The translations under genes and the position numbers were made by a program. DNA of 64,000 nucleotides, from positions 1 to 64,000 of the forward strand of contig MBPM02000003.1 of the NCBI GenBank assembly GCA_001695595.3. The letters run 5' to 3'. The stretch's first letter is position 1. Each line of letters begins with the position of its first letter. The stretch comes from Plasmopara viticola. Its lineage: Eukaryota > Oomycota > Peronosporomycetes > Peronosporales > Peronosporaceae. The notes below the pieces were generated by a model. It was not told the DNA's origin. It was given only the letters and a program-made list of their open reading frames with translations, and made no database searches. Shown here piece after piece: positions 1-64,000 of the stretch.

Positions 1-1442
1 TCTCTCACCATCGTCAAGACGGATAATGACGAGGCGATGCCGACTGCACTCCCGGAAGATGGCGCCTCTGCCGCTATTACTGACGATGATGCGGTCAAAA
101 GCGTTGTTGATAAGGATGTGAATGATCCACGTCCATCGATGGCAATGCTGCTTCGCCAGCAAGAAGCTATCCGTCGTGACAACGTCAAAGCTGATACTGC
201 GCGTCGCCGGGTGGAAACTCCCAAGCCTCTCGCTGTCGATATTGAAGCAATAGAGCGCCAGTATGCTACCGGTGGTGACTGGTCCGACATAGCTTCTTGT
301 ATCCACCAGTCGCGCCCGTACGAGCTTCCCGAGCCAGGTACGACATGGTGATTGAGACGGGTACGACGTTTACTAAGACATCGCTGACCAAAATTATGGC
401 CGCGCTCGTGGGGACGAATCATCGCAATCGTACGCTTGACCGTCTTTACGAGCAGAAAAGAGTCGGCCAGGTATCAAAGATGCCAGGTGGAAACTTGCGT
501 CTCAAGCTCAAGGACCGCGAGGCGTGTATGGAACTTGAGCGCACGACCGTTAGCATCCTTGGCAACGTGTACCCGTTTAAGCCGTTTGATGTCCTCGCGA
601 GCAAGTTCTTCCTGGATATTTCTAACGTTGACTCGGATACGAACACGGATCTTGTTTTACGTCGTCTTTACCTACTCAGATGCGAGCCAGTGTACGACAC
701 GTATCGCGATGTGAACCTGGCGACGGGTCTCACTTCGGCAACGTGGCGAGTGTACTTCCGGTCGAGCGACTGTCCACCTCCACTGGTGGTGAACGGCTCC
801 GTGTGCGACCAGCTCGTGTTTAACAACAAATTATATCCGGTGCATGGCAAAGACGCGCCATTTGCGTCTGAGCGGCTTCCATTCGGCTTCCGCTCCCACC
901 ATAGCATTGACTTAGGGTCGCTCAACTCGTCGAATGCTGAATTTACTCGAAACGTCCACAGACAGACCGCACAGCCTGCTCCTAAGTCAAAGCCATCACG
1001 GACTCAGTCGAAAAAATCACATGCTCCACAGGCCGAACCAGTTCTTTCCTTGATTGACAACGCGCTTGAGAATGAAGAGACGAAAGAGGATGGCCAGCTC
1101 CAGCCCGGAGCTCAGCATGGCCAGCAAATTATGGCCACCCAACTCGCAAAGAGGGTCATCGACATCGATGACGTGCTCTCGATTTCAACATCCACTGGAT
1201 CTGGAAGTCGTCTTTCGCCTCCAGCGAGTCCAAAGGCTTCGCCTAAGCCAATGCTCATGCTGACGAATGGTTCAGACGAATTCATTACTGTCATCATTAC
1301 TGTCACGAACAAAAAGAAACGCTCGCGTGGAGGTATCGACTTCACTAACATGTTGACAAAACAGATGCCAAAACCACTGGATGGAGTCGCAACGACGAAC
1401 TACTTTCAGGCAACTCCAGACGCTAGAAGTCAAGTTGATTGA
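1..1442 (+). pseudogene. LINE ORF1 relic (non-LTR retrotransposon)
   Basis: Two overlapping frames (37-351 and 297-1442) together read as one ORF1-type protein broken by a frameshift near 300-350. The longer frame gives 381 codons with a basic middle and a low-complexity, Ser/Pro/Lys-rich tail; I see no CCHC knuckle. It is called ORF1 because it lies directly upstream of endonuclease and reverse-transcriptase sequence on the same strand, the usual LINE order. The window starts inside the element, so its 5' end is not visible. The relation to known oomycete L1-like ORF1 proteins is inferred from position, not from a recognised domain. Confidence 0.5.
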
Positions 1443-3147
1443 TTGATGCGACCAGGGACAAGAAGTACGGTATCCGTCATCACGTTCGTCCGGTTGACGT
1501 AAAGCGTCCCGAAGCTCTCAAATCGTCCAAAGAGTCCGCGTTCTTTGTCGAGAAGCATCATACAAAAATTCGGAAGGCGTCTATTCCTTCGCCTGTTGTT
1601 GAGGTGACTGACTCTATGATCAGCGATGAAAATACGGCGCTATTGAACACACTTGACGACGTCTCGAGGATGCGGACAGAAAAGTTGAGAGCATATCACA
1701 ATTCTTAGAAACGCGACTAATCCGGACCACATCATGAAGAAAGCGATTGAGTCTCTCGCTCGCGTTTAACAGTGCGCTATCCTCAAGATGGCAGCTAGCG
1801 GTAACGAGATTGAGGAGCTTGCGCAATTGCACATGATTAATCGAGTGCTGAGCGCGAACAAGCCGAACGAAGACACGACATTCGTAGCGAAATGGAAGAG
1901 GCTTATGAAGACATCAGTTCGTCCAAGCGTCAGGATATCTTCGCTGCGTGTGGCAAGTGGTGGAAGGCGACGCCGAAGATCTTTGAGCTGACGCGTTTTA
2001 CTAAGGCGCTGTCTGCATTTGAGCTAACGCTCATGTCGATCGCACCAACGCTGTTTGCAAATGACACTGGATTCAATACGTCACGGGTCATCCGGTTGAG
2101 TGGATTCCCGCCCACGCTCGCCTGCTACACCCAAACACGCTGCTGAGTCTTCTGCGGTCGAAGCTTGGCGAGCTATGCATGGTGCATTGGCGTGAGATCC
2201 AATGGCAAGGACACTTGCTCGACGAGCTCGAAGAATTGAGAAAACTAGAAGGTCATTACCCAACAGACAAATCGGTTTCCAGCTTCTTGTCGCAGACGAC
2301 GGATCGGTGACACCAGTAGCGGGCGGCATAGCCACTCGCTGCTAAGGTGATCTCGACGTCGCACCTGACTTGGAACAACAACGAGTGTGCTAACTGTGAA
2401 CACGAATGGCGTCAAGAATAACGGGCACCTTCTGATCGACAATCTGCTATCAAAGTACGGGATGTCTTTGCGGACCGCTCGCATCTTGCAAGTTTCAAGT
2501 TTCACCTCGAGTCTACCTTCAAACACAAGTTGTTCCTGAGCGATGTGACACACTCCTGCGGTCGAAGCAACGGAGTACTAACATTGCTGCGGTCCGACTT
2601 TCCAGGCTTTGAATCGGCAGTGGAGCTCACCATCTGACCGTCCCTGGCCGGTACCTCGTCCGTGCGTGTAATGGTCAAGCTTGCTCCGTCTATATCCAAA
2701 CGTCTACGCGCCTGTGCATAAACAAGAGAAACAAGCGTTCTTTTCAGATTTAGCAACGGAAGGATTCGAAGACGACGCAACACATCTGGTATTGGCGACC
2801 TTATAATACTCCGCTGGACCCGACCTTGGACTGTTCAATGTTGACTTGCGTTATGACTCAAGTCGTTCGTGCTGCTTGGATTGGTTGGCTCAACTGGGCG
2901 TCGTAGACGCCTGGCGAATTCACCACGATACAGCACGCGTGTTCACGGGACCGATGCCTCGCAAGAACCGCCTTGACTACATCCTTGTCTCGGACATATT
3001 TTGTAGGCAGCTTCTACGGTGATGCCAAGTACTTCTTACCATCACATGCCGGAGACCATCTGGCCATAGCGTGACTTTCAAGTCGGGATCCCAACTGCAT
3101 GGTAGAGGTTACTGGAAGTTTCCGCACTATCTGCTCGAATACCCGCA
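1443..3147 (+). pseudogene. LINE ORF2 endonuclease relic
   Basis: The stretch is broken by many frameshifts and stops. At 2699-2758 one frame reads NVYAPVHKQEKQAFFSDLAT, the typical motif of L1-type apurinic endonucleases. At 2840-2995 another frame gives GVVDAWR..HHDTARVFTGP followed by RKNRLDYILVS, the region before the C-terminal SDH motif; that motif appears near 3050 as GDHLA. The domain order (endonuclease, linker, RT) is that of L1/Tx1-like elements. No intact frame remains. Confidence 0.65.
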
Positions 3148-4617
3148 GTGGTATCGGCAATTCAGCGCGAAGCTGATGACATCCTATCGAAGCTTCACAC
3201 TTCGCAGAATCCAGGGCGGATATGGGAGCAGTGGAAGTCGGACATCAAAATGCAGCTGCAGAAGTTGCAGAAGAAGCTCCGGGCTCAAGATTCCCAAGCA
3301 GTTGAAAATGCCCGCGTCGTGCTGGATCGCACGGCCGCGTGTCCCCGAGCTGCTGCCCACGATGCTAATTGTAAGATGTACGAGGAAGCTATGACAAACT
3401 ACAAGGAGATAGTGACCCGGTCGAGCCAGTATCATCAAGACACTGCGTTCGATTTCCAAGCTGCAAACTCCGAGAAGTCGACAAAGCACTTTTTTCGACC
3501 TTTGGAGACACAAGCTTGCGGCGAATCTCGATTGAGGAAGTCTTACTCCAATGGAAGTATCTCAACCAACCAAACGAGATCAGCCTTCACTTCCTCGAGC
3601 ATTGGGGGTCGGAGATGGGTGACCCAGACAGTCAAACGGGGACAGCATCCCACCAGACAACACGATGCAACGTAAGCTTCTCGACTCTGTCGTTCGCACG
3701 CTATCGGAGCCCGATAGGCAGGCTTTGACAAGGACATGAGCTCCATCGACTTGACAGAAGCTATCAAGCGCATGAAAACGACGTCATCTCCAGGTATCGA
3801 TGGCTTGACAGCGGGATTTTACCAAGTCGCACCGGATGTGTTTGGCCAGTGCCTAGCGCTGGTCTTCAATGATCGCCTCTAGCGCGGGAAACTGCTTGCA
3901 TCACAGCGCAAGTCGGCGGTGGTGCTGTTGCACAAGAAGGGTTCGCGTGCAGATCCAGGCAACTACCGACCGATCGCGCTCATCCCAGTCGATGTAAAGA
4001 TACTTTCTAAGGCGCTGGCGTATCGGCTGCAGTCAGCTATCCAAAAATGGTCCATACGGACCAAAAAGGTTTTGTCCGCGGCTGCTCGATTCACCACCAC
4101 GTACGTTTCCTCGCTGATCTCCAAGACCTGGTGACTAGTAGAGCCGAAGAGGCGTACGCGCTATTATTGGATTTTCAGAAGGCATTTGATCGAGTCAACT
4201 GGGATTACATGTTCCGGTTGCTTGAGCGTATGGGGATCGGCATAGGCTTCACACGCTGGGTAAAGTTGCTCTACACGGATCCGCTTGCTCACCTGCTGAT
4301 CAACGGCGTCATTCAGCCAGCGCTGCATCCTTCACGCGGAGTGAAACAAGGAGACCCTCTGTCCGCACTGCTGTTCATCTTAACGATTGAGCCACTTGGA
4401 AACATGCTGCGCTCACACGAAGAGTACGGTGTGTGTCTGAACGACAACGATACTGCAACGAGTTTATTCTTCGCAGATGACTCGACGCTGATCGGAAGCT
4501 CCATCACAAATCTGCAGGCACAACTTGAGACTGTGGAGAAATATTGCCAAGGCTCGGGGGCGAGGCTGAACTTGTCAAAGTCGGTGCTGCTGGCTCTGAA
4601 CCGGAATCATCAAGACT
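3148..4617 (+). pseudogene. LINE ORF2 reverse transcriptase relic, 3' truncated
   Basis: RT motifs appear in order: SPGIDGLTAGFY (about 3790), NYRPIALIPVDVKILSKALA (about 3960-4020), DQKGFVRG (frame change near 4050), LLLDFQKAFDRVNWDYM (about 4160-4210), GVKQGDPLSALLF (about 4340) and the catalytic FADD (about 4470). There is an in-frame TAG near 3880 and a frameshift near 4045. After the thumb start (ARLNLSKS, about 4560-4580) the frame runs directly into a truncated tRNA-Ala. The rest of the RT and the 3' end of the element are therefore missing. The element is dead. Confidence 0.85.
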
Positions 4618-4628
4618 GCCCGAGTCGG

Positions 4629-4772
4629 TCAAATGGTAGAGCGCGTCGCTTAGCATGCGAGAGGTACAGGGATCGATACCCTGCTTCTCCATTTGGCGTG
4701 TGTAGTATAGTGGTATTGGTATTCCAGTACCTCACCTTGTGGCGGTGATATGCTGGTTCGATCTCGACGCGA
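4629..4772 (+). pseudogene. Unit 0: 5'-truncated tRNA-Ala + damaged tRNA-His
   Basis: tRNA-Ala 4629-4691 lacks its 5' acceptor and part of the D stem and has a changed anticodon stem. tRNA-His 4696-4772 has an insertion in the D loop and a broken T arm. It is fused to the truncated LINE RT. The gap between the two genes is TTTG rather than a single G. Confidence 0.85.
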
Positions 4773-4944
4773 TTCTGGACGATGTTATGTGTCGAAGCTT
4801 GTCTGTCCAACGAGCGCATCGACTATTGCTTGCAAAGGTCTTTAGTAAAGCGACCTTCGATCAACATCGTGTGTCATAGTCAAAGCGGGATGGTGACGTG
4901 AACACACTTATCTATATCTAAACGAAGTTGAGTGAACATGTACC

Positions 4945-5089
4945 GGGGATGTAGCTCAAATGGTAGAGCGCTCGCTTAGCATGCGAGAGGTACAGGGATC
5001 GATACCCTGCTTCTCCAGCGTGTGTAGTATAGTGGTCAGTACCTCACCTTTGTGCGGTGATATCCCTGGTTCGAATCCGGGCACGCGCA
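4945..5089 (+). tRNA. tRNA-Ala(AGC)+tRNA-His-like, unit 1
   Basis: Ala 4945-5017, His 5018-5089. There is no base between the genes, so G-1 is lost. The His anticodon loop reads TTTGTGC instead of TTGTGGC, which shifts the anticodon to TGT. Spacer type T. Confidence 0.85.
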
Positions 5090-5243
5090 TTTCTGGACGA
5101 TGTTATGTGTCGTATTGTCTGTTTTTGCTTGCAAAGGCTTTAGTAAAGAGACCTTCGATCATATCATGTGTGTCATAGTCAAAGCGGGATGGTGGACGTG
5201 AACGCACTTATTTTATCCAAACGAAGTTGAGGTGCAATGTACC

Positions 5244-5389
5244 GGGGATGTAGCTCAAATGGTAGAGCGCTCGCTTAGCATGCGAGAGGTACAGGGATCG
5301 ATACCCTGCTTCTCCAGGCGTGTGTAGTATAGTGGTCAGTACCTCACCTTGTGGCGGTGATATCCCTGGTTCGAATCCGGGCACGCGCA
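5244..5389 (+). tRNA. tRNA-Ala(AGC)+tRNA-His(GTG), unit 2
   Basis: Ala 5244-5316, His 5318-5389; both consensus. Spacer type G (cgtgttg). Confidence 0.95.
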
Positions 5390-5544
5390 TTTCTGGACGA
5401 TGTTATGTGTCGTGTTGTTTGTTTTTGCTTGCAAAGGCTTTAGTAAAGCGACCTTCGATCACATCGTGTGTGTCATAGTCAAAGCGGGATGGTGCGACGT
5501 GAACGCACTTATCTATATCTAATCGAAGTTGAGTGCAATGTACC

Positions 5545-5686
5545 GGGGATGTAGCTCAAATGGTAGAGCGCTCGCTTAGCATGCGAGAGGTACAGGGATC
5601 GATACCCTGCTTTCCAGGCGTGTGTATAGTGGTCAGTACCTCACCTTGTGGCGGTGATATCCCTGGTTCGAATCCGGGCACGCGCA
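5545..5686 (+). tRNA. tRNA-Ala(AGC)+tRNA-His(GTG), unit 3
   Basis: Ala 5545-5616 lacks one C in the 3' acceptor. His 5618-5686 lacks three bases in the D stem. Probably non-functional pair. Spacer type T. Confidence 0.8.
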
Positions 5687-5842
5687 TTTCTGGACGATGT
5701 TATGTGTCGTATTGTCTGTTTTTGCTTGCAAAGGCTTTAGTAAAGCGACCTTCGATCACATCATGTGTGTCATAGTCAAAGCGGGATGGTGCGACGTGAA
5801 CACGCTTATCTTTATCTAAACGAAGTTGGGGTGTAATGTACC

Positions 5843-5987
5843 GGGGATGTAGCTCAAATGGTAGAGCGCTCGCTTAGCATGCGAGAGGTACAGGGATCGA
5901 TACCCTGCTTCTCCAGGCGTGTGTAGTATAGTGGTCAGTACCTCACCTTGTGGCGGTGATATCCTGGTTCGAATCCGGGCACGCGCA
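5843..5987 (+). tRNA. tRNA-Ala(AGC)+tRNA-His(GTG), unit 4
   Basis: Ala 5843-5915 consensus. His 5917-5987 lacks one C before the T stem. Confidence 0.88.
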
Positions 5988-6141
5988 TTTCTGGACGATG
6001 TTATGTGTCGATTGTCTGTTTTTGCTTGCAAAGGCTTTAGTAAAGCGACCTTCGATCACATCGTGTGTGTCATAGTCAAAGCGGGATGGTGCGACGTGAA
6101 CGCACTTATCTATATCTAAACGAAGTTGAGTGCAATGTACC

Positions 6142-6294
6142 GGGATGTAGCTCAAATGTAGAGCGCTCGGTAAGCTCGCTTAGCATGCGAGAGGTACAGG
6201 GATCGATACCCTGCTTCTCCAGGCGTGTGTAGTATAGTGGTCAGTACCTCACCTTGTGGCGGTGATATCCCTGGTTCGAATCCGGGCACGCGCA
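6142..6294 (+). tRNA. damaged tRNA-Ala + tRNA-His(GTG), unit 5
   Basis: Ala 6142-6221 has lost bases in the acceptor and D loop and carries an insertion in the anticodon stem, so it is a pseudogene. His 6223-6294 is consensus. Spacer type A. Confidence 0.85.
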
Positions 6295-6446
6295 TTTCTG
6301 GACGATGTTATGTGTCGAATTGTCTGTTTTTGCTTGCAAAGGCTTTAGTAAAGCGACCTTCGATCACATGTGTGTGTCATAGTCAAAGCGGGATGGTGCG
6401 ACGTGAACACTTATCTATATCTAAACGAAGTTGGGTGCAATGTACC

Positions 6447-6591
6447 GGGGATGTAGCTCAAATGGTAGAGCGCTCGCTTAGCATGCGAGAGGTACAGGGA
6501 TCGATACCCTGCTTCTCCAGGCGTGTGTAGTATAGTGGTCAGTACCTCACCTTGTGGCGGTGATATCCTGGTTCGAATCCGGGCACGCGCA
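6447..6591 (+). tRNA. tRNA-Ala(AGC)+tRNA-His(GTG), unit 6
   Basis: Ala 6447-6519 consensus. His 6521-6591 lacks one C before the T stem. Spacer type T. Confidence 0.9.
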
Positions 6592-6746
6592 TTTCTGGAC
6601 GATGTTATGTGTCGTATTGTCTGTTTTTGCTTGCAAAGGCTTTAGTAAAGCGACATTCGATCACATCGTGTGTGTCATAGTCAAAGCGGGATGGTGCGAC
6701 GTGAACACGCTTATCTATATCTAAACGAAGTTGAGTGCAATGTACC

Positions 6747-6892
6747 GGGGATGTAGCTCAAATGGTAGAGCGCTCGCTTAGCATGCGAGAGGTACAGGGA
6801 TCGATACCCTGCTTCTCCAGGCGTGTGTAGTATAGTGGTCAGTACCTCACCTTGTGGCGGTGATATCCCTGGTTCGAATCCGGGCACGCGCA
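6747..6892 (+). tRNA. tRNA-Ala(AGC)+tRNA-His(GTG), unit 7
   Basis: Ala 6747-6819, His 6821-6892; both consensus. Spacer type T. Confidence 0.95.
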
Positions 6893-7044
6893 TTTCTGGA
6901 CGATGTTATGTGTCGTATTGTCTGTTTTTGCTTGCAAAGGCTTTAGTAAAGAGACATTCGATCATATCATGTGTGTCATAGTCAAAGCGGGATGGTGCGA
7001 CGTGAACACGCTTATCTATATCTAAACGTTGGGTGTAATGTACC

Positions 7045-7174
7045 GGGGATGTAGCTCAAATGGTAGAGCGCTCGCTTAGCATGCGAGAGGTACAGGGATC
7101 GATACCCTGCTTCTCCAGGCGTGTGTAGTATAGTGGTCAGTACCTCACCGGTGATGTGAATCCGGGCACGCGCA
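7045..7174 (+). tRNA. tRNA-Ala(AGC)+deleted tRNA-His, unit 8
   Basis: Ala 7045-7117 consensus. His 7119-7174 has lost the anticodon loop and half the T arm. The following spacer is also shortened. Confidence 0.85.
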
Positions 7175-7259
7175 TGGACGATGTTATGTGTCCTTGCTGT
7201 TTCGATCATCCATAGGCGGGATGGTGCGACGTGAACGCATTATCTAAACGAAGACAATG

Positions 7260-7369
7260 TACGTAGCTTGGTAGAGCTCGCTTAGCATGCGAGAGGTACA
7301 GGGATTGGCGTGTGTAGTATAGTGGTCAGTACTCACCTTGTGGCTGATGGTTCGAATCCGGCACGCGCA
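7260..7369 (+). pseudogene. Unit 9: decayed tRNA-Ala and tRNA-His
   Basis: Ala remnant about 7260-7306 (5' end and T arm gone). His remnant 7308-7369 with scattered deletions. Spacer type A, shortened. Confidence 0.85.
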
Positions 7370-7506
7370 TTTCTGGACGATGTTATGTGTCGAATTGTCC
7401 TTGCAGGCTTCGACCTTCGATCATATCATGTGTGTCATAGTCAAAGCGGGATGGTTCGACGTGAACACGCTTATCTTTATCTAAACGAAGTTGGGTGTAA
7501 TGTACC

Positions 7507-7649
7507 GGGGATGTAGCTCAAATGGTAGAGCGCTCGCTTAGCATGCGAGAGGTACAGGGATCGATACCCTGCTTCTCCAGGCGTGTGTAGTATAGTGGTC
7601 AGTACCTCACCTTGTGGCGGTGATATCCTGGTTCGAATCCGGGCACGCA
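7507..7649 (+). tRNA. tRNA-Ala(AGC)+tRNA-His(GTG), unit 10
   Basis: Ala 7507-7579 consensus. His 7581-7649 lacks one C before the T stem and two bases of the acceptor. Spacer type G. Confidence 0.85.
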
Positions 7650-7803
7650 TTTCTGGACGATGTTATGTGTCGTGTTGTTTGTTTTTGCTTGCAAAGGCTT
7701 TAGTAAAGCGACCTTCGATCACATCATGTGTGTCATAGTCAAAGCGGGATGGTTCGACGTGAACACGCTTATCTTTATCTAAACGAAGTTGGTGCAATGT
7801 ACC

Positions 7804-7949
7804 GGGGATGTAGCTCAAATGGTAGAGCGCTCGCTTAGCATGCGAGAGGTACAGGGATCGATACCCTGCTTCTCCAGGCGTGTGTAGTATAGTGGTCAGT
7901 ACCTCACCTTGTGGCGGTGATATCCCTGGTTCGAATCCGGGCACGCGCA
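7804..7949 (+). tRNA. tRNA-Ala(AGC)+tRNA-His(GTG), unit 11
   Basis: Ala 7804-7876, His 7878-7949; both consensus. Spacer type T with a longer T run. Confidence 0.95.
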
Positions 7950-8105
7950 TTTCTGGACGATGTTATGTGTCGTATTGTCTGTTTTTTTGCTTCCAAGGCT
8001 TCAGTAAAGCGACATTCAATCACATCATATGTGTCTTAGTCAAAGCGGGATGGTGCGACTTGAACACGCTTATCTATATCTAAACGAAGTTGGGTATAGT
8101 GTACC

Positions 8106-8251
8106 GGGGATGTAGCTCAAATGGTAGAGCGCTCGCTTAGCATGCGAGAGGTACAGGGATCGATACCCTGCTTCTCCAGGCGTGTGTAGTATAGTGGTCA
8201 GTACCTCACCTTGTGGCGGTGATATCCCTGGTTCGAATCCGGGCACGCGCA
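8106..8251 (+). tRNA. tRNA-Ala(AGC)+tRNA-His(GTG), unit 12
   Basis: Ala 8106-8178, His 8180-8251; both consensus. Spacer type T. Confidence 0.95.
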
Positions 8252-8406
8252 TTTCTGGACGATGTTATGTGTCGTATTGTCTGTTTTTGCTTGCAAAGGC
8301 TTTAGTAAAGCGACCTTCGATCACATCATGTGTGTCATAGTCAAAGCGGGATGGTTCGACGTGAACACGCTTATCTTTATCTAAACGAAGTTGGGTGTAA
8401 TGTACC

Positions 8407-8552
8407 GGGGATGTAGCTCAAATGGTAGAGCGCTCGCTTAGCATGCGAGAGGTACAGGGATCGATACCCTGCTTCTCCAGGCGTGTGTAGTATAGTGGTC
8501 AGTACCTCACCTTGTGGCGGTGATATCCCTGGTTCGAATCCGGGCACGCGCA
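8407..8552 (+). tRNA. tRNA-Ala(AGC)+tRNA-His(GTG), unit 13
   Basis: Ala 8407-8479, His 8481-8552; both consensus. Spacer type T, but the T run is interrupted (ctggttttgc). Confidence 0.95.
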
Positions 8553-8707
8553 TTTCTGGACGATGTTATGTGTCGTATTGTCTGGTTTTGCTTGCAAAGG
8601 CTTTAGTAAAGAGACATTCGATCATATCATGTGTGTCATAGTCAAAGCGGGATGGTGCGACGTGAACACGCTTATCTATATCTAAACGAAGTTGGGTGTA
8701 ATGTACC

Positions 8708-8853
8708 GGGGATGTAGCTCAAATGGTAGAGCGCTCGCTTAGCATGCGAGAGGTACAGGGATCGATACCCTGCTTCTCCAGGCGTGTGTAGTATAGTGGT
8801 CAGTACCTCACCTTGTGGCGGTGATATCCCTGGTTCGAATCCGGGCACGCGCA
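8708..8853 (+). tRNA. tRNA-Ala(AGC)+tRNA-His(GTG), unit 14
   Basis: Ala 8708-8780, His 8782-8853; both consensus. Spacer type T. Confidence 0.95.
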
Positions 8854-9008
8854 TTTCTGGACGATGTTATGTGTCGTATTGTCTGTTTTTGCTTGCAAAG
8901 GCTTTAGTAAAGAGACATTCGATCATATCATGTGTGTCATAGTCAAAGCGGGATGGTTCGACGTGAACACGCTTATCTTTAACAAAACGAAGTTGGGTGT
9001 AATGTACC

Positions 9009-9154
9009 GGGGATGTAGCTCAAATGGTAGAGCGCTCGCTTAGCATGCGAGAGGTACAGGGATCGATACCCTGCTTCTCCAGGCGTGTGTAGTATAGTGG
9101 TCAGTACCTCACCTTGTGGCGGTGATATCCCTGGTTCGAATCCGGGCACGCGCA
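9009..9154 (+). tRNA. tRNA-Ala(AGC)+tRNA-His(GTG), unit 15
   Basis: Ala 9009-9081, His 9083-9154; both consensus. The upstream TATA-like motif is altered (tctttaacaa). Spacer type T. Confidence 0.95.
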
Positions 9155-9309
9155 TTTCTGGACGATGTTATGTGTCGTATTGTCTGTTTTTGCTTGCAAA
9201 GGCTTTAGTAAAGCGACCTTCGATCACATCGTGTGTGTCATAGTCAAAGCGGGATGGTGCGACGTGAACGCACTTATCTATATCTAAACGAAGTTGAGTG
9301 CAATGTACC

Positions 9310-9455
9310 GGGGATGTAGCTCAAATGGTAGAGCGCTCGCTTAGCATGCGAGAGGTACAGGGATCGATACCCTGCTTCTCCAGGCGTGTGTAGTATAGTG
9401 GTCAGTACCTCACCTTGTGGCGGTGATATCCCTGGTTCGAATCCGGGCACGCGCA
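9310..9455 (+). tRNA. tRNA-Ala(AGC)+tRNA-His(GTG), unit 16
   Basis: Ala 9310-9382, His 9384-9455; both consensus. Spacer type T. Confidence 0.95.
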
Positions 9456-9608
9456 TTTCTGGACGATGTTGTGTGTCGTATTGTCTGTTTTTGCTTGCAA
9501 AGGCTTTAGTAAAGCGACCTTCGATCACATCGTGTGTGTCATAGTCAAAGCGGGATGGTGCGACGTGAACGCTTATCTATATCTAAACGAAGTTGAGTGC
9601 AATGTACC

Positions 9609-9754
9609 GGGGATGTAGCTCAAATGGTAGAGCGCTCGCTTAGCATGCGAGAGGTACAGGGATCGATACCCTGCTTCTCCAGGCGTGTGTAGTATAGTGG
9701 TCAGTACCTCACCTTGTGGCGGTGATATCCCTGGTTCGAATCCGGGCACGCGCA
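9609..9754 (+). tRNA. tRNA-Ala(AGC)+tRNA-His(GTG), unit 17
   Basis: Ala 9609-9681, His 9683-9754; both consensus. Spacer type T with a changed palindrome (gcttaagtaaagc). Confidence 0.95.
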
Positions 9755-9909
9755 TTTCTGGACGATGTTATGTGTCGTATTGTCTGTTTTTGCTTGGAAA
9801 GGCTTAAGTAAAGCGACCTTCGATCACATCGTGTGTGTCATAGTCAAAGCGGGATGGTGCGACTTGAACACGCTTATCTATATCTAAACGAAGTTGGGTG
9901 TAATGTACC

Positions 9910-10055
9910 GGGGATGTAGCTCAAATGGTAGAGCGCTCGCTTAGCATGCGAGAGGTACAGGGATCGATACCCTGCTTCTCCAGGCGTGTGTAGTATAGTG
10001 GTCAGTACCTCACCTTGTGGCGGTGATATCCCTGGTTCGAATCCGGGCACGCGCA
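9910..10055 (+). tRNA. tRNA-Ala(AGC)+tRNA-His(GTG), unit 18
   Basis: Ala 9910-9982, His 9984-10055; both consensus. Spacer type T. Confidence 0.96.
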
Positions 10056-10210
10056 TTTCTGGACGATGTTATGTGTCGTATTGTCTGTTTTTGCTTGCAA
10101 AGGCTTTAGTAAAGCGACCTTCGATCACATCGTGTGTGTCATAGTCAAAGCGGGATGGTGCGACGTGAACGCACTTATCTATATCTAATCGAAGTTGAGT
10201 GCAATGTACC

Positions 10211-10356
10211 GGGGATGTAGCTCAAATGGTAGAGCGCTCGCTTAGCATGCGAGAGGTACAGGGATCGATACCCTGCTTCTCCAGGCGTGTGTAGTATAGT
10301 GGTCAGTACCTCACCTTGTGGCGGTGATATCCCTGGTTCGAATCCGGGCACGCGCA
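10211..10356 (+). tRNA. tRNA-Ala(AGC)+tRNA-His(GTG), unit 19
   Basis: Ala 10211-10283, His 10285-10356; both consensus. Spacer type A. Confidence 0.96.
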
Positions 10357-10511
10357 TTTCTGGACGATGTTATGTGTCGAATTGTCTGTTTTTGCTTGCA
10401 AAGGCTTTAGTAAAGCGACCTTCGATCACATCGTGTGTGTCATAGTCAAAGCGGGATGGTGCGACGTGAACGCACTTATCTATATCTAAACGAAGTTGAG
10501 TGCAATGTACC

Positions 10512-10657
10512 GGGGATGTAGCTCAAATGGTAGAGCGCTCGCTTAGCATGCGAGAGGTACAGGGATCGATACCCTGCTTCTCCAGGCGTGTGTAGTATAG
10601 TGGTCAGTACCTCACCTTGTGGCGGTGATATCCCTGGTTCGAATCCGGGCACGCGCA
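10512..10657 (+). tRNA. tRNA-Ala(AGC)+tRNA-His(GTG), unit 20
   Basis: Ala 10512-10584, His 10586-10657; both consensus. Spacer type T. Confidence 0.96.
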
Positions 10658-10812
10658 TTTCTGGACGATGTTATGTGTCGTATTGTCTGTTTTTGCTTGC
10701 AAAGGCTTTAGTAAAGCGACCTTCGATCACATCGTGTGTGTCATAGTCAAAGCGGGATGGTGCGACGTGAACGCACTTATCTATATCTAAACGAAGTTGA
10801 GTGCAATGTACC

Positions 10813-10958
10813 GGGGATGTAGCTCAAATGGTAGAGCGCTCGCTTAGCATGCGAGAGGTACAGGGATCGATACCCTGCTTCTCCAGGCGTGTGTAGTATA
10901 GTGGTCAGTACCTCACCTTGTGGCGGTGATATCCCTGGTTCGAATCCGGGCACGCGCA
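10813..10958 (+). tRNA. tRNA-Ala(AGC)+tRNA-His(GTG), unit 21
   Basis: Ala 10813-10885, His 10887-10958; both consensus. Spacer type T. Confidence 0.96.
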
Positions 10959-11111
10959 TTTCTGGACGATGTTATGTGTCGTATTGTCTGTTTTTGCTTG
11001 CAAAGGCTTTAGTAAAGAGACATTCGATCATATCATGTGTGTCATAGTCAAAGCGGGATGGTGCGACGTGAACGCGCTTATCTATTATAAACGAAGTTGG
11101 GTGTAATGTAC

Positions 11112-11257
11112 GGGGATGTAGCTCAAATGGTAGAGCGCTCGCTTAGCATGCGAGAGGTACAGGGATCGATACCCTGCTTCTCCAGGCGTGTGTAGTATAG
11201 TGGTCAGTACCTCACCTTGTGGCGGTGATATCCCTGGTTCGAATCCGGGCACGCGCA
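11112..11257 (+). tRNA. tRNA-Ala(AGC)+tRNA-His(GTG), unit 22
   Basis: Ala 11112-11184, His 11186-11257; both consensus. The upstream flank is altered (ctattataaacg). Spacer type T. Confidence 0.95.
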
Positions 11258-11410
11258 TTTCTGGACGATGTTATGTGTCGTATTGTCTGTTTTTGCTTGC
11301 AAAGGCTTTAGTAAAGATACATTCGATCACATCATGTGTGTCATAGTCAAAGCGGGATGGTGCGACGTGAACACTTATCTATATCTAAACGAAGTTGAGT
11401 GCAATGTACC

Positions 11411-11556
11411 GGGGATGTAGCTCAAATGGTAGAGCGCTCGCTTAGCATGCGAGAGGTACAGGGATCGATACCCTGCTTCTCCAGGCGTGTGTAGTATAGT
11501 GGTCAGTACCTCACCTTGTGGCGGTGATATCCCTGGTTCGAATCCGGGAACGCGCA
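11411..11556 (+). tRNA. tRNA-Ala(AGC)+tRNA-His(GTG), unit 23
   Basis: Ala 11411-11483 consensus. His 11485-11556 has C to A at the inner acceptor pair. Spacer type G. Confidence 0.94.
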
Positions 11557-11708
11557 TTTCTGGACGGTGTTATGTGTCGTGTTGTTGTTTTTGCTTGCAA
11601 AGGCTTTAGTAAAGCGACCTTCGATCACATCATGTGTGTCATAGTCAAAGCGGATGGTGCGACGTGAACACGCTTATCTATATCTAAACGAAGTTGGTGC
11701 AATGTACC

Positions 11709-11854
11709 GGGGATGTAGCTCAAATGGTAGAGCGCTCGCTTAGCATGCGAGAGGTACAGGGATCGATACCCTGCTTCTCCAGGCGTGTGTAGTATAGTGG
11801 TCAGTACCTCACCTTGTGGCGGTGATATCCCTGGTTCGAATCCGGGCACGCGCA
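11709..11854 (+). tRNA. tRNA-Ala(AGC)+tRNA-His(GTG), unit 24
   Basis: Ala 11709-11781, His 11783-11854; both consensus. The following spacer is shortened. Confidence 0.95.
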
Positions 11855-12001
11855 TTTCTGGACGATGTTATGTGTCGATTGTTGTTTTTGCTTGCAAAGG
11901 CTTTAGTAAAGAGACTTCGATCACATCATGTGTGTCATAGTCAAAGCGGGATGGTGCGAAACGCACTTATCTATATCTAAACGAAGTTGGTGCAATGTAC
12001 C

Positions 12002-12147
12002 GGGGATGTAGCTCAAATGGTAGAGCGCTCGCTTAGCATGCGAGAGGTACAGGGATCGATACCCTGCTTCTCCAGGCGTGTGTAGTATAGTGGTCAGTAC
12101 CTCACCTTGTGGCGGTGATATCCCTGGTTCGAATCCGGGCACGCGCA
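12002..12147 (+). tRNA. tRNA-Ala(AGC)+tRNA-His(GTG), unit 25
   Basis: Ala 12002-12074, His 12076-12147; both consensus. Spacer type T. Confidence 0.96.
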
Positions 12148-12302
12148 TTTCTGGACGATGTTATGTGTCGTATTGTCTGTTTTTGCTTGCAAAGGCTTTA
12201 GTAAAGCGACCTTCGATCACATCGTGTGTGTCATAGTCAAAGCGGGATGGTGCGACGTGAACGCACTTATCTATATCTAAACGAAGTTGAGTGCAATGTA
12301 CC

Positions 12303-12448
12303 GGGGATGTAGCTCAAATGGTAGAGCGCTCGCTTAGCATGCGAGAGGTACAGGGATCGATACCCTGCTTCTCCAGGCGTGTGTAGTATAGTGGTCAGTA
12401 CCTCACCTTGTGGCGGTGATATCCCTGGTTCGAATCCGGGCACGCGCA
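12303..12448 (+). tRNA. tRNA-Ala(AGC)+tRNA-His(GTG), unit 26
   Basis: Ala 12303-12375, His 12377-12448; both consensus. Spacer type A. Confidence 0.96.
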
Positions 12449-12602
12449 TTTCTGGACGATGTTATGTGTCGAATTGTCTGTTTTTGCTTGCAAAGGCTTT
12501 AGTAAAGCGACCTTCGATCACATCGTGTGTGTCATAGTCAAAGCGGGATGGTGCGACTTGAACACGCTTATCTATATCTAAACGAAGTTGGTGCAATGTA
12601 CC

Positions 12603-12748
12603 GGGGATGTAGCTCAAATGGTAGAGCGCTCGCTTAGCATGCGAGAGGTACAGGGATCGATACCCTGCTTCTCCAGGCGTGTGTAGTATAGTGGTCAGTA
12701 CCTCACCTTGTGGCGGTGATATCCCTGGTTCGAATCCGGGCACGCGCA
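12603..12748 (+). tRNA. tRNA-Ala(AGC)+tRNA-His(GTG), unit 27
   Basis: Ala 12603-12675, His 12677-12748; both consensus. Spacer type T. Confidence 0.96.
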
Positions 12749-12903
12749 TTTCTGGACGATGTTATGTGTCGTATTGTCTGTTTTTGCTTGCAAAGGCTTT
12801 AGTAAAGCGACCTTCGATCACATCGTGTGTGTCATAGTCAAAGCGGGATGGTGCGACGTGAACGCACTTATCTATATCTAAACGAAGTTGAGTGCAATGT
12901 ACC

Positions 12904-13049
12904 GGGGATGTAGCTCAAATGGTAGAGCGCTCGCTTAGCATGCGAGAGGTACAGGGATCGATACCCTGCTTCTCCAGGCGTGTGTAGTATAGTGGTCAGT
13001 ACCTCACCTTGTGGCGGTGATATCCCTGGTTCGAATCCGGGCACGCGCA
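12904..13049 (+). tRNA. tRNA-Ala(AGC)+tRNA-His(GTG), unit 28
   Basis: Ala 12904-12976, His 12978-13049; both consensus. The downstream T5 run is broken into tttgcttt. Confidence 0.95.
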
Positions 13050-13201
13050 TTTCTGGACGATGTTATGTGTCGTTGTCTGTTTGCTTTGCAAAGGCTTTAG
13101 TAAAGCGACCTTCGATCACATCGTGTGTGTCATAGTCAAAGCGGGATGGTGCGACGTGAACACACTTATCTATATCTAAACGAAGTTGAGTGCAATGTAC
13201 C

Positions 13202-13347
13202 GGGGATGTAGCTCAAATGGTAGAGCGCTCGCTTAGCATGCGAGAGGTACAGGGATCGATACCCTGCTTCTCCAGGCGTGTGTAGTATAGTGGTCAGTAC
13301 CTCACCTTGTGGCGGTGATATCCCTGGTTCGAATCCGGGCACGCGCA
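13202..13347 (+). tRNA. tRNA-Ala(AGC)+tRNA-His(GTG), unit 29
   Basis: Ala 13202-13274, His 13276-13347; both consensus. Spacer type T with a 7-base deletion (agcggga lost). Confidence 0.96.
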
Positions 13348-13495
13348 TTTCTGGACGATGTTATGTGTCGTATTGTCTGTTTTTGCTTGCAAAGGCTTTA
13401 GTAAAGCGACCTTCGATCACATCGTGTGTGTCATAGTCAATGGTGCGACGTGAACGCACTTATCTATATCTAAACGAAGTTGAGTGCAATGTACC

Positions 13496-13641
13496 GGGGA
13501 TGTAGCTCAAATGGTAGAGCGCTCGCTTAGCATGCGAGAGGTACAGGGATCGATACCCTGCTTCTCCAGGCGTGTGTAGTATAGTGGTCAGTACCTCACC
13601 TTGTGGCGGTGATATCCCTGGTTCGAATCCGGGCACGCGCA
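13496..13641 (+). tRNA. tRNA-Ala(AGC)+tRNA-His(GTG), unit 30
   Basis: Ala 13496-13568, His 13570-13641; both consensus. Spacer type T. Confidence 0.96.
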
Positions 13642-13795
13642 TTTCTGGACGATGTTATGTGTCGTATTGTCTGTTTTTGCTTGCAAAGGCTTTAGTAAAG
13701 CGACCTTCGATCACATCGTGTGTGTCATAGTCAAAGCGGGATGGTGCGACGTGAACGCACTTATCTATATCTAAACGAAGTTGGTGCAATGTACC

Positions 13796-13941
13796 GGGGA
13801 TGTAGCTCAAATGGTAGAGCGCTCGCTTAGCATGCGAGAGGTACAGGGATCGATACCCTGCTTCTCCAGGCGTGTGTAGTATAGTGGTCAGTACCTCACC
13901 TTGTGGCGGTGATATCCCTGGTTCGAATCCGGGCACGCGCA
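13796..13941 (+). tRNA. tRNA-Ala(AGC)+tRNA-His(GTG), unit 31
   Basis: Ala 13796-13868, His 13870-13941; both consensus. Spacer type T. Confidence 0.96.
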
Positions 13942-14096
13942 TTTCTGGACGATGTTATGTGTCGTATTGTCTGTTTTTGCTTGCAAAGGCTTTAGTAAAG
14001 CGACCTTCGATCACATCGTGTGTGTCATAGTCAAAGCGGGATGGTGCGACGTGAACGCACTTATCTATATCTAAACGAAGTTGAGTGCAATGTACC

Positions 14097-14216
14097 GGGG
14101 ATGTAGCTCAAATGGTAGAGCGCTCGCTTAGCATGCGAGAGGTACAGGGATCGATACCCTGCTTCTCCAGGCGTGTGTAGTATAGTGGTCCCCTGGTTCG
14201 AATCCGGGCACGCGCA
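14097..14216 (+). tRNA. tRNA-Ala(AGC)+tRNA-His lacking anticodon arm, unit 32
   Basis: Ala 14097-14169 consensus. His 14171-14216 has a clean 26-nt deletion of the anticodon arm, in the middle of otherwise perfect units. Spacer type T. Confidence 0.93.
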
Positions 14217-14368
14217 TTTCTGGACGATGTTATGTGTCGTATTGTCTGTTTTTGCTTGCAAAGGCTTTAGTAAAGCGACCTTCGATCACATCGTGTGTGT
14301 CATAGTCAAAGCGGGATGGTGCGACGTGAACACTTATCTATATCTAAACGAAGTTGGTGCAATGTACC

Positions 14369-14513
14369 GGGGATGTAGCTCAAATGGTAGAGCGCTCGCT
14401 TAGCATGCGAGAGGTACAGGATCGATACCCTGCTTCTCCAGGCGTGTGTAGTATAGTGGTCAGTACCTCACCTTGTGGCGGTGATATCCCTGGTTCGAAT
14501 CCGGGCACGCGCA
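14369..14513 (+). tRNA. tRNA-Ala(AGC)+tRNA-His(GTG), unit 33
   Basis: Ala 14369-14440 lacks one G of the T stem. His 14442-14513 consensus. Spacer type A. Confidence 0.93.
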
Positions 14514-14668
14514 TTTCTGGACGATGTTATGTGTCGAATTGTCTGTTTTTGCTTGCAAAGGCTTTAGTAAAGCGACCTTCGATCACATCGTGTGTGTCAT
14601 AGTCAAAGCGGGATGGTGCGACGTGAACGCACTTATCTATATCTAAACGAAGTTGAGTGCAATGTACC

Positions 14669-14814
14669 GGGGATGTAGCTCAAATGGTAGAGCGCTCGCT
14701 TAGCATGCGAGAGGTACAGGGATCGATACCCTGCTTCTCCAGGCGTGTGTAGTATAGTGGTCAGTACCTCACCTTGTGGCGGTGATATCCCTGGTTCGAA
14801 TCCGGGCACGCGCA
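14669..14814 (+). tRNA. tRNA-Ala(AGC)+tRNA-His(GTG), unit 34
   Basis: Ala 14669-14741, His 14743-14814; both consensus. Two bases missing at the variable spacer site. Confidence 0.96.
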
Positions 14815-14967
14815 TTTCTGGACGATGTTATGTGTCGTTGTCTGTTTTTGCTTGCAAAGGCTTTAGTAAAGCGACCTTCGATCACATCGTGTGTGTCATA
14901 GTCAAAGCGGGATGGTGCGACGTGAACGCACTTATCTATATCTAAACGAAGTTGAGTGCAATGTACC

Positions 14968-15113
14968 GGGGATGTAGCTCAAATGGTAGAGCGCTCGCTT
15001 AGCATGCGAGAGGTACAGGGATCGATACCCTGCTTCTCCAGGCGTGTGTAGTATAGTGGTCAGTACCTCACCTTGTGGCGGTGATATCCCTGGTTCGAAT
15101 CCGGGCACGCGCA
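14968..15113 (+). tRNA. tRNA-Ala(AGC)+tRNA-His(GTG), unit 35
   Basis: Ala 14968-15040, His 15042-15113; both consensus. Spacer type T. Confidence 0.97.
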
Positions 15114-15237
15114 TTTCTGGACGATGTTATGTGTCGTATTGTCTGTTTTTGCTTGCAAAGGCTTTAGTAAAGCGACCTTCGATCACATCGTGTGTGTCAT
15201 AGTCAAAGCGGGATGGTGCGACGTGAACGCACTTATC

Positions 15238-15243
15238 TATATC
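15238..15243 (+). promoter_or_regulatory. TATA-like motif of the tRNA unit (reference unit 36)
   Basis: TATATC lies 31 to 26 nt before tRNA-Ala. Most core units carry it at the same distance. Plant tRNA genes often have a TATA-like element about 30 nt upstream. Nothing similar precedes tRNA-His, which starts one base after tRNA-Ala. Confidence 0.6.
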
Positions 15244-15259
15244 TAAACGAAGTTGAGTG

Positions 15260-15262
15260 CAA
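15260..15262 (+). promoter_or_regulatory. CAA motif before tRNA-Ala (reference unit 36)
   Basis: CAA at -9 to -7 matches the CAA start-site motif described for plant tRNA genes. It is kept in core units; in several edge units it becomes TAA. Confidence 0.45.
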
Positions 15263-15268
15263 TGTACC

Positions 15269-15414
15269 GGGGATGTAGCTCAAATGGTAGAGCGCTCGCT
15301 TAGCATGCGAGAGGTACAGGGATCGATACCCTGCTTCTCCAGGCGTGTGTAGTATAGTGGTCAGTACCTCACCTTGTGGCGGTGATATCCCTGGTTCGAA
15401 TCCGGGCACGCGCA
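15269..15414 (+). tRNA. tRNA-Ala(AGC)+tRNA-His(GTG), unit 36 (reference unit)
   Basis: Ala 15269-15341: acceptor GGGGATG/CTTCTCC with G3:U70 and a T6-T67 mismatch; D arm GCTC-AAATGGTA-GAGC; anticodon arm CTCGC-TTAGCAT-GCGAG; variable loop AGGTA; T arm CAGGG-ATCGATA-CCCTG, with A at position 54; A73. The single base 15342 is G. His 15343-15414: acceptor GCGTGTG/CACGCGC; D arm GTAT-AGTGGTCA-GTAC; anticodon arm TCACC-TTGTGGC-GGTGA; variable loop TATC; T arm CCTGG-TTCGAAT-CCGGG; A73. Neither gene has an intron or an encoded CCA. One precursor covering both is inferred from the missing terminator between them. Confidence 0.98.
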
Positions 15415-15446
15415 TTTCTGGACGATGTTATGTGTCGTATTGTCTG

Positions 15447-15451
15447 TTTTT
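15447..15451 (+). terminator. Pol III T5 terminator of the unit (reference unit 36)
   Basis: The first run of four or more T after tRNA-Ala is this T5, 33 nt beyond the tRNA-His 3' end. Right-edge units from about 24 kb have T6 here. Confidence 0.75.
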
Positions 15452-15569
15452 GCTTGCAAAGGCTTTAGTAAAGCGACCTTCGATCACATCGTGTGTGTCA
15501 TAGTCAAAGCGGGATGGTGCGACGTGAACGCACTTATCTATATCTAAACGAAGTTGAGTGCAATGTACC

Positions 15570-15715
15570 GGGGATGTAGCTCAAATGGTAGAGCGCTCGC
15601 TTAGCATGCGAGAGGTACAGGGATCGATACCCTGCTTCTCCAGGCGTGTGTAGTATAGTGGTCAGTACCTCACCTTGTGGCGGTGATATCCCTGGTTCGA
15701 ATCCGGGCACGCGCA
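15570..15715 (+). tRNA. tRNA-Ala(AGC)+tRNA-His(GTG), unit 37
   Basis: Ala 15570-15642, His 15644-15715; both consensus. Spacer type A with T4 instead of T5. Confidence 0.97.
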
Positions 15716-15869
15716 TTTCTGGACGATGTTATGTGTCGAATTGTCTGTTTTGCTTGCAAAGGCTTTAGTAAAGCGACCTTCGATCACATCGTGTGTGTCA
15801 TAGTCAAAGCGGGATGGTGCGACGTGAACGCACTTATCTATATCTAAACGAAGTTGAGTGCAATGTACC

Positions 15870-16015
15870 GGGGATGTAGCTCAAATGGTAGAGCGCTCGC
15901 TTAGCATGCGAGAGGTACAGGGATCGATACCCTGCTTCTCCAGGCGTGTGTAGTATAGTGGTCAGTACCTCACCTTGTGGCGGTGATATCCCTGGTTCGA
16001 ATCCGGGCACGCGCA
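15870..16015 (+). tRNA. tRNA-Ala(AGC)+tRNA-His(GTG), unit 38
   Basis: Ala 15870-15942, His 15944-16015; both consensus. Spacer type A. Confidence 0.97.
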
Positions 16016-16170
16016 TTTCTGGACGATGTTATGTGTCGAATTGTCTGTTTTTGCTTGCAAAGGCTTTAGTAAAGCGACCTTCGATCACATCGTGTGTGTC
16101 ATAGTCAAAGCGGGATGGTGCGACGTGAACGCACTTATCTATATCTAAACGAAGTTGAGTGCAATGTACC

Positions 16171-16316
16171 GGGGATGTAGCTCAAATGGTAGAGCGCTCG
16201 CTTAGCATGCGAGAGGTACAGGGATCGATACCCTGCTTCTCCAGGCGTGTGTAGTATAGTGGTCAGTACCTCACCTTGTGGCGGTGATATCCCTGGTTCG
16301 AATCCGGGCACGCGCA
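16171..16316 (+). tRNA. tRNA-Ala(AGC)+tRNA-His(GTG), unit 39
   Basis: Ala 16171-16243, His 16245-16316; both consensus. Spacer type T. Confidence 0.97.
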
Positions 16317-16471
16317 TTTCTGGACGATGTTATGTGTCGTATTGTCTGTTTTTGCTTGCAAAGGCTTTAGTAAAGCGACCTTCGATCACATCGTGTGTGT
16401 CATAGTCAAAGCGGGATGGTGCGACGTGAACGCACTTATCTATATCTAAACGAAGTTGAGTGCAATGTACC

Positions 16472-16617
16472 GGGGATGTAGCTCAAATGGTAGAGCGCTC
16501 GCTTAGCATGCGAGAGGTACAGGGATCGATACCCTGCTTCTCCAGGCGTGTGTAGTATAGTGGTCAGTACCTCACCTTGTGGCGGTGATATCCCTGGTTC
16601 GAATCCGGGCACGCGCA
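16472..16617 (+). tRNA. tRNA-Ala(AGC)+tRNA-His(GTG), unit 40
   Basis: Ala 16472-16544, His 16546-16617; both consensus. Spacer type T. Confidence 0.97.
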
Positions 16618-16772
16618 TTTCTGGACGATGTTATGTGTCGTATTGTCTGTTTTTGCTTGCAAAGGCTTTAGTAAAGCGACCTTCGATCACATCGTGTGTG
16701 TCATAGTCAAAGCGGGATGGTGCGACGTGAACGCACTTATCTATATCTAAACGAAGTTGAGTGCAATGTACC

Positions 16773-16918
16773 GGGGATGTAGCTCAAATGGTAGAGCGCT
16801 CGCTTAGCATGCGAGAGGTACAGGGATCGATACCCTGCTTCTCCAGGCGTGTGTAGTATAGTGGTCAGTACCTCACCTTGTGGCGGTGATATCCCTGGTT
16901 CGAATCCGGGCACGCGCA
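16773..16918 (+). tRNA. tRNA-Ala(AGC)+tRNA-His(GTG), unit 41
   Basis: Ala 16773-16845, His 16847-16918; both consensus. Spacer type T. Confidence 0.97.
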
Positions 16919-17073
16919 TTTCTGGACGATGTTATGTGTCGTATTGTCTGTTTTTGCTTGCAAAGGCTTTAGTAAAGCGACCTTCGATCACATCGTGTGT
17001 GTCATAGTCAAAGCGGGATGGTGCGACGTGAACGCACTTATCTATATCTAAACGAAGTTGAGTGCAATGTACC

Positions 17074-17219
17074 GGGGATGTAGCTCAAATGGTAGAGCGC
17101 TCGCTTAGCATGCGAGAGGTACAGGGATCGATACCCTGCTTCTCCAGGCGTGTGTAGTATAGTGGTCAGTACCTCACCTTGTGGCGGTGATATCCCTGGT
17201 TCGAATCCGGGCACGCGCA
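17074..17219 (+). tRNA. tRNA-Ala(AGC)+tRNA-His(GTG), unit 42
   Basis: Ala 17074-17146, His 17148-17219; both consensus. Spacer type A. Confidence 0.97.
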
Positions 17220-17374
17220 TTTCTGGACGATGTTATGTGTCGAATTGTCTGTTTTTGCTTGCAAAGGCTTTAGTAAAGCGACCTTCGATCACATCGTGTG
17301 TGTCATAGTCAAAGCGGGATGGTGCGACGTGAACGCACTTATCTATATCTAAACGAAGTTGAGTGCAATGTACC

Positions 17375-17520
17375 GGGGATGTAGCTCAAATGGTAGAGCG
17401 CTCGCTTAGCATGCGAGAGGTACAGGGATCGATACCCTGCTTCTCCAGGCGTGTGTAGTATAGTGGTCAGTACCTCACCTTGTGGCGGTGATATCCCTGG
17501 TTCGAATCCGGGCACGCGCA
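17375..17520 (+). tRNA. tRNA-Ala(AGC)+tRNA-His(GTG), unit 43
   Basis: Ala 17375-17447, His 17449-17520; both consensus. Spacer type A. Confidence 0.97.
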
Positions 17521-17675
17521 TTTCTGGACGATGTTATGTGTCGAATTGTCTGTTTTTGCTTGCAAAGGCTTTAGTAAAGCGACCTTCGATCACATCGTGT
17601 GTGTCATAGTCAAAGCGGGATGGTGCGACGTGAACGCACTTATCTATATCTAAACGAAGTTGAGTGCAATGTACC

Positions 17676-17821
17676 GGGGATGTAGCTCAAATGGTAGAGC
17701 GCTCGCTTAGCATGCGAGAGGTACAGGGATCGATACCCTGCTTCTCCAGGCGTGTGTAGTATAGTGGTCAGTACCTCACCTTGTGGCGGTGATATCCCTG
17801 GTTCGAATCCGGGCACGCGCA
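17676..17821 (+). tRNA. tRNA-Ala(AGC)+tRNA-His(GTG), unit 44
   Basis: Ala 17676-17748, His 17750-17821; both consensus. Spacer type A. Confidence 0.97.
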
Positions 17822-17976
17822 TTTCTGGACGATGTTATGTGTCGAATTGTCTGTTTTTGCTTGCAAAGGCTTTAGTAAAGCGACCTTCGATCACATCGTG
17901 TGTGTCATAGTCAAAGCGGGATGGTGCGACGTGAACGCACTTATCTATATCTAAACGAAGTTGAGTGCAATGTACC

Positions 17977-18122
17977 GGGGATGTAGCTCAAATGGTAGAG
18001 CGCTCGCTTAGCATGCGAGAGGTACAGGGATCGATACCCTGCTTCTCCAGGCGTGTGTAGTATAGTGGTCAGTACCTCACCTTGTGGCGGTGATATCCCT
18101 GGTTCGAATCCGGGCACGCGCA
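17977..18122 (+). tRNA. tRNA-Ala(AGC)+tRNA-His(GTG), unit 45
   Basis: Ala 17977-18049, His 18051-18122; both consensus. Spacer type T. Confidence 0.97.
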
Positions 18123-18277
18123 TTTCTGGACGATGTTATGTGTCGTATTGTCTGTTTTTGCTTGCAAAGGCTTTAGTAAAGCGACCTTCGATCACATCGT
18201 GTGTGTCATAGTCAAAGCGGGATGGTGCGACGTGAACGCACTTATCTATATCTAAACGAAGTTGAGTGCAATGTACC

Positions 18278-18423
18278 GGGGATGTAGCTCAAATGGTAGA
18301 GCGCTCGCTTAGCATGCGAGAGGTACAGGGATCGATACCCTGCTTCTCCAGGCGTGTGTAGTATAGTGGTCAGTACCTCACCTTGTGGCGGTGATATCCC
18401 TGGTTCGAATCCGGGCACGCGCA
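18278..18423 (+). tRNA. tRNA-Ala(AGC)+tRNA-His(GTG), unit 46
   Basis: Ala 18278-18350, His 18352-18423; both consensus. Spacer type A. Confidence 0.97.
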
Positions 18424-18578
18424 TTTCTGGACGATGTTATGTGTCGAATTGTCTGTTTTTGCTTGCAAAGGCTTTAGTAAAGCGACCTTCGATCACATCG
18501 TGTGTGTCATAGTCAAAGCGGGATGGTGCGACGTGAACACACTTATCTATATCTAAACGAAGTTGAGTGCAATGTACC

Positions 18579-18724
18579 GGGGATGTAGCTCAAATGGTAG
18601 AGCGCTCGCTTAGCATGCGAGAGGTACAGGGATCGATACCCTGCTTCTCCAGGCGTGTGTAGTATAGTGGTCAGTACCTCACCTTGTGGCGGTGATATCC
18701 CTGGTTCGAATCCGGGCACGCGCA
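18579..18724 (+). tRNA. tRNA-Ala(AGC)+tRNA-His(GTG), unit 47
   Basis: Ala 18579-18651, His 18653-18724; both consensus. Spacer type A. Confidence 0.97.
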
Positions 18725-18879
18725 TTTCTGGACGATGTTATGTGTCGAATTGTCTGTTTTTGCTTGCAAAGGCTTTAGTAAAGCGACCTTCGATCACATC
18801 GTGTGTGTCATAGTCAAAGCGGGATGGTGCGACGTGAACGCACTTATCTATATCTAAACGAAGTTGAGTGCAATGTACC

Positions 18880-19025
18880 GGGGATGTAGCTCAAATGGTA
18901 GAGCGCTCGCTTAGCATGCGAGAGGTACAGGGATCGATACCCTGCTTCTCCAGGCGTGTGTAGTATAGTGGTCAGTACCTCACCTTGTGGCGGTGATATC
19001 CCTGGTTCGAATCCGGGCACGCGCA
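18880..19025 (+). tRNA. tRNA-Ala(AGC)+tRNA-His(GTG), unit 48
   Basis: Ala 18880-18952, His 18954-19025; both consensus. Spacer type T. Confidence 0.97.
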
Positions 19026-19180
19026 TTTCTGGACGATGTTATGTGTCGTATTGTCTGTTTTTGCTTGCAAAGGCTTTAGTAAAGCGACCTTCGATCACAT
19101 CGTGTGTGTCATAGTCAAAGCGGGATGGTGCGACGTGAACGCACTTATCTATATCTAAACGAAGTTGAGTGCAATGTACC

Positions 19181-19326
19181 GGGGATGTAGCTCAAATGGT
19201 AGAGCGCTCGCTTAGCATGCGAGAGGTACAGGGATCGATACCCTGCTTCTCCAGGCGTGTGTAGTATAGTGGTCAGTACCTCACCTTGTGGCGGTGATAT
19301 CCCTGGTTCGAATCCGGGCACGCGCA
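19181..19326 (+). tRNA. tRNA-Ala(AGC)+tRNA-His(GTG), unit 49
   Basis: Ala 19181-19253, His 19255-19326; both consensus. Spacer type A. Confidence 0.97.
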
Positions 19327-19481
19327 TTTCTGGACGATGTTATGTGTCGAATTGTCTGTTTTTGCTTGCAAAGGCTTTAGTAAAGCGACCTTCGATCACA
19401 TCGTGTGTGTCATAGTCAAAGCGGGATGGTGCGACGTGAACGCACTTATCTATATCTAAACGAAGTTGAGTGCAATGTACC

Positions 19482-19627
19482 GGGGATGTAGCTCAAATGG
19501 TAGAGCGCTCGCTTAGCATGCGAGAGGTACAGGGATCGATACCCTGCTTCTCCAGGCGTGTGTAGTATAGTGGTCAGTACCTCACCTTGTGGCGGTGATA
19601 TCCCTGGTTCGAATCCGGGCACGCGCA
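19482..19627 (+). tRNA. tRNA-Ala(AGC)+tRNA-His(GTG), unit 50
   Basis: Ala 19482-19554, His 19556-19627; both consensus. Spacer type G. Confidence 0.97.
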
Positions 19628-19782
19628 TTTCTGGACGATGTTATGTGTCGTGTTGTCTGTTTTTGCTTGCAAAGGCTTTAGTAAAGCGACCTTCGATCAC
19701 ATCGTGTGTGTCATAGTCAAAGCGGGATGGTGCGACGTGAACGCACTTATCTATATCTAAACGAAGTTGAGTGCAATGTACC

Positions 19783-19928
19783 GGGGATGTAGCTCAAATG
19801 GTAGAGCGCTCGCTTAGCATGCGAGAGGTACAGGAATCGATACCCTGCTTCTCCAGGCGTGTGTAGTATAGTGGTCAGTACCTCACCTTGTGGCGGTGAT
19901 ATCCCTGGTTCGAATCCGGGCACGCGCA
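19783..19928 (+). tRNA. tRNA-Ala(AGC)+tRNA-His(GTG), unit 51
   Basis: Ala 19783-19855 has G to A in the T stem. His 19857-19928 consensus. Spacer type A, one base short. Confidence 0.96.
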
Positions 19929-20082
19929 TTTCTGGACGATGTTATGTGTCGAATTTCTGTTTTTGCTTGCGAAGGCTTTAGTAAAGCGACCTTCGATCAC
20001 ATCGTGTGTGTCATAGTCAAAGCGGGATGGTGCGACGTGAACACACTTATCTATATCTAAACGAAGTTGGGTGCAATGTACC

Positions 20083-20228
20083 GGGGATGTAGCTCAAATG
20101 GTAGAGCGCTCGCTTAGCATGCGAGAGGTACAGGGATCGATACCCTGCTTCTCCAGGCGTGTGTAGTATAGTGGTCAGTACCTCACCTTGTGGCGGTGAT
20201 ATCCCTGGTTCGAATCCGGGCACGCGCA
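20083..20228 (+). tRNA. tRNA-Ala(AGC)+tRNA-His(GTG), unit 52
   Basis: Ala 20083-20155, His 20157-20228; both consensus. Spacer type A. Confidence 0.97.
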
Positions 20229-20383
20229 TTTCTGGACGATGTTATGTGTCGAATTGTCTGTTTTTGCTTGCAAAGGCTTTAGTAAAGCGACCTTCGATCA
20301 CATCGTGTGTGTCATAGTCAAAGCGGGATGGTGCGACGTGAACGCACTTATTTATATCTAAACGAAGTTGAGTGCAATGTACC

Positions 20384-20529
20384 GGGGATGTAGCTCAAAT
20401 GGTAGAGCGCTCGCTTAGCATGCGAGAGGTACAGGGATCGATACCCTGCTTCTCCAGGCGTGTGTAGTATAGTGGTCAGTACCTCACCTTGTGGCGGTGA
20501 TATCCCTGGTTCGAATCCGGGCACGCGCA
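20384..20529 (+). tRNA. tRNA-Ala(AGC)+tRNA-His(GTG), unit 53
   Basis: Ala 20384-20456, His 20458-20529; both consensus. The upstream motif is TTATATC. Spacer type T with a broken palindrome (gcttgagtaaagc). Confidence 0.97.
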
Positions 20530-20684
20530 TTTCTGGACGATGTTATGTGTCGTATTGTCTGTTTTTGCTTGCGAAGGCTTGAGTAAAGCGACCTTCGATC
20601 ACATCGTGTGCGTCATAGTCAAAGCGGGATGGTGCGACGTGAACGCACTTATCTATATCTAAACGAAGTTGAGTGCAATGTACC

Positions 20685-20830
20685 GGGGATGTAGCTCAAA
20701 TGGTAGAGCGCTCGCTTAGCATGCGAGAGGTACAGGGATCGATACCCTGCTTCTCCAGGCGTGTGTAGTATAGTGGTCAGTACCTCACCTTGTGGCGGTG
20801 ATATCCCTGGTTCGAATCCGGGCACGCGCA
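20685..20830 (+). tRNA. tRNA-Ala(AGC)+tRNA-His(GTG), unit 54
   Basis: Ala 20685-20757, His 20759-20830; both consensus. Spacer type T. Confidence 0.97.
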
Positions 20831-20985
20831 TTTCTGGACGATGTTATGTGTCGTATTGTCTGTTTTTGCTTGCAAAGGCTTTAGTAAAGCGACCTTCGAT
20901 CACATCGTGTGTGTCATAGTCAAAGCGGGATGGTGCGACGTGAACACACTTATCTATATCTAAACGAAGTTGGGTGCAATGTACC

Positions 20986-21131
20986 GGGGATGTAGCTCAA
21001 ATGGTAGAGCGCTCGCTTAGCATGCGAGAGGTACAGGGATCGATACCCTGCTTCTCCAGGCGTGTGTAGTATAGTGGTCAGTACCTCACCTTGTGGCGGT
21101 GATATCCCTGGTTCGAATCCGGGCACGCGCA
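20986..21131 (+). tRNA. tRNA-Ala(AGC)+tRNA-His(GTG), unit 55
   Basis: Ala 20986-21058, His 21060-21131; both consensus. Spacer type A. Confidence 0.97.
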
Positions 21132-21285
21132 TTTCTGGACGATGTTATGTGTCGAATTGTCTGTTTTTGCTTGCAAAGGCTTTAGTAAAGCGACCTTCGA
21201 TCACATAGTGTGTGTCATAGTCAAGCGGGATGGTGCGACGTGAACGCACTTATTTATATCTAAACGAAGTTGAGTGCAATGTACC

Positions 21286-21431
21286 GGGGATGTAGCTCAA
21301 ATGGTAGAGCGCTCGCTTAGCATGCGAGAGGTACAGGGATCGATACCCTGCTTCTCCAGGCGTGTGTAGTATAGTGGTCAGTACCTCACCTTGTGGCGGT
21401 GATATCCCTGGTTCGAATCGGGGCACGCGCA
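21286..21431 (+). tRNA. tRNA-Ala(AGC)+tRNA-His(GTG), unit 56
   Basis: Ala 21286-21358 consensus. His 21360-21431 has C to G in the 3' T stem (gaatcggggc), opening one pair. Spacer type A. Confidence 0.95.
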
Positions 21432-21586
21432 TTTCTGGACGATGTTATGTGTCGAATTGTCTGTTTTTGCTTGCAAAGGCTTTAGTAAAGCGACCTTCGA
21501 TCACATCGTGTGTGTCATAGTCAAAGCGGGATGGTGCGACGTGAACGCACTTATCTATATCTAAACGAAGTTGAGTGCAATGTACC

Positions 21587-21732
21587 GGGGATGTAGCTCA
21601 AATGGTAGAGCGCTCGCTTAGCATGCGAGAGGTACAGGGATCGATACCCTGCTTCTCCAGGCGTGTGTAGTATTGTGGTCAGTACCTCACCTTGTGGCGG
21701 TGATATCCCTGGTTCGATTCCGGGCACGCGCA
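21587..21732 (+). tRNA. tRNA-Ala(AGC)+tRNA-His(GTG), unit 57
   Basis: Ala 21587-21659 consensus. His 21661-21732 has two substitutions (D loop A to T; T loop TTCGATT). Spacer type T. Confidence 0.95.
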
Positions 21733-21887
21733 TTTCGGGACGATGTTATGTGTCGTATTGTCTGTTTTTGCTTGCAAAGGCTTTAGTAAAGCGACCTTCG
21801 ATCACATCGTGTGTGTCATAGTCAAAGCGGGATGGTGCGACGTGAACGCACTTATCTATATCTAAACGAAGTTGAGTGCAATGTACC

Positions 21888-22033
21888 GGGGATGTAGCTC
21901 AAATGGTAGAGCGCTCGCTTAGCATGCGAGAGGTACAGGGATCGATACCCTGCTTCTCCAGGCGTGTGTAGTATAGTGGTCAGTACCTCACCTTGTGGCG
22001 GTGATATCCCTGGTTCGAATCCGGGCACGCGCA
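21888..22033 (+). tRNA. tRNA-Ala(AGC)+tRNA-His(GTG), unit 58
   Basis: Ala 21888-21960, His 21962-22033; both consensus. Spacer type A. Confidence 0.97.
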
Positions 22034-22188
22034 TTTCTGGACGATGTTATGTGTCGAATTGTCTGTTTTTGCTTGCAAAGGCTTTAGTAAAGCGACCTTC
22101 GATCACATCGTGTGTGTCATAGTCAAAGCGGGATGGTGCGACGTGAACGCACTTATCTATATCTAAACGAAGTTGAGTGCAATGTACC

Positions 22189-22334
22189 GGGGATGTAGCT
22201 CAAATGGTAGAGCGCTCGCTTAGCATGCGAGAGGTACAGGGATCGATACCCTGCTTCTCCAGGCGTGTGTAGTATACTGGTCAGTACCTCCCCTTGTGGC
22301 GGTGATATCCCTGGTTCGAATCCGGGCACGCGCA
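22189..22334 (+). tRNA. tRNA-Ala(AGC)+tRNA-His(GTG), unit 59
   Basis: Ala 22189-22261 consensus. His 22263-22334 has G to C in the D loop and A to C in the anticodon stem. Spacer type A, short. Confidence 0.94.
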
Positions 22335-22487
22335 TTTCTGGACGATGTTATGTGTCGAATTTCTGTTTTGCTTGCAAAGGCTTTAGTAAAGCGACCTTCG
22401 ATCACATCGTGTGTGTCATAGTCAAAGCGGGATGGTGCGACGTGAACGCACTTATCTATATCTAAACGAAGTTGAGTGCAATGTACC

Positions 22488-22633
22488 GGGGATGTAGCTC
22501 AAACGGTAGAGCGCTCGCTTAGCATGCGAGAGGTACAGGGATCGATACCCTGCTTCTCCAGGCGTGTGTAGTATAGTGATCAGTACCTCACCTTGTGGCG
22601 GTGATATCCCTGGTTCGAATCCGGGCACGCGCA
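22488..22633 (+). tRNA. tRNA-Ala(AGC)+tRNA-His(GTG), unit 60
   Basis: Ala 22488-22560 (D loop T to C) and His 22562-22633 (D loop G to A) each carry one substitution. Spacer type A. Confidence 0.95.
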
Positions 22634-22788
22634 TTTCTGGACGATGTTATGTGTCGAATTGTCTGTTTTTGCTTGCAAAGGCTTTAGTAAAGCGACCTTC
22701 GATCACATCGTGTGTGTCATAGTCAAAGCGGGATGGTGCGACGTGAACGCACTTATCTATATCTAAACGAAGTTGAGTGCAATGTACC

Positions 22789-22934
22789 GGGGATGTAGCT
22801 CAAATGGTAGAGCGCTCGCTTAGCATGCGAGAGGTACAGGGATCGATACCCTGCTTCTCCAGGCGTGTGTAGTATAGTGGTCAGTACCTCACCTTGTGGC
22901 GGTGATATCCCTGGTTCGAATCCGGGCACGCGCA
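22789..22934 (+). tRNA. tRNA-Ala(AGC)+tRNA-His(GTG), unit 61
   Basis: Ala 22789-22861, His 22863-22934; both consensus. Spacer type T. Confidence 0.97.
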
Positions 22935-23089
22935 TTTCTGGACGATGTTATGTGTCGTATTGTCTGTTTTTGCTTGCAAAGGCTTTAGTAAAGCGACCTT
23001 CGATCACATCGTGTGTGTCATAGTCAGAGCGGGATGGTGCGACGTGAACGCACTTATCTATATCTAAACGAAGTTGAGTGCAATGTACC

Positions 23090-23235
23090 GGGGATGTAGC
23101 TCAAATGGTAGAGCGCTCGCTTAGCATGCGAGAGGTACAGGGATCGATACCCTGCTTCTCCAGGCGTGTGTAGTATACTGGTCAGTACCTCACCTTGTGG
23201 CGGTGATATCCCTGGTTCGAATCCGGGCACGCGCA
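23090..23235 (+). tRNA. tRNA-Ala(AGC)+tRNA-His(GTG), unit 62
   Basis: Ala 23090-23162 consensus. His 23164-23235 shares the D-loop G to C change of unit 59. Spacer type T. Confidence 0.96.
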
Positions 23236-23390
23236 TTTCTGGACGATGTTATGTGTCGTATTGTCTGTTTTTGCTTGCAAAGGCTTTAGTAAAGCGACCT
23301 TCGATCACATCGTGTGTGTCATAGTCAAAGCGGGATGGTGCGACGTGAACGCACTTATCTATATCTAAACGAAGTTGAGTGCAATGTACC

Positions 23391-23536
23391 GGGGATGTAG
23401 CTCAAATGGTAGAGCGCTCGCTTAGCATGCGAGAGGTACAGGGATCGATACCCTGCTTCTCCAGGCGTGTGTAGTATAGTGGTCAGTACCTCACCTTGTG
23501 GCGGTGATATCCCTGGTTCGAATCCGGGCACGCGCA
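23391..23536 (+). tRNA. tRNA-Ala(AGC)+tRNA-His(GTG), unit 63
   Basis: Ala 23391-23463, His 23465-23536; both consensus. The spacer after it is the first of the divergent right-edge type. Confidence 0.97.
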
Positions 23537-23692
23537 TTTCTGGACGATGTTATGTGTCGTATTGGCTGTTTTCTGCTTGCAAAGGCTTCAGTAAAGCGAA
23601 ATTAAACCACACCATGTGTGTCTAAGTCAAAGCTGGTGGGTGCGACGTGAACACGCTTATTTCTATCTAAACGAAGTTGAGTGCAATGTACC

Positions 23693-23838
23693 GGGGATGT
23701 AGCTCAAATGGTAGAGCGCTCGCTTAGCATGCGAGAGGTACAGGGATCGATACCCTGCTTCTCCAGGCGTGTGTAGTATAGTGGTCAGTACCTCACCTTG
23801 TGGCGGTGATATCCCTGGTTCGAATCCGGGCACGCACA
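23693..23838 (+). tRNA. tRNA-Ala(AGC)+tRNA-His(GTG), unit 64
   Basis: Ala 23693-23765 consensus. His 23767-23838 has G to A in the 3' acceptor (cacgcac). A core-type spacer follows, so core and edge spacers are interleaved here. Confidence 0.95.
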
Positions 23839-23993
23839 TTTCTGGACGATGTTATGTGTCGTATTGTCTGTTTTTGCTTGCAAAGGCTGTAGTAAAGCGA
23901 CCTTCGATCACATCGTGTGTGTCATAGTCAAAGCGGGATGGTGCGACGTGAACGCACTTATCTATATTTAAACGAAGTTGAGTGCAATGTACC

Positions 23994-24139
23994 GGGGATG
24001 TAGCTCAAATGGTAGAGCGCTTACTTAGCATGCGAGAGGTACAGGGATCGATGCCCTGCTTCTCCAGGCGTGTGTAGTATAGTGGTCAGTACCTCACCTT
24101 GTGGCGGTGATATCCCTGGTTCGAATCCGGGCACGCGCA
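23994..24139 (+). tRNA. tRNA-Ala(AGC)+tRNA-His(GTG), unit 65
   Basis: Ala 23994-24066 has three substitutions (anticodon stem CTTAC; T loop). His 24068-24139 consensus. T6 terminator follows. Confidence 0.92.
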
Positions 24140-24295
24140 TTTCTGGACGATGTTATGTGTCGTATTGTCTGTTTTTTGCTTGCCAAGGCTTCAGTAAAGC
24201 GACATTAAATCACACCATGTGTGTCTTAATCAAAGCGGGTGGGTGCGACGTGAACACACTTATTTATATCTAAACGATGTTGGGTGTAATGTACC

Positions 24296-24440
24296 GGGGA
24301 TGTAGCTCAAATGGTAGAGCGCTCGCTTAGCATGCGAGAGGTACAGGGATCGATACCCTGCTTCTCCAGGCGTGTGTAGTATTGTGGTCAGTACCTCACC
24401 TTGTGGCGGTGATATCTCGGCTCGAATCCGGGCATGCGCA
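24296..24440 (+). tRNA. tRNA-Ala(AGC)+tRNA-His(GTG), unit 66
   Basis: Ala 24296-24368 consensus. His 24370-24440 has a damaged variable loop and T stem (tctcggctcgaat). Confidence 0.9.
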
Positions 24441-24595
24441 TTTCTGGACGATGTTATGTGTCGTATTGTCTGTTTTTTGCTTGCAAAGGCTTTAGTAAAG
24501 CGACATTAAATCACATCATGTGTGTCTCAGTGAAGGCGCGAGGGTGTGACGTGAACACGCTTATTTATATCGAAACGAAGCTGATTTAATGTACC

Positions 24596-24741
24596 GGGGA
24601 TGTAGCTCAAATGGTAGAGCGCTCGCTTAGCATGCGAGAGGTACAAGGATCGATACCCTGCTTCTCCAGGCGTGTGTTGTATAGTGTTCAGTACCTCACC
24701 TTGTGGCGGTGATATCCCTGGTTCGAATCCGGGCACGCGCA
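24596..24741 (+). tRNA. tRNA-Ala(AGC)+tRNA-His(GTG), unit 67
   Basis: Ala 24596-24668 has a T-stem change (acaaggatc). His 24670-24741 has two D-arm changes. Confidence 0.92.
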
Positions 24742-24897
24742 TTTCTGGACGATGTTATGTGTCGTATTGTCTGTTTTTTGCTTGCAAAGGCTTCAGTAAA
24801 GCGAAATTAAACCACACCATGTGTGTCTAAGTCAAAGCTGGTGGGTGCGACGTGAACACGCTTATTTCTATCTAAACGATGTTGGGTGTAATGTACC

Positions 24898-25043
24898 GTG
24901 GATGTAGCTCAAATGGTAGAGCGCTCGCTTAGCATGCGAGAGGTACAGGGATCGATACCCTGCTTCTCCAGGCGTGTGTAGTATAGTGGTCAGTACCTCA
25001 CCTTGTGGTGGTGATATCCCTGGTTCGAATCCGGGCACGCGCA
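24898..25043 (+). tRNA. tRNA-Ala(AGC)+tRNA-His(GTG), unit 68
   Basis: Ala 24898-24970 starts GTGGATG, losing the G2:C71 pair; units 69 and 70 share this. His 24972-25043 has one change in the anticodon loop (TTGTGGT). Confidence 0.93.
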
Positions 25044-25199
25044 TTTCTGGACGATGTTATGTGTCGTATTGTCTGTTTTTTGCTTGCAAAGGCTTCAGTA
25101 AAGCGAAATTAAACCACACCATGTGTGTCTAAGTCAAAGCTGGTGGGTGCGACGTGAACACGCTTATTTATATCTAAACGATGTTGGGTGTAATGTACC

Positions 25200-25345
25200 G
25201 TGGATGTAGCTCAAATGGTAGAGCGCTCGCTTAGCATGCGAGAGGTACAGGGATCGATACCCTGCTTCTCCAGGCGTGTGTAGTATAGTGGTCAGTACCT
25301 CACCTTGTGGCGGTGATATCCCTGGTTCGAATCCGGGCACGCGCA
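25200..25345 (+). tRNA. tRNA-Ala(AGC)+tRNA-His(GTG), unit 69
   Basis: Ala 25200-25272 (GTGGATG start), His 25274-25345 consensus. Confidence 0.95.
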
Positions 25346-25501
25346 TTTCTGGACGATGTTATGTGTCGTATTGTCTGTTTTTTGCTTGCAAAGGCTTCAG
25401 TAAAGCGAAATTAAACCACACCATGTGTGTCTAAGTCAAAGCTGGTGGGTGCGACGTGAACACGCTTATTTATATCTAAACGATGTTGGGTGTAATGTAC
25501 C

Positions 25502-25647
25502 GTGGATGTAGCTCAAATGGTAGAGCGCTCGCTTAGCATGCGAGAGGTACAGGGATCGATACCCTGCTTCTCCAGGCGTGTGTAGTATAGTGGTCAGTAC
25601 CTCACCTTGTGGCGGTGATATCCCTGGTTCGAATCCGGGCACGCGCA
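25502..25647 (+). tRNA. tRNA-Ala(AGC)+tRNA-His(GTG), unit 70
   Basis: Ala 25502-25574 (GTGGATG start), His 25576-25647 consensus. Units 69 and 70 are near-identical 302-bp copies. Confidence 0.95.
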
Positions 25648-25695
25648 TTTCTGGACGATGTTATGTGTCGTATTGTCTGTTTTTTGCTTGCAAAG

Positions 25696-25859
25696 CCATA
25701 CACGCCAGTACCCTAATGGGGGTCTCATGTTCTGACTGGTTTTTCATAGATTGTTGATGCAAGAAAAAAATTAAGTGTGTAAGAGGGGTGGCCTTCTGGC
25801 AAAAAAAAGTCTCAATCCTTCGGCGGCTATTTCACCTTGAATATAATAATATCTCGTCT
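25696..25859. repeat. 164-bp spacer insertion, copy 1
   Basis: The spacer is interrupted after gcttgcaaag by 164 bp unrelated to the unit, ending before agtaaagcgac. A same-length copy with a few substitutions interrupts the next unit. It has no ORF and no tRNA-like boxes that I can see. Confidence 0.85.
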
Positions 25860-25976
25860 AGTAAAGCGACATTAAATCACACCATGTGTGTCTTAGTCAA
25901 AGCGGGTGGATGCGACGTGAACACATTTATTTATATCTAAACGATGTTGGGTGTAATGTACCGGGGATGTAGCTCA

Positions 25977-26240
25977 GTTGAAAGTTGTCATGTATTTAAT
26001 CTTAACACAACCTATACCTTCTCGGTTTGGCTAGGATTTCTACATTTACATTTTAAGTCTGAAGATTCTTTTTCATCTTGTTATTGCCTTATTCTTGATC
26101 GGGGTCGGAAATATTTCGCTTGGGGCCGTCCTCTCCCCAAGTCTGGTTGATTACGAAGTTTGTCCGGTGTGGGGCTCGAACCCGCAACACACACCGTGAA
26201 GACCAGAAGCATAATCCACTAACCCACGCCACCAGGTCAA
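25977..26240 (-). mobile_element. tRNA-derived SINE inserted in tRNA-Ala
   Basis: A 264-bp insertion sits inside the tRNA-Ala of unit 71. It is flanked by a perfect 14-bp duplication, GGGGATGTAGCTCA, at 25963-25976 and 26241-26254. Read on the minus strand from 26240, it starts with a tRNA-like head: a box A-like TGGCGTGGGTTAGTGGA at about 26216-26233 and a B box GGTTCGAGCCC at 26172-26182. The body is about 190 bp and has no coding potential. The 3' end has no poly(A). The target duplication and internal Pol III promoter are standard SINE marks; the family is not identified. Confidence 0.85.
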
Positions 26241-26385
26241 GGGGATGTAGCTCAAATGGTAGAGCGCTCGCTTAGCATGCGAGAGGTACAGGTACGATAC
26301 CCTGCTTCTCCAGGCGTGTGTGGTATAGTGGTCAGTACCTCACCTTGTGGCGGTGATATCCCTGGTTCGAATCCGGGCACGCGCA
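26241..26385 (+). tRNA. tRNA-Ala(AGC)+tRNA-His(GTG), unit 71
   Basis: Ala 26241-26312 is complete because the target duplication rebuilt its 5' end, but its T arm is altered (caggtacgatacc). Its upstream flank is now SINE sequence, so the TATA/CAA motifs are separated from it. His 26314-26385 has one D-arm change. Confidence 0.88.
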
Positions 26386-26433
26386 TTTCTGGACGATGTT
26401 ATGTGTCGTATTGTCTGTTTTTTGCTTGCAAAG

Positions 26434-26597
26434 CCATACACGCCAGTACCCTAATGGGGGTCTCATGTTCTAAGTAGTTGTTCCTCGATTGTTGATGCAA
26501 GAAAAAAATTAAGTGTGTAAGAGGGGTGGCCTTCTGGCAAAAAAAAGTCTCAATCCTTCGGCGGCTATTTCACCTTGAAAATAATAATATGTCGTCT
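26434..26597. repeat. 164-bp spacer insertion, copy 2
   Basis: Second copy of the 25696-25859 insertion at the identical spacer position. The insertion therefore predates a unit duplication, and the SINE landed in only one of the two copies. Confidence 0.85.
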
Positions 26598-26700
26598 AGT
26601 AAAGCGACATTAAATCACACCATGTGTGTCTTAGTCAAAGCGGGTGGGTGCGACGTGAACACATTTATTTATATCTAAACGATGTTGGGTGTAATGTACC

Positions 26701-26846
26701 GTTGATGTAGCTCAAATGGTAGAGCGCTCGCTTAGCATGCGAGAGGTACAGGGATCGATACCCTGCTTCTCCAGGCGTGTGTAGTATAGTGGTCAGTACC
26801 TCTTCTTGTGGTGGTGATTTCCCTGGTTCGAATCCGGGCATGCGCA
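26701..26846 (+). tRNA. tRNA-Ala(AGC)+diverged tRNA-His(GTG), unit 72
   Basis: Ala 26701-26773 starts GTTGATG. His 26775-26846 has broken anticodon-stem pairs (cctcttcttgtggtggtga). Confidence 0.88.
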
Positions 26847-27002
26847 TTTCTGGACGATGTTATGTGTCGTATTGTCTGCTTTTTGCTTGCAAAGGCTTCA
26901 GTAAAGCGACATTCAATCACATCATGTGTCTCTTAGTCAAAGCCGGTGGGTGCGACGTGAACACACTTATTTATATCTAAACGCTGTTGGGTGTAATGTA
27001 CC

Positions 27003-27148
27003 GGGAATGTAGCTCAAAAGGTAGAGCGCTTGCATAGCATGCGAGAGGTACAGGGATCGATGCCCTGCTTCTCCAGGCGTGTGTAGTATAGTGGTCAGTA
27101 CCTCACCTTGTGGCGGTGATATCCCTGGTTCGAATCCGGGCACGCGCA
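27003..27148 (+). tRNA. tRNA-Ala(AGC)+tRNA-His(GTG), unit 73
   Basis: Ala 27003-27075 starts GGGAATG and has anticodon-arm changes (CTTGC-ATAGCAT). His 27077-27148 consensus. Confidence 0.9.
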
Positions 27149-27304
27149 TTTCTGGACGATGTTATGTGTCGTATTGTCTGTTTTTTGCTTGCAAAGGCTT
27201 CAGTAAAGCTACATTGAATCACACCATGTGTGTCTTAGTCAAAGCGGGTGGGTGCGACGTGAACACACTTATTTATATCTAAAAGATGTTGGGTGTAATG
27301 TACC

Positions 27305-27450
27305 GGGGATGTAGCTCAAATGGTTGAGCGCTCGCTTAGCATGCGAGAGGTACAGGGATCGATACCCTGCTTCTCCAGGCGTGTGTTGTATAGTGGTCAG
27401 TACCTCACCTTGTGGCGGTGATTTCTCTAGTTCGAATCCGGGCACGCGCA
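27305..27450 (+). tRNA. tRNA-Ala(AGC)+tRNA-His(GTG), unit 74
   Basis: Ala 27305-27377 has one D-arm change. His 27379-27450 has a damaged T stem (ttctctagttcgaa). Confidence 0.9.
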
Positions 27451-27606
27451 TTTCTGGACGATGTTATGTGTCGTATTGTCTGTTTTTTGCTTGCAAAGGC
27501 TTCAGTAAAGCGTCATTAAATCACACCATGTGTGTCTTAGTCAAATCGGGATGGTGCGACGTGAACAGGCTTTTTTATATCTAAACGAAGTTGGGTGTAA
27601 TGTACC

Positions 27607-27752
27607 GGGGATGTAGCTCAAATGGTAGAGCGCTCGCTTAGCATGCGAGAGGTACAGGGATCGATACCCTGCTTCTCCAGGCGTGTGTAGTATAGTGGTC
27701 AGTACCTCACCTGGTGGCGGTGATATCCCTGGTTCGAATCCGGGCACGCGCA
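27607..27752 (+). tRNA. tRNA-Ala(AGC)+tRNA-His(GTG), unit 75 (last on plus strand)
   Basis: Ala 27607-27679 consensus. His 27681-27752 has G instead of the invariant T33 (loop TGGTGGC), which should impair function. Confidence 0.92.
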
Positions 27753-27789
27753 TTTCTGGACGATGTTACGTGTCGTATTGTCTTTTTTT

Positions 27790-28660
27790 TACTTTCAAAG
27801 GCTTTAGCATAGCCTATATACCTATCAAATCCGCAGTGTGACGCTGAAGCGGTCGCCACGATCGATCTGTTTGTCTTAGCCGTAAGTATCGGCCCTTCTT
27901 AAAATTGTATTCCTAGCGTTTAACACGGCACATTAAAATTGGATCGCCTGCTGAAGGTCCAATTCAATTTCTAGCAAATATTACACGCTTTGAGCAATTG
28001 TGCCGATAGTATATTCAATCGATATAGCAGTTGATGAAAAAGTTTGTTTACCGAACATAATTACACAATTGACGTATTAAGTTTGACTAAATGTTTATTG
28101 AAACCAACTTACGGCAACGTGGACGAGATATATCCAATCATATCGTTGTGCCCGACTTTATCAATCAGAGAGTTTTGTAAAAGAGTACAAGTGCCAACTT
28201 GGGTGTGTACTCAACAAAATTGAGAAGTAAGCGTTATTTGATCATATGATGTGTGTCTTAGTAAATCCCTAGATAATAAATTCTGTCACAATGGTATGAC
28301 GAAATAGTAAATATCGCATTTACGTTGCCGTTAGTTATTTTTTAAAAACTATTTGGCATGCTTAATACGTCAATTGTGTAATAATATTCGGTAAACAAAC
28401 CCTTTCATCGACTGCTATATCGATTAAAAAACACTATCACCACAGTTGCTCAAAGCGTGTAAGTTTTTAGGAATTTGAATTGGATCTTCAGCAGGCAATA
28501 CAATACAAATATACTGTGTGAAAGCTAGATATGCATTTGTAAGAAGTATCGATACTTACGGCTAAGAATCAGATAGTTCGATCGTGGCGACCGCTTCAGC
28601 GGCACACTGCGGATTTGATAGGTATATAGGCTGTGCTAAAGCCTTTGAAAGTAAAAAACA
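27790..28660. repeat. Large imperfect palindrome where the array flips strand
   Basis: The left arm (about 27790-28190) and right arm (about 28265-28660) are inverted copies. For example, 27812-27865 (cctatatacctatcaaatcc...) returns reversed at 28579-28632, and 28030-28082 returns reversed at 28359-28412. The arms carry frequent small differences, and about 75 bp lie at the centre. The arms are the long-spacer version of the tRNA unit. No gene is seen. Confidence 0.85.
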
Positions 28661-28690
28661 GACACTACGACACATAACATCGTCCAGAAA

Positions 28691-28837
28691 TCCGCGTGCC
28701 CGGATTCGAACCAAAAAATATCACCGCCACAAGTTGAGGTACTGACCACTATACTGCACACGCCTGGAGAAGCAGGGTATCGATCGCTATACATCTCGCA
28801 TGCTAAGCGAGCGCTCAACTTTTTGAGCTACGTCCCC
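28691..28837 (-). tRNA. tRNA-Ala(AGC)+tRNA-His(GTG), inverted unit R1
   Basis: Minus strand: Ala 28837-28765, then His 28763-28691. Both are diverged (the His T arm reads TTTTTTGG; the Ala T stem is broken). Probably a pseudogene pair. Confidence 0.85.
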
Positions 28838-28865
28838 GGTACATTACACCCAACTTCGCTTAAAA

Positions 28866-29395
28866 TACAAAGAAGCGTGTTTACGTAGCAACCTCCCGCT
28901 TTGACTAAGACACACATCATATGATCAAATGTCGCTTTCTTCTCAATTTTGTTGAGTACACACCCAAGTTGGCAATTGTACTTTCTACGCAACTCCCGGT
29001 ATGATAAAGTCGGGTACAATGATATGATAGGGAACATCTCGTCCACGTTGCGGTTAGATGGTTTTAATTAACATATAATCAAACATAATACGTCAATTTT
29101 GTAATCATGTTCGGTAAAAAAAACCTTTCGTCAACTGCTATATCGATTTAAGATACTATCGGCACAATTGCTCAAAGCGTGTAATATTAGCTAGAAATTG
29201 AACTGGTCCTTCAGCAGGCGATCTAATTCAAATGTACTGTGTCAAACGCTAGAAATTCATTTTTAAGAAGTGTCGATACTGACGGCTAAGATAAAAATAA
29301 ATCGATCATGGTGACGACTCAGCGCTACACTGTGGATTTGGTAGGTAAAAAGGCTATACTCAAGCCTTTCCAAGCAAAAAGCAGGCACTAAGACA
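28866..29395. repeat. Long spacer, second copy
   Basis: About 530 bp, in the same orientation as the right arm of the 27.8-28.7 kb palindrome and clearly related to it. For example, it carries cacacccaagttggcaattg and the taatacgtcaatttt segment. It separates inverted units R1 and R2. Confidence 0.8.
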
Positions 29396-29413
29396 CAAAA
29401 CATCGTCCAGAAA

Positions 29414-29559
29414 TGCGCGTGCCCGGATTCGAACCAGGGATGTCACCGCCACAAGGTGAGGTACTGACCACTATACTGCACACGCCTGGAGAAGCAGGGT
29501 ATCGATCCCTGTACCTCTCGCATGCTAGGCGAGCGCTTTACCATTTGTGCTACATCCCC
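29414..29559 (-). tRNA. tRNA-Ala(AGC)+tRNA-His(GTG), inverted unit R2
   Basis: Minus strand: Ala 29559-29487 (loop CTAGCAT keeps AGC; two D-arm changes), His 29485-29414 nearly consensus. One G lies between the genes, as in the plus-strand array. Confidence 0.9.
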
Positions 29560-29715
29560 GGTACATTACACCCAACTTCGTTTAGATATGTATAAGCGTG
29601 TTCACGTCGCACCATTCCGCTTTGACTATGACACACATGATATGATCGAATGTCGCTTTACTCAAGCCTTTCCAAGCAAAAAATAGGCACTACGACACAA
29701 AACATCGTCCAGAAA

Positions 29716-29861
29716 TGCGCGTGCCCGGATTCGAACCAGGGATGTCACCGCCACAAGGTGAGGTACTGACCACTATACTTCACACGCCTGGAGAAGCAGG
29801 GTATCGATCCCTGTACCTCTCGCATGCTAAGCGAGCGCTCTACCATTTGAGCTACATCCCC
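29716..29861 (-). tRNA. tRNA-Ala(AGC)+tRNA-His(GTG), inverted unit R3
   Basis: Minus strand: Ala 29861-29789 consensus, His 29787-29716 with small changes. The R2-R3 distance is 302 bp, so the short-spacer unit also exists on this arm. Confidence 0.93.
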
Positions 29862-30018
29862 GGTACATTACACCCAACTTCGTTTGGATATAGATAAGCG
29901 TGTTCACGTCGCACCATCCCGCTTTGACTAAGACACACATGATACGATCGATAGTTGCTTTACAGAAGCCTTTGTAAGCAAAAAAACAGACAATACGACA
30001 CATAACATCGTTCAGAAA

Positions 30019-30164
30019 TGCGCGTGCCCGAATTCAAGCCAGGGATATCACCGTCAAAAGGTGAGGTACTGACCACTATTCTACACAAATCTGGAGAAGC
30101 AGGGTATCGATTCCTGTACCTCTCGCATGCTAAGCGAGCGCTCTACCATCTGAGCTACATCCCC
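30019..30164 (-). tRNA. tRNA-Ala(AGC)+mutated tRNA-His, inverted unit R4
   Basis: Minus strand: Ala 30164-30092 intact apart from D-loop and T-stem changes. His 30090-30019 has a decayed acceptor and T arm, and its anticodon loop TTTTGAC shows TTG instead of GTG. The His member is probably dead. Confidence 0.85.
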
Positions 30165-30179
30165 GGTACATTACACCCA

Positions 30180-30620
30180 ACTTCGGTTAGAATACCAATA
30201 AGCGTATTCACGACGCACTCTCCCTCTCTTACTGCGACACCGATTACTTCAACGGACGTCGCTTTCTCCTCAACTCTTAGTGTACACATCCATGTTTAAT
30301 TTGTACTGTAAGCAGAACATTCCGGACGTTAATGTCGAACACAGGGATATAGTTAGTGATACCTCGTCCACGCTGTCGCAAACGGTGGTTTGAATCACTA
30401 CTAAGTTTAATGTCTAATCATACTTTTTACAAACTTTGACATCGATCTCCCTCTTGATCAGCGGTACAATTTAATTCATTGCTCATAGCGTGTAATATTT
30501 GTAAGGAATGAAAACGGACCTCAAGTAAGCAATAACGTACGAATATATTATGTGGAACATCAAAAATCCCTTTGTTAAACCTGTCGATACTAACGGCTAA
30601 ATAAAGATATATGAATCAAT
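30180..30620. repeat. Decayed long spacer, third copy
   Basis: Weak but continuous resemblance to the 28.9-29.4 kb spacer (cctcaactcttagtgtacacatcc; gcgtgtaatatttg; gtcgatactaacggctaa). No gene seen. Confidence 0.6.
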
Positions 30621-31840
30621 TCAGCGAGTCAGCGGTCCAACGTGTTAGCAATTCTCGTTACCGGAAACCCCATGCCAGGACCTAGCTGTCTCTGGCTCAA
30701 ATTGCGGATAGCTTTCCTAAGTATTCTTTGACCGCGTTCCGTGCCATAGGACTTTATTATGTGTGGGGCGTCCAGCCACTCAATTAATGCCACCCATTTT
30801 TGTGCGAGCTAGTAGGGCAGGCCAACTTTTGATTGTGATTGCTTGTCAACTTTAGTGGCCGCTTTTCGGCTGCTAATATTCAGAGCCTATAAGTAACGAA
30901 TCTGATAACTTTTGGTTCCGGGTGACCAATTACCCGAGCCACAGGGTCAATTAGCTTGTACTTTGTGTAGCATCTAGTTAAAAGCTTGATGATCATATGT
31001 TCTACCTCGACTTTCCGTATGCGATTTTTTCTTCGGTTCATTTTCTATCTCAGGCTGTCCACCACTGCTGTCTAAACCGTATCATGACAAACTATTGACT
31101 CTCAAATTGGGGCGCAAAGTTTTTTGTCACTGCTTTATGCTCCACTTCTCTTGGGAAAGAAACAAAACTCATAAATAACTTAGCGACTTAACTTTTTAGT
31201 CTAGCATCTCACACTCAAGTCGGAATTGTCGACACAATTGCCAATTACGCATCACCAAAACCCCGACCCAATCTACCTGCAATTGCTGCGTTAGCCTGTA
31301 GCATTTCCATTCCAACAATCTTTTAATTGGGTGCTCCTTCAATTTACACCATCTATTTGTCATTTTAGATGATGCAGCTTTTTCAACTCCTGCGTGATGT
31401 TATACTCTTCTATATTAGTTTTCTTCCGGGACAAGAAAGTATCGACTGGCACCATCGCTGGACCCTCTACGGGTTACGTCGTCACTAAATTACTTCCCGT
31501 GTCTACGAGCTATCCTGCTGTGAAATCACGGCAGTTTTAGCGGTGAGCTATTGACTCGTGGAATTTCGAAGCTTTTCAGTCCGGACAATCATTCGACTTT
31601 TTCAAATAAAATAACGCGAAATTTACTATTTAAACACTTTTAATGACAATTGTGACCGATCGGGTCGATCGATAGGAACTGCGCAGTTTGTTTAACATAT
31701 GTGAACTGACAACGTTCTGTAAAGCTTGGAGTCCTTACATCTTCGACGATGAGTATGAAGCTCGCTCTAGAATTTTTGCCAGCTTAAGTACTAATTAACT
31801 TAACTAATTGCGTCGTTAATGTAGTAAGAATTGTATTTAC
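30621..31840. other. No gene recognised
   Basis: AT-rich sequence with no long ORF, tRNA or repeat that I recognise on either strand. Confidence 0.5.
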
Positions 31841-31879
31841 GTGAGCCACAATGCAATTTTAAATATTAAAACCAAGCGA

Positions 31880-32215
31880 CGAATTTCGGAAAAGGTTGGG
31901 GTGACGCCCTCCTTCCAAGCGCGGGGGCTAAATGCTCGCGCGCTTCGGGCAGGTGCTCTCGGGCATCTGCAGGTCTCTAACGAGTCTCACCCTCGACGCG
32001 ACGGTCACCAGAACCAGGGCGCCACCTGGGCTCTTACCAAGTCAGAACTACACAAAATAACGGAAGACCCTCACGGCCTCGGTGCTGGCTGCACTGCCCG
32101 CCGAACGAGATCCGACGTATGCGGACACCACTCTATGCCGTGGACTAGCCAGACTGAGCCTAGCACGTGCATAACTTGGCAACGCGATAACGTAATACAA
32201 TACAATACAAGCGAC
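31880..32215 (+). mobile_element. LINE 3' end relic with AATAC tail
   Basis: At 32055-32169 one frame gives LPAERDPTYADTTLCRGLAR then LSLARA and a stop. It matches the end of the larger LINE fragment at 49.2-49.6 kb. The 3' tail is a short (AATAC)n repeat (32193-32213). Sequence upstream (31880-32050) is scrambled relative to the other copy. Confidence 0.75.
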
Positions 32216-32564
32216 GAAGCCAAAATATTTTTGGCAAGCTATATTAAATATTACAGGTAAATAATCCAGTGCTGTATCTAGCGCGCGCCAAATTAAATTT
32301 TTTAGGCAGCTTCTGGTGCTGCACATTGCAGTATATCAAACTAAGTTTCTCGCACATGCGAACCTTGCTGCGCCTCAAAGCCCACGGCTGCTTTCACGAC
32401 GAGCAGTCGCGCAAGCGAATGAACATAATTCGCCTGCAATAAATGACATCATACTAAAAAATGTTCCTGTACATGAAAACTTCACAACAATGTACCGTAA
32501 TTTGTACTTGCATATTCATTAATCATTGCTTACGATCGCTGCATATGTACGGTATGTTTAAAGT

Positions 32565-35327
32565 CTACTTCCGTCGGCGACTGTCTTCAACACTCAACCT
32601 CTCAAGACGGTTTTTGTCAAAATCGATGCGCTGCTGCAATATGCTGCTCAAAATAAGCTCGACCGTATAGATTCGTTGCGGGTCCGCTTGCGCCAGTGTC
32701 TTGCGAACAGATTCCGTACCCAGCGCCGTTTCGCTCGTAATCACTAGACTGTTTAAGTGAGCCCTGCCCTTTGTTACGGCAGTTCCACCGGCGCACTCGA
32801 CAATCTTTACCAAATCCTTTACCGGTGGAAGCACAGATTTGTGATCAGTGATAAACACCTCCTGTCCTGCGAAAAGCTGTTGCCGTTGCTTGGTAGTGAA
32901 GTCATACATAGTTTTCCGCAAATTGAATTGCCACCTGCCTTCGGCTTTCGTATCCTTTAAACAATGCGATTCCTCAAAGATAGGAGTGCCAACGCGAGCC
33001 GACTCATCAAGCCACCGCACGTCCAAGACGTGTGCACAACACGAAATTCCGCACAGCAGCTTCACGGTCCGCTTTAATTGGTTTTTCGGTGCAAGGACAT
33101 GCGTAGCCTTTGTAATGTCTTCTACGTAAACAGCTCCAGCAATCAAATTAATTTTTTTTTGGATCGAAGCCGTAAGCTCTACACCAGTAAGAATGATCCG
33201 CACTTTCTGAAGCTTAGGCTCATTTCCACTTGCCAAAAGCTTATTCGTAGTCTCGCAGGATGCGTTAAGTGAAGTGTTTGGACTTGGTTGAGTCGAGACC
33301 AGGGTAATATGATCGGGATCCTTGATCTTCCTTCTCATCCACCTCTTCTTCGGATTTTTCACCACAGGCGACGCGATGCTAGAAAAATCGGTTTCTTTTA
33401 AAACAGACGCCGTACTGATGGGCAGCTCAGACTTTTTAGTTAAGCGCCTGGATTTTTTCGTAACATTTCGTTCGGCAAAAAGTTCCAATTTCACAGGTAT
33501 GGTTGGTGAAGTCTGATCGTGCTCGCCTAAACTTTTGTCCATTACGCCGTCTGACTTATTTGAGCTCGAGCCTGCTGGACTTCGCTTACAAGACGAGTCT
33601 ATTTGTTCGTAAATGGAAGTGTTCCCTTTACCAGATACAACCTCAAGCATTCGCTTTATGCGTACACCCTGCTTGTAGTTCTCATCAATGACAGAAATCT
33701 TATTTTTTCCAGACTTTTGAAGTTCACATTTCTCCCTTTCAGGTCGCCTAGCTGCAACTTGGGCACTTTCAACAGCCTTCGACAACCGATCATACCAAAA
33801 GTCAATTCGTGATCTTTTCGTTGATACGAGAATGAGACTGCTGGCAGATCCATCGGATATACGCAAACTCCACTCTTTATCCCCGTGCGGTTGCTCACTA
33901 ATTTCTATCATCGGTTCATGAGAGTCGAATTGGCAAAAAACAGAATGCCTTTTCCAACCGTTCACCTTATATACTATCAGCCATCGAGCATAGAAGACAA
34001 CTTCAACCAATTCGCAACGAGGCTTGGTTGAATCTGAGTCTCCTCCACATGCCACCCAGAAGATCCCCGCGAGATGGTCGTCGAAAAACGACGCAAATTC
34101 TGTTTGTAACGTGTCTGCTTTCACAAGATGTGCCTCGACAATTTTAGGTAAAGGGAGATCGCTTTTTGTTCGGTCTTTGCGAAGAACTTCAGTCCGTAAA
34201 CCATTCACTTCCAGAAGTCCCTCGATAGTATCGGACCAACGCTGACACTCTGACGAGTCCCTCCATAAAAATACTAATACTGTGTCTTGCAAAATAAGTG
34301 CTAAAGCATGTGATTCATTTGGCGACATGAGTCTTGATATGCTAGTCGGAGTTTGCTCCAAAAATATTGCATTTTGCTTAAGCTGAAAATGACGCAAAAT
34401 TAAAAAAGAAGACGCCAGATTAGAATCCGCAACTTGACGTTTGCTGCAAACTAAGCTTCCGTCTAGAAAGCAGTGAAGATAAACTGTTTCTGGCTGAGTA
34501 AACGATCCCGTGCTGACAATAGACTCCGAGACTACTTTTTTCAATTTAATCTCTGAAAGAACGACTTCTCCGTGAAGCAGCACCTTGTTGGCAGACAAGT
34601 CATCAAAATACTCAGCTCCGTCTCCACGAAAAGATGTTTGAAGCAAGATTAATTCTTCCTCTTCATTGTGTGCAGCTTTGGCAAGATAAAGATAATGCTT
34701 GTTTTCCTGGACGATGCGCACCATTTGGGAAGCATAAATGGCGTCCGGTTCTTTAGTGGCGTCACTGTCGGCTCCATCTCCACTTTTCTTGGTAAGATTG
34801 CTGCCAAGCGCTTCAACGAACTCAACCAACTCATTAAACCGCTTCAGTGGACGATCAACAAACCTTTTCGTGCTTAGCTGCTGCTCCCTTAAATAGTTGT
34901 CCAGTATAACTCCATCCCAATCTTTTGGCGCCTTTCCTAGCACTGCGTCCAGGGCTGCCTGTATAGCTTCACTTCTACAAAAAAGCTGGCCGTAATGTAC
35001 GCGAAGAATGCTGAGCATGTCGGCTACAATCTCTATAAAGCTATACCACTTGCCAGCAACTGAGCTAGAACCTCCTGGCATCAAATGCTCAGTCATGGGC
35101 TTCAATTTATTCTGAAAAAACAAGTGCTGGTGACGAAGTTGCGATACAGTCTCTACAAATCGATCGAAGTCAGGGCTTTCCAAGAGCGAACTGCCTCGCG
35201 TTCGGCGCTTGAAGCGTAAGCTTCGCGACAGATCCATTACAACGCTTTCAAGAAAACATGTGTACTTTCTATCCTCTTCTAAAAGGACGCTCAAGCGTGC
35301 CCGCGCGGCTTCCCATTGCGCTCGCAT
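32565..35327 (-). CDS. DH-PH-PH-BRCT-BRCT protein (RhoGEF-like with BRCT pair)
   Basis: Single open frame of 920 codons from the first ATG (35327). The frame stays open upstream to a TAG with only a TTG in between, so an earlier exon cannot be ruled out. Residues about 10-200 are helical and resemble a Dbl-homology domain; PLKRFNELVEFVEAL fits its conserved helix. Residues about 240-375 form a PH-like domain ending in CQRWSDTIEGLLE. A second PH-like region at about 410-520 ends in DFWYDRLSKAV. A basic, Ser-rich linker follows. Residues about 703-905 hold two BRCT repeats of the PTIP/MDC1 type (VRIILTGV, HVLAP, RTVKLLC, DVRWLDES). BRCT pairs bind phosphoproteins and DH domains activate Rho GTPases, so a link between damage or cell-cycle signalling and the cytoskeleton is an inference. 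ECT2 joins the same modules in the opposite order. BRCT is firm; DH is moderate. Confidence 0.8.
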   Translation of the reverse strand: MRAQWEAARARLSVLLEEDRKYTCFLESVVMDLSRSLRFKRRTRGSSLLESPDFDRFVETVSQLRHQHLFFQNKLKPMTEHLMPGGSSSVAGKWYSFIEIVADMLSILRVHYGQLFCRSEAIQAALDAVLGKAPKDWDGVILDNYLREQQLSTKRFVDRPLKRFNELVEFVEALGSNLTKKSGDGADSDATKEPDAIYASQMVRIVQENKHYLYLAKAAHNEEEELILLQTSFRGDGAEYFDDLSANKVLLHGEVVLSEIKLKKVVSESIVSTGSFTQPETVYLHCFLDGSLVCSKRQVADSNLASSFLILRHFQLKQNAIFLEQTPTSISRLMSPNESHALALILQDTVLVFLWRDSSECQRWSDTIEGLLEVNGLRTEVLRKDRTKSDLPLPKIVEAHLVKADTLQTEFASFFDDHLAGIFWVACGGDSDSTKPRCELVEVVFYARWLIVYKVNGWKRHSVFCQFDSHEPMIEISEQPHGDKEWSLRISDGSASSLILVSTKRSRIDFWYDRLSKAVESAQVAARRPEREKCELQKSGKNKISVIDENYKQGVRIKRMLEVVSGKGNTSIYEQIDSSCKRSPAGSSSNKSDGVMDKSLGEHDQTSPTIPVKLELFAERNVTKKSRRLTKKSELPISTASVLKETDFSSIASPVVKNPKKRWMRRKIKDPDHITLVSTQPSPNTSLNASCETTNKLLASGNEPKLQKVRIILTGVELTASIQKKINLIAGAVYVEDITKATHVLAPKNQLKRTVKLLCGISCCAHVLDVRWLDESARVGTPIFEESHCLKDTKAEGRWQFNLRKTMYDFTTKQRQQLFAGQEVFITDHKSVLPPVKDLVKIVECAGGTAVTKGRAHLNSLVITSETALGTESVRKTLAQADPQRIYTVELILSSILQQRIDFDKNRLERLSVEDSRRRK

Positions 35328-35369
35328 TCGCGTCAACCAATTAAAGGCAGATCGTACCAGCGTTTGCAA

Positions 35370-37780
35370 ATTTGGAATATGTATGCGGAATTACTACGTT
35401 GGGTGGAAAAGAAAAAATTATGCAGTAATTCTATGTTATATTGACTTTATAGAATTCCCTACTACATACAAATGCAATGCTCCTAAAATTTAATAACGGG
35501 AACGCGAAATTACGGTAGCATGCCACAAAAGGTGTCAACTCTAAGTGCAAAACATCGTAAGCATGGATGTGAGAGTTGACAAAACAAAGCAAATTAGCAT
35601 ATATTATGGCCCGATGAGATGCGGCGCAATATCGCGCTTGTAGACCCAACCAAGCTGATGGGCAGTTGCACATAGCCGAGCTTTGGTGGTACAATTAGAC
35701 TTCCCGTCTAAAAAAAATGGTAACATCTTTAAACCCTATCAAACGGACATTCACCAAAAAAATCTTAGACGTGCACGTTATGTTTAAGCAGTACCTGTAG
35801 TCAATCCTACGCCTACGCGAGTTGATTGACCACCTAGATTTTCACATAGAATTCAAAGTGGATAGAATCATTTGTAGGGCGCGCACTTTGTACTGCTCGC
35901 ACGAACTGCTAGCTCCTGTGGGCCTAAGAAGGCGGCTGCATTTGCGGCTTTCCTGCTGCCAAGCAGCTGGAATGCGTCATGATCTCGAGCTGATCGAATA
36001 AAGGGTATTTTCAATGGCTCGGGTTGTTTTAAGCTTGCCTTATGTGGATTGAAGGATGAAGGAGCTTGAGACAATTCCATCTTCGATAACTTGGCAAACT
36101 AAACCCCTTATTTTTTTAACACGTGTATCGTAATGCGTATGATCAGGCGGTCACACTTACTTATAATTGAGACCGTGATCACTAACCTTTCAGAAATATT
36201 CACTTTTAGGGACATATGAAGAGAAACTCATATCAGGCGTGCTGTGAGTTCTGCCAGTTTTGTCTTTTTCTTGTCTGCAAGCAAGGAAAACTATAATTTA
36301 TGCAAAACTTATAAATCTAGAGAGAAGCCTCCATTTATAGAATAACACGCGCAAAGTGTTTGTGTTTATAAAAGGTACCGGCTCGCACTTAATGCAAGCC
36401 GCAATACATTAGGCTTTCCAAATCGCGCTTTAAAATAAACAGCTACAGAAAGGCTCTCTCGTGCGGAATGCCTTGGATGAGTAAATATTCAATTTATGGG
36501 ACCTAGGGTAGTGGTGCCCGGGAATTCGCTAATTTGGGTTTGATCTCGAGCTTTGGTGCTGCAAAGCAGAGCAACATCCACTGCTTTGGCTGCGAGAAGA
36601 TCGAGGTCCTGTTCGGTTGATACACATCATAAAGATTACCCCTGCAGCACTCGAAATAGCAAATTGAAATGCAGACTGCTGTTCAAACACGCAAATATCC
36701 ACAATTGTTCGAATGAGCTACGAGTCGTGGAAGACTCTGGTGCATCGAGAAATTCTTGTCGGTGACGAATGATTGCTGTAGGTTAAAAATGTTTTGTGAG
36801 AGGGATACAAACATATATTTTTTTTTTTGGTTTGACTGGCAATGGGACGAATCAAATGGTTCCAAGGTCGTCTACAGCATTATCCTTTCTGTAAATTTCA
36901 CGCTTTTGATAGCAGAGTCGTTTCTGGCAAGTTTGACTCGATCCTTAATTACGACATGACAAGAAAGACAAAAGTCCATCGGAACACCACCGTAGGTGCC
37001 AGTCGCCTAATAACTCATAGCAGGACTTTTCGTGAGTCGTATTTTTATCCTACTTGTACGTCCATCTCCATTACATGAAAGTCCGTGCAAAAAATAGCCC
37101 GAGAGTACTATGGGATGTGCTAAATATACGAGTATCTTTATGAAGGCAAATTTAACACCGTCTTGGAGCCTTTTTTTTGCAAAAAAGACGAACTGTTAGC
37201 TGAACCGGCTGCCGGCTTGACTAATAATGAATTCTTATCGTGGGTTACATTGTTCACACGTGGACATTGTATGCAAATAACAGAAACCCGCAAGACGAAG
37301 TAATGAGATACCATTTCACAAACAGCACGTGCTCGACACACACATTACATTAAGCGTCGTTTTGTAATCGATTTTGTGCAATAAACTCTCGGTTTCACAT
37401 TCTCGTCTCAGATAAATGCTTCTAATGTCATGTTAATGGGCAGAGGATGACGCCTACGCATACTGATCAGCTAGTTATAGAACTCTGACAAATGTTTAAT
37501 CCGTCATATGACCGATCAGAAATGGCTAAAATAATATCGCATCGACTATTCTGTCGATCAAATTCCTGATAGCATAAATTTCCAAAGCGTCTAGTATTTA
37601 CATTATATTTAAACAGATTTCAATTAATGCATACAATAGCATTATACTTTGTGAGATACTTTCAGCAATTTGATTATAATTGGCGATACATATAACCGCC
37701 ATTGCTTATAATCGTGTACGGCCCGGTCAGATGGACAATGTGGCTACGATAGGTGCAAAGTTTACGCAAGCTTGAAAGGC
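35370..37780. other. No gene recognised
   Basis: Only short ORFs. A minus ORF at 35868-36080 (70 codons) and an ORF-like stretch at 36540-36610 have no recognisable motifs. Promoter elements of the DH-BRCT gene presumably lie at the left end but none is clear. Confidence 0.45.
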
Positions 37781-37784
37781 GTTA

Positions 37785-37905
37785 CGGAACGTGCCCATCG
37801 TCTTGCGATACACATGTTGAAATTCTGCATCCGCGAGGATAAGCACTGGCTTTGCACGCGCCTGAAAAGGTGAACTACTTCTCGCATGCTAAATGATTTC
37901 ATTTC
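37785..37905 (-). pseudogene. Relic tRNA-His/tRNA-Ala unit
   Basis: The order and spacing match a reversed unit. Pieces resembling the His acceptor (cgtgccc; gcactg..gcacgcgcctg) lie at about 37790-37867. The Ala anticodon arm and D arm (ctcgcatgctaaatg...ccatttgatct) lie at 37879-37917. The Ala D-arm piece is repeated at 37922-37952. Heavily decayed. Confidence 0.4.
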
Positions 37906-38059
37906 CATTTGATCTATTTCTATGCTAAATGAATTCATTACCATTTGATCTTTTTCTCGATCAAATCACATCAAACCTCCAAAATCTGTATATTAGCATT
38001 GCACACGGAGCTTGCGCCGCACATACACAATCTCACAAAGCGTCGCTTTATTATCTATA

Positions 38060-38240
38060 TCACATACTATGATTGCAAATGGAGATTTCTATCTCACCGA
38101 CTACCCTGTCGATCGAACTCACCAAAACCACTTCCTCGAAACGTCTTACATCTTTTGTGAAACACAAACAGATCTCAAGAAGTCCATACAATAACATTGG
38201 CGTCCAAAGCAATTCATACAAACTTTGCGATTCGAAGCAT
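38060..38240. repeat. Dispersed repeat linked to tRNA-His relics
   Basis: Contains caccgactaccctgtcgatcg and following sequence, related to 47850-48000 and, inverted, to 57400-57560 and 63220-63420. In each place it lies on the upstream side of a tRNA-His relic. Confidence 0.5.
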
Positions 38241-41030
38241 CTTGACTGTCACTTCAGGCATGATCTTGGCTTCCATAGAAAAGTTATGAACGCGTCTGGG
38301 GCTTAATTTTCTCGCGCAGCGGGTAAGCTGTCACGTAGTGGCTCGTCATCATGATGAAGCTCACGACGTACTATCATAAAGCTTGCGCATGTTGTGCACA
38401 CCTCGAACATTAACCAATGATCAATTCCAGGTCTGCTCGCTCACTATATTGATCGACGCGTGTCTCAGTCGGCGATGTATATAAGCATGTCGTGCTTTCG
38501 AACAATTGCCATAGGCTATGCACCGGTCGCTGCAAACCTTCACCGTCATGATGCGTTACGACTCAGCTGTCGGCAAATACGGGTTTTCGGTTGGGTCTTG
38601 GACGTAAAGCGTGTTCCACAGACGCTCGTTGATCCACGAGTGACCGGTCCACGTGCGCAGCACCACCATTCCAAAGCCAAGCTTTTTGTGCTTTATTTTC
38701 TGCGTTTGACGCGTTCCGAATTCTTTTTACCTCCATGCATTCGTCAAACTTATCGCGATCAATTCATATGTCGTGCTCAAGCTCTACCCCACAAATTGCT
38801 TGATTGCACCGAACGCCATGCTCTGGTTATGATTTACGATCTGTGTGGTCTTACTTGCGCAGGAGTCTCCCGCATAGTGGTCTGAATTACCACAGCTCTC
38901 GGCGCTCCCTTTACACTCCACCCACGCTTCTTTATCGGCTGCTCACCATTAATCTTTCTCGCCAAAAGTCCGGTCGCTTTCTCTATCCGCGCTGACTTCT
39001 TTTGGTGCACCATCTCAGCGAGTTGCTATCTCGCTATCTCACGAGCTCTTTCAAGCTTAAGTTTGTCACCGACATACGAAATACTCAAATGAAGCCTTCA
39101 AAGTTCGCTGGAGGCTCCGCAGCATCACTGCGCTGATGTCCTCCCTTGTCTTTAAAAGTGAGCATCAGCGCGAATAAAAATGATGCGGCCGATTATGGAA
39201 ACTGAATTATTGTACGAGCAGTAACCAGACGACAAATCAAAGCGTGGCAATGACACAGTAGACTTTTATCCGTCAAGCAGTCGGCAATTGCGTCCTGACA
39301 AATAATGTGAAGCTATATAGTGCGGAGCGTGGGCAAGACACCACAGACAACTCTTGCGATCCACCACTTCTTTGCGCAATGAAGGCTTTGATGTCAGAAA
39401 ATGCTTAGCCACATCAGTACCGCTTGATTCAATAGAGACATCAACAACTGCACATGAGTTTACAGCTGAGCTACAAGCGTGCACTTGAAAGAATTGCTGC
39501 TAGGTCTCTATTGGGTTAATTTGTGCGCAAACAGAGCGACAACTATATGAGCTGGACATCTTTAAATCAGCACCGTGACCACAACGGCAGGAGACGAAAT
39601 TGCATGTCTTCATTCACAGGCGGCAGGATCGTGCGTAGATGCTTGTTGTGCATCACGTATGCCTCGATCTCTTTGACTCGTACATTCTGGGAGAGCACGG
39701 TCATTGGGTGCGATCTTGTCGGTGTTTTTAGCGTTCACAGCAAACGCAACAGTACTGACCACAAGATCATACGAAACAAGCACCTCTAAAAACGCTGTTG
39801 CAGCTTGAGTGGGGAAGAAGTCGTCACCCACTACCGAAAGACCGCAAAGTGAGTATCGCGCCAAATGATCGACAACCTACCGCGTTGTCTCTGTGTGTCT
39901 GGCGGTCAGATGTTACACAAAGGAGCGAAAAGTTGAGATGCCTTTGAACAAAGCATTGTCTCGATGTTCCTTTGCGTATGAATCTGACGAGTGAACGCAT
40001 CCATAGGGCCCTTGTCTTGTTCAGTCTAAACCTCCGTTGAGGCTCAATCATATCTCGATACGCCGATGATGTGCCACATCAGTGTTATTTTGAGGACTAT
40101 GCTCATAGTGAAAATCTGCATTTTAGTGGTTTGTCAAAGACCATACCGAGCGCGCTTCTCTGATGCCAGCATACGCCATGTGCCTCCACGCAAATCTTGT
40201 ACCACTACGTTAAAACATTTTGCCATCTTCAGGGGATCGAACTTTACCTGAGAAGGTTGACGAAGCGTTGATATTGTGGAAAATCAAGAGCTTTAATGTC
40301 ACCCGCGCGAGAGGGTACCAGCTTCAGGACCTCACAGATTGCTGTCATTCTGTATGACTTATTCCTAACTCGCACAACACTAATACATGGCGGGAGTAAA
40401 TGCGCTGGAATTCGGCTATTAGGCTCAAGATACCAGACCCTTCATCTCGCTGGCGCTAGAAGACGAACCCATGAGGAATTGGCTGGCCATGCGATGCGAC
40501 TCGCTCGTGCTTTTGACTCAGCGCGAACGAAATGTGCACAGATTAACATCGCTCCACGATAGTGGCTGGGATGGAGATCTGCTGCATATAGTGACACAAG
40601 TGGGAAAGCACCATAGTCTAAATGACCAGAAGTAGTTTCCAAAGTGTCCTCGCTTTTCAGTACCTCAGCTTAAAGTCGCCCTATTAAAAAAATTTACAAT
40701 GGCATTATCCACACTCGAATGTTTGAACGATGCATCACCGTCTCTAGTCGACTTAGTATCTGCACTACAGCAAGTAAAGAACAGATTAGTCAAATAGTTG
40801 AGCTTGAATACATGGTCAAATAGTTGAGCTTGAATAAAACCAGCTTGATGAGGTTGAGCTCCTCTGTAGTTTTCACCAACGATTTTAGTCTGCACCTGCA
40901 GCCCCGGCATTGACTTCCTTAAAAAGTCGAGTCATCCGCAAAGAACGTTCTTGTAGCGGGTGATGTGCGCCCAGACATACTTCGTACGCTTTGTGGGACC
41001 ATAGCAAGTTGTCAAGAGGCTCGATAGTCA
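38241..41030. other. No gene recognised
   Basis: The longest frame is a 141-codon plus ORF at 38460-38885 without recognisable motifs. The region is more GC-rich than its neighbours and could be an old retroelement, but no RT, integrase or protease motif was found. Confidence 0.45.
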
Positions 41031-41040
41031 GAATAAAGAG

Positions 41041-41107
41041 AGGTGCAGACTGCGGATCATTTCATCTTGTGGCATTGGAATCCCTTGTTCGAGCTCAACC
41101 ACGCGCA
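41041..41107 (+). pseudogene. tRNA-His relic with decayed long spacer
   Basis: From cttgtggcattggaatccc to the 3' acceptor acgcgca the gene matches tRNA-His. Its 5' half is mostly gone. The 3' flank (tttttggaggattgtatgtg) and about 350 bp beyond (to about 41450) match the long-spacer family, including the regions around aattgtggcatagtatct and ttacacaattattcaatacg. Confidence 0.65.
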
Positions 41108-41464
41108 TTTTTGGAGGATTGTATGTGTTCGTACGCTGTCACATCATCGTTTTTGCGCATGTAAAGGCTTGTGCATAGCCTTTGAATCTACCAAATATAC
41201 TCATTGCGTCGCTTTTCTAGTCGTCACCATGATCGAGACTACAATTTCTCGTCATTATTATAAACAAGCTAATTTATGTTCAAGTCCATTCGGACTTCTT
41301 CCAAATATTGAACACTTTCAGCAATTGTGGCATAGTATCTATAGTTGACAGGGTAATCGATGTGAGAATTTGTTTACTGAATTTCGCTGTCAAATAAGTA
41401 TTTAATTACTGATTACACAATTATTCAATACGTCTACAATTTTTCAAAATATATAGGATTTGAT

Positions 41465-41730
41465 AGCCACCAACTGGCCACCACCCCTCCAAATATAAAT
41501 TAAATTGATTGGCTTTCATGGCTTCTGATTGGCGTAATGATTAAGTCTCGATTGGATATCAATTCTCGAATGTTACACCGCTCATACGTGCATTTTTACC
41601 CAGAACTACTTCTTCCACGCTCAGAAACGCGATCTTACACAATTTTGCCGTGTTCCTCCGCGTCAACAACAGTCATGAACACCGTAGAACCTATTGCTGA
41701 GCGTGTCTTCGACAGTCTAGACGATACTCG
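41465..41730 (+). repeat. Inverted repeat, left copy
   Basis: Shares ttcttccacgctcagaaacg, tccgcgtcaacaac and a ccaccacccctccaaa..attgattggctttc segment, in reverse orientation, with 47155-47385. The two copies enclose the copia and condensin relics. They could be ends of one composite or independent insertions. Confidence 0.7.
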
Positions 41731-41914
41731 TAAGCAAAACTCAAAGAAGAGGGGTACCTTGTTTCACAACTTGATCGTTGCAGTGCAAATTGAAAAGTAA
41801 ATTCACGCGAACAAAGCAAAATTCCTGCTCTAACTTCTCGTTGTCACATTTTTCCGTTTCGACGTTCTAGAAACACAATCCGCACCACAAGGCTTGCTCT
41901 CATCGCAACGTTTT

Positions 41915-44150
41915 CTGAGCGTGTTGCCGTTGCCGTGCACTTTCTAGCTCTTGGATGTTACACTCCCCCTCAACTTGGCAGTTCACAAGTCCGCATGCGT
42001 TATGAAGCTCCACGAAGCGCGGCGTCGGACTGGCCTTCGTTAACATATCCGCCAGCTGAGACTCCGATGGTACGCACTCCACCTCGATGCTTCCCTTCTC
42101 GACGTAATCACGGACGAATTGAGCTCGAAGGCCGATGTGCTTGGCGCGTGAAGTATATCCGTGGTTGGTTGCCATACTTATCGCCGACTGGTTGTCCATG
42201 TAGATCGTCGACGCACTCGACACGTTCATACCCAAATCTGCGAGGAGGAAACGCAGCCACAGTACTTCTTGAGTGGTAAGTGCGAGAGCCATGTACTCGG
42301 CTTCAGTAGACGATAACGCGACGGTCGCCTGACGCTTGCTCTTTAGATGATCAGACCGCTTGCCATCTTCATCGTCACACCAGACGTTGAGCGTTGCGTC
42401 TCCTTATCACCGCCCCAGTTCGCGTCGCAGTATGTGGCGATACTCTTGTCCTTAGCCGTGTAGTGGATGCCGTTCGAATCAATGGCCTTGAGGTAGCAAA
42501 GCACACGTACCGCAGTATTTTAATGCATCTCACGCGGTGTATCGACGTTCTGAAAGTGGATCTACAGCACGACGCCAATGTCGAGATGCGTGGCACTGGC
42601 GACGTACTGCATAGATCCGATTAGTTCGCTGTACTTAGTTTTGTCTGTGCATACACCGTGCTTGTCGGATGGGCTTAGATCTAGACCGATCACCATTGAA
42701 CTGCGGACACCATGAGCAGATACTTGACCAAAACGCTCGAGCAACTTGGTAATAAACTGAGATTGCTTCACCACCATTTTACTACGTTCACGATCGTAGA
42801 GTACTTCCATTCCGAGAACGAAACGAGCATCGCCGAGTGATTTGACCGTGAAGTGCGACGCGAGACCATTATACACGAATCGCGCTTGCTCATCTGTCTT
42901 GCAACCAACAAGTAAATCGTCCACGTAGAGCACCACAAACACCGCGGCCGCTGGGTCATTGCCATCTCGTCGAACGGAGAGACAAGGGTCAGCTCGACAC
43001 TGTTTGCGACCGAGACTCTTAACCCTGAAGGAGTGAACGTGACGCCGATATTGGTTTTCAGACTCTGCCGCAGCCTCTATAGACTCAAGCAAGCTGCAGC
43101 TTTATGGAACCGTAACATCCGCGACGTGGGGGATCCATGAGCACCGTTTCGTCAAGCTCGCCATGCGGTCTCGATGTCAAACTGACTACCCATGAGGTGT
43201 TAAGCGCAGCACAGTGCGAGAAAGACCCGGATCGTGTTCATGCTTGCTACTGGCGATTATGGGTGGGTATAGTCTATGCCGTGAGTCTGCAGGAAACCTC
43301 GAGCAACCAGACGTGCCTTGTAGCGCTTCAACGCTCCATTATCGTCGTACTTCTTCACGAACACCCACTTGCATCCGATCACCTTGCTACCTTGAGGTCG
43401 CCGCACCATATCCCACGTGTGGATTCGCACATGCGATCGAATCTTAGCGCGAATAGCTTCCTTTCATTGTGGAGCGTCAGGGGCCGTCATTGCTTCCGCG
43501 TATGATGTAGGCAGCTCAGACACAGCCGACGCAATTTCGTACTCGTCCAGGCGTGGTCGCTTGCTTACTGGTTATGGTTCAGCGTCATTTTCAGCGCCAC
43601 TAAGTCGCAACGATATATCTCCATCAGTCAGCAGACGCGGTTGATTTTACGTGATCGACCGAGGGTGAATTGAACTCCACTGAACACCGTACGATTCTCT
43701 GATGCATCGACGCCGACACCAACACCATAAGGAATAAGTATTGGCGGTGCGCTCGGACCACATGCAGCAGCACGGACGAGGTCAAGGCTCGGGTTGAGAT
43801 GCTGGACAATGATGGCGGGGCCACCAATAGATCGACTTGTATGTCGTTGGTGCGGGACGATATCGTAATCAGGACGCTGGGCGAGCTGTGTATGTGGATT
43901 TTCGGTAGCAGTAGCAGGACTTATGGGCTGGACAACTTGCATCTGGCTGTTACTCCCCCTGTCCAGAGCATCAGAAGAAACGGGTGGGACTTGGGCAACG
44001 ATAGGGAGTACTTCTTCTACTTCGACGTCGGCGGCATCGTCGACACCCGCAGTTGCACCATGGCCGTTCTCATTCACTGGACGCGGTGGCGGAATATACA
44101 TCGCGGCATCGTGATCATCGATGCTATCCACCCAGCGAGAGCAACTTGAG
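41915..44150 (-). mobile_element. Ty1/copia pol relic (RT-RNase H)
   Basis: Read from 44150 down: an acidic/Pro-rich linker (ORF 44131-43628), then the RT start in broken frames (SKVIGCKWVFVKK, KARLVARGFLQTHGIDY, about 43400-43250). Next comes the catalytic LYVDDLLVG (about 42930) with SLGDARFVLGMEV. RNase H follows (TVALSSTEAEYMALALTTQE, about 42330-42270; MDNQSAISMA; ADMLTK). An AGGGGGAG polypurine tract (41963-41972) is followed at 41962 by TGTAACATCC, the likely start of the 3' LTR. Frameshifts occur near 42380, 42560 and 43100. Integrase and gag are not seen, so the element is 5' truncated and inactive. Confidence 0.85.
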
Positions 44151-44739
44151 TCATCACTGACGGCATGGATCGTGGCTGGTGGTCGCCCAAGTGTGTCGGA
44201 CTGCAGGTTACATTGTCAGCCGTATATCGAACACTGCACGACCGGATCAGAAGGTGATGCCTGTGGTACCTTGCTAGCCACGTTCTCCCTCACTTTGCAA
44301 AGTTCGTTTCTTATGGCTCTCCATCTCCATCTTTCGCCAAGGGTTAACGCAGATGCTTTCCACTCACAATTGTAGTGTCAATACCGACTATTCGGTCGGT
44401 TTTGGATTTGCCACTTCTGACTACTCTTCGTTCCGAGTGACCCCAAATACTACCCTTATGCTTTTTTTACATCCACACACTCCGCCCAACACTCGTAATG
44501 CACAATCTTTTTCACGACGCGATCAGCTTGGACCAGCCCTATAACTATATACATAGTTCCGGGCCCTGTCCTAATCGTGCCGTTCTCTTTGTCATCGTAA
44601 TTAGCTTCGAAGTCGCCAAAGTAAGCGGCACTTCTTGATCTGTTTCATCGGCAGTATTTTCGCTGTTTTCCTTACATTTAAAGATCTCTGCTATGACGCC
44701 TTCCTGGTAGACACCGCCCAACCCACCGACACATTTACA
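44151..44739. other. No gene recognised
   Basis: Junction between the copia relic and the condensin relic; the decayed C-terminus of the latter may extend into it. Confidence 0.4.
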
Positions 44740-46704
44740 TAGTATTGACTCTTTTCTTTTATAAGGTGACGGAAAACAGACTAAGCTCGATATGCATGTC
44801 CACAGGCAATACGAGATCAGAAGCGTTCTTTCATTCTTTCTTGAACGTCCCTTTTGAAACTTCCAAACTCGATGGGATCTATGGAGTCTTCAATCTTGAC
44901 AGATCAGGCTCCTCGCTAAAGAAATTGACCAGACTAGTTGCTTTCTTATTCACGCCAGCAGTGCTTCCCTTCCGACCACGATCGATCGACAGTACTGGAA
45001 GCTCTGTCTTTATAGCTATGGCCTCTTCATCAACTTCTAGTGCGTCTATAGCGGCCTTTCCTTAATCCGTTGCTTCATTTAACTTATGCACGGCTGAAAA
45101 CTTCCAGTGCTTAGGATCTGTCCGATTCTAAAGCATTTTCACGTCAAAATACGAGTAATCATTCTTGCCGTCCTGGACGTCGCCACTTTGGTTGTCTACC
45201 AACGTTGCAGATTGGAGCATAGCTGACTTTATTATTTGCGAGAAAACGTGTTTCTTGTACTTTTTCGATTCCTTATTAACAGCGTGAAGAATCTCGACCG
45301 TGCCATCGTCGATTTGCGCCCTATCTACATCGTCACTTGCAGCCAAGTCAACCATATATGTCATTTGACATATTTATATCGTCAGCTAAAGTCTTTATTT
45401 TTCGACAAATTTGTCGCCACCTTTATTAGAGTCATCACCATCTTCATCGGCATCCTCGATATTGTCATTGTTAAAATCTAAGTCCACTGGAACGTCGTCA
45501 TGTGCCTCTTCTCCGTCCGAATCTGCTTCTCGAGCATCTTCAGAAATGCCAGCAAGATTTACAATAAAGTCACTTTGCATAATCACCACTTGCTGTTGTC
45601 TTTTTACCAGTGTTTTTAGTAAAAATTCATTTCTAAAGCCAAGTTTGTGACGGGCTTCGTCTCCGTAAAAGTCGTCCAGCTGATCGTACATTCGATGCAA
45701 CGGGAGCACACTTTTGATTTTTGAAGATCCCGACAAATTAAAGACAAGGTGCCGAAGATCGACAAGCTGATACGGTCATTCGTAGCATTATGCCGGTTGC
45801 CTCCTTTGTCTTTTGAAGCTTGAGTTGCTTCCTCCTCAATTTCTGTACTTAGATCTTTCGTTGCCGTACCTTCTTTACAAAACCCCGTTTTTCTACTGTG
45901 TTACAGCTCCTTTTCATTGCCTTCCCACCCTTTCTCACAACAGCCTTCTTCTCGTGTCTTTCTCTGTCGTCGCTAACTTACTCTTCTCCTTACCACTCAC
46001 AGATTCCACAATAGTTTCTTCTGCTTGCTTCGCTCGCGACTTGACTGCACCTTCGTGCATCGTTTCTCGCGTCACGGCACTCACGTCCGACGGATTCAAC
46101 AAGATCTTCCAGCCACCGTAAACACTTGAATTCGCCATCAACATTCCTTCCGCACCGCCTTCACCAAAGGACCGGGACATTTTATAAAACAACGGATCCG
46201 CCTTACACTCCATATCGTACCCTTTCAAGTTGATACTGTTCACATCGTGCGGGCACGCATCTTTCGGGTCTTGGGTTTAAGACTCTCCCCCCTCCATCCT
46301 CTTGTTCAATTCCATGCTTTGTTCCAAACGTAATAATTTTTAAAATCTTGTACAAAACTCGGTAGGAATAAGTTTTGATACTTGCTTCCAATGTGCAGCT
46401 TGCTCTGAAATTGTACGTATCATCGTCCATCTCGCCGCCGGCGGCCATTCGTTTCGACGAGTCCAGAATGTCTTTCATGTGGTCGATTGGATGGATCGCC
46501 CACGAGTTCTTCAAGCTCGCGCATACAAGCAGTTTGCCGATCTCGAATACCAATTGGGAGATTTTTAGACTCTTTCGCTTCTTCAAAAACAACCGACAAG
46601 GCATTCTTCCGCTTTTGCTGTTCATCAAAGCAACTTTGTTGATACTTTTGTGCGTACTCCTTACGGTGGTTTGGCACTTTTTGATTTTCGCGTGCTAGTG
46701 CCAC
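44740..46704 (-). pseudogene. NCAPH: Condensin complex subunit 2 (NCAPH/Barren) pseudogene
   Basis: Conserved blocks of the kleisin subunit of condensin I appear in the right order but in different frames. At about 46520-46370, NSWAIHPIDHMKDIL and LEASIKTYSYRV match the N-terminal block (NAFGLHLID.., LDASTKIYAVRV in animals). At about 46225-46085, CKADPLFYKMSRSFGEGG and ILLNPSDVSA match the CEIDPMF..SFDE..PSDV block. An acidic middle follows (45730-45395). Near 44960-44880, FFSEEPDLSRLKTPS may be the later FDVYF-type block. A frameshift near 46240 separates the first two blocks, and no ORF covers more than one block cleanly. It is taken as a dead copy; an intact copy should exist elsewhere. 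Confidence 0.7.
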
Positions 46705-46739
46705 TATTTGTCGAAAACTTATTGAGTCGTGAATTGTTT

Positions 46740-47010
46740 GTATCCATCACCTTCAGATTTTTAAACTATGAATGCCAAGTCTCTCGAGTTTTGCAAGACA
46801 AGCAATGGGACCGAGCTCGTAATGTCGCTTCAGGACATTGATCGCATCCATAGAAGCAATCCAACGACTATTTTTGAGTAATCCACCGTACTTTGCATTC
46901 AGCCCAAGTCGTAGTAGCCATTTTTGCACATGCAGTCCTTGCAGCTCATCCTTGGATCGTAGTCTCTAGCAGACATGGACAACATTCTATCAATGACCAC
47001 ACTCATACAC
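46740..47010 (-). other. Unrecognised protein-like stretch
   Basis: One minus frame reads about 65 residues (KDELQGLHVQKWLLRLGLNA..., ending near 46763) with stops on both sides. It is helical and Trp/Leu-rich. It may be the 5' part of the condensin relic or an unrelated gene fragment. Confidence 0.35.
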
Positions 47011-47154
47011 GTGTCGATACAAAATAGATTCGTTTAGCTGGCGCTTTTGCGCTCGCAACAAGTTTTGCGAAGTCCGTCGACAGGCACTTTGCCGCCACTT
47101 GAGCTGATTTCGTACTGCCATTCGTACCCGCAACTCCATAAAGACATGCTTGGC

Positions 47155-47385
47155 GATAGGTTCTACTGTGTTAATGGCTGATGTTGACGCGGAGGATCTC
47201 GGCAAATTTGCGTGAAAAATCGCGTTTCTGAGCGTGGAAGAAGTAGGTTTGGGTGAGATGCATGTATGAGCGGTGCAACAACTGAGATATCCGACCGAGA
47301 ATCAACCGTTTAGCCAATTAGAGGCCACGAAAGCCAATCAATGTAATTCATCTTTGGAGGGTGGTGGCCAATTAATCAAAAGTGG
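47155..47385 (-). repeat. Inverted repeat, right copy
   Basis: Reverse-oriented partner of 41465-41730. In both copies a short frame (NTVEPIA followed by VF) is kept, which suggests that it was once coding. Confidence 0.7.
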
Positions 47386-47613
47386 TAGCTGCGTATCAAT
47401 CCCAATATAACCATTTGTTACCACAATACTATATGATGTACTTAAACGCAACTTGTCAAGATAGCAAGATCGCATTATGTCTTTAACGCAATAACATTGC
47501 GACATCACAAGCATTTCAAAAGCGTACAACTGACAATTTGGCAGCTAAATGTAAGATTGAAAAGGCAAACAGACCCTTTAGAAGCATGAATGCAAAATCA
47601 CGCGTTCCTAATT

Positions 47614-47675
47614 TGCGCGTGCTCCGATCTGTGCCCGAAAATTTGCCGCCATAAGTTGAGACACGCAGCACGCGC
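47614..47675 (-). pseudogene. tRNA-His relic
   Basis: The minus strand keeps both acceptor ends (tgcgcgtg...cgcgc) and the anticodon region (gccgccataagttgag), with about 10 nt missing. The 47690-48050 sequence beyond it belongs to the same dispersed repeat as 57.4 and 63.2 kb. Confidence 0.6.
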
Positions 47676-48073
47676 TTGACACTCAACGTCATCAAGCATC
47701 GCTTTCATTTTGACTTTCGCGTGGTGTGCTTATATATATACATTTGTTTTGAAGCTGAATATTGTGCGCAATCACAATCAGCTATCGAGCCCCTTACCTA
47801 TGCTTAAAATGTCAAAAGTCGGATGACTCTTGGTGACCAAACTATCACACCGACTAGTAACCCTGTCGATCAAAGTTACCTGTGAAACAAGTGCTCGATA
47901 TGTCCGTTATTTTTGCATTACTAACACAGATGTCAAGCAGACCATATATGCGAGTTGTTTTAAGTGCTTGAGCATTCAAAACAACTCGTACAGACCAAAT
48001 TGTAAATTAGTTATAGACAGTATTATATGCACGACCCTACAAAAATTCTAAGTTTTAATTAATTTAGGGACCG

Positions 48074-48250
48074 TTAAACTGCCGGTGCCTTTGATTTAAG
48101 CCAATGAGATTAAATTAAATCCACCAATGGGAGCAGTTTATCTCTGTTAATGAACACAGTGTTTTTTCAACGAATAAAAAGAGAAAGCAATACCCATCCG
48201 GTACCCCTTTTTCGTAAACTGCCGGTTCCCCCTGTTTTTAGCCAATATAT
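48074..48250 (+). repeat. Duplicated promoter-like segment
   Basis: The block aaactgccggt...agccaat occurs at 48074-48106 and again at 48217-48246. The second copy runs into a TATA box. Confidence 0.55.
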
Positions 48251-48254
48251 AAAG
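48246..48254 (+). promoter_or_regulatory. TATA box (with CCAAT) before the small secreted ORF
   Basis: TATATAAAG directly follows CCAAT (48242-48246) and lies 46 nt before the ATG at 48292. Confidence 0.4.
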
Positions 48255-48291
48255 GAACAGTTCCGTCAATAAGAGCAACATTTTTCTGTCA

Positions 48292-48465
48292 ATGAAAGCA
48301 GCACTGAACAAGTTATCGAAATGCGCCTTCCTTTACGTCGTCATTCTGGATGTTGCTTCTGCTGATTGTGAGTTGCGCTTGCGGAGAGGAATACCATCGT
48401 CACATGAACAATTGGGCGGTGATTGTAAGCAAGGCATCTGTAGTATGGCTCCATGCCTTGTATAA
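48292..48465 (+). CDS. Possible small secreted cysteine-rich peptide
   Basis: ORF of 57 codons ending in TAA followed at once by TAG. The N-terminus looks like a signal peptide: Met, three Lys, then a hydrophobic stretch CAFLYVVILDVASA with a plausible cut after ASA. The mature part would be about 33 residues with four cysteines (DC..., GDC, GIC, APC). This resembles the general layout of oomycete apoplastic peptides, but no family motif, RxLR or PcF-type pattern is recognised. There is an Asp inside the hydrophobic stretch. It could be a chance ORF; the TATA/CCAAT spacing is the main support. Confidence 0.35.
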   Translation: MKAALNKLSKCAFLYVVILDVASADCELRLRRGIPSSHEQLGGDCKQGICSMAPCLV

Positions 48466-49060
48466 TAGTGTGCGTCATATGCTGTAGGTCGACACGTCTC
48501 GCTTTTGGAGTAATTACAGACACATTGCAAATGCGTTATCACACTACTACTCAGTCAAGCGTCTTGGGATCCCAGACAGCCAGGCAAGACAATGTAAAAA
48601 GACAATTTGTCATACCTTGCTTATTGACAATGCGACGCTACTGTTGTAGATCATCTTGATGCTGGTGAACCAAATGCCGTGCAATCCTCGCAATTGCTTT
48701 CCTGGGCAAGTGTTTGACAGTCGAAGCCAAAATAAAATCTGTATGTGTTTATCCTGCATCACGTTAGCTTTGTATGCACCTGCTAATTCGATTTGGTGTC
48801 CAACGCAGCTATAGAAAAAACGCCGAGGTCGATTATCGCGGCTTCGAGGTCTCACTGGCCAACTTCATTACAGTCCTTACGGGTGCGTCAAGTAGATATT
48901 TAGTGTAACCTATTCTAATCGAACGATCGGGACGGAATGAACCAGATATAATCAGCAAACACAAAGCTCATAACCTTGGGCGCGCGCGTGCATGAGAACC
49001 GCCGACTTTGCCTCTTCCAGAGTGCTGTACGAGAGCTCCTTAGGGGGTTGCATAGTGTTT
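48466..49060. other. No gene recognised
   Basis: Only short overlapping ORFs on both strands, none with motifs. Confidence 0.4.
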
Positions 49061-49063
49061 ATT

Positions 49064-49134
49064 GCGAGAAGAAGAGTGCGAGAAGAGTGATTTTGAGAAG
49101 AGTGATGTTGAAAAGAGTAATATTGAGAAGAGGT
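49064..49134 (+). repeat. Short imperfect tandem repeat
   Basis: About five copies of a 14-16 bp purine-rich word (gagaagagtgatgtt and variants), directly upstream of the LINE fragment. Confidence 0.6.
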
Positions 49135-49159
49135 GAGTAGGATTTATCTCTCAAAAACA

Positions 49160-49660
49160 AGGCAGTTGACGTTTCCATCGCCGCCAGCTTCACTACGCTC
49201 TTGGCTATCGCAACCCCCGACACATTTCGAATGCAAGACTCTACGACCTCTGTGATGAGCGGCCGCTGAGACTACAACTGACACAAGCTCGCTGGCGCCT
49301 GCTTGGCCATGTACTTCGTCGCAATCCCGACATTCCAGCTAACCTCCAGATGCGTGCCTACTTCTTCTCCACCGCAGCAAAATGGCGCGGACATCCCCGC
49401 ACCACGCTCCCCTCACACTCGACCATGACCTTGTTTTCTGTGGCTCCGGCTTTCGACTCCGGACAGCACAAGACCTCGAAGTGCTTCGTACCCTTGCACA
49501 AGACCGAAAGAAATGGAAGACCCTCACGACCTCGATGCTGGATGCACTGCCCGCCGAACGAGACCCGACGTATGCGGACACCACTCTATGCCGTGGACTA
49601 GCCAGACTGAGCCTAGCACGTGCATAACTTGGCAACGCGATAACATAATACATTACCTGA
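49160..49660 (+). mobile_element. LINE 3' end fragment (RT C-terminus)
   Basis: Frames give QARWRLLGHVLRRNPDIPAN, the standard region after the RT domain, then RGHPRTTLP, LRTLAQDRKKW and LPAERDPTYADTTL, with a stop near 49627. It shares its end with the relic at 32.1 kb. The insertion is 5' truncated, ends about 70-80 bp before the RING gene start codon, and lies in the same orientation. Confidence 0.8.
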
Positions 49661-49731
49661 CTTATCTGCTTTGTAATTGGTTAGTAACCAAGAAAAACTT
49701 TATATTACTATCTGTACTGACCATAGTCATC

Positions 49732-50964
49732 ATGGGGCACACGGCCAGCATCGACAGACAGCGACGCAGCTTTACAGTCACGCAATATGATGAATCCACT
49801 GGCGCAATTGCAGAACAGTATGGTAGCTACACGCCAGCACAGATGCAGGCACTATATCTCAGCCGTGGACGTCCGGACATGGCTTTTATGTCTAATCAGG
49901 AACGCATGCCTGTCGAAGTTCCGGAGCGGCAACAAACATGTTTGGTAACGAATCATGTTAATCTTAAGAAGGATACTCTTAAGCTGAAGCAATCACCGGT
50001 AAACTCGCACAAGTACAGACTAGAATTTCAATTTGATGCCACCAAACCGTGTCATGTCAGTGTCTATTTATTGGCAACAGAGACAATTGATGCAAAAAGT
50101 GGCTGCTCGAGCTTCGCACAAATTTATTTAGATAACTTATCGTTGCCAACGCAGCAATTCCCGGCTGGATCAGGGCAATTATTTAAGCTAAAAGTGGACG
50201 AGAAGGATGAAAAAGCAAAAGAGAATGACGAAAAGCATGAGCAACCATTGTCATTTTTAGACCTCTCTACTTATGGTCCAGATGAATTGATTTACAAGGC
50301 CGATTCGATGCGATATCCATTAATAATTGTGCTTGAAGTATTATCAGACAGTAGGTGGCTTACTCCATCAGAGCGGCTTTGCTAATGTTCTTGGGCTTAT
50401 ATGGTGTGTTGTTGCTAGAGATGCGCCCACAATCCCAGACGACCTTTTGCACATTTATGAAGAACAAAGAAGACTCGTGGGATCTTAAGATGCTGAAGCA
50501 GAAAGTTTTGGTTCGGATACAGATCTCACTTTTGCACCACAAGTACTTATACACTTATCTTTTCTTATCGTTAGGTGGACGGAGTAACGTATGAATTGCA
50601 GGAAATTTATGGCATTGATGGATTAGTGACCGCAGCTCCGAAGCCGGAGTGTGTTAAAGCTGGACAAGCAGAAGTTAGTCAGGCCGACAAAGATGAGGTT
50701 GATATCTCCAAGGGCGCTGAGTGCGTTATTTGCTTCGGACAACCGCGCAATACTACAATTTTACCTTGTCGGCACATGTGCCTTTGTATCGAGTGCGCTG
50801 AAGCCTTGTGCAAGAGCTCCAGCACGTGCCCGATTTGCCGGACGCGTGTTGAATCATTGCTTTTAATTCGAGTTGACGTTAAAAGAAATACAACGACGGG
50901 AATTGAAGACGACGAGGCAATAGAAGTAGATGCCGGTGAATTCAGCAACAAGCGAATTCATTGA
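49732..50964 (+). CDS. RING-type E3 ubiquitin ligase, MGRN1/LOG2 (LUL) family
   Basis: Exons 49732-50350, 50419-50510 and 50575-50964 give 366 aa. Introns are 68 nt (GTAGGT..CTAG with a CTAAT branch site) and 64 nt (GTTCGG..TTAG). The splice choices restore LKQKVL-VDGVTYELQEIYG, the family signature. The N-terminus MGHTAS fits N-myristoylation, as in plant LUL ligases. Residues about 85-200 hold the conserved domain before the RING (YRLEFQFDATKPCHVSVYLL). The C3HC4 RING is CVIC-x11-C-RHMC-..-CPIC near residues 275-320. Family members transfer ubiquitin to membrane proteins. The open frame continues upstream into LINE sequence, so the ATG was chosen by the myristoylation site and family start. 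It converges with the kinase gene. Confidence 0.92.
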
Positions 50965-51719
50965 TATCCAGGCATTCATTCACCTCTCGTTGATACATCG
51001 AAGCGAAAAGATCCAATTAAGCGTCATTATGATACCCCAACAATATATAGTCGTAATTGTGGCACTGGACAAAACAGCGCATAACCGTGATCACTATTTT
51101 TTTACCTTTTTCTTTTTAACAACCTTCATCATGGCGTAAGAACAGGATGCGAAATAAAGAGACTTCAATCTAAAGTTATGCACCTCCTAGATTAATTTCA
51201 CTTTTTTTTGAGATGCAACAAGTAAGATACTCTCAAGTTGATAAATAAAGAAGTAGCATAACAAAAAAATTATCAAATTACTGGCTCCTCCTTTAAAGAA
51301 CAAAAGTTACCCCTCGGCTTTCCAGACCTTCCCATACTGAACGAATTCTCAATTTGTGCACACTGTCTTTGCTAACCCACATATGGTCGCACAGCTGGGT
51401 TACACGCCCTTCCTTTTTCTTGCCTTTTGATTGATTATCGTGTACATATATTGATGGCGCGACGGTGCATGCTTGGTGGTCAGGATTCGATAACCGCTTG
51501 TTCAATAAGTTTGTGCCTACCATTATCGATAAGTTACAAAATGCCACATGCAGACCATACACTACTATCACACCGCATACCTTCCGCTGCCTCGTGCCTT
51601 CGGACTCCTAGGCTAGTGGTCGCCAATACAAGCTAGTTGTTCTTTCTCCACATTCCCTTCATCTGGATCGATTTTCAAGAATTCAATCCAGTCAATAATA
51701 ACCAGTGGTGGTGCTAAAT

Positions 51720-53403
51720 CTAAAGAGAAAAGCGTACCAAGTTGGCAGGATAACCCCGCAGCGATCGTGGCTGCTGAATTTCTTCTGCCGCAACTTTAGC
51801 ATCCAAATCGCCTGAGGACTGAGACTGGAAATCATTAAGAGCCGGTGGACGACCACCACGATCAGAAGGGCTGCCACCATTGTTGTTTCCACGTCCTTTT
51901 GGACTTTGCGATCCTCCCTGACCGACATTATTGTCTGCACTGGAAATCGAGTCATCCGAGGTTGTAGGAGATCCAACTTTACCCGCATTGTACGAAAGTT
52001 TCCTCGTCATCATCTCCACAATTTGCTCTCGCTTCTTCAACTCACCCTCACGACGCATATAATCCACCTCAAGCTCTGCAATGTATAATACCATAAGATC
52101 CTATAGCACTAATAAACACAAATACTTTCTTACCTTTCAACTTCTTCTCGCGAGCTATTAAAGCAGCCTCCTGCCGACGCAAATCTTCCTCAATCCCCAG
52201 CAATTCCTTCATCTTTTGGTTGTACGAGGTCTGTAAATTCTGGTCACCGCCGGGTTGCGAGGCATTTGCCGCAGTGTACGCACGTAATCGCTGTTGCAAT
52301 TGCGGGACACGCTCCAAGTCTTCAATTCGCGGTCGCCGAGAACGCTGTCGATGGAGCATCCATCGAATGACCTGAAAGAGACCCTCCGAGTACTGAGACG
52401 GAATACGGTTAAACTTGCCTGCATTAATCTTCTTAGCCAATGCGAGCTGATTCGTTGCGTCAAAAGGAGGGCCTAACGTAGCCATCTCGTACAGCAAGCA
52501 GCCAAGAGCCCATATGTCTGAGCGGTCGTCGTAAGTCATTTCATTCACCATCTCCGGACTCATGTAATACGGAGTACCGACGTTCGTCTGAGCAAACCGT
52601 GATTCGCTGCTGAGCTCCTTAGCTAGACCAAAGTCACCGAGTTTGGCATTGTTCTACAAATAGGTGAGAGCGAATGTATCAATAAACAGCGCACTGAAAA
52701 CGAGAAGCAGAACAGGTGCTACTCGTACATTGGAGTCTAAAAAAATATTGCCAGGCTTGATGTCACGGTGGAGAATGGGGCGAATGACGTTACCTTCACG
52801 GTGACGATGACATTCCTTGAGTGCAAGAAAGATGTGCGTGAAAATGTGCCAAATAAAGCCCTCTTCGATGTAAGACCTGTCGACATCAAAAGTTTTGTAG
52901 TCAAACAAAAAGCAGTCAAAAGGTCAGAGCTTCAGTGCGCGAATAGTTTTACGAGCATAATCGTACCCCTCCCGCTTCTTCCTCTTAATGAATTGGCCAA
53001 GGTCACCGCCTTCGCAGAACTCCATGACGATATAAATTCTAGTGGCCTGTTTGTCAATAACACGGTCCAGGTAGCGGACAATATGCGGGTGTCTCAATTC
53101 TCTGAGAATATTGACCTACAACACGATGCAAAGTGAGGCTCCCGACTCCACTTTTCGCCCTTAGAACGCAACCTCACCTCGCTGACAATAAGTTGCTTTT
53201 CTTTTTCACTCATGGCGCCATAGTTAACTTCCTTCCACACCAGCATCTGCACATGTAGCACACACTCGTTTGTACATAGACCTGCATATAAATTTCCCCA
53301 ATTTCTTCCTAATTCTCACCTTGCGGTCACTTTTGCGCACAATCTGCGTGACGACGCCAAACGAGCCTTTGCCGATGATGCGGACTTGCTCGTATGCGTC
53401 CAT
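51720..53403 (-). CDS. NEK2-like serine/threonine kinase
   Basis: Six exons, read downward: 53403-53320, 53246-53178, 53115-52967, 52876-52729, 52653-52134 and 52075-51720, giving 441 aa. Introns are 73, 62, 90, 75 and 58 nt, all GT..AG, and the joins keep frame and family alignment. Kinase motifs: GKGSFGVV loop, Lys in VWKEVNYG, HPHIVRYLDRVID, HRDIKPGNIFLD, DFGLAKE, TNVGTPYYMSPE and DIWALGCLLYE. After the kinase domain (about 1-270) comes a coiled coil (EEDLRRQEAALIAREKKLK and on), as in NEK2, then a Gly/Ser-rich tail. NEK2 kinases act in centrosome or basal-body separation and mitosis; that role here is inferred. The start ATG gives MDAYEQVRIIGKG, the usual distance to the glycine loop. Confidence 0.93.
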
Positions 53404-53834
53404 GGTGAGATGTGACTAGCGGCTGTATGACAAAGGGGGGAGTACACTCGCAGTCGCTTGTAGCCGAAGGAAAGTGAGGGACTGTTTGACTGGTAACGCG
53501 GGAGTCGAGACCGAGGACGGGCCTTCTCTTCTCTCCGCTGTTCTTTGTTTGTGGCGGGGCGTTCGTGTCGCCTTGTGTAAGAGAGTCAGTGGGGGGAGGG
53601 AGAGTCGTAAAGACGATTGGGTAACGGTTAGGACTTCGGTTAATGTAAAGCCTCCACTTAACCTAAACCGCTAAGCTCAATTCATATGGATACAGAAAGT
53701 CCGACTAGTGTCTTAAGGGACGAACACAGTTTCATGTTCTGGGCACAAACATATGAGTCGATTCAAAGCTGACACACAGTTATTGAAATTGAAGGAGATG
53801 GCTACAATTTTCAATCTGTCGAGACATTGCAACT
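53404..53834. promoter_or_regulatory. Intergenic region between kinase start and transporter end
   Basis: About 430 bp holding the kinase promoter and the 3' flank of the transporter gene. No oomycete initiator or TATA match was clear. Confidence 0.35.
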
Positions 53835-55795
53835 TCAGTGCTCGGCGGACAGTAGCGCCTCGTTATCGAGCACGCCTTCGTCCAGCATAAGAGGGACCGG
53901 TCTTTTCTTAGCACCTAAGCCGTTCAAAATCGACCCGTTCTGAAAGTCTACCACATTCAAGGCAATGCCAACGGCACTTCCAAGCGCGCCAAACGACAAG
54001 AATAGCCATTCCACCCCTGGAATGTACCTGTCATTTAAGTTGAATGTGGCCGCCACCGCCAACGGGAACAGCGCAAGTCCAATGTTCTGTGAAAAAAAAG
54101 CAGATAGATTGTATTAGCTGCGTGAGCAACCCAACACACTTAAGCAACAAGTAGCTCGGATAATGCTGAGATCAGGCATAAATGAAGTTCTCGTTTTGGC
54201 CATCAAATCGCTCAAGTATAAGGGGCATGCACCTGAATTGCAGTAATTGCCCCGTAGGCAGTACCAACATGTTTGGCTTCAACGACGTCTTTATCAACAA
54301 AAGGATATCAGAATCGTAATTCTTAGACCGCCAAGTCAACTTACATGGAACAGATGGCCACAATGCCGCAGCAAACACACTGTAGGCAACGCCTTGTAGC
54401 ACCAGCGGCACATAAAGTGATATGTGAGTTAATCCAAGCAAGACGTGGACGATAGTTAGCGCGAGTGGGGCTACCAACGCCAGCAGAGCGCGTAGACCGA
54501 TCCGGTCAACCATGAAGCCGAGGAACGGGGAGATGACTGCGCTAATAATGTATGGAATGGACATAGATGTGGCGGCCTTTTGGGCCGCATTAGTTTTCGT
54601 AGCGCAGTACATTTTGGTTAGTGGGCCATGTTTCCAAGCCTCGTCATCGCAATTAATCTTGTCACCTAAAATCAGTGGAGGCGAAGTCGAGCAATTCCAC
54701 TGATCCAGCGGCTCTTGAATGGTACAATTTGACGACAAAAGCGGGAGTGGCCATCCGTACGGCGGTACGCTAGGGCAACCAGGAACGATTACTTGACAAT
54801 CAATTTCCTCATTGTAAAGTCCGTCCCCACAACGTTTACACGATTGAGGGGGTTCCTTGAAGTAGTCCCTTTCCATCAGGAGACTGCTAGCAATATTATT
54901 GAAGGGAATGACGCAGCCGTAAACCACCAAGCAACTCAGCACTAGCAGCCAAAACGCTGGGCGGAAGTGTTTGACGTCACTGAAGTGAATGATTTCAGCG
55001 GCATTCAGTTTTTCCTTGTTGTTCCCTTTGTTCCCTTTTTCGGCTTGCTTATCGATCGGAATTAACAGTAACACGGCGAAAGCGGATGCCAAACACATAA
55101 TTACACCCACCCAAAGCGCCATCGATACACCGGATGCCTGAGCGACAATCGGGCTCACTTCATTGTTGATGACGCTGCCAAGTCGAGCAACACTAAGATT
55201 AATACCCAAGGCTAGTGCAAGCTCACTGTTCTTAAACCAAGATGCAACCAGTGTGCCCTGCGCTACGCCCAAGCTTTCTCCACCGACACCGAAGATTACT
55301 CGCCCAAACTACAATACAAAAATCGTCAGCCATCGCTATTCTTACCAAGTAAATGCTTTTAAAGCTGCACCAGCATTAAATTGAAGCTAGAGAGCGAGCA
55401 ACCCGTCGCGAAGATCAGTTGACCCGCCAAGATTGTCGTGGAAAAAGCGACCAACATTATGCGTGCACCAAAGCGATCCACGAGCACACCGCCAAAAAAC
55501 GGTAGCAAAATGTTGGGGATTGAATACAGGGTATACAGTAAACTCTACATCAAGCACAAGCGCACCATTTGTTTTATTTTTTCAGCAATAAGACGCGTCG
55601 CAAAGATCTCGATGGGGAAATGCTGGCACGTACGAAGAGGAATTCGTAGCGTTCCTTTGGAATACTGTTAAAGTGCTGTTGCAACTGGCTCTTGAGCGCT
55701 GCTGGGTTGTCGAAGCAAAAGTAGTTGCCAACCATTAGTACGCACGACAAGAACAGCACAAGCCAGCGCACGCGCAGTTCGCTTTTGTTTGCCAT
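53835..55795 (-). CDS. MFSD1: Major facilitator transporter, MFSD1-like
   Basis: Five exons, read downward: 55795-55634, 55544-55371, 55308-54345, 54288-54233 and 54086-53835, giving 535 aa. Introns are 89, 62, 56 and 146 nt. The intron 2 donor is weak (GTGCAG), but the join FNLML-FGRVIFGVGGESLGVAQ matches the family. Other family blocks: NYFCFDNPAALKSQL, SLLYTLYSIPNILLPFFGG, VDRFGAR, SWFKNSELALALGINLS, HVGTAYGAITAIQ. Twelve membrane segments are expected. MFSD1 is a lysosomal transporter in animals; the location here is unknown. A Cys-rich loop of roughly 90 residues (eight Cys, two N-glycosylation sites NCT and NCS) sits between the seventh and eighth membrane segments and is not in animal MFSD1. 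Confidence 0.9.
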
Positions 55796-55859
55796 CTTGA
55801 AATTTGATTTGTTTAACTATTGAGATGTGCTGACACACTAGTAAAGTTCGCATAAAAAC

Positions 55860-56385
55860 AATGATAAATTAAATATTGTAATCTAAAGAGACTTGTAACC
55901 GACTACGCTGGTGTGCTACAATAATTCGATGCGCACTATCAGTTGTTTCATCCTTAAGCTTCAAGCGGGATTGGATGCATGATTCGTTTGCGACCATTGC
56001 GTACAGACCCGTTTTTCTGGCAATTTAGAGCGACTGCTTCACAATCAAGCTGCGCACACATCGGCAGCTTGCGATATTCTTTTGCACTAGTAGACTGAGC
56101 TCACATATCGCAACGCACAAAATATATTTCAAAGGAGCAAATACATTGCTCAGGTAAGTCTACGCTGCTTTTAATTGCAAAAGACCCATTCAGATTGGCA
56201 TCGTTTGTGACCACGATGAGCGCATCCTCGTATCCCCCTGACCCTTACAAACCGCAAGTTGATCCGATTTTCCAACTGGCCTTTTCCACAAATCCTTGCG
56301 CAGGTATTGAAATGTCGGCGATGTTGTTCAGATTGGCCGAGCGATGGTAAATCAAGTATTCGAGCGTTCGACCATCGTCCCGAAA
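55860..56385. other. No gene recognised
   Basis: Upstream flank of the transporter gene; short ORFs only. Confidence 0.4.
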
Positions 56386-56531
56386 TGCGCGTACCTGGAT
56401 TCGAAATATGAACTTTACCGCCACAAGGTGAAATACTAACCACTATACTAAACACGACTGGAGAAGCAGGGTATCAATCCCTGTACCTCTCGCTTAATTA
56501 GCGAGCGATCTAACATTTGAGCTGCATCCTC
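56386..56531 (-). pseudogene. Relic tRNA-Ala + tRNA-His pair
   Basis: Minus strand: Ala 56531-56459, His 56457-56386, with the one-base gap (C here, G in the minus reading) still present. The Ala anticodon loop is destroyed (gcttaattagcg) and the His T arm is decayed. The Ala T loop shows the same A54 as the array. Confidence 0.9.
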
Positions 56532-56533
56532 GA

Positions 56534-56958
56534 TGCAACCGTCGTCACCGGCAATTTTGCCGGTAACTTATTTTACGTGAAAGTATTCCCAAAATGCATA
56601 TGCATTAGTACTATCCATAAGTATAGTCGATTATACAGTTTCCAACCAGAAGACAGTTCCTGATGTCATATAATTATTGGAAACCAATAGACCTTATTGG
56701 ATAAAAAACATCTAGGATGTGTATAAAGCCAGATGATATATAGAAGAATGATAGCTTTTGAATTGGTACCAGACGATGGCTGAGAGCCACCAATTAGGAT
56801 GTAGCAAGAAAATAAGTCGTAAAAGCTCTTCTATATAACTTCACTTCTCCATTACTCTAAGCAACAAACACTCCTCCTCTTCTACGACTTCACCTTGCCC
56901 GTGCCTCAGCCTCGTCCGACGGCCGGCCTTGATTAGCTTCCTCCGCGACTGTGTTACA
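56534..56958. mobile_element. Candidate solo LTR
   Basis: A 425-bp insertion separates the relic pair from its normal upstream flank, which resumes at 56959 (taacttcgcttagaatatag). It starts TGCAAC and ends GTTACA, near-complementary ends as in copia LTRs (the copia relic LTR starts TGTAAC). It contains a TATA-like tgtataaag. No clear target duplication was found. Confidence 0.5.
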
Positions 56959-57180
56959 TAACTTCGCTTAGAATATAGATAAGCATTATCACGAAAAATG
57001 CTTCTGCTATAAATAACACACACATATATTATCATCGAATGTCGCTTTCACCTGAAATTCACTAAGTACACATCCAAGTTGGCAATTGTATTTTTTACAA
57101 ACTCCCGGGTCATGCAGTCGAGCAAAGTGATATGATAAAAGATATCTCGTCTACGTTGCCGGAAAATGCATAGAAAAAAT
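56959..57180. repeat. Decayed long spacer of the relic tRNA unit
   Basis: Matches the 28.9 kb spacer: atatagataagc, aatgtcgctttc, acacatccaagttggcaattg, tgatatgataaaagatatctcgtc. Confidence 0.75.
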
Positions 57181-57389
57181 TTCTTAAGCTTGAGGTAAGT
57201 ATTTCGACTTGTGGCAATAAGTTGTCATGTCCACGCGCGATACAGCTTGACGTGATTTTGCCTTAAAGTTTTGAATTGCTTTTCTTTTCTTTTGGTCTCT
57301 TAGCTAGCTGCAACATTGCATGTAATATGCGTTCGAAATGCTTTTGTGAGCATCAAAGACGGATTTTGTCGTTTTATTAGTCTGAAAAC

Positions 57390-57900
57390 ATTTGAATTCT
57401 CGCTATCAGTCATTCGTCTTGACAGATTTTATCGAGTTGCTTAAGTGCCAATAAGCATAGTGGTATTGAAAAACCTGCTTGAGATCTACAGAGATTTTTG
57501 TAAAAGTGATGGACGTATCGAACAATTGCTTTTTCAGCAACTTCAATCGACGGGAAGGTAGTCAGTGTGGCAATTTTATCACCAAGAACCAGCAGACTTT
57601 TAGCATCCTAAGTACAGTTGAGAGGCCCTATTGCATATCATTACAGTGTGGACAATCTCTTTATCGGTAACTGTGATCAAGTATAATGTTCGAAAACAAC
57701 TTATAAGACACAAATGCATATTCGGAAGCAATATGTGCGAAAGTCAGAAAAAGGCAATACATAAAAGGGTGTTTATCAGACGCATGCTGTGTGTACAACG
57801 CTGACATGTATGTAGTTGGAATGTATGCCAATTATAGCATTAACGCGGAAGCTCTTTTTTGGCCTCCGAAACCTTTCAATTATATCTCTATGCGTGTGCA
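57390..57900 (+). repeat. Dispersed repeat upstream of a tRNA-His relic
   Basis: About 500 bp related to 63220-63740 and 62630-62810 (e.g. gacaatctctttatcgg; cttttttggcctccgaaacc). It ends in atatctctatgcgtgtg, the start of a tRNA-His that then breaks off. Confidence 0.65.
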
Positions 57901-58120
57901 CACGTCTAGAATAATAGAGAAGACATATCAATGGCCGTACATCATCTCAGCGCTTCAAAAGGGCAACTTTATGATTTGTTGCGGCTCTACCGCGTCTGCG
58001 TACTTTTAAACCGATAGAAAGGACGTATCTGATATTGTATAGCGTGTCAGCGCTTCAAAAGAGCCTTATCCAAATTATCAAAACAACTTTACCGATGAGA
58101 TTGATAATACAAATAAGTTA

Positions 58121-58440
58121 AGGGAGCCGGTATCGACACACACACACACACCTGGGTATCGCCACCCCCTCCAGGTATAAGCCACAAATTTTCTTGAATA
58201 AGCGCCACACCCAACGTAAAACCACACCCGTCGCAAAATGGACATACCATACATCACACCTAAACCCTCTTTGCACATAATTCAACATGCCATTGACCTC
58301 ACCCCCGCGCAGACTTACGAAACTCTTAATGGAGCACTGAAATCAACGCAAAAGTTCTCACTAAGGGAAGGTTATTCGACAAAAATGGAAAGGACTAAGA
58401 ATCACAAGCACGGAAACACACGTGTCGATACCGGCTCCCT
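58121..58440. mobile_element. Terminal-inverted-repeat element (MITE-like)
   Basis: Perfect 19-bp inverted ends AGGGAGCCGGTATCGACAC (58121-58139) and its complement (58422-58440). A second, one-mismatch right end lies at 58955-58973, preceded by ttttgcgacgggtgtggttt, which mirrors 58210-58240. The larger element may therefore be 58121-58973 with the smaller one inside. No clean target duplication seen. Confidence 0.65.
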
Positions 58441-59189
58441 ATGCCTAAAGACAATCATTAAATAGATAGGCTAAGTTGTGGCAGAAAAGCAAAGACTCTT
58501 TCTTGCTCTCGTCGTGCATCGCCACCTGCAGTGTGCATTGCCCATGGCTACATTCTCAACACCTGAAAAAAGTTTGAATGGATAAACTCACGGCCACACG
58601 GGTTGCAAGCATTGGAAAGTACGTTCGCATCGTCAGTTAGTAAGTGCATGACGCTGGTTAAGAAGGAGCTGCAGCATACAAGATTGGCGAAGAGCAGGTT
58701 TCATCAAAGAATACGATGTGAAGGCTTACGGAAAGTCGTTAAAGTCCGGGCGGAGGTGAAGGTCGAGCAATTTCAATGTGGAGAAGGTGGGCGATAGAAT
58801 TTATGCATGATTTCACTCCAGGTAAATGGTTTTTACCGTGTTCAGAAGTTACAATCTTACTATCAATATAACGTGTGTTTTAATTTGTGCTTTTATAGTG
58901 TTATTAAAAAGAATGTTCAATTTTGCGACGGGTGTGGTTTTACGACTGGGGGCAATGTCGATACTGGCTCCCTAAATTACTCTGATTTTTCATATGAAAA
59001 GTTATATTTCTTAGCTTTAAATTATAGTTTAGATTTATTTAAATAAAAGGAAGATAGAAAAACTATACCTTTTTTACATCAAAAGGAAAAATATTCTCCC
59101 AAAACAAAGCAATAAATCATTTTGCAACGATGGCAAAAATATATATGTAAAGAATAAAAAGTAGAGAAATTAAACCTTTAAATAGTAAT

Positions 59190-60385
59190 TTTACCGCATA
59201 TAATTTGCGGGCAGCAATCGTTTATATGCAAGGGTTTTATGCGTTTGCTCCAAATGCATTACGCGGCATGGCACTGGATGGCACTTTTCTTTTCTCAAGA
59301 ATAAATTCAAAGGTGTGCTGTTGGTGGCGTGATTAAATGATGGTAACAATGAGATCCAGATAGTTAGAGTCGCATCTATCAGCAGCGAGATTAAAGCAAA
59401 TTGGGCGTGGTTCACCAAGTTCCTGTTCCAGCATTTACTTGTACTTCCAGCCTTCGTCATATCTGATCGTGACGAGGGAATAGTGCCAGCTATGAAAGAA
59501 AATGGCAAAGAGATACCACATTTCTTTGCTTACGTCACCTTATGGAAAATTTCGATCTAGAGTTCAGAAACAAGACGTTAAAGGAACATGCATGGGGTCT
59601 AGCACGTGCACTGATCATACAATCGTTCGAAGCCAAAGAAAAAAACCTGTTGAAGCTAAATCGCGAGGCAATTAAATGGCTGGCTGACGTTGGCTATGGG
59701 AAGTGGTTCATGGCCCATAGGTCATGCTCACGATATAGAACGCTTACTTCCAATAAGTCGGAACCATGAACAACTCGCTGAAAAAATCCGGGAAATGCCG
59801 ATCTTGAGTCGTGTGATGGCAATTGGACGCTATGTCGTTATGAAGGGGCTTGAAGTTGCTGGACAGACCAAACAATGGGGTGTGGTTACGTCTTATGCTG
59901 CCAGTTGCATCACTCCAATTTCTAAAAATGAACGAGGAAACAATTAAAGTATGTCCAAGTTCAACTAAATCGTTTGTTGTGTCGGTTCAAATTGGAACAA
60001 ACAAGCCAATGGAGTATGCTGTTGAGGTGAACAGTACCAGTGGTACCTGCACATGCGGTTATGTGAAGGATATGAATGCTCCATGTCGACACCTCCTAGC
60101 AGCACGTGCAGTATTGTTATTTGGATATATGTGGTCAACCAAAACGTATTTAGTTGCCTACCATGAAGCACTCTTAGTAAAAGCCATCTATGACAAAAAG
60201 TGAACAGGTAAAAAGCGAGCATCTTCCACCAGATCCGTCCTAAGAAACAGGTCGACCCAAAAAGAAGCGAGGCATGCTACAATAGAAATTGACGCGCCAA
60301 AAAGTGGTTATCGATGCGACAGCTGTAGTCAAGTGGGACACAACAAGCGTCGATGCACCAGTAATGCGCAGCATAAGAGTATATT
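59190..60385 (+). pseudogene. MULE (Mutator-like) transposase pseudogene
   Basis: Motifs appear in order but in broken frames. MALDGTFL (about 59270-59290) and VISDRDEGI (about 59457-59483) carry the first two catalytic Asp. HFFAYVTLMENFDLEFRNKT follows (about 59520-59575). The SWIM zinc finger CTCGYVKDMNAPCRHLLAAR lies at about 60048-60105, a GRPKKKRG AT-hook at about 60249-60272, and a CCHC knuckle CDSCSQVGHNKRRC at about 60315-60356. Stops occur near 59312 and 59767 and at the end of each frame. This is a decayed DNA transposon. Confidence 0.85.
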
Positions 60386-61410
60386 TTCTTTAGTGAGTTA
60401 GATATGCTTTTCAATAGTTTTCTTATTCTTCGAAGGTAGATTTTTTTTAATTTTGGTGGAAAAGTAGTAAGTCAAGATAATTTTTTTCCACTTTTATAAA
60501 TTATTTTTCATTCAATTTGAAGAAAGGTATATGTTTCCATTCGCCCAAGAAAAAAACTATATATATTCTCTTAATTCTATACACATTCTGTTAATGCATA
60601 ATTTCTTACACTGGCTTAAAAATCAAAAACCAATTATACCCCGATCGAATTAACTTCTCTTAATTCTTATGGGATTTTTTCTTGATTTAATATTGATGAT
60701 TAGTTTGATTAGCCTTCCACTCCTAACCACAAATCATTTCCATAGCAAAAGCTGATGAAACTTGAAATCTCTAATTGATTTTTGTATATTTTTTTTCTTT
60801 TATTTATATTTTTTCTAGCTGAAGCAACACCGTAAAAGTTCTATGTAAGGTTATCGATTCAAGTCCGATTATCTCTAGACGATCAAGGTGAAAAAAAACC
60901 GGCTTAAACTTTTTTAAGAGGTTACAGTGTACCATTTTCTCAAAAGGTACACTGTTACTCATACTGATCCGATAATTCTTTGTGCAAGTTGAGATTTAAT
61001 TATAATTTAGTGATATGTTGGATTGTAAACATTATTTTATTCTAATACTCAAATAAAAATGTAGTTAAAAACAAAATATTCTTATATAAAGAGCTCATAT
61101 CGACGGCGATGTCGACTCATCACAACCTGAGACGGAATGGAATCCGCTATATCTAATTTAAATAACAGAAAGAAATCTGATTTCGTTTTATTTGTATTCA
61201 AAATAATCCATTGGAAACAATAAAAGATCTTTAAAAAATAATTTTCATCGAACCACCACCTATTTTTCTATTCATTTTCGCAGTGGTCGATTACTGAGAA
61301 TTAAACAGAAGAAACGCGTGTTCAAGTCCCGTTTTGTCCGTTAAAACATTTTTTTAAAGCTCTATCAACGAAAGCTCTCTAATTCTCCATTATTCTTGCT
61401 AAATTATCCT
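60386..61410. other. AT-rich region, no gene recognised
   Basis: Long A/T runs. A perfect 10-bp inverted repeat (acagtgtacc / ggtacactgt) at about 60926-60957 forms a short hairpin. No ORF of interest. Confidence 0.45.
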
Positions 61411-61414
61411 TCTA

Positions 61415-62200
61415 CTATTAACTGTGGATTTCTGAGTCAACTGTACCAAAAAGTGGTATTTTGGGTAGGTGATCAGTGGGAAATGAAATCGGCAAAAGCG
61501 AAATGAGTATGGAACCAGCGTCCGCTATGTTGGTGGGAATCTCATGGATCTCCTCGTACAAGTTGTGTATAAATCGGAGCAGTTTTATTCGTGGAGATAT
61601 GCGACCTCGAAGAGGCCATACGAACCTATGATTGACATGCCTGCCAGTTAAAAGATATCATTTTTTTAGAGTTACCATTAATTTATGCAACATTTGTGTA
61701 TGACACGTATAATATTGCGACACATCAAGTCTGCTTCCGTCGATCATTTAAGACTGATGAACTTTGCCTTGAGCTGACTGTCTGATAGCCCACCCTCACT
61801 GTACGTGGAGCGATACACAGCGAGCGCATGCTTTGGAAGTGTGTCGCGCCGCGCGCCGCACGCGATCCGGGTCAATTTGAATGACAAATCTCCGGCGCGA
61901 AGCCACATACCGAACCCTTACATTAAGTATGCCGGGTTTATTAGACTTTTCATGTTGATGAGGCATGTCATCGAGCACCCAGATGTCGCACAAATATGGA
62001 GCGATAGCTTCACGTCACCAATGATAACTCGAAAACAAAAGCAGATTGCGGCGATAAAGAACATGCGTTAGACTCATGAAACGCAGCCGCATCCAGTGGT
62101 ACATTAATTTGGCGGTTCTAAGGCATTGCCGATTTCACGAATCGGTGACTACCCCCGTTTTTGGTACTGTTAACTCAGAAATCCATGGTTAAAATAGTAA
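61415..62200. mobile_element. Terminal-inverted-repeat element, about 780 bp
   Basis: 61418-61495 (gtggatttctgagtcaac, gtaccaaaaa, gaaatcggcaa) returns inverted at 62125-62195 with mismatches. It looks like a non-autonomous DNA transposon; the interior has no transposase. Confidence 0.6.
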
Positions 62201-62600
62201 AAAATAAAAGAAACTAACTCAATCGGTATTGAAAGAGAAACTAGAGCTATGCTTGCTTCACTTAGTAATAATAAACTTAAAAAAAAATTATAATTTTTAC
62301 ACCAATTTTATTAATCGCCATTGATCTTCCATCCATTATCGTAAACTATATACATATGTAGGAATCAAACATTAAAATATATCAAAGTGATAAAAAATTA
62401 AAAGACAAAATGTACCTAAATAAGTTAGGTGTTACAAAGCAGATTTCTGACAAAAATAACACAAAACGCCAAGAGGTTTGGCTATTCGCCGATTTAATGA
62501 ACTAACGACACAAAGATTTTCAGTACAAAATTTACACCAAAATTAATATGTAATCTCAGAATCTTTATGTTTCAGATTTTTTTAATTAAATTAAAAAATT
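62201..62600. other. AT-rich region, no gene recognised
   Basis: No ORF, RNA gene or repeat seen. Confidence 0.4.
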
Positions 62601-62802
62601 GTCAAAACTTTCCATTCTTCTGCAAAGTATATAAGCAATATGTGCGAAAGTCAGAAAAAGAGCAATGCTTGAAATCAAGGTGCGCTTGTGTCGGGCGCAC
62701 GCTGTGTGTACAATGCTGACATATATGTAGGTATAAATTCTTCCAAAATAGCTGAAACGGAAGAGCTCTTTTTTGCCTCCGAAACTTCTTATTGTCTCTA
62801 TG

Positions 62803-62873
62803 CGTGCGTTGTTTAGTGGTCAGTATCCCAACTTGAAATAGTTTACTTTTGGCATTAAATCGAACTACGCACA
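62803..62873 (+). pseudogene. tRNA-His relic
   Basis: Keeps gcgtgcg, tagtggtcagta and the 3' acceptor cgcac; the anticodon and T arms are decayed. Confidence 0.5.
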
Positions 62874-63731
62874 ATACAGAACGATGCGATTTGGCTCTTG
62901 TGTCATTGAACTATCTCTTTTGCCGTTTTGACTGTCTGTTGAACGCTTTTGAAATGCTCGTAGATATTCGTTAAATCTACCAAAGACAGACCATGTCGAT
63001 TACCATGGTGCCGCAATAATCGACTTTACGCGATCCGTTTATTCACCCCGACAAGTCTTCATCAAGTTGTTTCAAGTGCTTTACAAAGTTTGATAGTACT
63101 TAAGTGCCTGCTAAAGACTTAGACTACCTCTTAAAAAATTGACGTAACAAAATTCGATTTTTCAGTATAGTCAGTAGGACATGACAAAGACGAGTTGTGT
63201 CAATTATTTGGTGCCGAAATGATCGTGTATACGCTATCATTCATTCGTTTTGACAGGTCTAACCCAGTGTCGATAAGCGCTATGATATGTACAATGTTAT
63301 TAAAGTGTCTGCTTGGGATATATAAAAATTGTAGAGGTGATGTACGTATCGAGCGATTGTTCTTTGGAAACTATATCGACAGGATAGGTAGTCGATGTGG
63401 CAGTTTGATCAACAAGAATAAGTAGACTTTCAACATCCTAAGTATAAGTTAGATGCCCTACTACAAATCATCACAACGTGAACAATCTCTTTGTGTGTGT
63501 GACTACGATCGAGTTTATTTTTCGAAAACAACGGATAAGACACAAATGCATGTTCTGAAGCAAAATGTGCGAAAGCCAGAGAAAAAGCAACGCTTGAAAT
63601 CAAGGTGTGCGCTTGTGTTGGGCACATGCTGTGTGTACAACGCTGCCATAAATGTAGGTATAAAGTCTTCCAAAATAGCTGAAAGTTAAGAGCTCGTTTT
63701 TGGCCTCCAGATTTTTTTGTCGTCTCTCTAT

Positions 63732-63803
63732 GCGTGTGTTGTTGAGTGGTCAGTACCTCAACTTGTGATAAAGCGTTTCAGCCATAAATCGAGCCACGCG
63801 CTA
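63732..63803 (+). pseudogene. tRNA-His relic
   Basis: Exactly 72 nt from gcgtgtg to cacgcgcta. The D arm and the TTGTGAT loop (GTG kept) are recognisable; the T arm is lost. Confidence 0.6.
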
Positions 63804-64000
63804 TACAGAGCAATGTGATTTTGCTCCCACGTTATTAAATTGTCTCTTTTGCAGATTTGATCTTGTTTCTGCATTGCCATATTGTATGTTGGTCGTGTTT
63901 AACTGCTTGGAAATGTTCGTCAAATTAACCAAAGACAGTTGTGTTGACAACCATGGTGTCGCAATGATCGAGCTAACGCGATCCGTCTATTCGTCTCGAC

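What the first reader, a model, noticed from the sequence alone, without database searches (positions are those of the whole stretch)
4618..30180. Eighty tandem tRNA-Ala/tRNA-His pairs in 25 kb
Seen directly: 76 pairs on the plus strand and four inverted ones, about 160 tRNA genes or relics of only two specificities. Entamoeba is the best-known case of protist tRNA genes in long tandem arrays. A two-gene unit at this copy number with a 301-bp period, carried in an otherwise ordinary gene region, is unusual. It may be a dosage reservoir for AGC-Ala and GUG-His, or a selfish or structural satellite built from tRNA genes.
Basis: partly seen in the sequence, partly recalled or inferred. Interest (0 to 1): 0.9.

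Follow-up and report, generated by a model that had tools for sequence, protein, structure and literature searches.

The report
Giant tandem tRNA-Ala/tRNA-His gene array
A downy-mildew-like oomycete keeps what look like all its genes for two transfer RNAs as hundreds of near-identical joined pairs, an arrangement already known in this group of organisms, and the single letter between the two genes may also supply a piece of the histidine tRNA that other eukaryotes add with an enzyme not found in this genome.

Summary
There are 76 plus-strand and 4 minus-strand Ala(AGC)/His(GTG) pairs with a modal period of 301 bp. The genome (92,937,831 bases, 358 contigs) matches Plasmopara viticola INRA-PV221 (PMC6660063).

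The array is larger than seen: the exact junction occurs 441 times genome-wide, and contigs C287 and C31 carry the same array up to their ends. Dimeric tRNA arrays are already described in Phytophthora infestans (PMC9584435), so this is a known kind.

It is a gene array, not a satellite. In C31 and C287, 7 of 146 tRNA-pair sites show substitutions against 30 of 117 spacer sites. Pattern searches for an unpaired Ala(AGC) or His(GTG) gene found only array members, so the arrays are probably the sole nuclear source. The leftmost 'relic' is an assembly chimera.

One feature is less ordinary. A single G lies between the genes in 75 of 80 window pairs, exactly at tRNA-His position -1. No Thg1, the enzyme that normally adds this G in eukaryotes, was found, while two controls were. 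A genome-encoded G-1 is plausible but unproven.

The parts
4619..27752 (+). main array: 76 Ala(AGC)-His(GTG) pairs in head-to-tail units, mode 301 bp
14968..15113 (+). one representative pair: tRNA-Ala 14968-15040, single G at 15041 (His position -1), tRNA-His 15042-15113
15146..15150 (+). T5 run starting 33 nt after tRNA-His, putative RNA polymerase III terminator of the same unit (T-run of 4 or more at 31-34 nt in 74 of 80 pairs)
   Evidence: coordinates follow from the offset
28691..30164 (-). four inverted, mostly more diverged Ala-His pairs (28691-28837, 29414-29559, 29716-29861, 30019-30164)
   Evidence: ARAGORN of the 8 genes
27753..29413 (.). inverted-repeat region between the two orientations; about 420-500 bp spacer arms, 82-84% alike, perhaps an older long-spacer form of the unit
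4610..4850 (+). consensus chimera of LINE and array sequence (assembly artefact), read as the first 'relic' pair
1..4609 (+). LINE-type retrotransposon with reverse transcriptase (PF00078), 98.5% identical to a copy lying inside the array on contig C287
56386..56531 (-). isolated decayed Ala-G-His pair outside the array, single-base spacing kept

Best explanation
This is part of a large RNA-polymerase-III gene array that supplies probably all nuclear tRNA-Ala(AGC) and tRNA-His(GTG) of an oomycete matching Plasmopara viticola. Each about 301-bp unit holds the two genes one base apart, with internal A and B boxes and a T-run only after tRNA-His, so each unit is most likely transcribed as one Ala-His precursor and cut apart. 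The array grows and stays uniform by unequal crossing-over or conversion: most interior units are near-identical and divergence is greatest at an edge. Selection acts on the tRNA genes. Shown: copy number, uniformity, lower variation in the tRNA genes than in the spacer, no unpaired gene found by pattern. Inferred: co-transcription, processing order, mechanism of homogenisation, species name.
For: 441 exact copies of the 33-nt Ala-G-His junction genome-wide: 63 in the window, 90 on C287, 93 in the last 39,934 bases of C31, so 195 elsewhere on C3, C31 or contigs not fetched. 186 tRNA genes on the 34-kb contig C287 and 192 in the C31 stretch, all called Ala or His. Sites with substitutions: tRNA pair 7 of 146 against spacer 30 of 117 in 186 units of C31 and C287 (Fisher p 1.5e-6); 46 of 146 against 66 of 117 in all 259 units (p 5.8e-5); 209 of 259 units have both genes and the G intact. 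Ala(AGC) genes whose second following base is not G: 3 hits, all in the arrays. His genes without C at -3: 2 hits, both in the C287 array. A and B box motifs (recalled consensus) in both genes. T4 inside the pair in 2 of 80, both inverted edge copies; T-run of 4 or more at 31-34 nt after His in 74 of 80. Of the 10 plus-strand window units from 23.4 kb on, 9 carry 18-23 substitutions; the 30 units at 14.4-23.4 kb carry 40 in all.
Against: No RNA data were available: expression, co-transcription and share of the mature pool are untested. The sole-source claim rests on patterns with limited reach: in their array-matching form they hit 59 of 80 His copies and 70 of 80 Ala copies of the window, and an unpaired His gene with C at -3 or a divergent gene would be missed. 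The Ala genes carry a U6-U67 mismatch in the acceptor stem with no substitution at either position in 259 units, odd for the only Ala(AGC) gene. The predicted lowest-energy fold of the joined precursor is not two cloverleaves. Near the LINE on C287, 27 successive plus units carry 4-15 substitutions each, so divergence is not confined to outer edges. The site tests treat sites as independent although units are related.
Confidence: 0.85

Rival explanations
1. Templated G-1 (an addition to the best explanation rather than an exclusive rival). The one base between the genes is tRNA-His position -1, a G. [quoted passage not shown]
For: 75 of 80 window pairs have exactly one G between the genes; 4 of 259 units on three contigs depart at or beside this place. 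The decayed outlying pair keeps it. Thg1: 0 matches with PF04446, PF14413 and yeast Thg1 at E up to 10, while HisRS (PF13393) and tRNase Z (PF13691, 63 positions) are found. Genome-encoded G-1 is reported for C. elegans (PMC6471195 figure legend), and loss of Thg1 after encoding G-1 was proposed (PMC2904730 passage).
Against: No RNA 5' ends seen. A one-base spacer in a homogenised array is one evolutionary observation, not 441. With A73 the G-1 cannot form a Watson-Crick pair, and RNase P might remove it (recalled reasoning). Thg1 could be missing from the assembly (95.7% BUSCO, PMC6660063); of the 14 control genomes the Thg1 models ring only in Methanosarcina acetivorans, and no eukaryotic genome known to have Thg1 was run as a control. 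Other oomycetes could not be examined.
Confidence: 0.4
2. The G is coincidence: tRNA-His has no G-1 and an unusual HisRS tolerates this, as in Trypanosoma brucei and Acanthamoeba, or Thg1 exists but is not in the assembly.
For: Both protists lack G-1 and Thg1 (passages of PMC6471195, and PMC9976931). By chance one base in four is G.
Against: Needs either an atypical HisRS (not tested) or an unlucky assembly gap; gives no reason for the one-base G spacing in the outlying decayed pair, though that pair may simply have inherited it.
Confidence: 0.4
3. Selfish or structural satellite built from tRNA genes.
For: High copy number, homogeneity, inverted pieces at the edge.
Against: tRNA positions vary far less than spacer; no unpaired Ala(AGC) or His(GTG) gene found by pattern, so the cell probably needs the array.
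Confidence: 0.05
4. Assembly artefact: a short array inflated by mis-assembly.
For: The leftmost unit is a LINE/array chimera and left-edge units are rich in indels.
Against: Units carry distinct variants along the array; the same array ends contig C31 and makes up most of C287, the usual sign of under-assembly; the assembly is PacBio-based (PMC6660063); high tRNA copy number in P. infestans was confirmed by read depth (PMC9584435).
Confidence: 0.04

Closest known systems
Dimeric/trimeric tRNA gene arrays of Phytophthora infestans (PMC9584435; section 9 and passages read)
   Same: tandem arrays of units of two or three tRNAs, also of different amino acids, many copies; Val(AAC)-Ser(AGA) dimer of 850 nt, 85 copies nearly all on one chromosome; about two-thirds of tRNA families on a single chromosome
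   Different: here the pair is Ala(AGC)-His(GTG), the unit 301 bp, the genes one base apart; the authors find much higher diversity in di- and trimeric arrays than in monomeric ones, whereas these units are mostly near-identical; the section read names no Ala-His unit and does not discuss G-1 or Thg1
Entamoeba tRNA gene arrays (PMC2652664, abstract and outline read)
   Same: almost all tRNA genes in tandem arrays, units of up to five tRNA genes, most copies uniform within an isolate
   Different: E. histolytica and E. dispar units carry short tandem repeats between genes; unrelated lineage; here genes nearly abut
Arabidopsis SYY (Ser-Tyr-Tyr) cluster (PMC12308677, abstract and outline read)
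   Same: tandem multi-tRNA unit expanded by duplication
   Different: described as redundant and silenced in most tissues; here no other genes for the two tRNAs were found
Dimeric tRNA precursors of fission yeast (title seen in the reference list of PMC9584435; otherwise recalled)
   Same: two tRNA genes a few bases apart, expected to be transcribed together
   Different: not amplified into long arrays and a different tRNA pair (recalled)
Genome-encoded G-1 of C. elegans tRNA-His (PMC6471195, figure legend read)
   Same: G at -1 in the gene in a eukaryote
   Different: there RNase P is said to retain it; here the -1 base directly follows base 73 of another tRNA, and retention is unproven

Membership tests
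oomycete multimeric tRNA gene arrays (P. infestans type) | tandem repeat unit with two or more different tRNA genes, many copies | tested here: met
oomycete multimeric tRNA gene arrays (P. infestans type) | host is an oomycete | tested here: met
oomycete multimeric tRNA gene arrays (P. infestans type) | family confined to one chromosome (about two-thirds of families there) | tested here: inconclusive
   array on C3, C31 and C287 and perhaps on contigs not listed; orientation and the shared LINE fit one locus C31-C287-C3, but no link was shown
functional polymerase III tRNA genes | A and B boxes, tRNA fold, downstream T-run | tested here: met
   Ala has one acceptor-stem mismatch
functional polymerase III tRNA genes | mature tRNA made | not testable with these tools
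   no RNA data
eukaryotes with genome-encoded tRNA-His G-1 | G at -1 in the gene | tested here: met
eukaryotes with genome-encoded tRNA-His G-1 | G-1 kept in mature tRNA | not testable with these tools
   needs 5'-end sequencing
eukaryotes with genome-encoded tRNA-His G-1 | no need of Thg1 (gene absent) | tested here: inconclusive
   no match in the assembly with positive controls for other families; the assembly may be incomplete

The most novel reading that the evidence does not exclude
A eukaryote that lost Thg1 and hard-wired tRNA-His identity into a dicistronic gene: all its tRNA-His is cut from Ala-G-His precursors, where one tRNase Z cut after tRNA-Ala both ends that tRNA and creates the 5'-phosphorylated G-1 of tRNA-His. 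The obligatory pairing would explain why the two genes were amplified together and why no lone His gene was found.
Probability: 0.33. Interest if true: 0.75.

Novelty: new variant of a known kind. Interest (0 to 1): 0.52.

Why it matters
As an array it adds a clear case, with counts and evidence of selection, to the reported pattern that oomycetes keep tRNA genes in very large arrays. If the base between the genes is the mature G-1, it would be a new solution to tRNA-His identity in eukaryotes and would make the loss of a usually essential enzyme testable by one RNA end-mapping experiment.

Tried and rejected
Satellite reading: rejected on site variation and lack of other genes found by pattern. 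Assembly inflation: rejected for the array as a whole, accepted for the first unit. C31 array as the other haplotype of the C3 array: not supported; the first 9.7 kb of the C31 stretch and the window right of 30.2 kb share only four scattered pieces of 135-1,283 bp. Unit-order comparison between contigs gave no clean register (best mean overlap 0.25, median 0.07, for C3 plus against C287 plus; 0.5 for C287 minus against C31 minus but with 0 informative units), so no allelic map is claimed. Search for other Ala isoacceptors, to see whether the U6-U67 mismatch is general: 0 hits, pattern probably too strict. A loosened Ala-His junction pattern in genome contigs and viral contigs: 0 hits each; these are prokaryote and viral collections, so this says little. 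Passages of two Phytophthora tRNA-fragment papers held no whole-word 'His', 'histidine' or 'Ala'. Papers holding both Thg1 and Phytophthora: 0 in the held library. The linkage-map paper of the species has no match for the scaffold names tried or for tRNA. One search used a wrong gap length of mine and its zero counts for nothing (done correctly). In one search my index offsets for the D stems and the His anticodon stem were wrong; only its acceptor-stem rows and folds are used.
Full report
WHAT IS THERE. The window is bases 1-64000 of contig C3 of a 92,937,831-base, 358-contig genome. The P. viticola INRA-PV221 table gives 92.94 Mb and 358 scaffolds (PMC6660063, passages read), and a BRCT protein of the window (32565-35390, minus) matches 21 proteins, of which the 20 named ones are from Phytophthora, Peronospora and Plasmopara halstedii. 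The species name is therefore an inference. The modal unit is 301 bp (37 of 73 units measured).

ANATOMY OF THE UNIT. tRNA-Ala(AGC) 73 nt, one G, tRNA-His(GTG) 72 nt, then a T-run, then spacer. Exactly one G separates the genes in 75 of 80 pairs by the scan. Of the other five, two show no base (one of them, at 5545, keeps the G when the whole unit is aligned), two overlap through decay or damage, and one is the chimeric first unit. 2 of 80 pairs contain T4 inside, both inverted edge copies; 74 of 80 have a T-run of 4 or more starting 31-34 nt after His, 51 of them T5 at 33; 2 have one at 14 nt and 4 have none within 60 nt. Both genes have A and B box matches to recalled consensus motifs. This is the layout expected of one Pol III transcript per unit, which is inferred, not shown; the lowest-energy fold of the joined RNA is not two cloverleaves.

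HOW BIG IT IS. The exact 33-nt junction occurs 441 times in the genome, 313 forward and 128 reverse (only the first places are listed, all on C3 and C31). Counted locally: 63 in the window, 90 on C287, 93 in the last 39,934 bases of C31. The remaining 195 lie in sequence I did not fetch. C287 (34,245 bp) is array on both sides of a LINE, minus strand to its left and plus strand to its right, 186 tRNA genes. C31 ends in a minus-strand array, 192 tRNA genes in the stretch taken. The window's LINE (1-4609) is 98.5% identical to the C287 LINE. These orientations fit one locus, C31 - C287 - C3, diverging from a LINE; this is a conjecture, since unit order gave no register.

WHAT IT IS FOR. Two pattern searches looked for genes outside the pair. 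Ala(AGC) genes whose second following base is not G: 3 hits in the genome, all array members (C3:4650, C3:4976, C287:30509). His genes without C at -3: 2 hits, both in the C287 array. In their array-matching form the patterns hit 70 of 80 Ala and 59 of 80 His copies of the window, plus the outlying pair at 56 kb for His, so their reach is good but not full. Within it, every Ala(AGC) and His(GTG) gene is in a pair. In 186 units of C31 and C287, 7 of 146 sites of the tRNA pair (G-1 included) show substitutions, against 30 of 117 spacer sites (p 1.5e-6); for each contig alone p is 1.2e-4 and 6.8e-6; central window units 9 of 146 against 19 of 117 (p 0.015); right-edge and inverted window units 34 of 146 against 47 of 117 (p 0.005); all 259 units 46 of 146 against 66 of 117. 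Units were dropped unless the next Ala start lay 250-340 nt on; the window thus gives 73 units from 80 Ala genes. The test leaves out the 38-bp trailer. Selection keeps the genes; the array is not a mere satellite.

HOW IT EVOLVES. Units at 14.4-23.4 kb are identical or nearly so (40 substitutions in 30 units); 9 of the 10 from 23.4 kb on carry 18-23, and the two inverted units measured 18 and 27. C31 is near-uniform; on C287 the 27 plus units next to the LINE carry 4-15 substitutions and the other 30 carry 0-3. Beyond the array inverted copies with about 420-500-bp spacer arms survive, 82-84% alike. This is the picture of unequal crossing-over or conversion with divergence left at edges and beside an insertion; the P. 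infestans authors also infer unequal crossing-over (PMC9584435). At the left, indels abound and the first unit is a LINE-array patchwork: consensus error rather than decay (inference).

KNOWN OR NEW. P. infestans has 7,519 predicted tRNA genes on its chromosomes, about 64% in arrays of one gene and 36% in di- or trimeric arrays (PMC9584435, section read). In the present genome Lys(TTT) and Thr(TGT) arrays also exist (I identified the tRNAs in 14 of the 30 loci). So the array is a member of a known kind. I saw no Ala-His unit named in the section read. P. infestans di- and trimeric arrays are said to be much more diverse than its monomeric ones, which is not so here.

THE G BETWEEN THE GENES. 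tRNA-His in most organisms carries G at -1, added by Thg1 in many eukaryotes; T. brucei and Acanthamoeba lack it, C. elegans encodes it (PMC6471195, passages and legend read). Here the one intergenic base is that G. Thg1 was sought with PF04446, PF14413 and yeast Thg1 at E up to 10: no candidate at all. Controls for other families in the same genome succeeded: HisRS, 1 match, and the 63-position tRNase Z family, 2 matches at E about 1e-12. The Thg1 models ring in 1 of 14 control genomes, all prokaryotes; no eukaryote with known Thg1 could be run. Absence from the assembly is thus fairly well supported, absence from the organism less so. That tRNase Z leaves a 5'-phosphate on the downstream piece is recalled. 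Taken together, one cut could finish tRNA-Ala and start tRNA-His with pG-1. Against it: no RNA evidence, a one-in-four chance of G, possible trimming by RNase P, and other oomycetes unexamined. I put the full model at about one in three.

VERDICT. Observation confirmed, interpretation partly right, kind already known in oomycetes, with a testable twist that raises the interest.

Noticed in passing
window 1-4609; C287 (L043) about 860-6790: A LINE with reverse transcriptase sits inside the tRNA array on C287; one junction is at the 5' end of a tRNA-Ala gene, the other inside a tRNA-His gene, and the array orientation flips across it. Whether it targets tRNA genes is open (one locus).
   Followed up: partly
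array Ala genes, e.g. window 14968-15040: tRNA-Ala(AGC) has a U6-U67 mismatch in the acceptor stem, with no substitution at either position in 259 units.
   Followed up: partly
G000 C27:80-85475, C140, C16: Other tandem tRNA arrays in the same genome: Lys(TTT) with spacings of about 520-590 bp and Thr(TGT); on C27 and C16 they lie near the contig start, so tRNA arrays may break this assembly.
   Followed up: partly
window 56386-56531 (-): Isolated decayed Ala-G-His pair about 26 kb from the array, not called by ARAGORN.
   Followed up: partly
window 25695-26600: Array units here are interrupted by insertions; two of about 160 bp share a segment beginning GCCATACACGCCAGTACCC, perhaps a small mobile element (seen by eye).
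   Followed up: no
window 42562-43101 (-): Copia-type reverse transcriptase piece (RVT_2).
   Followed up: no
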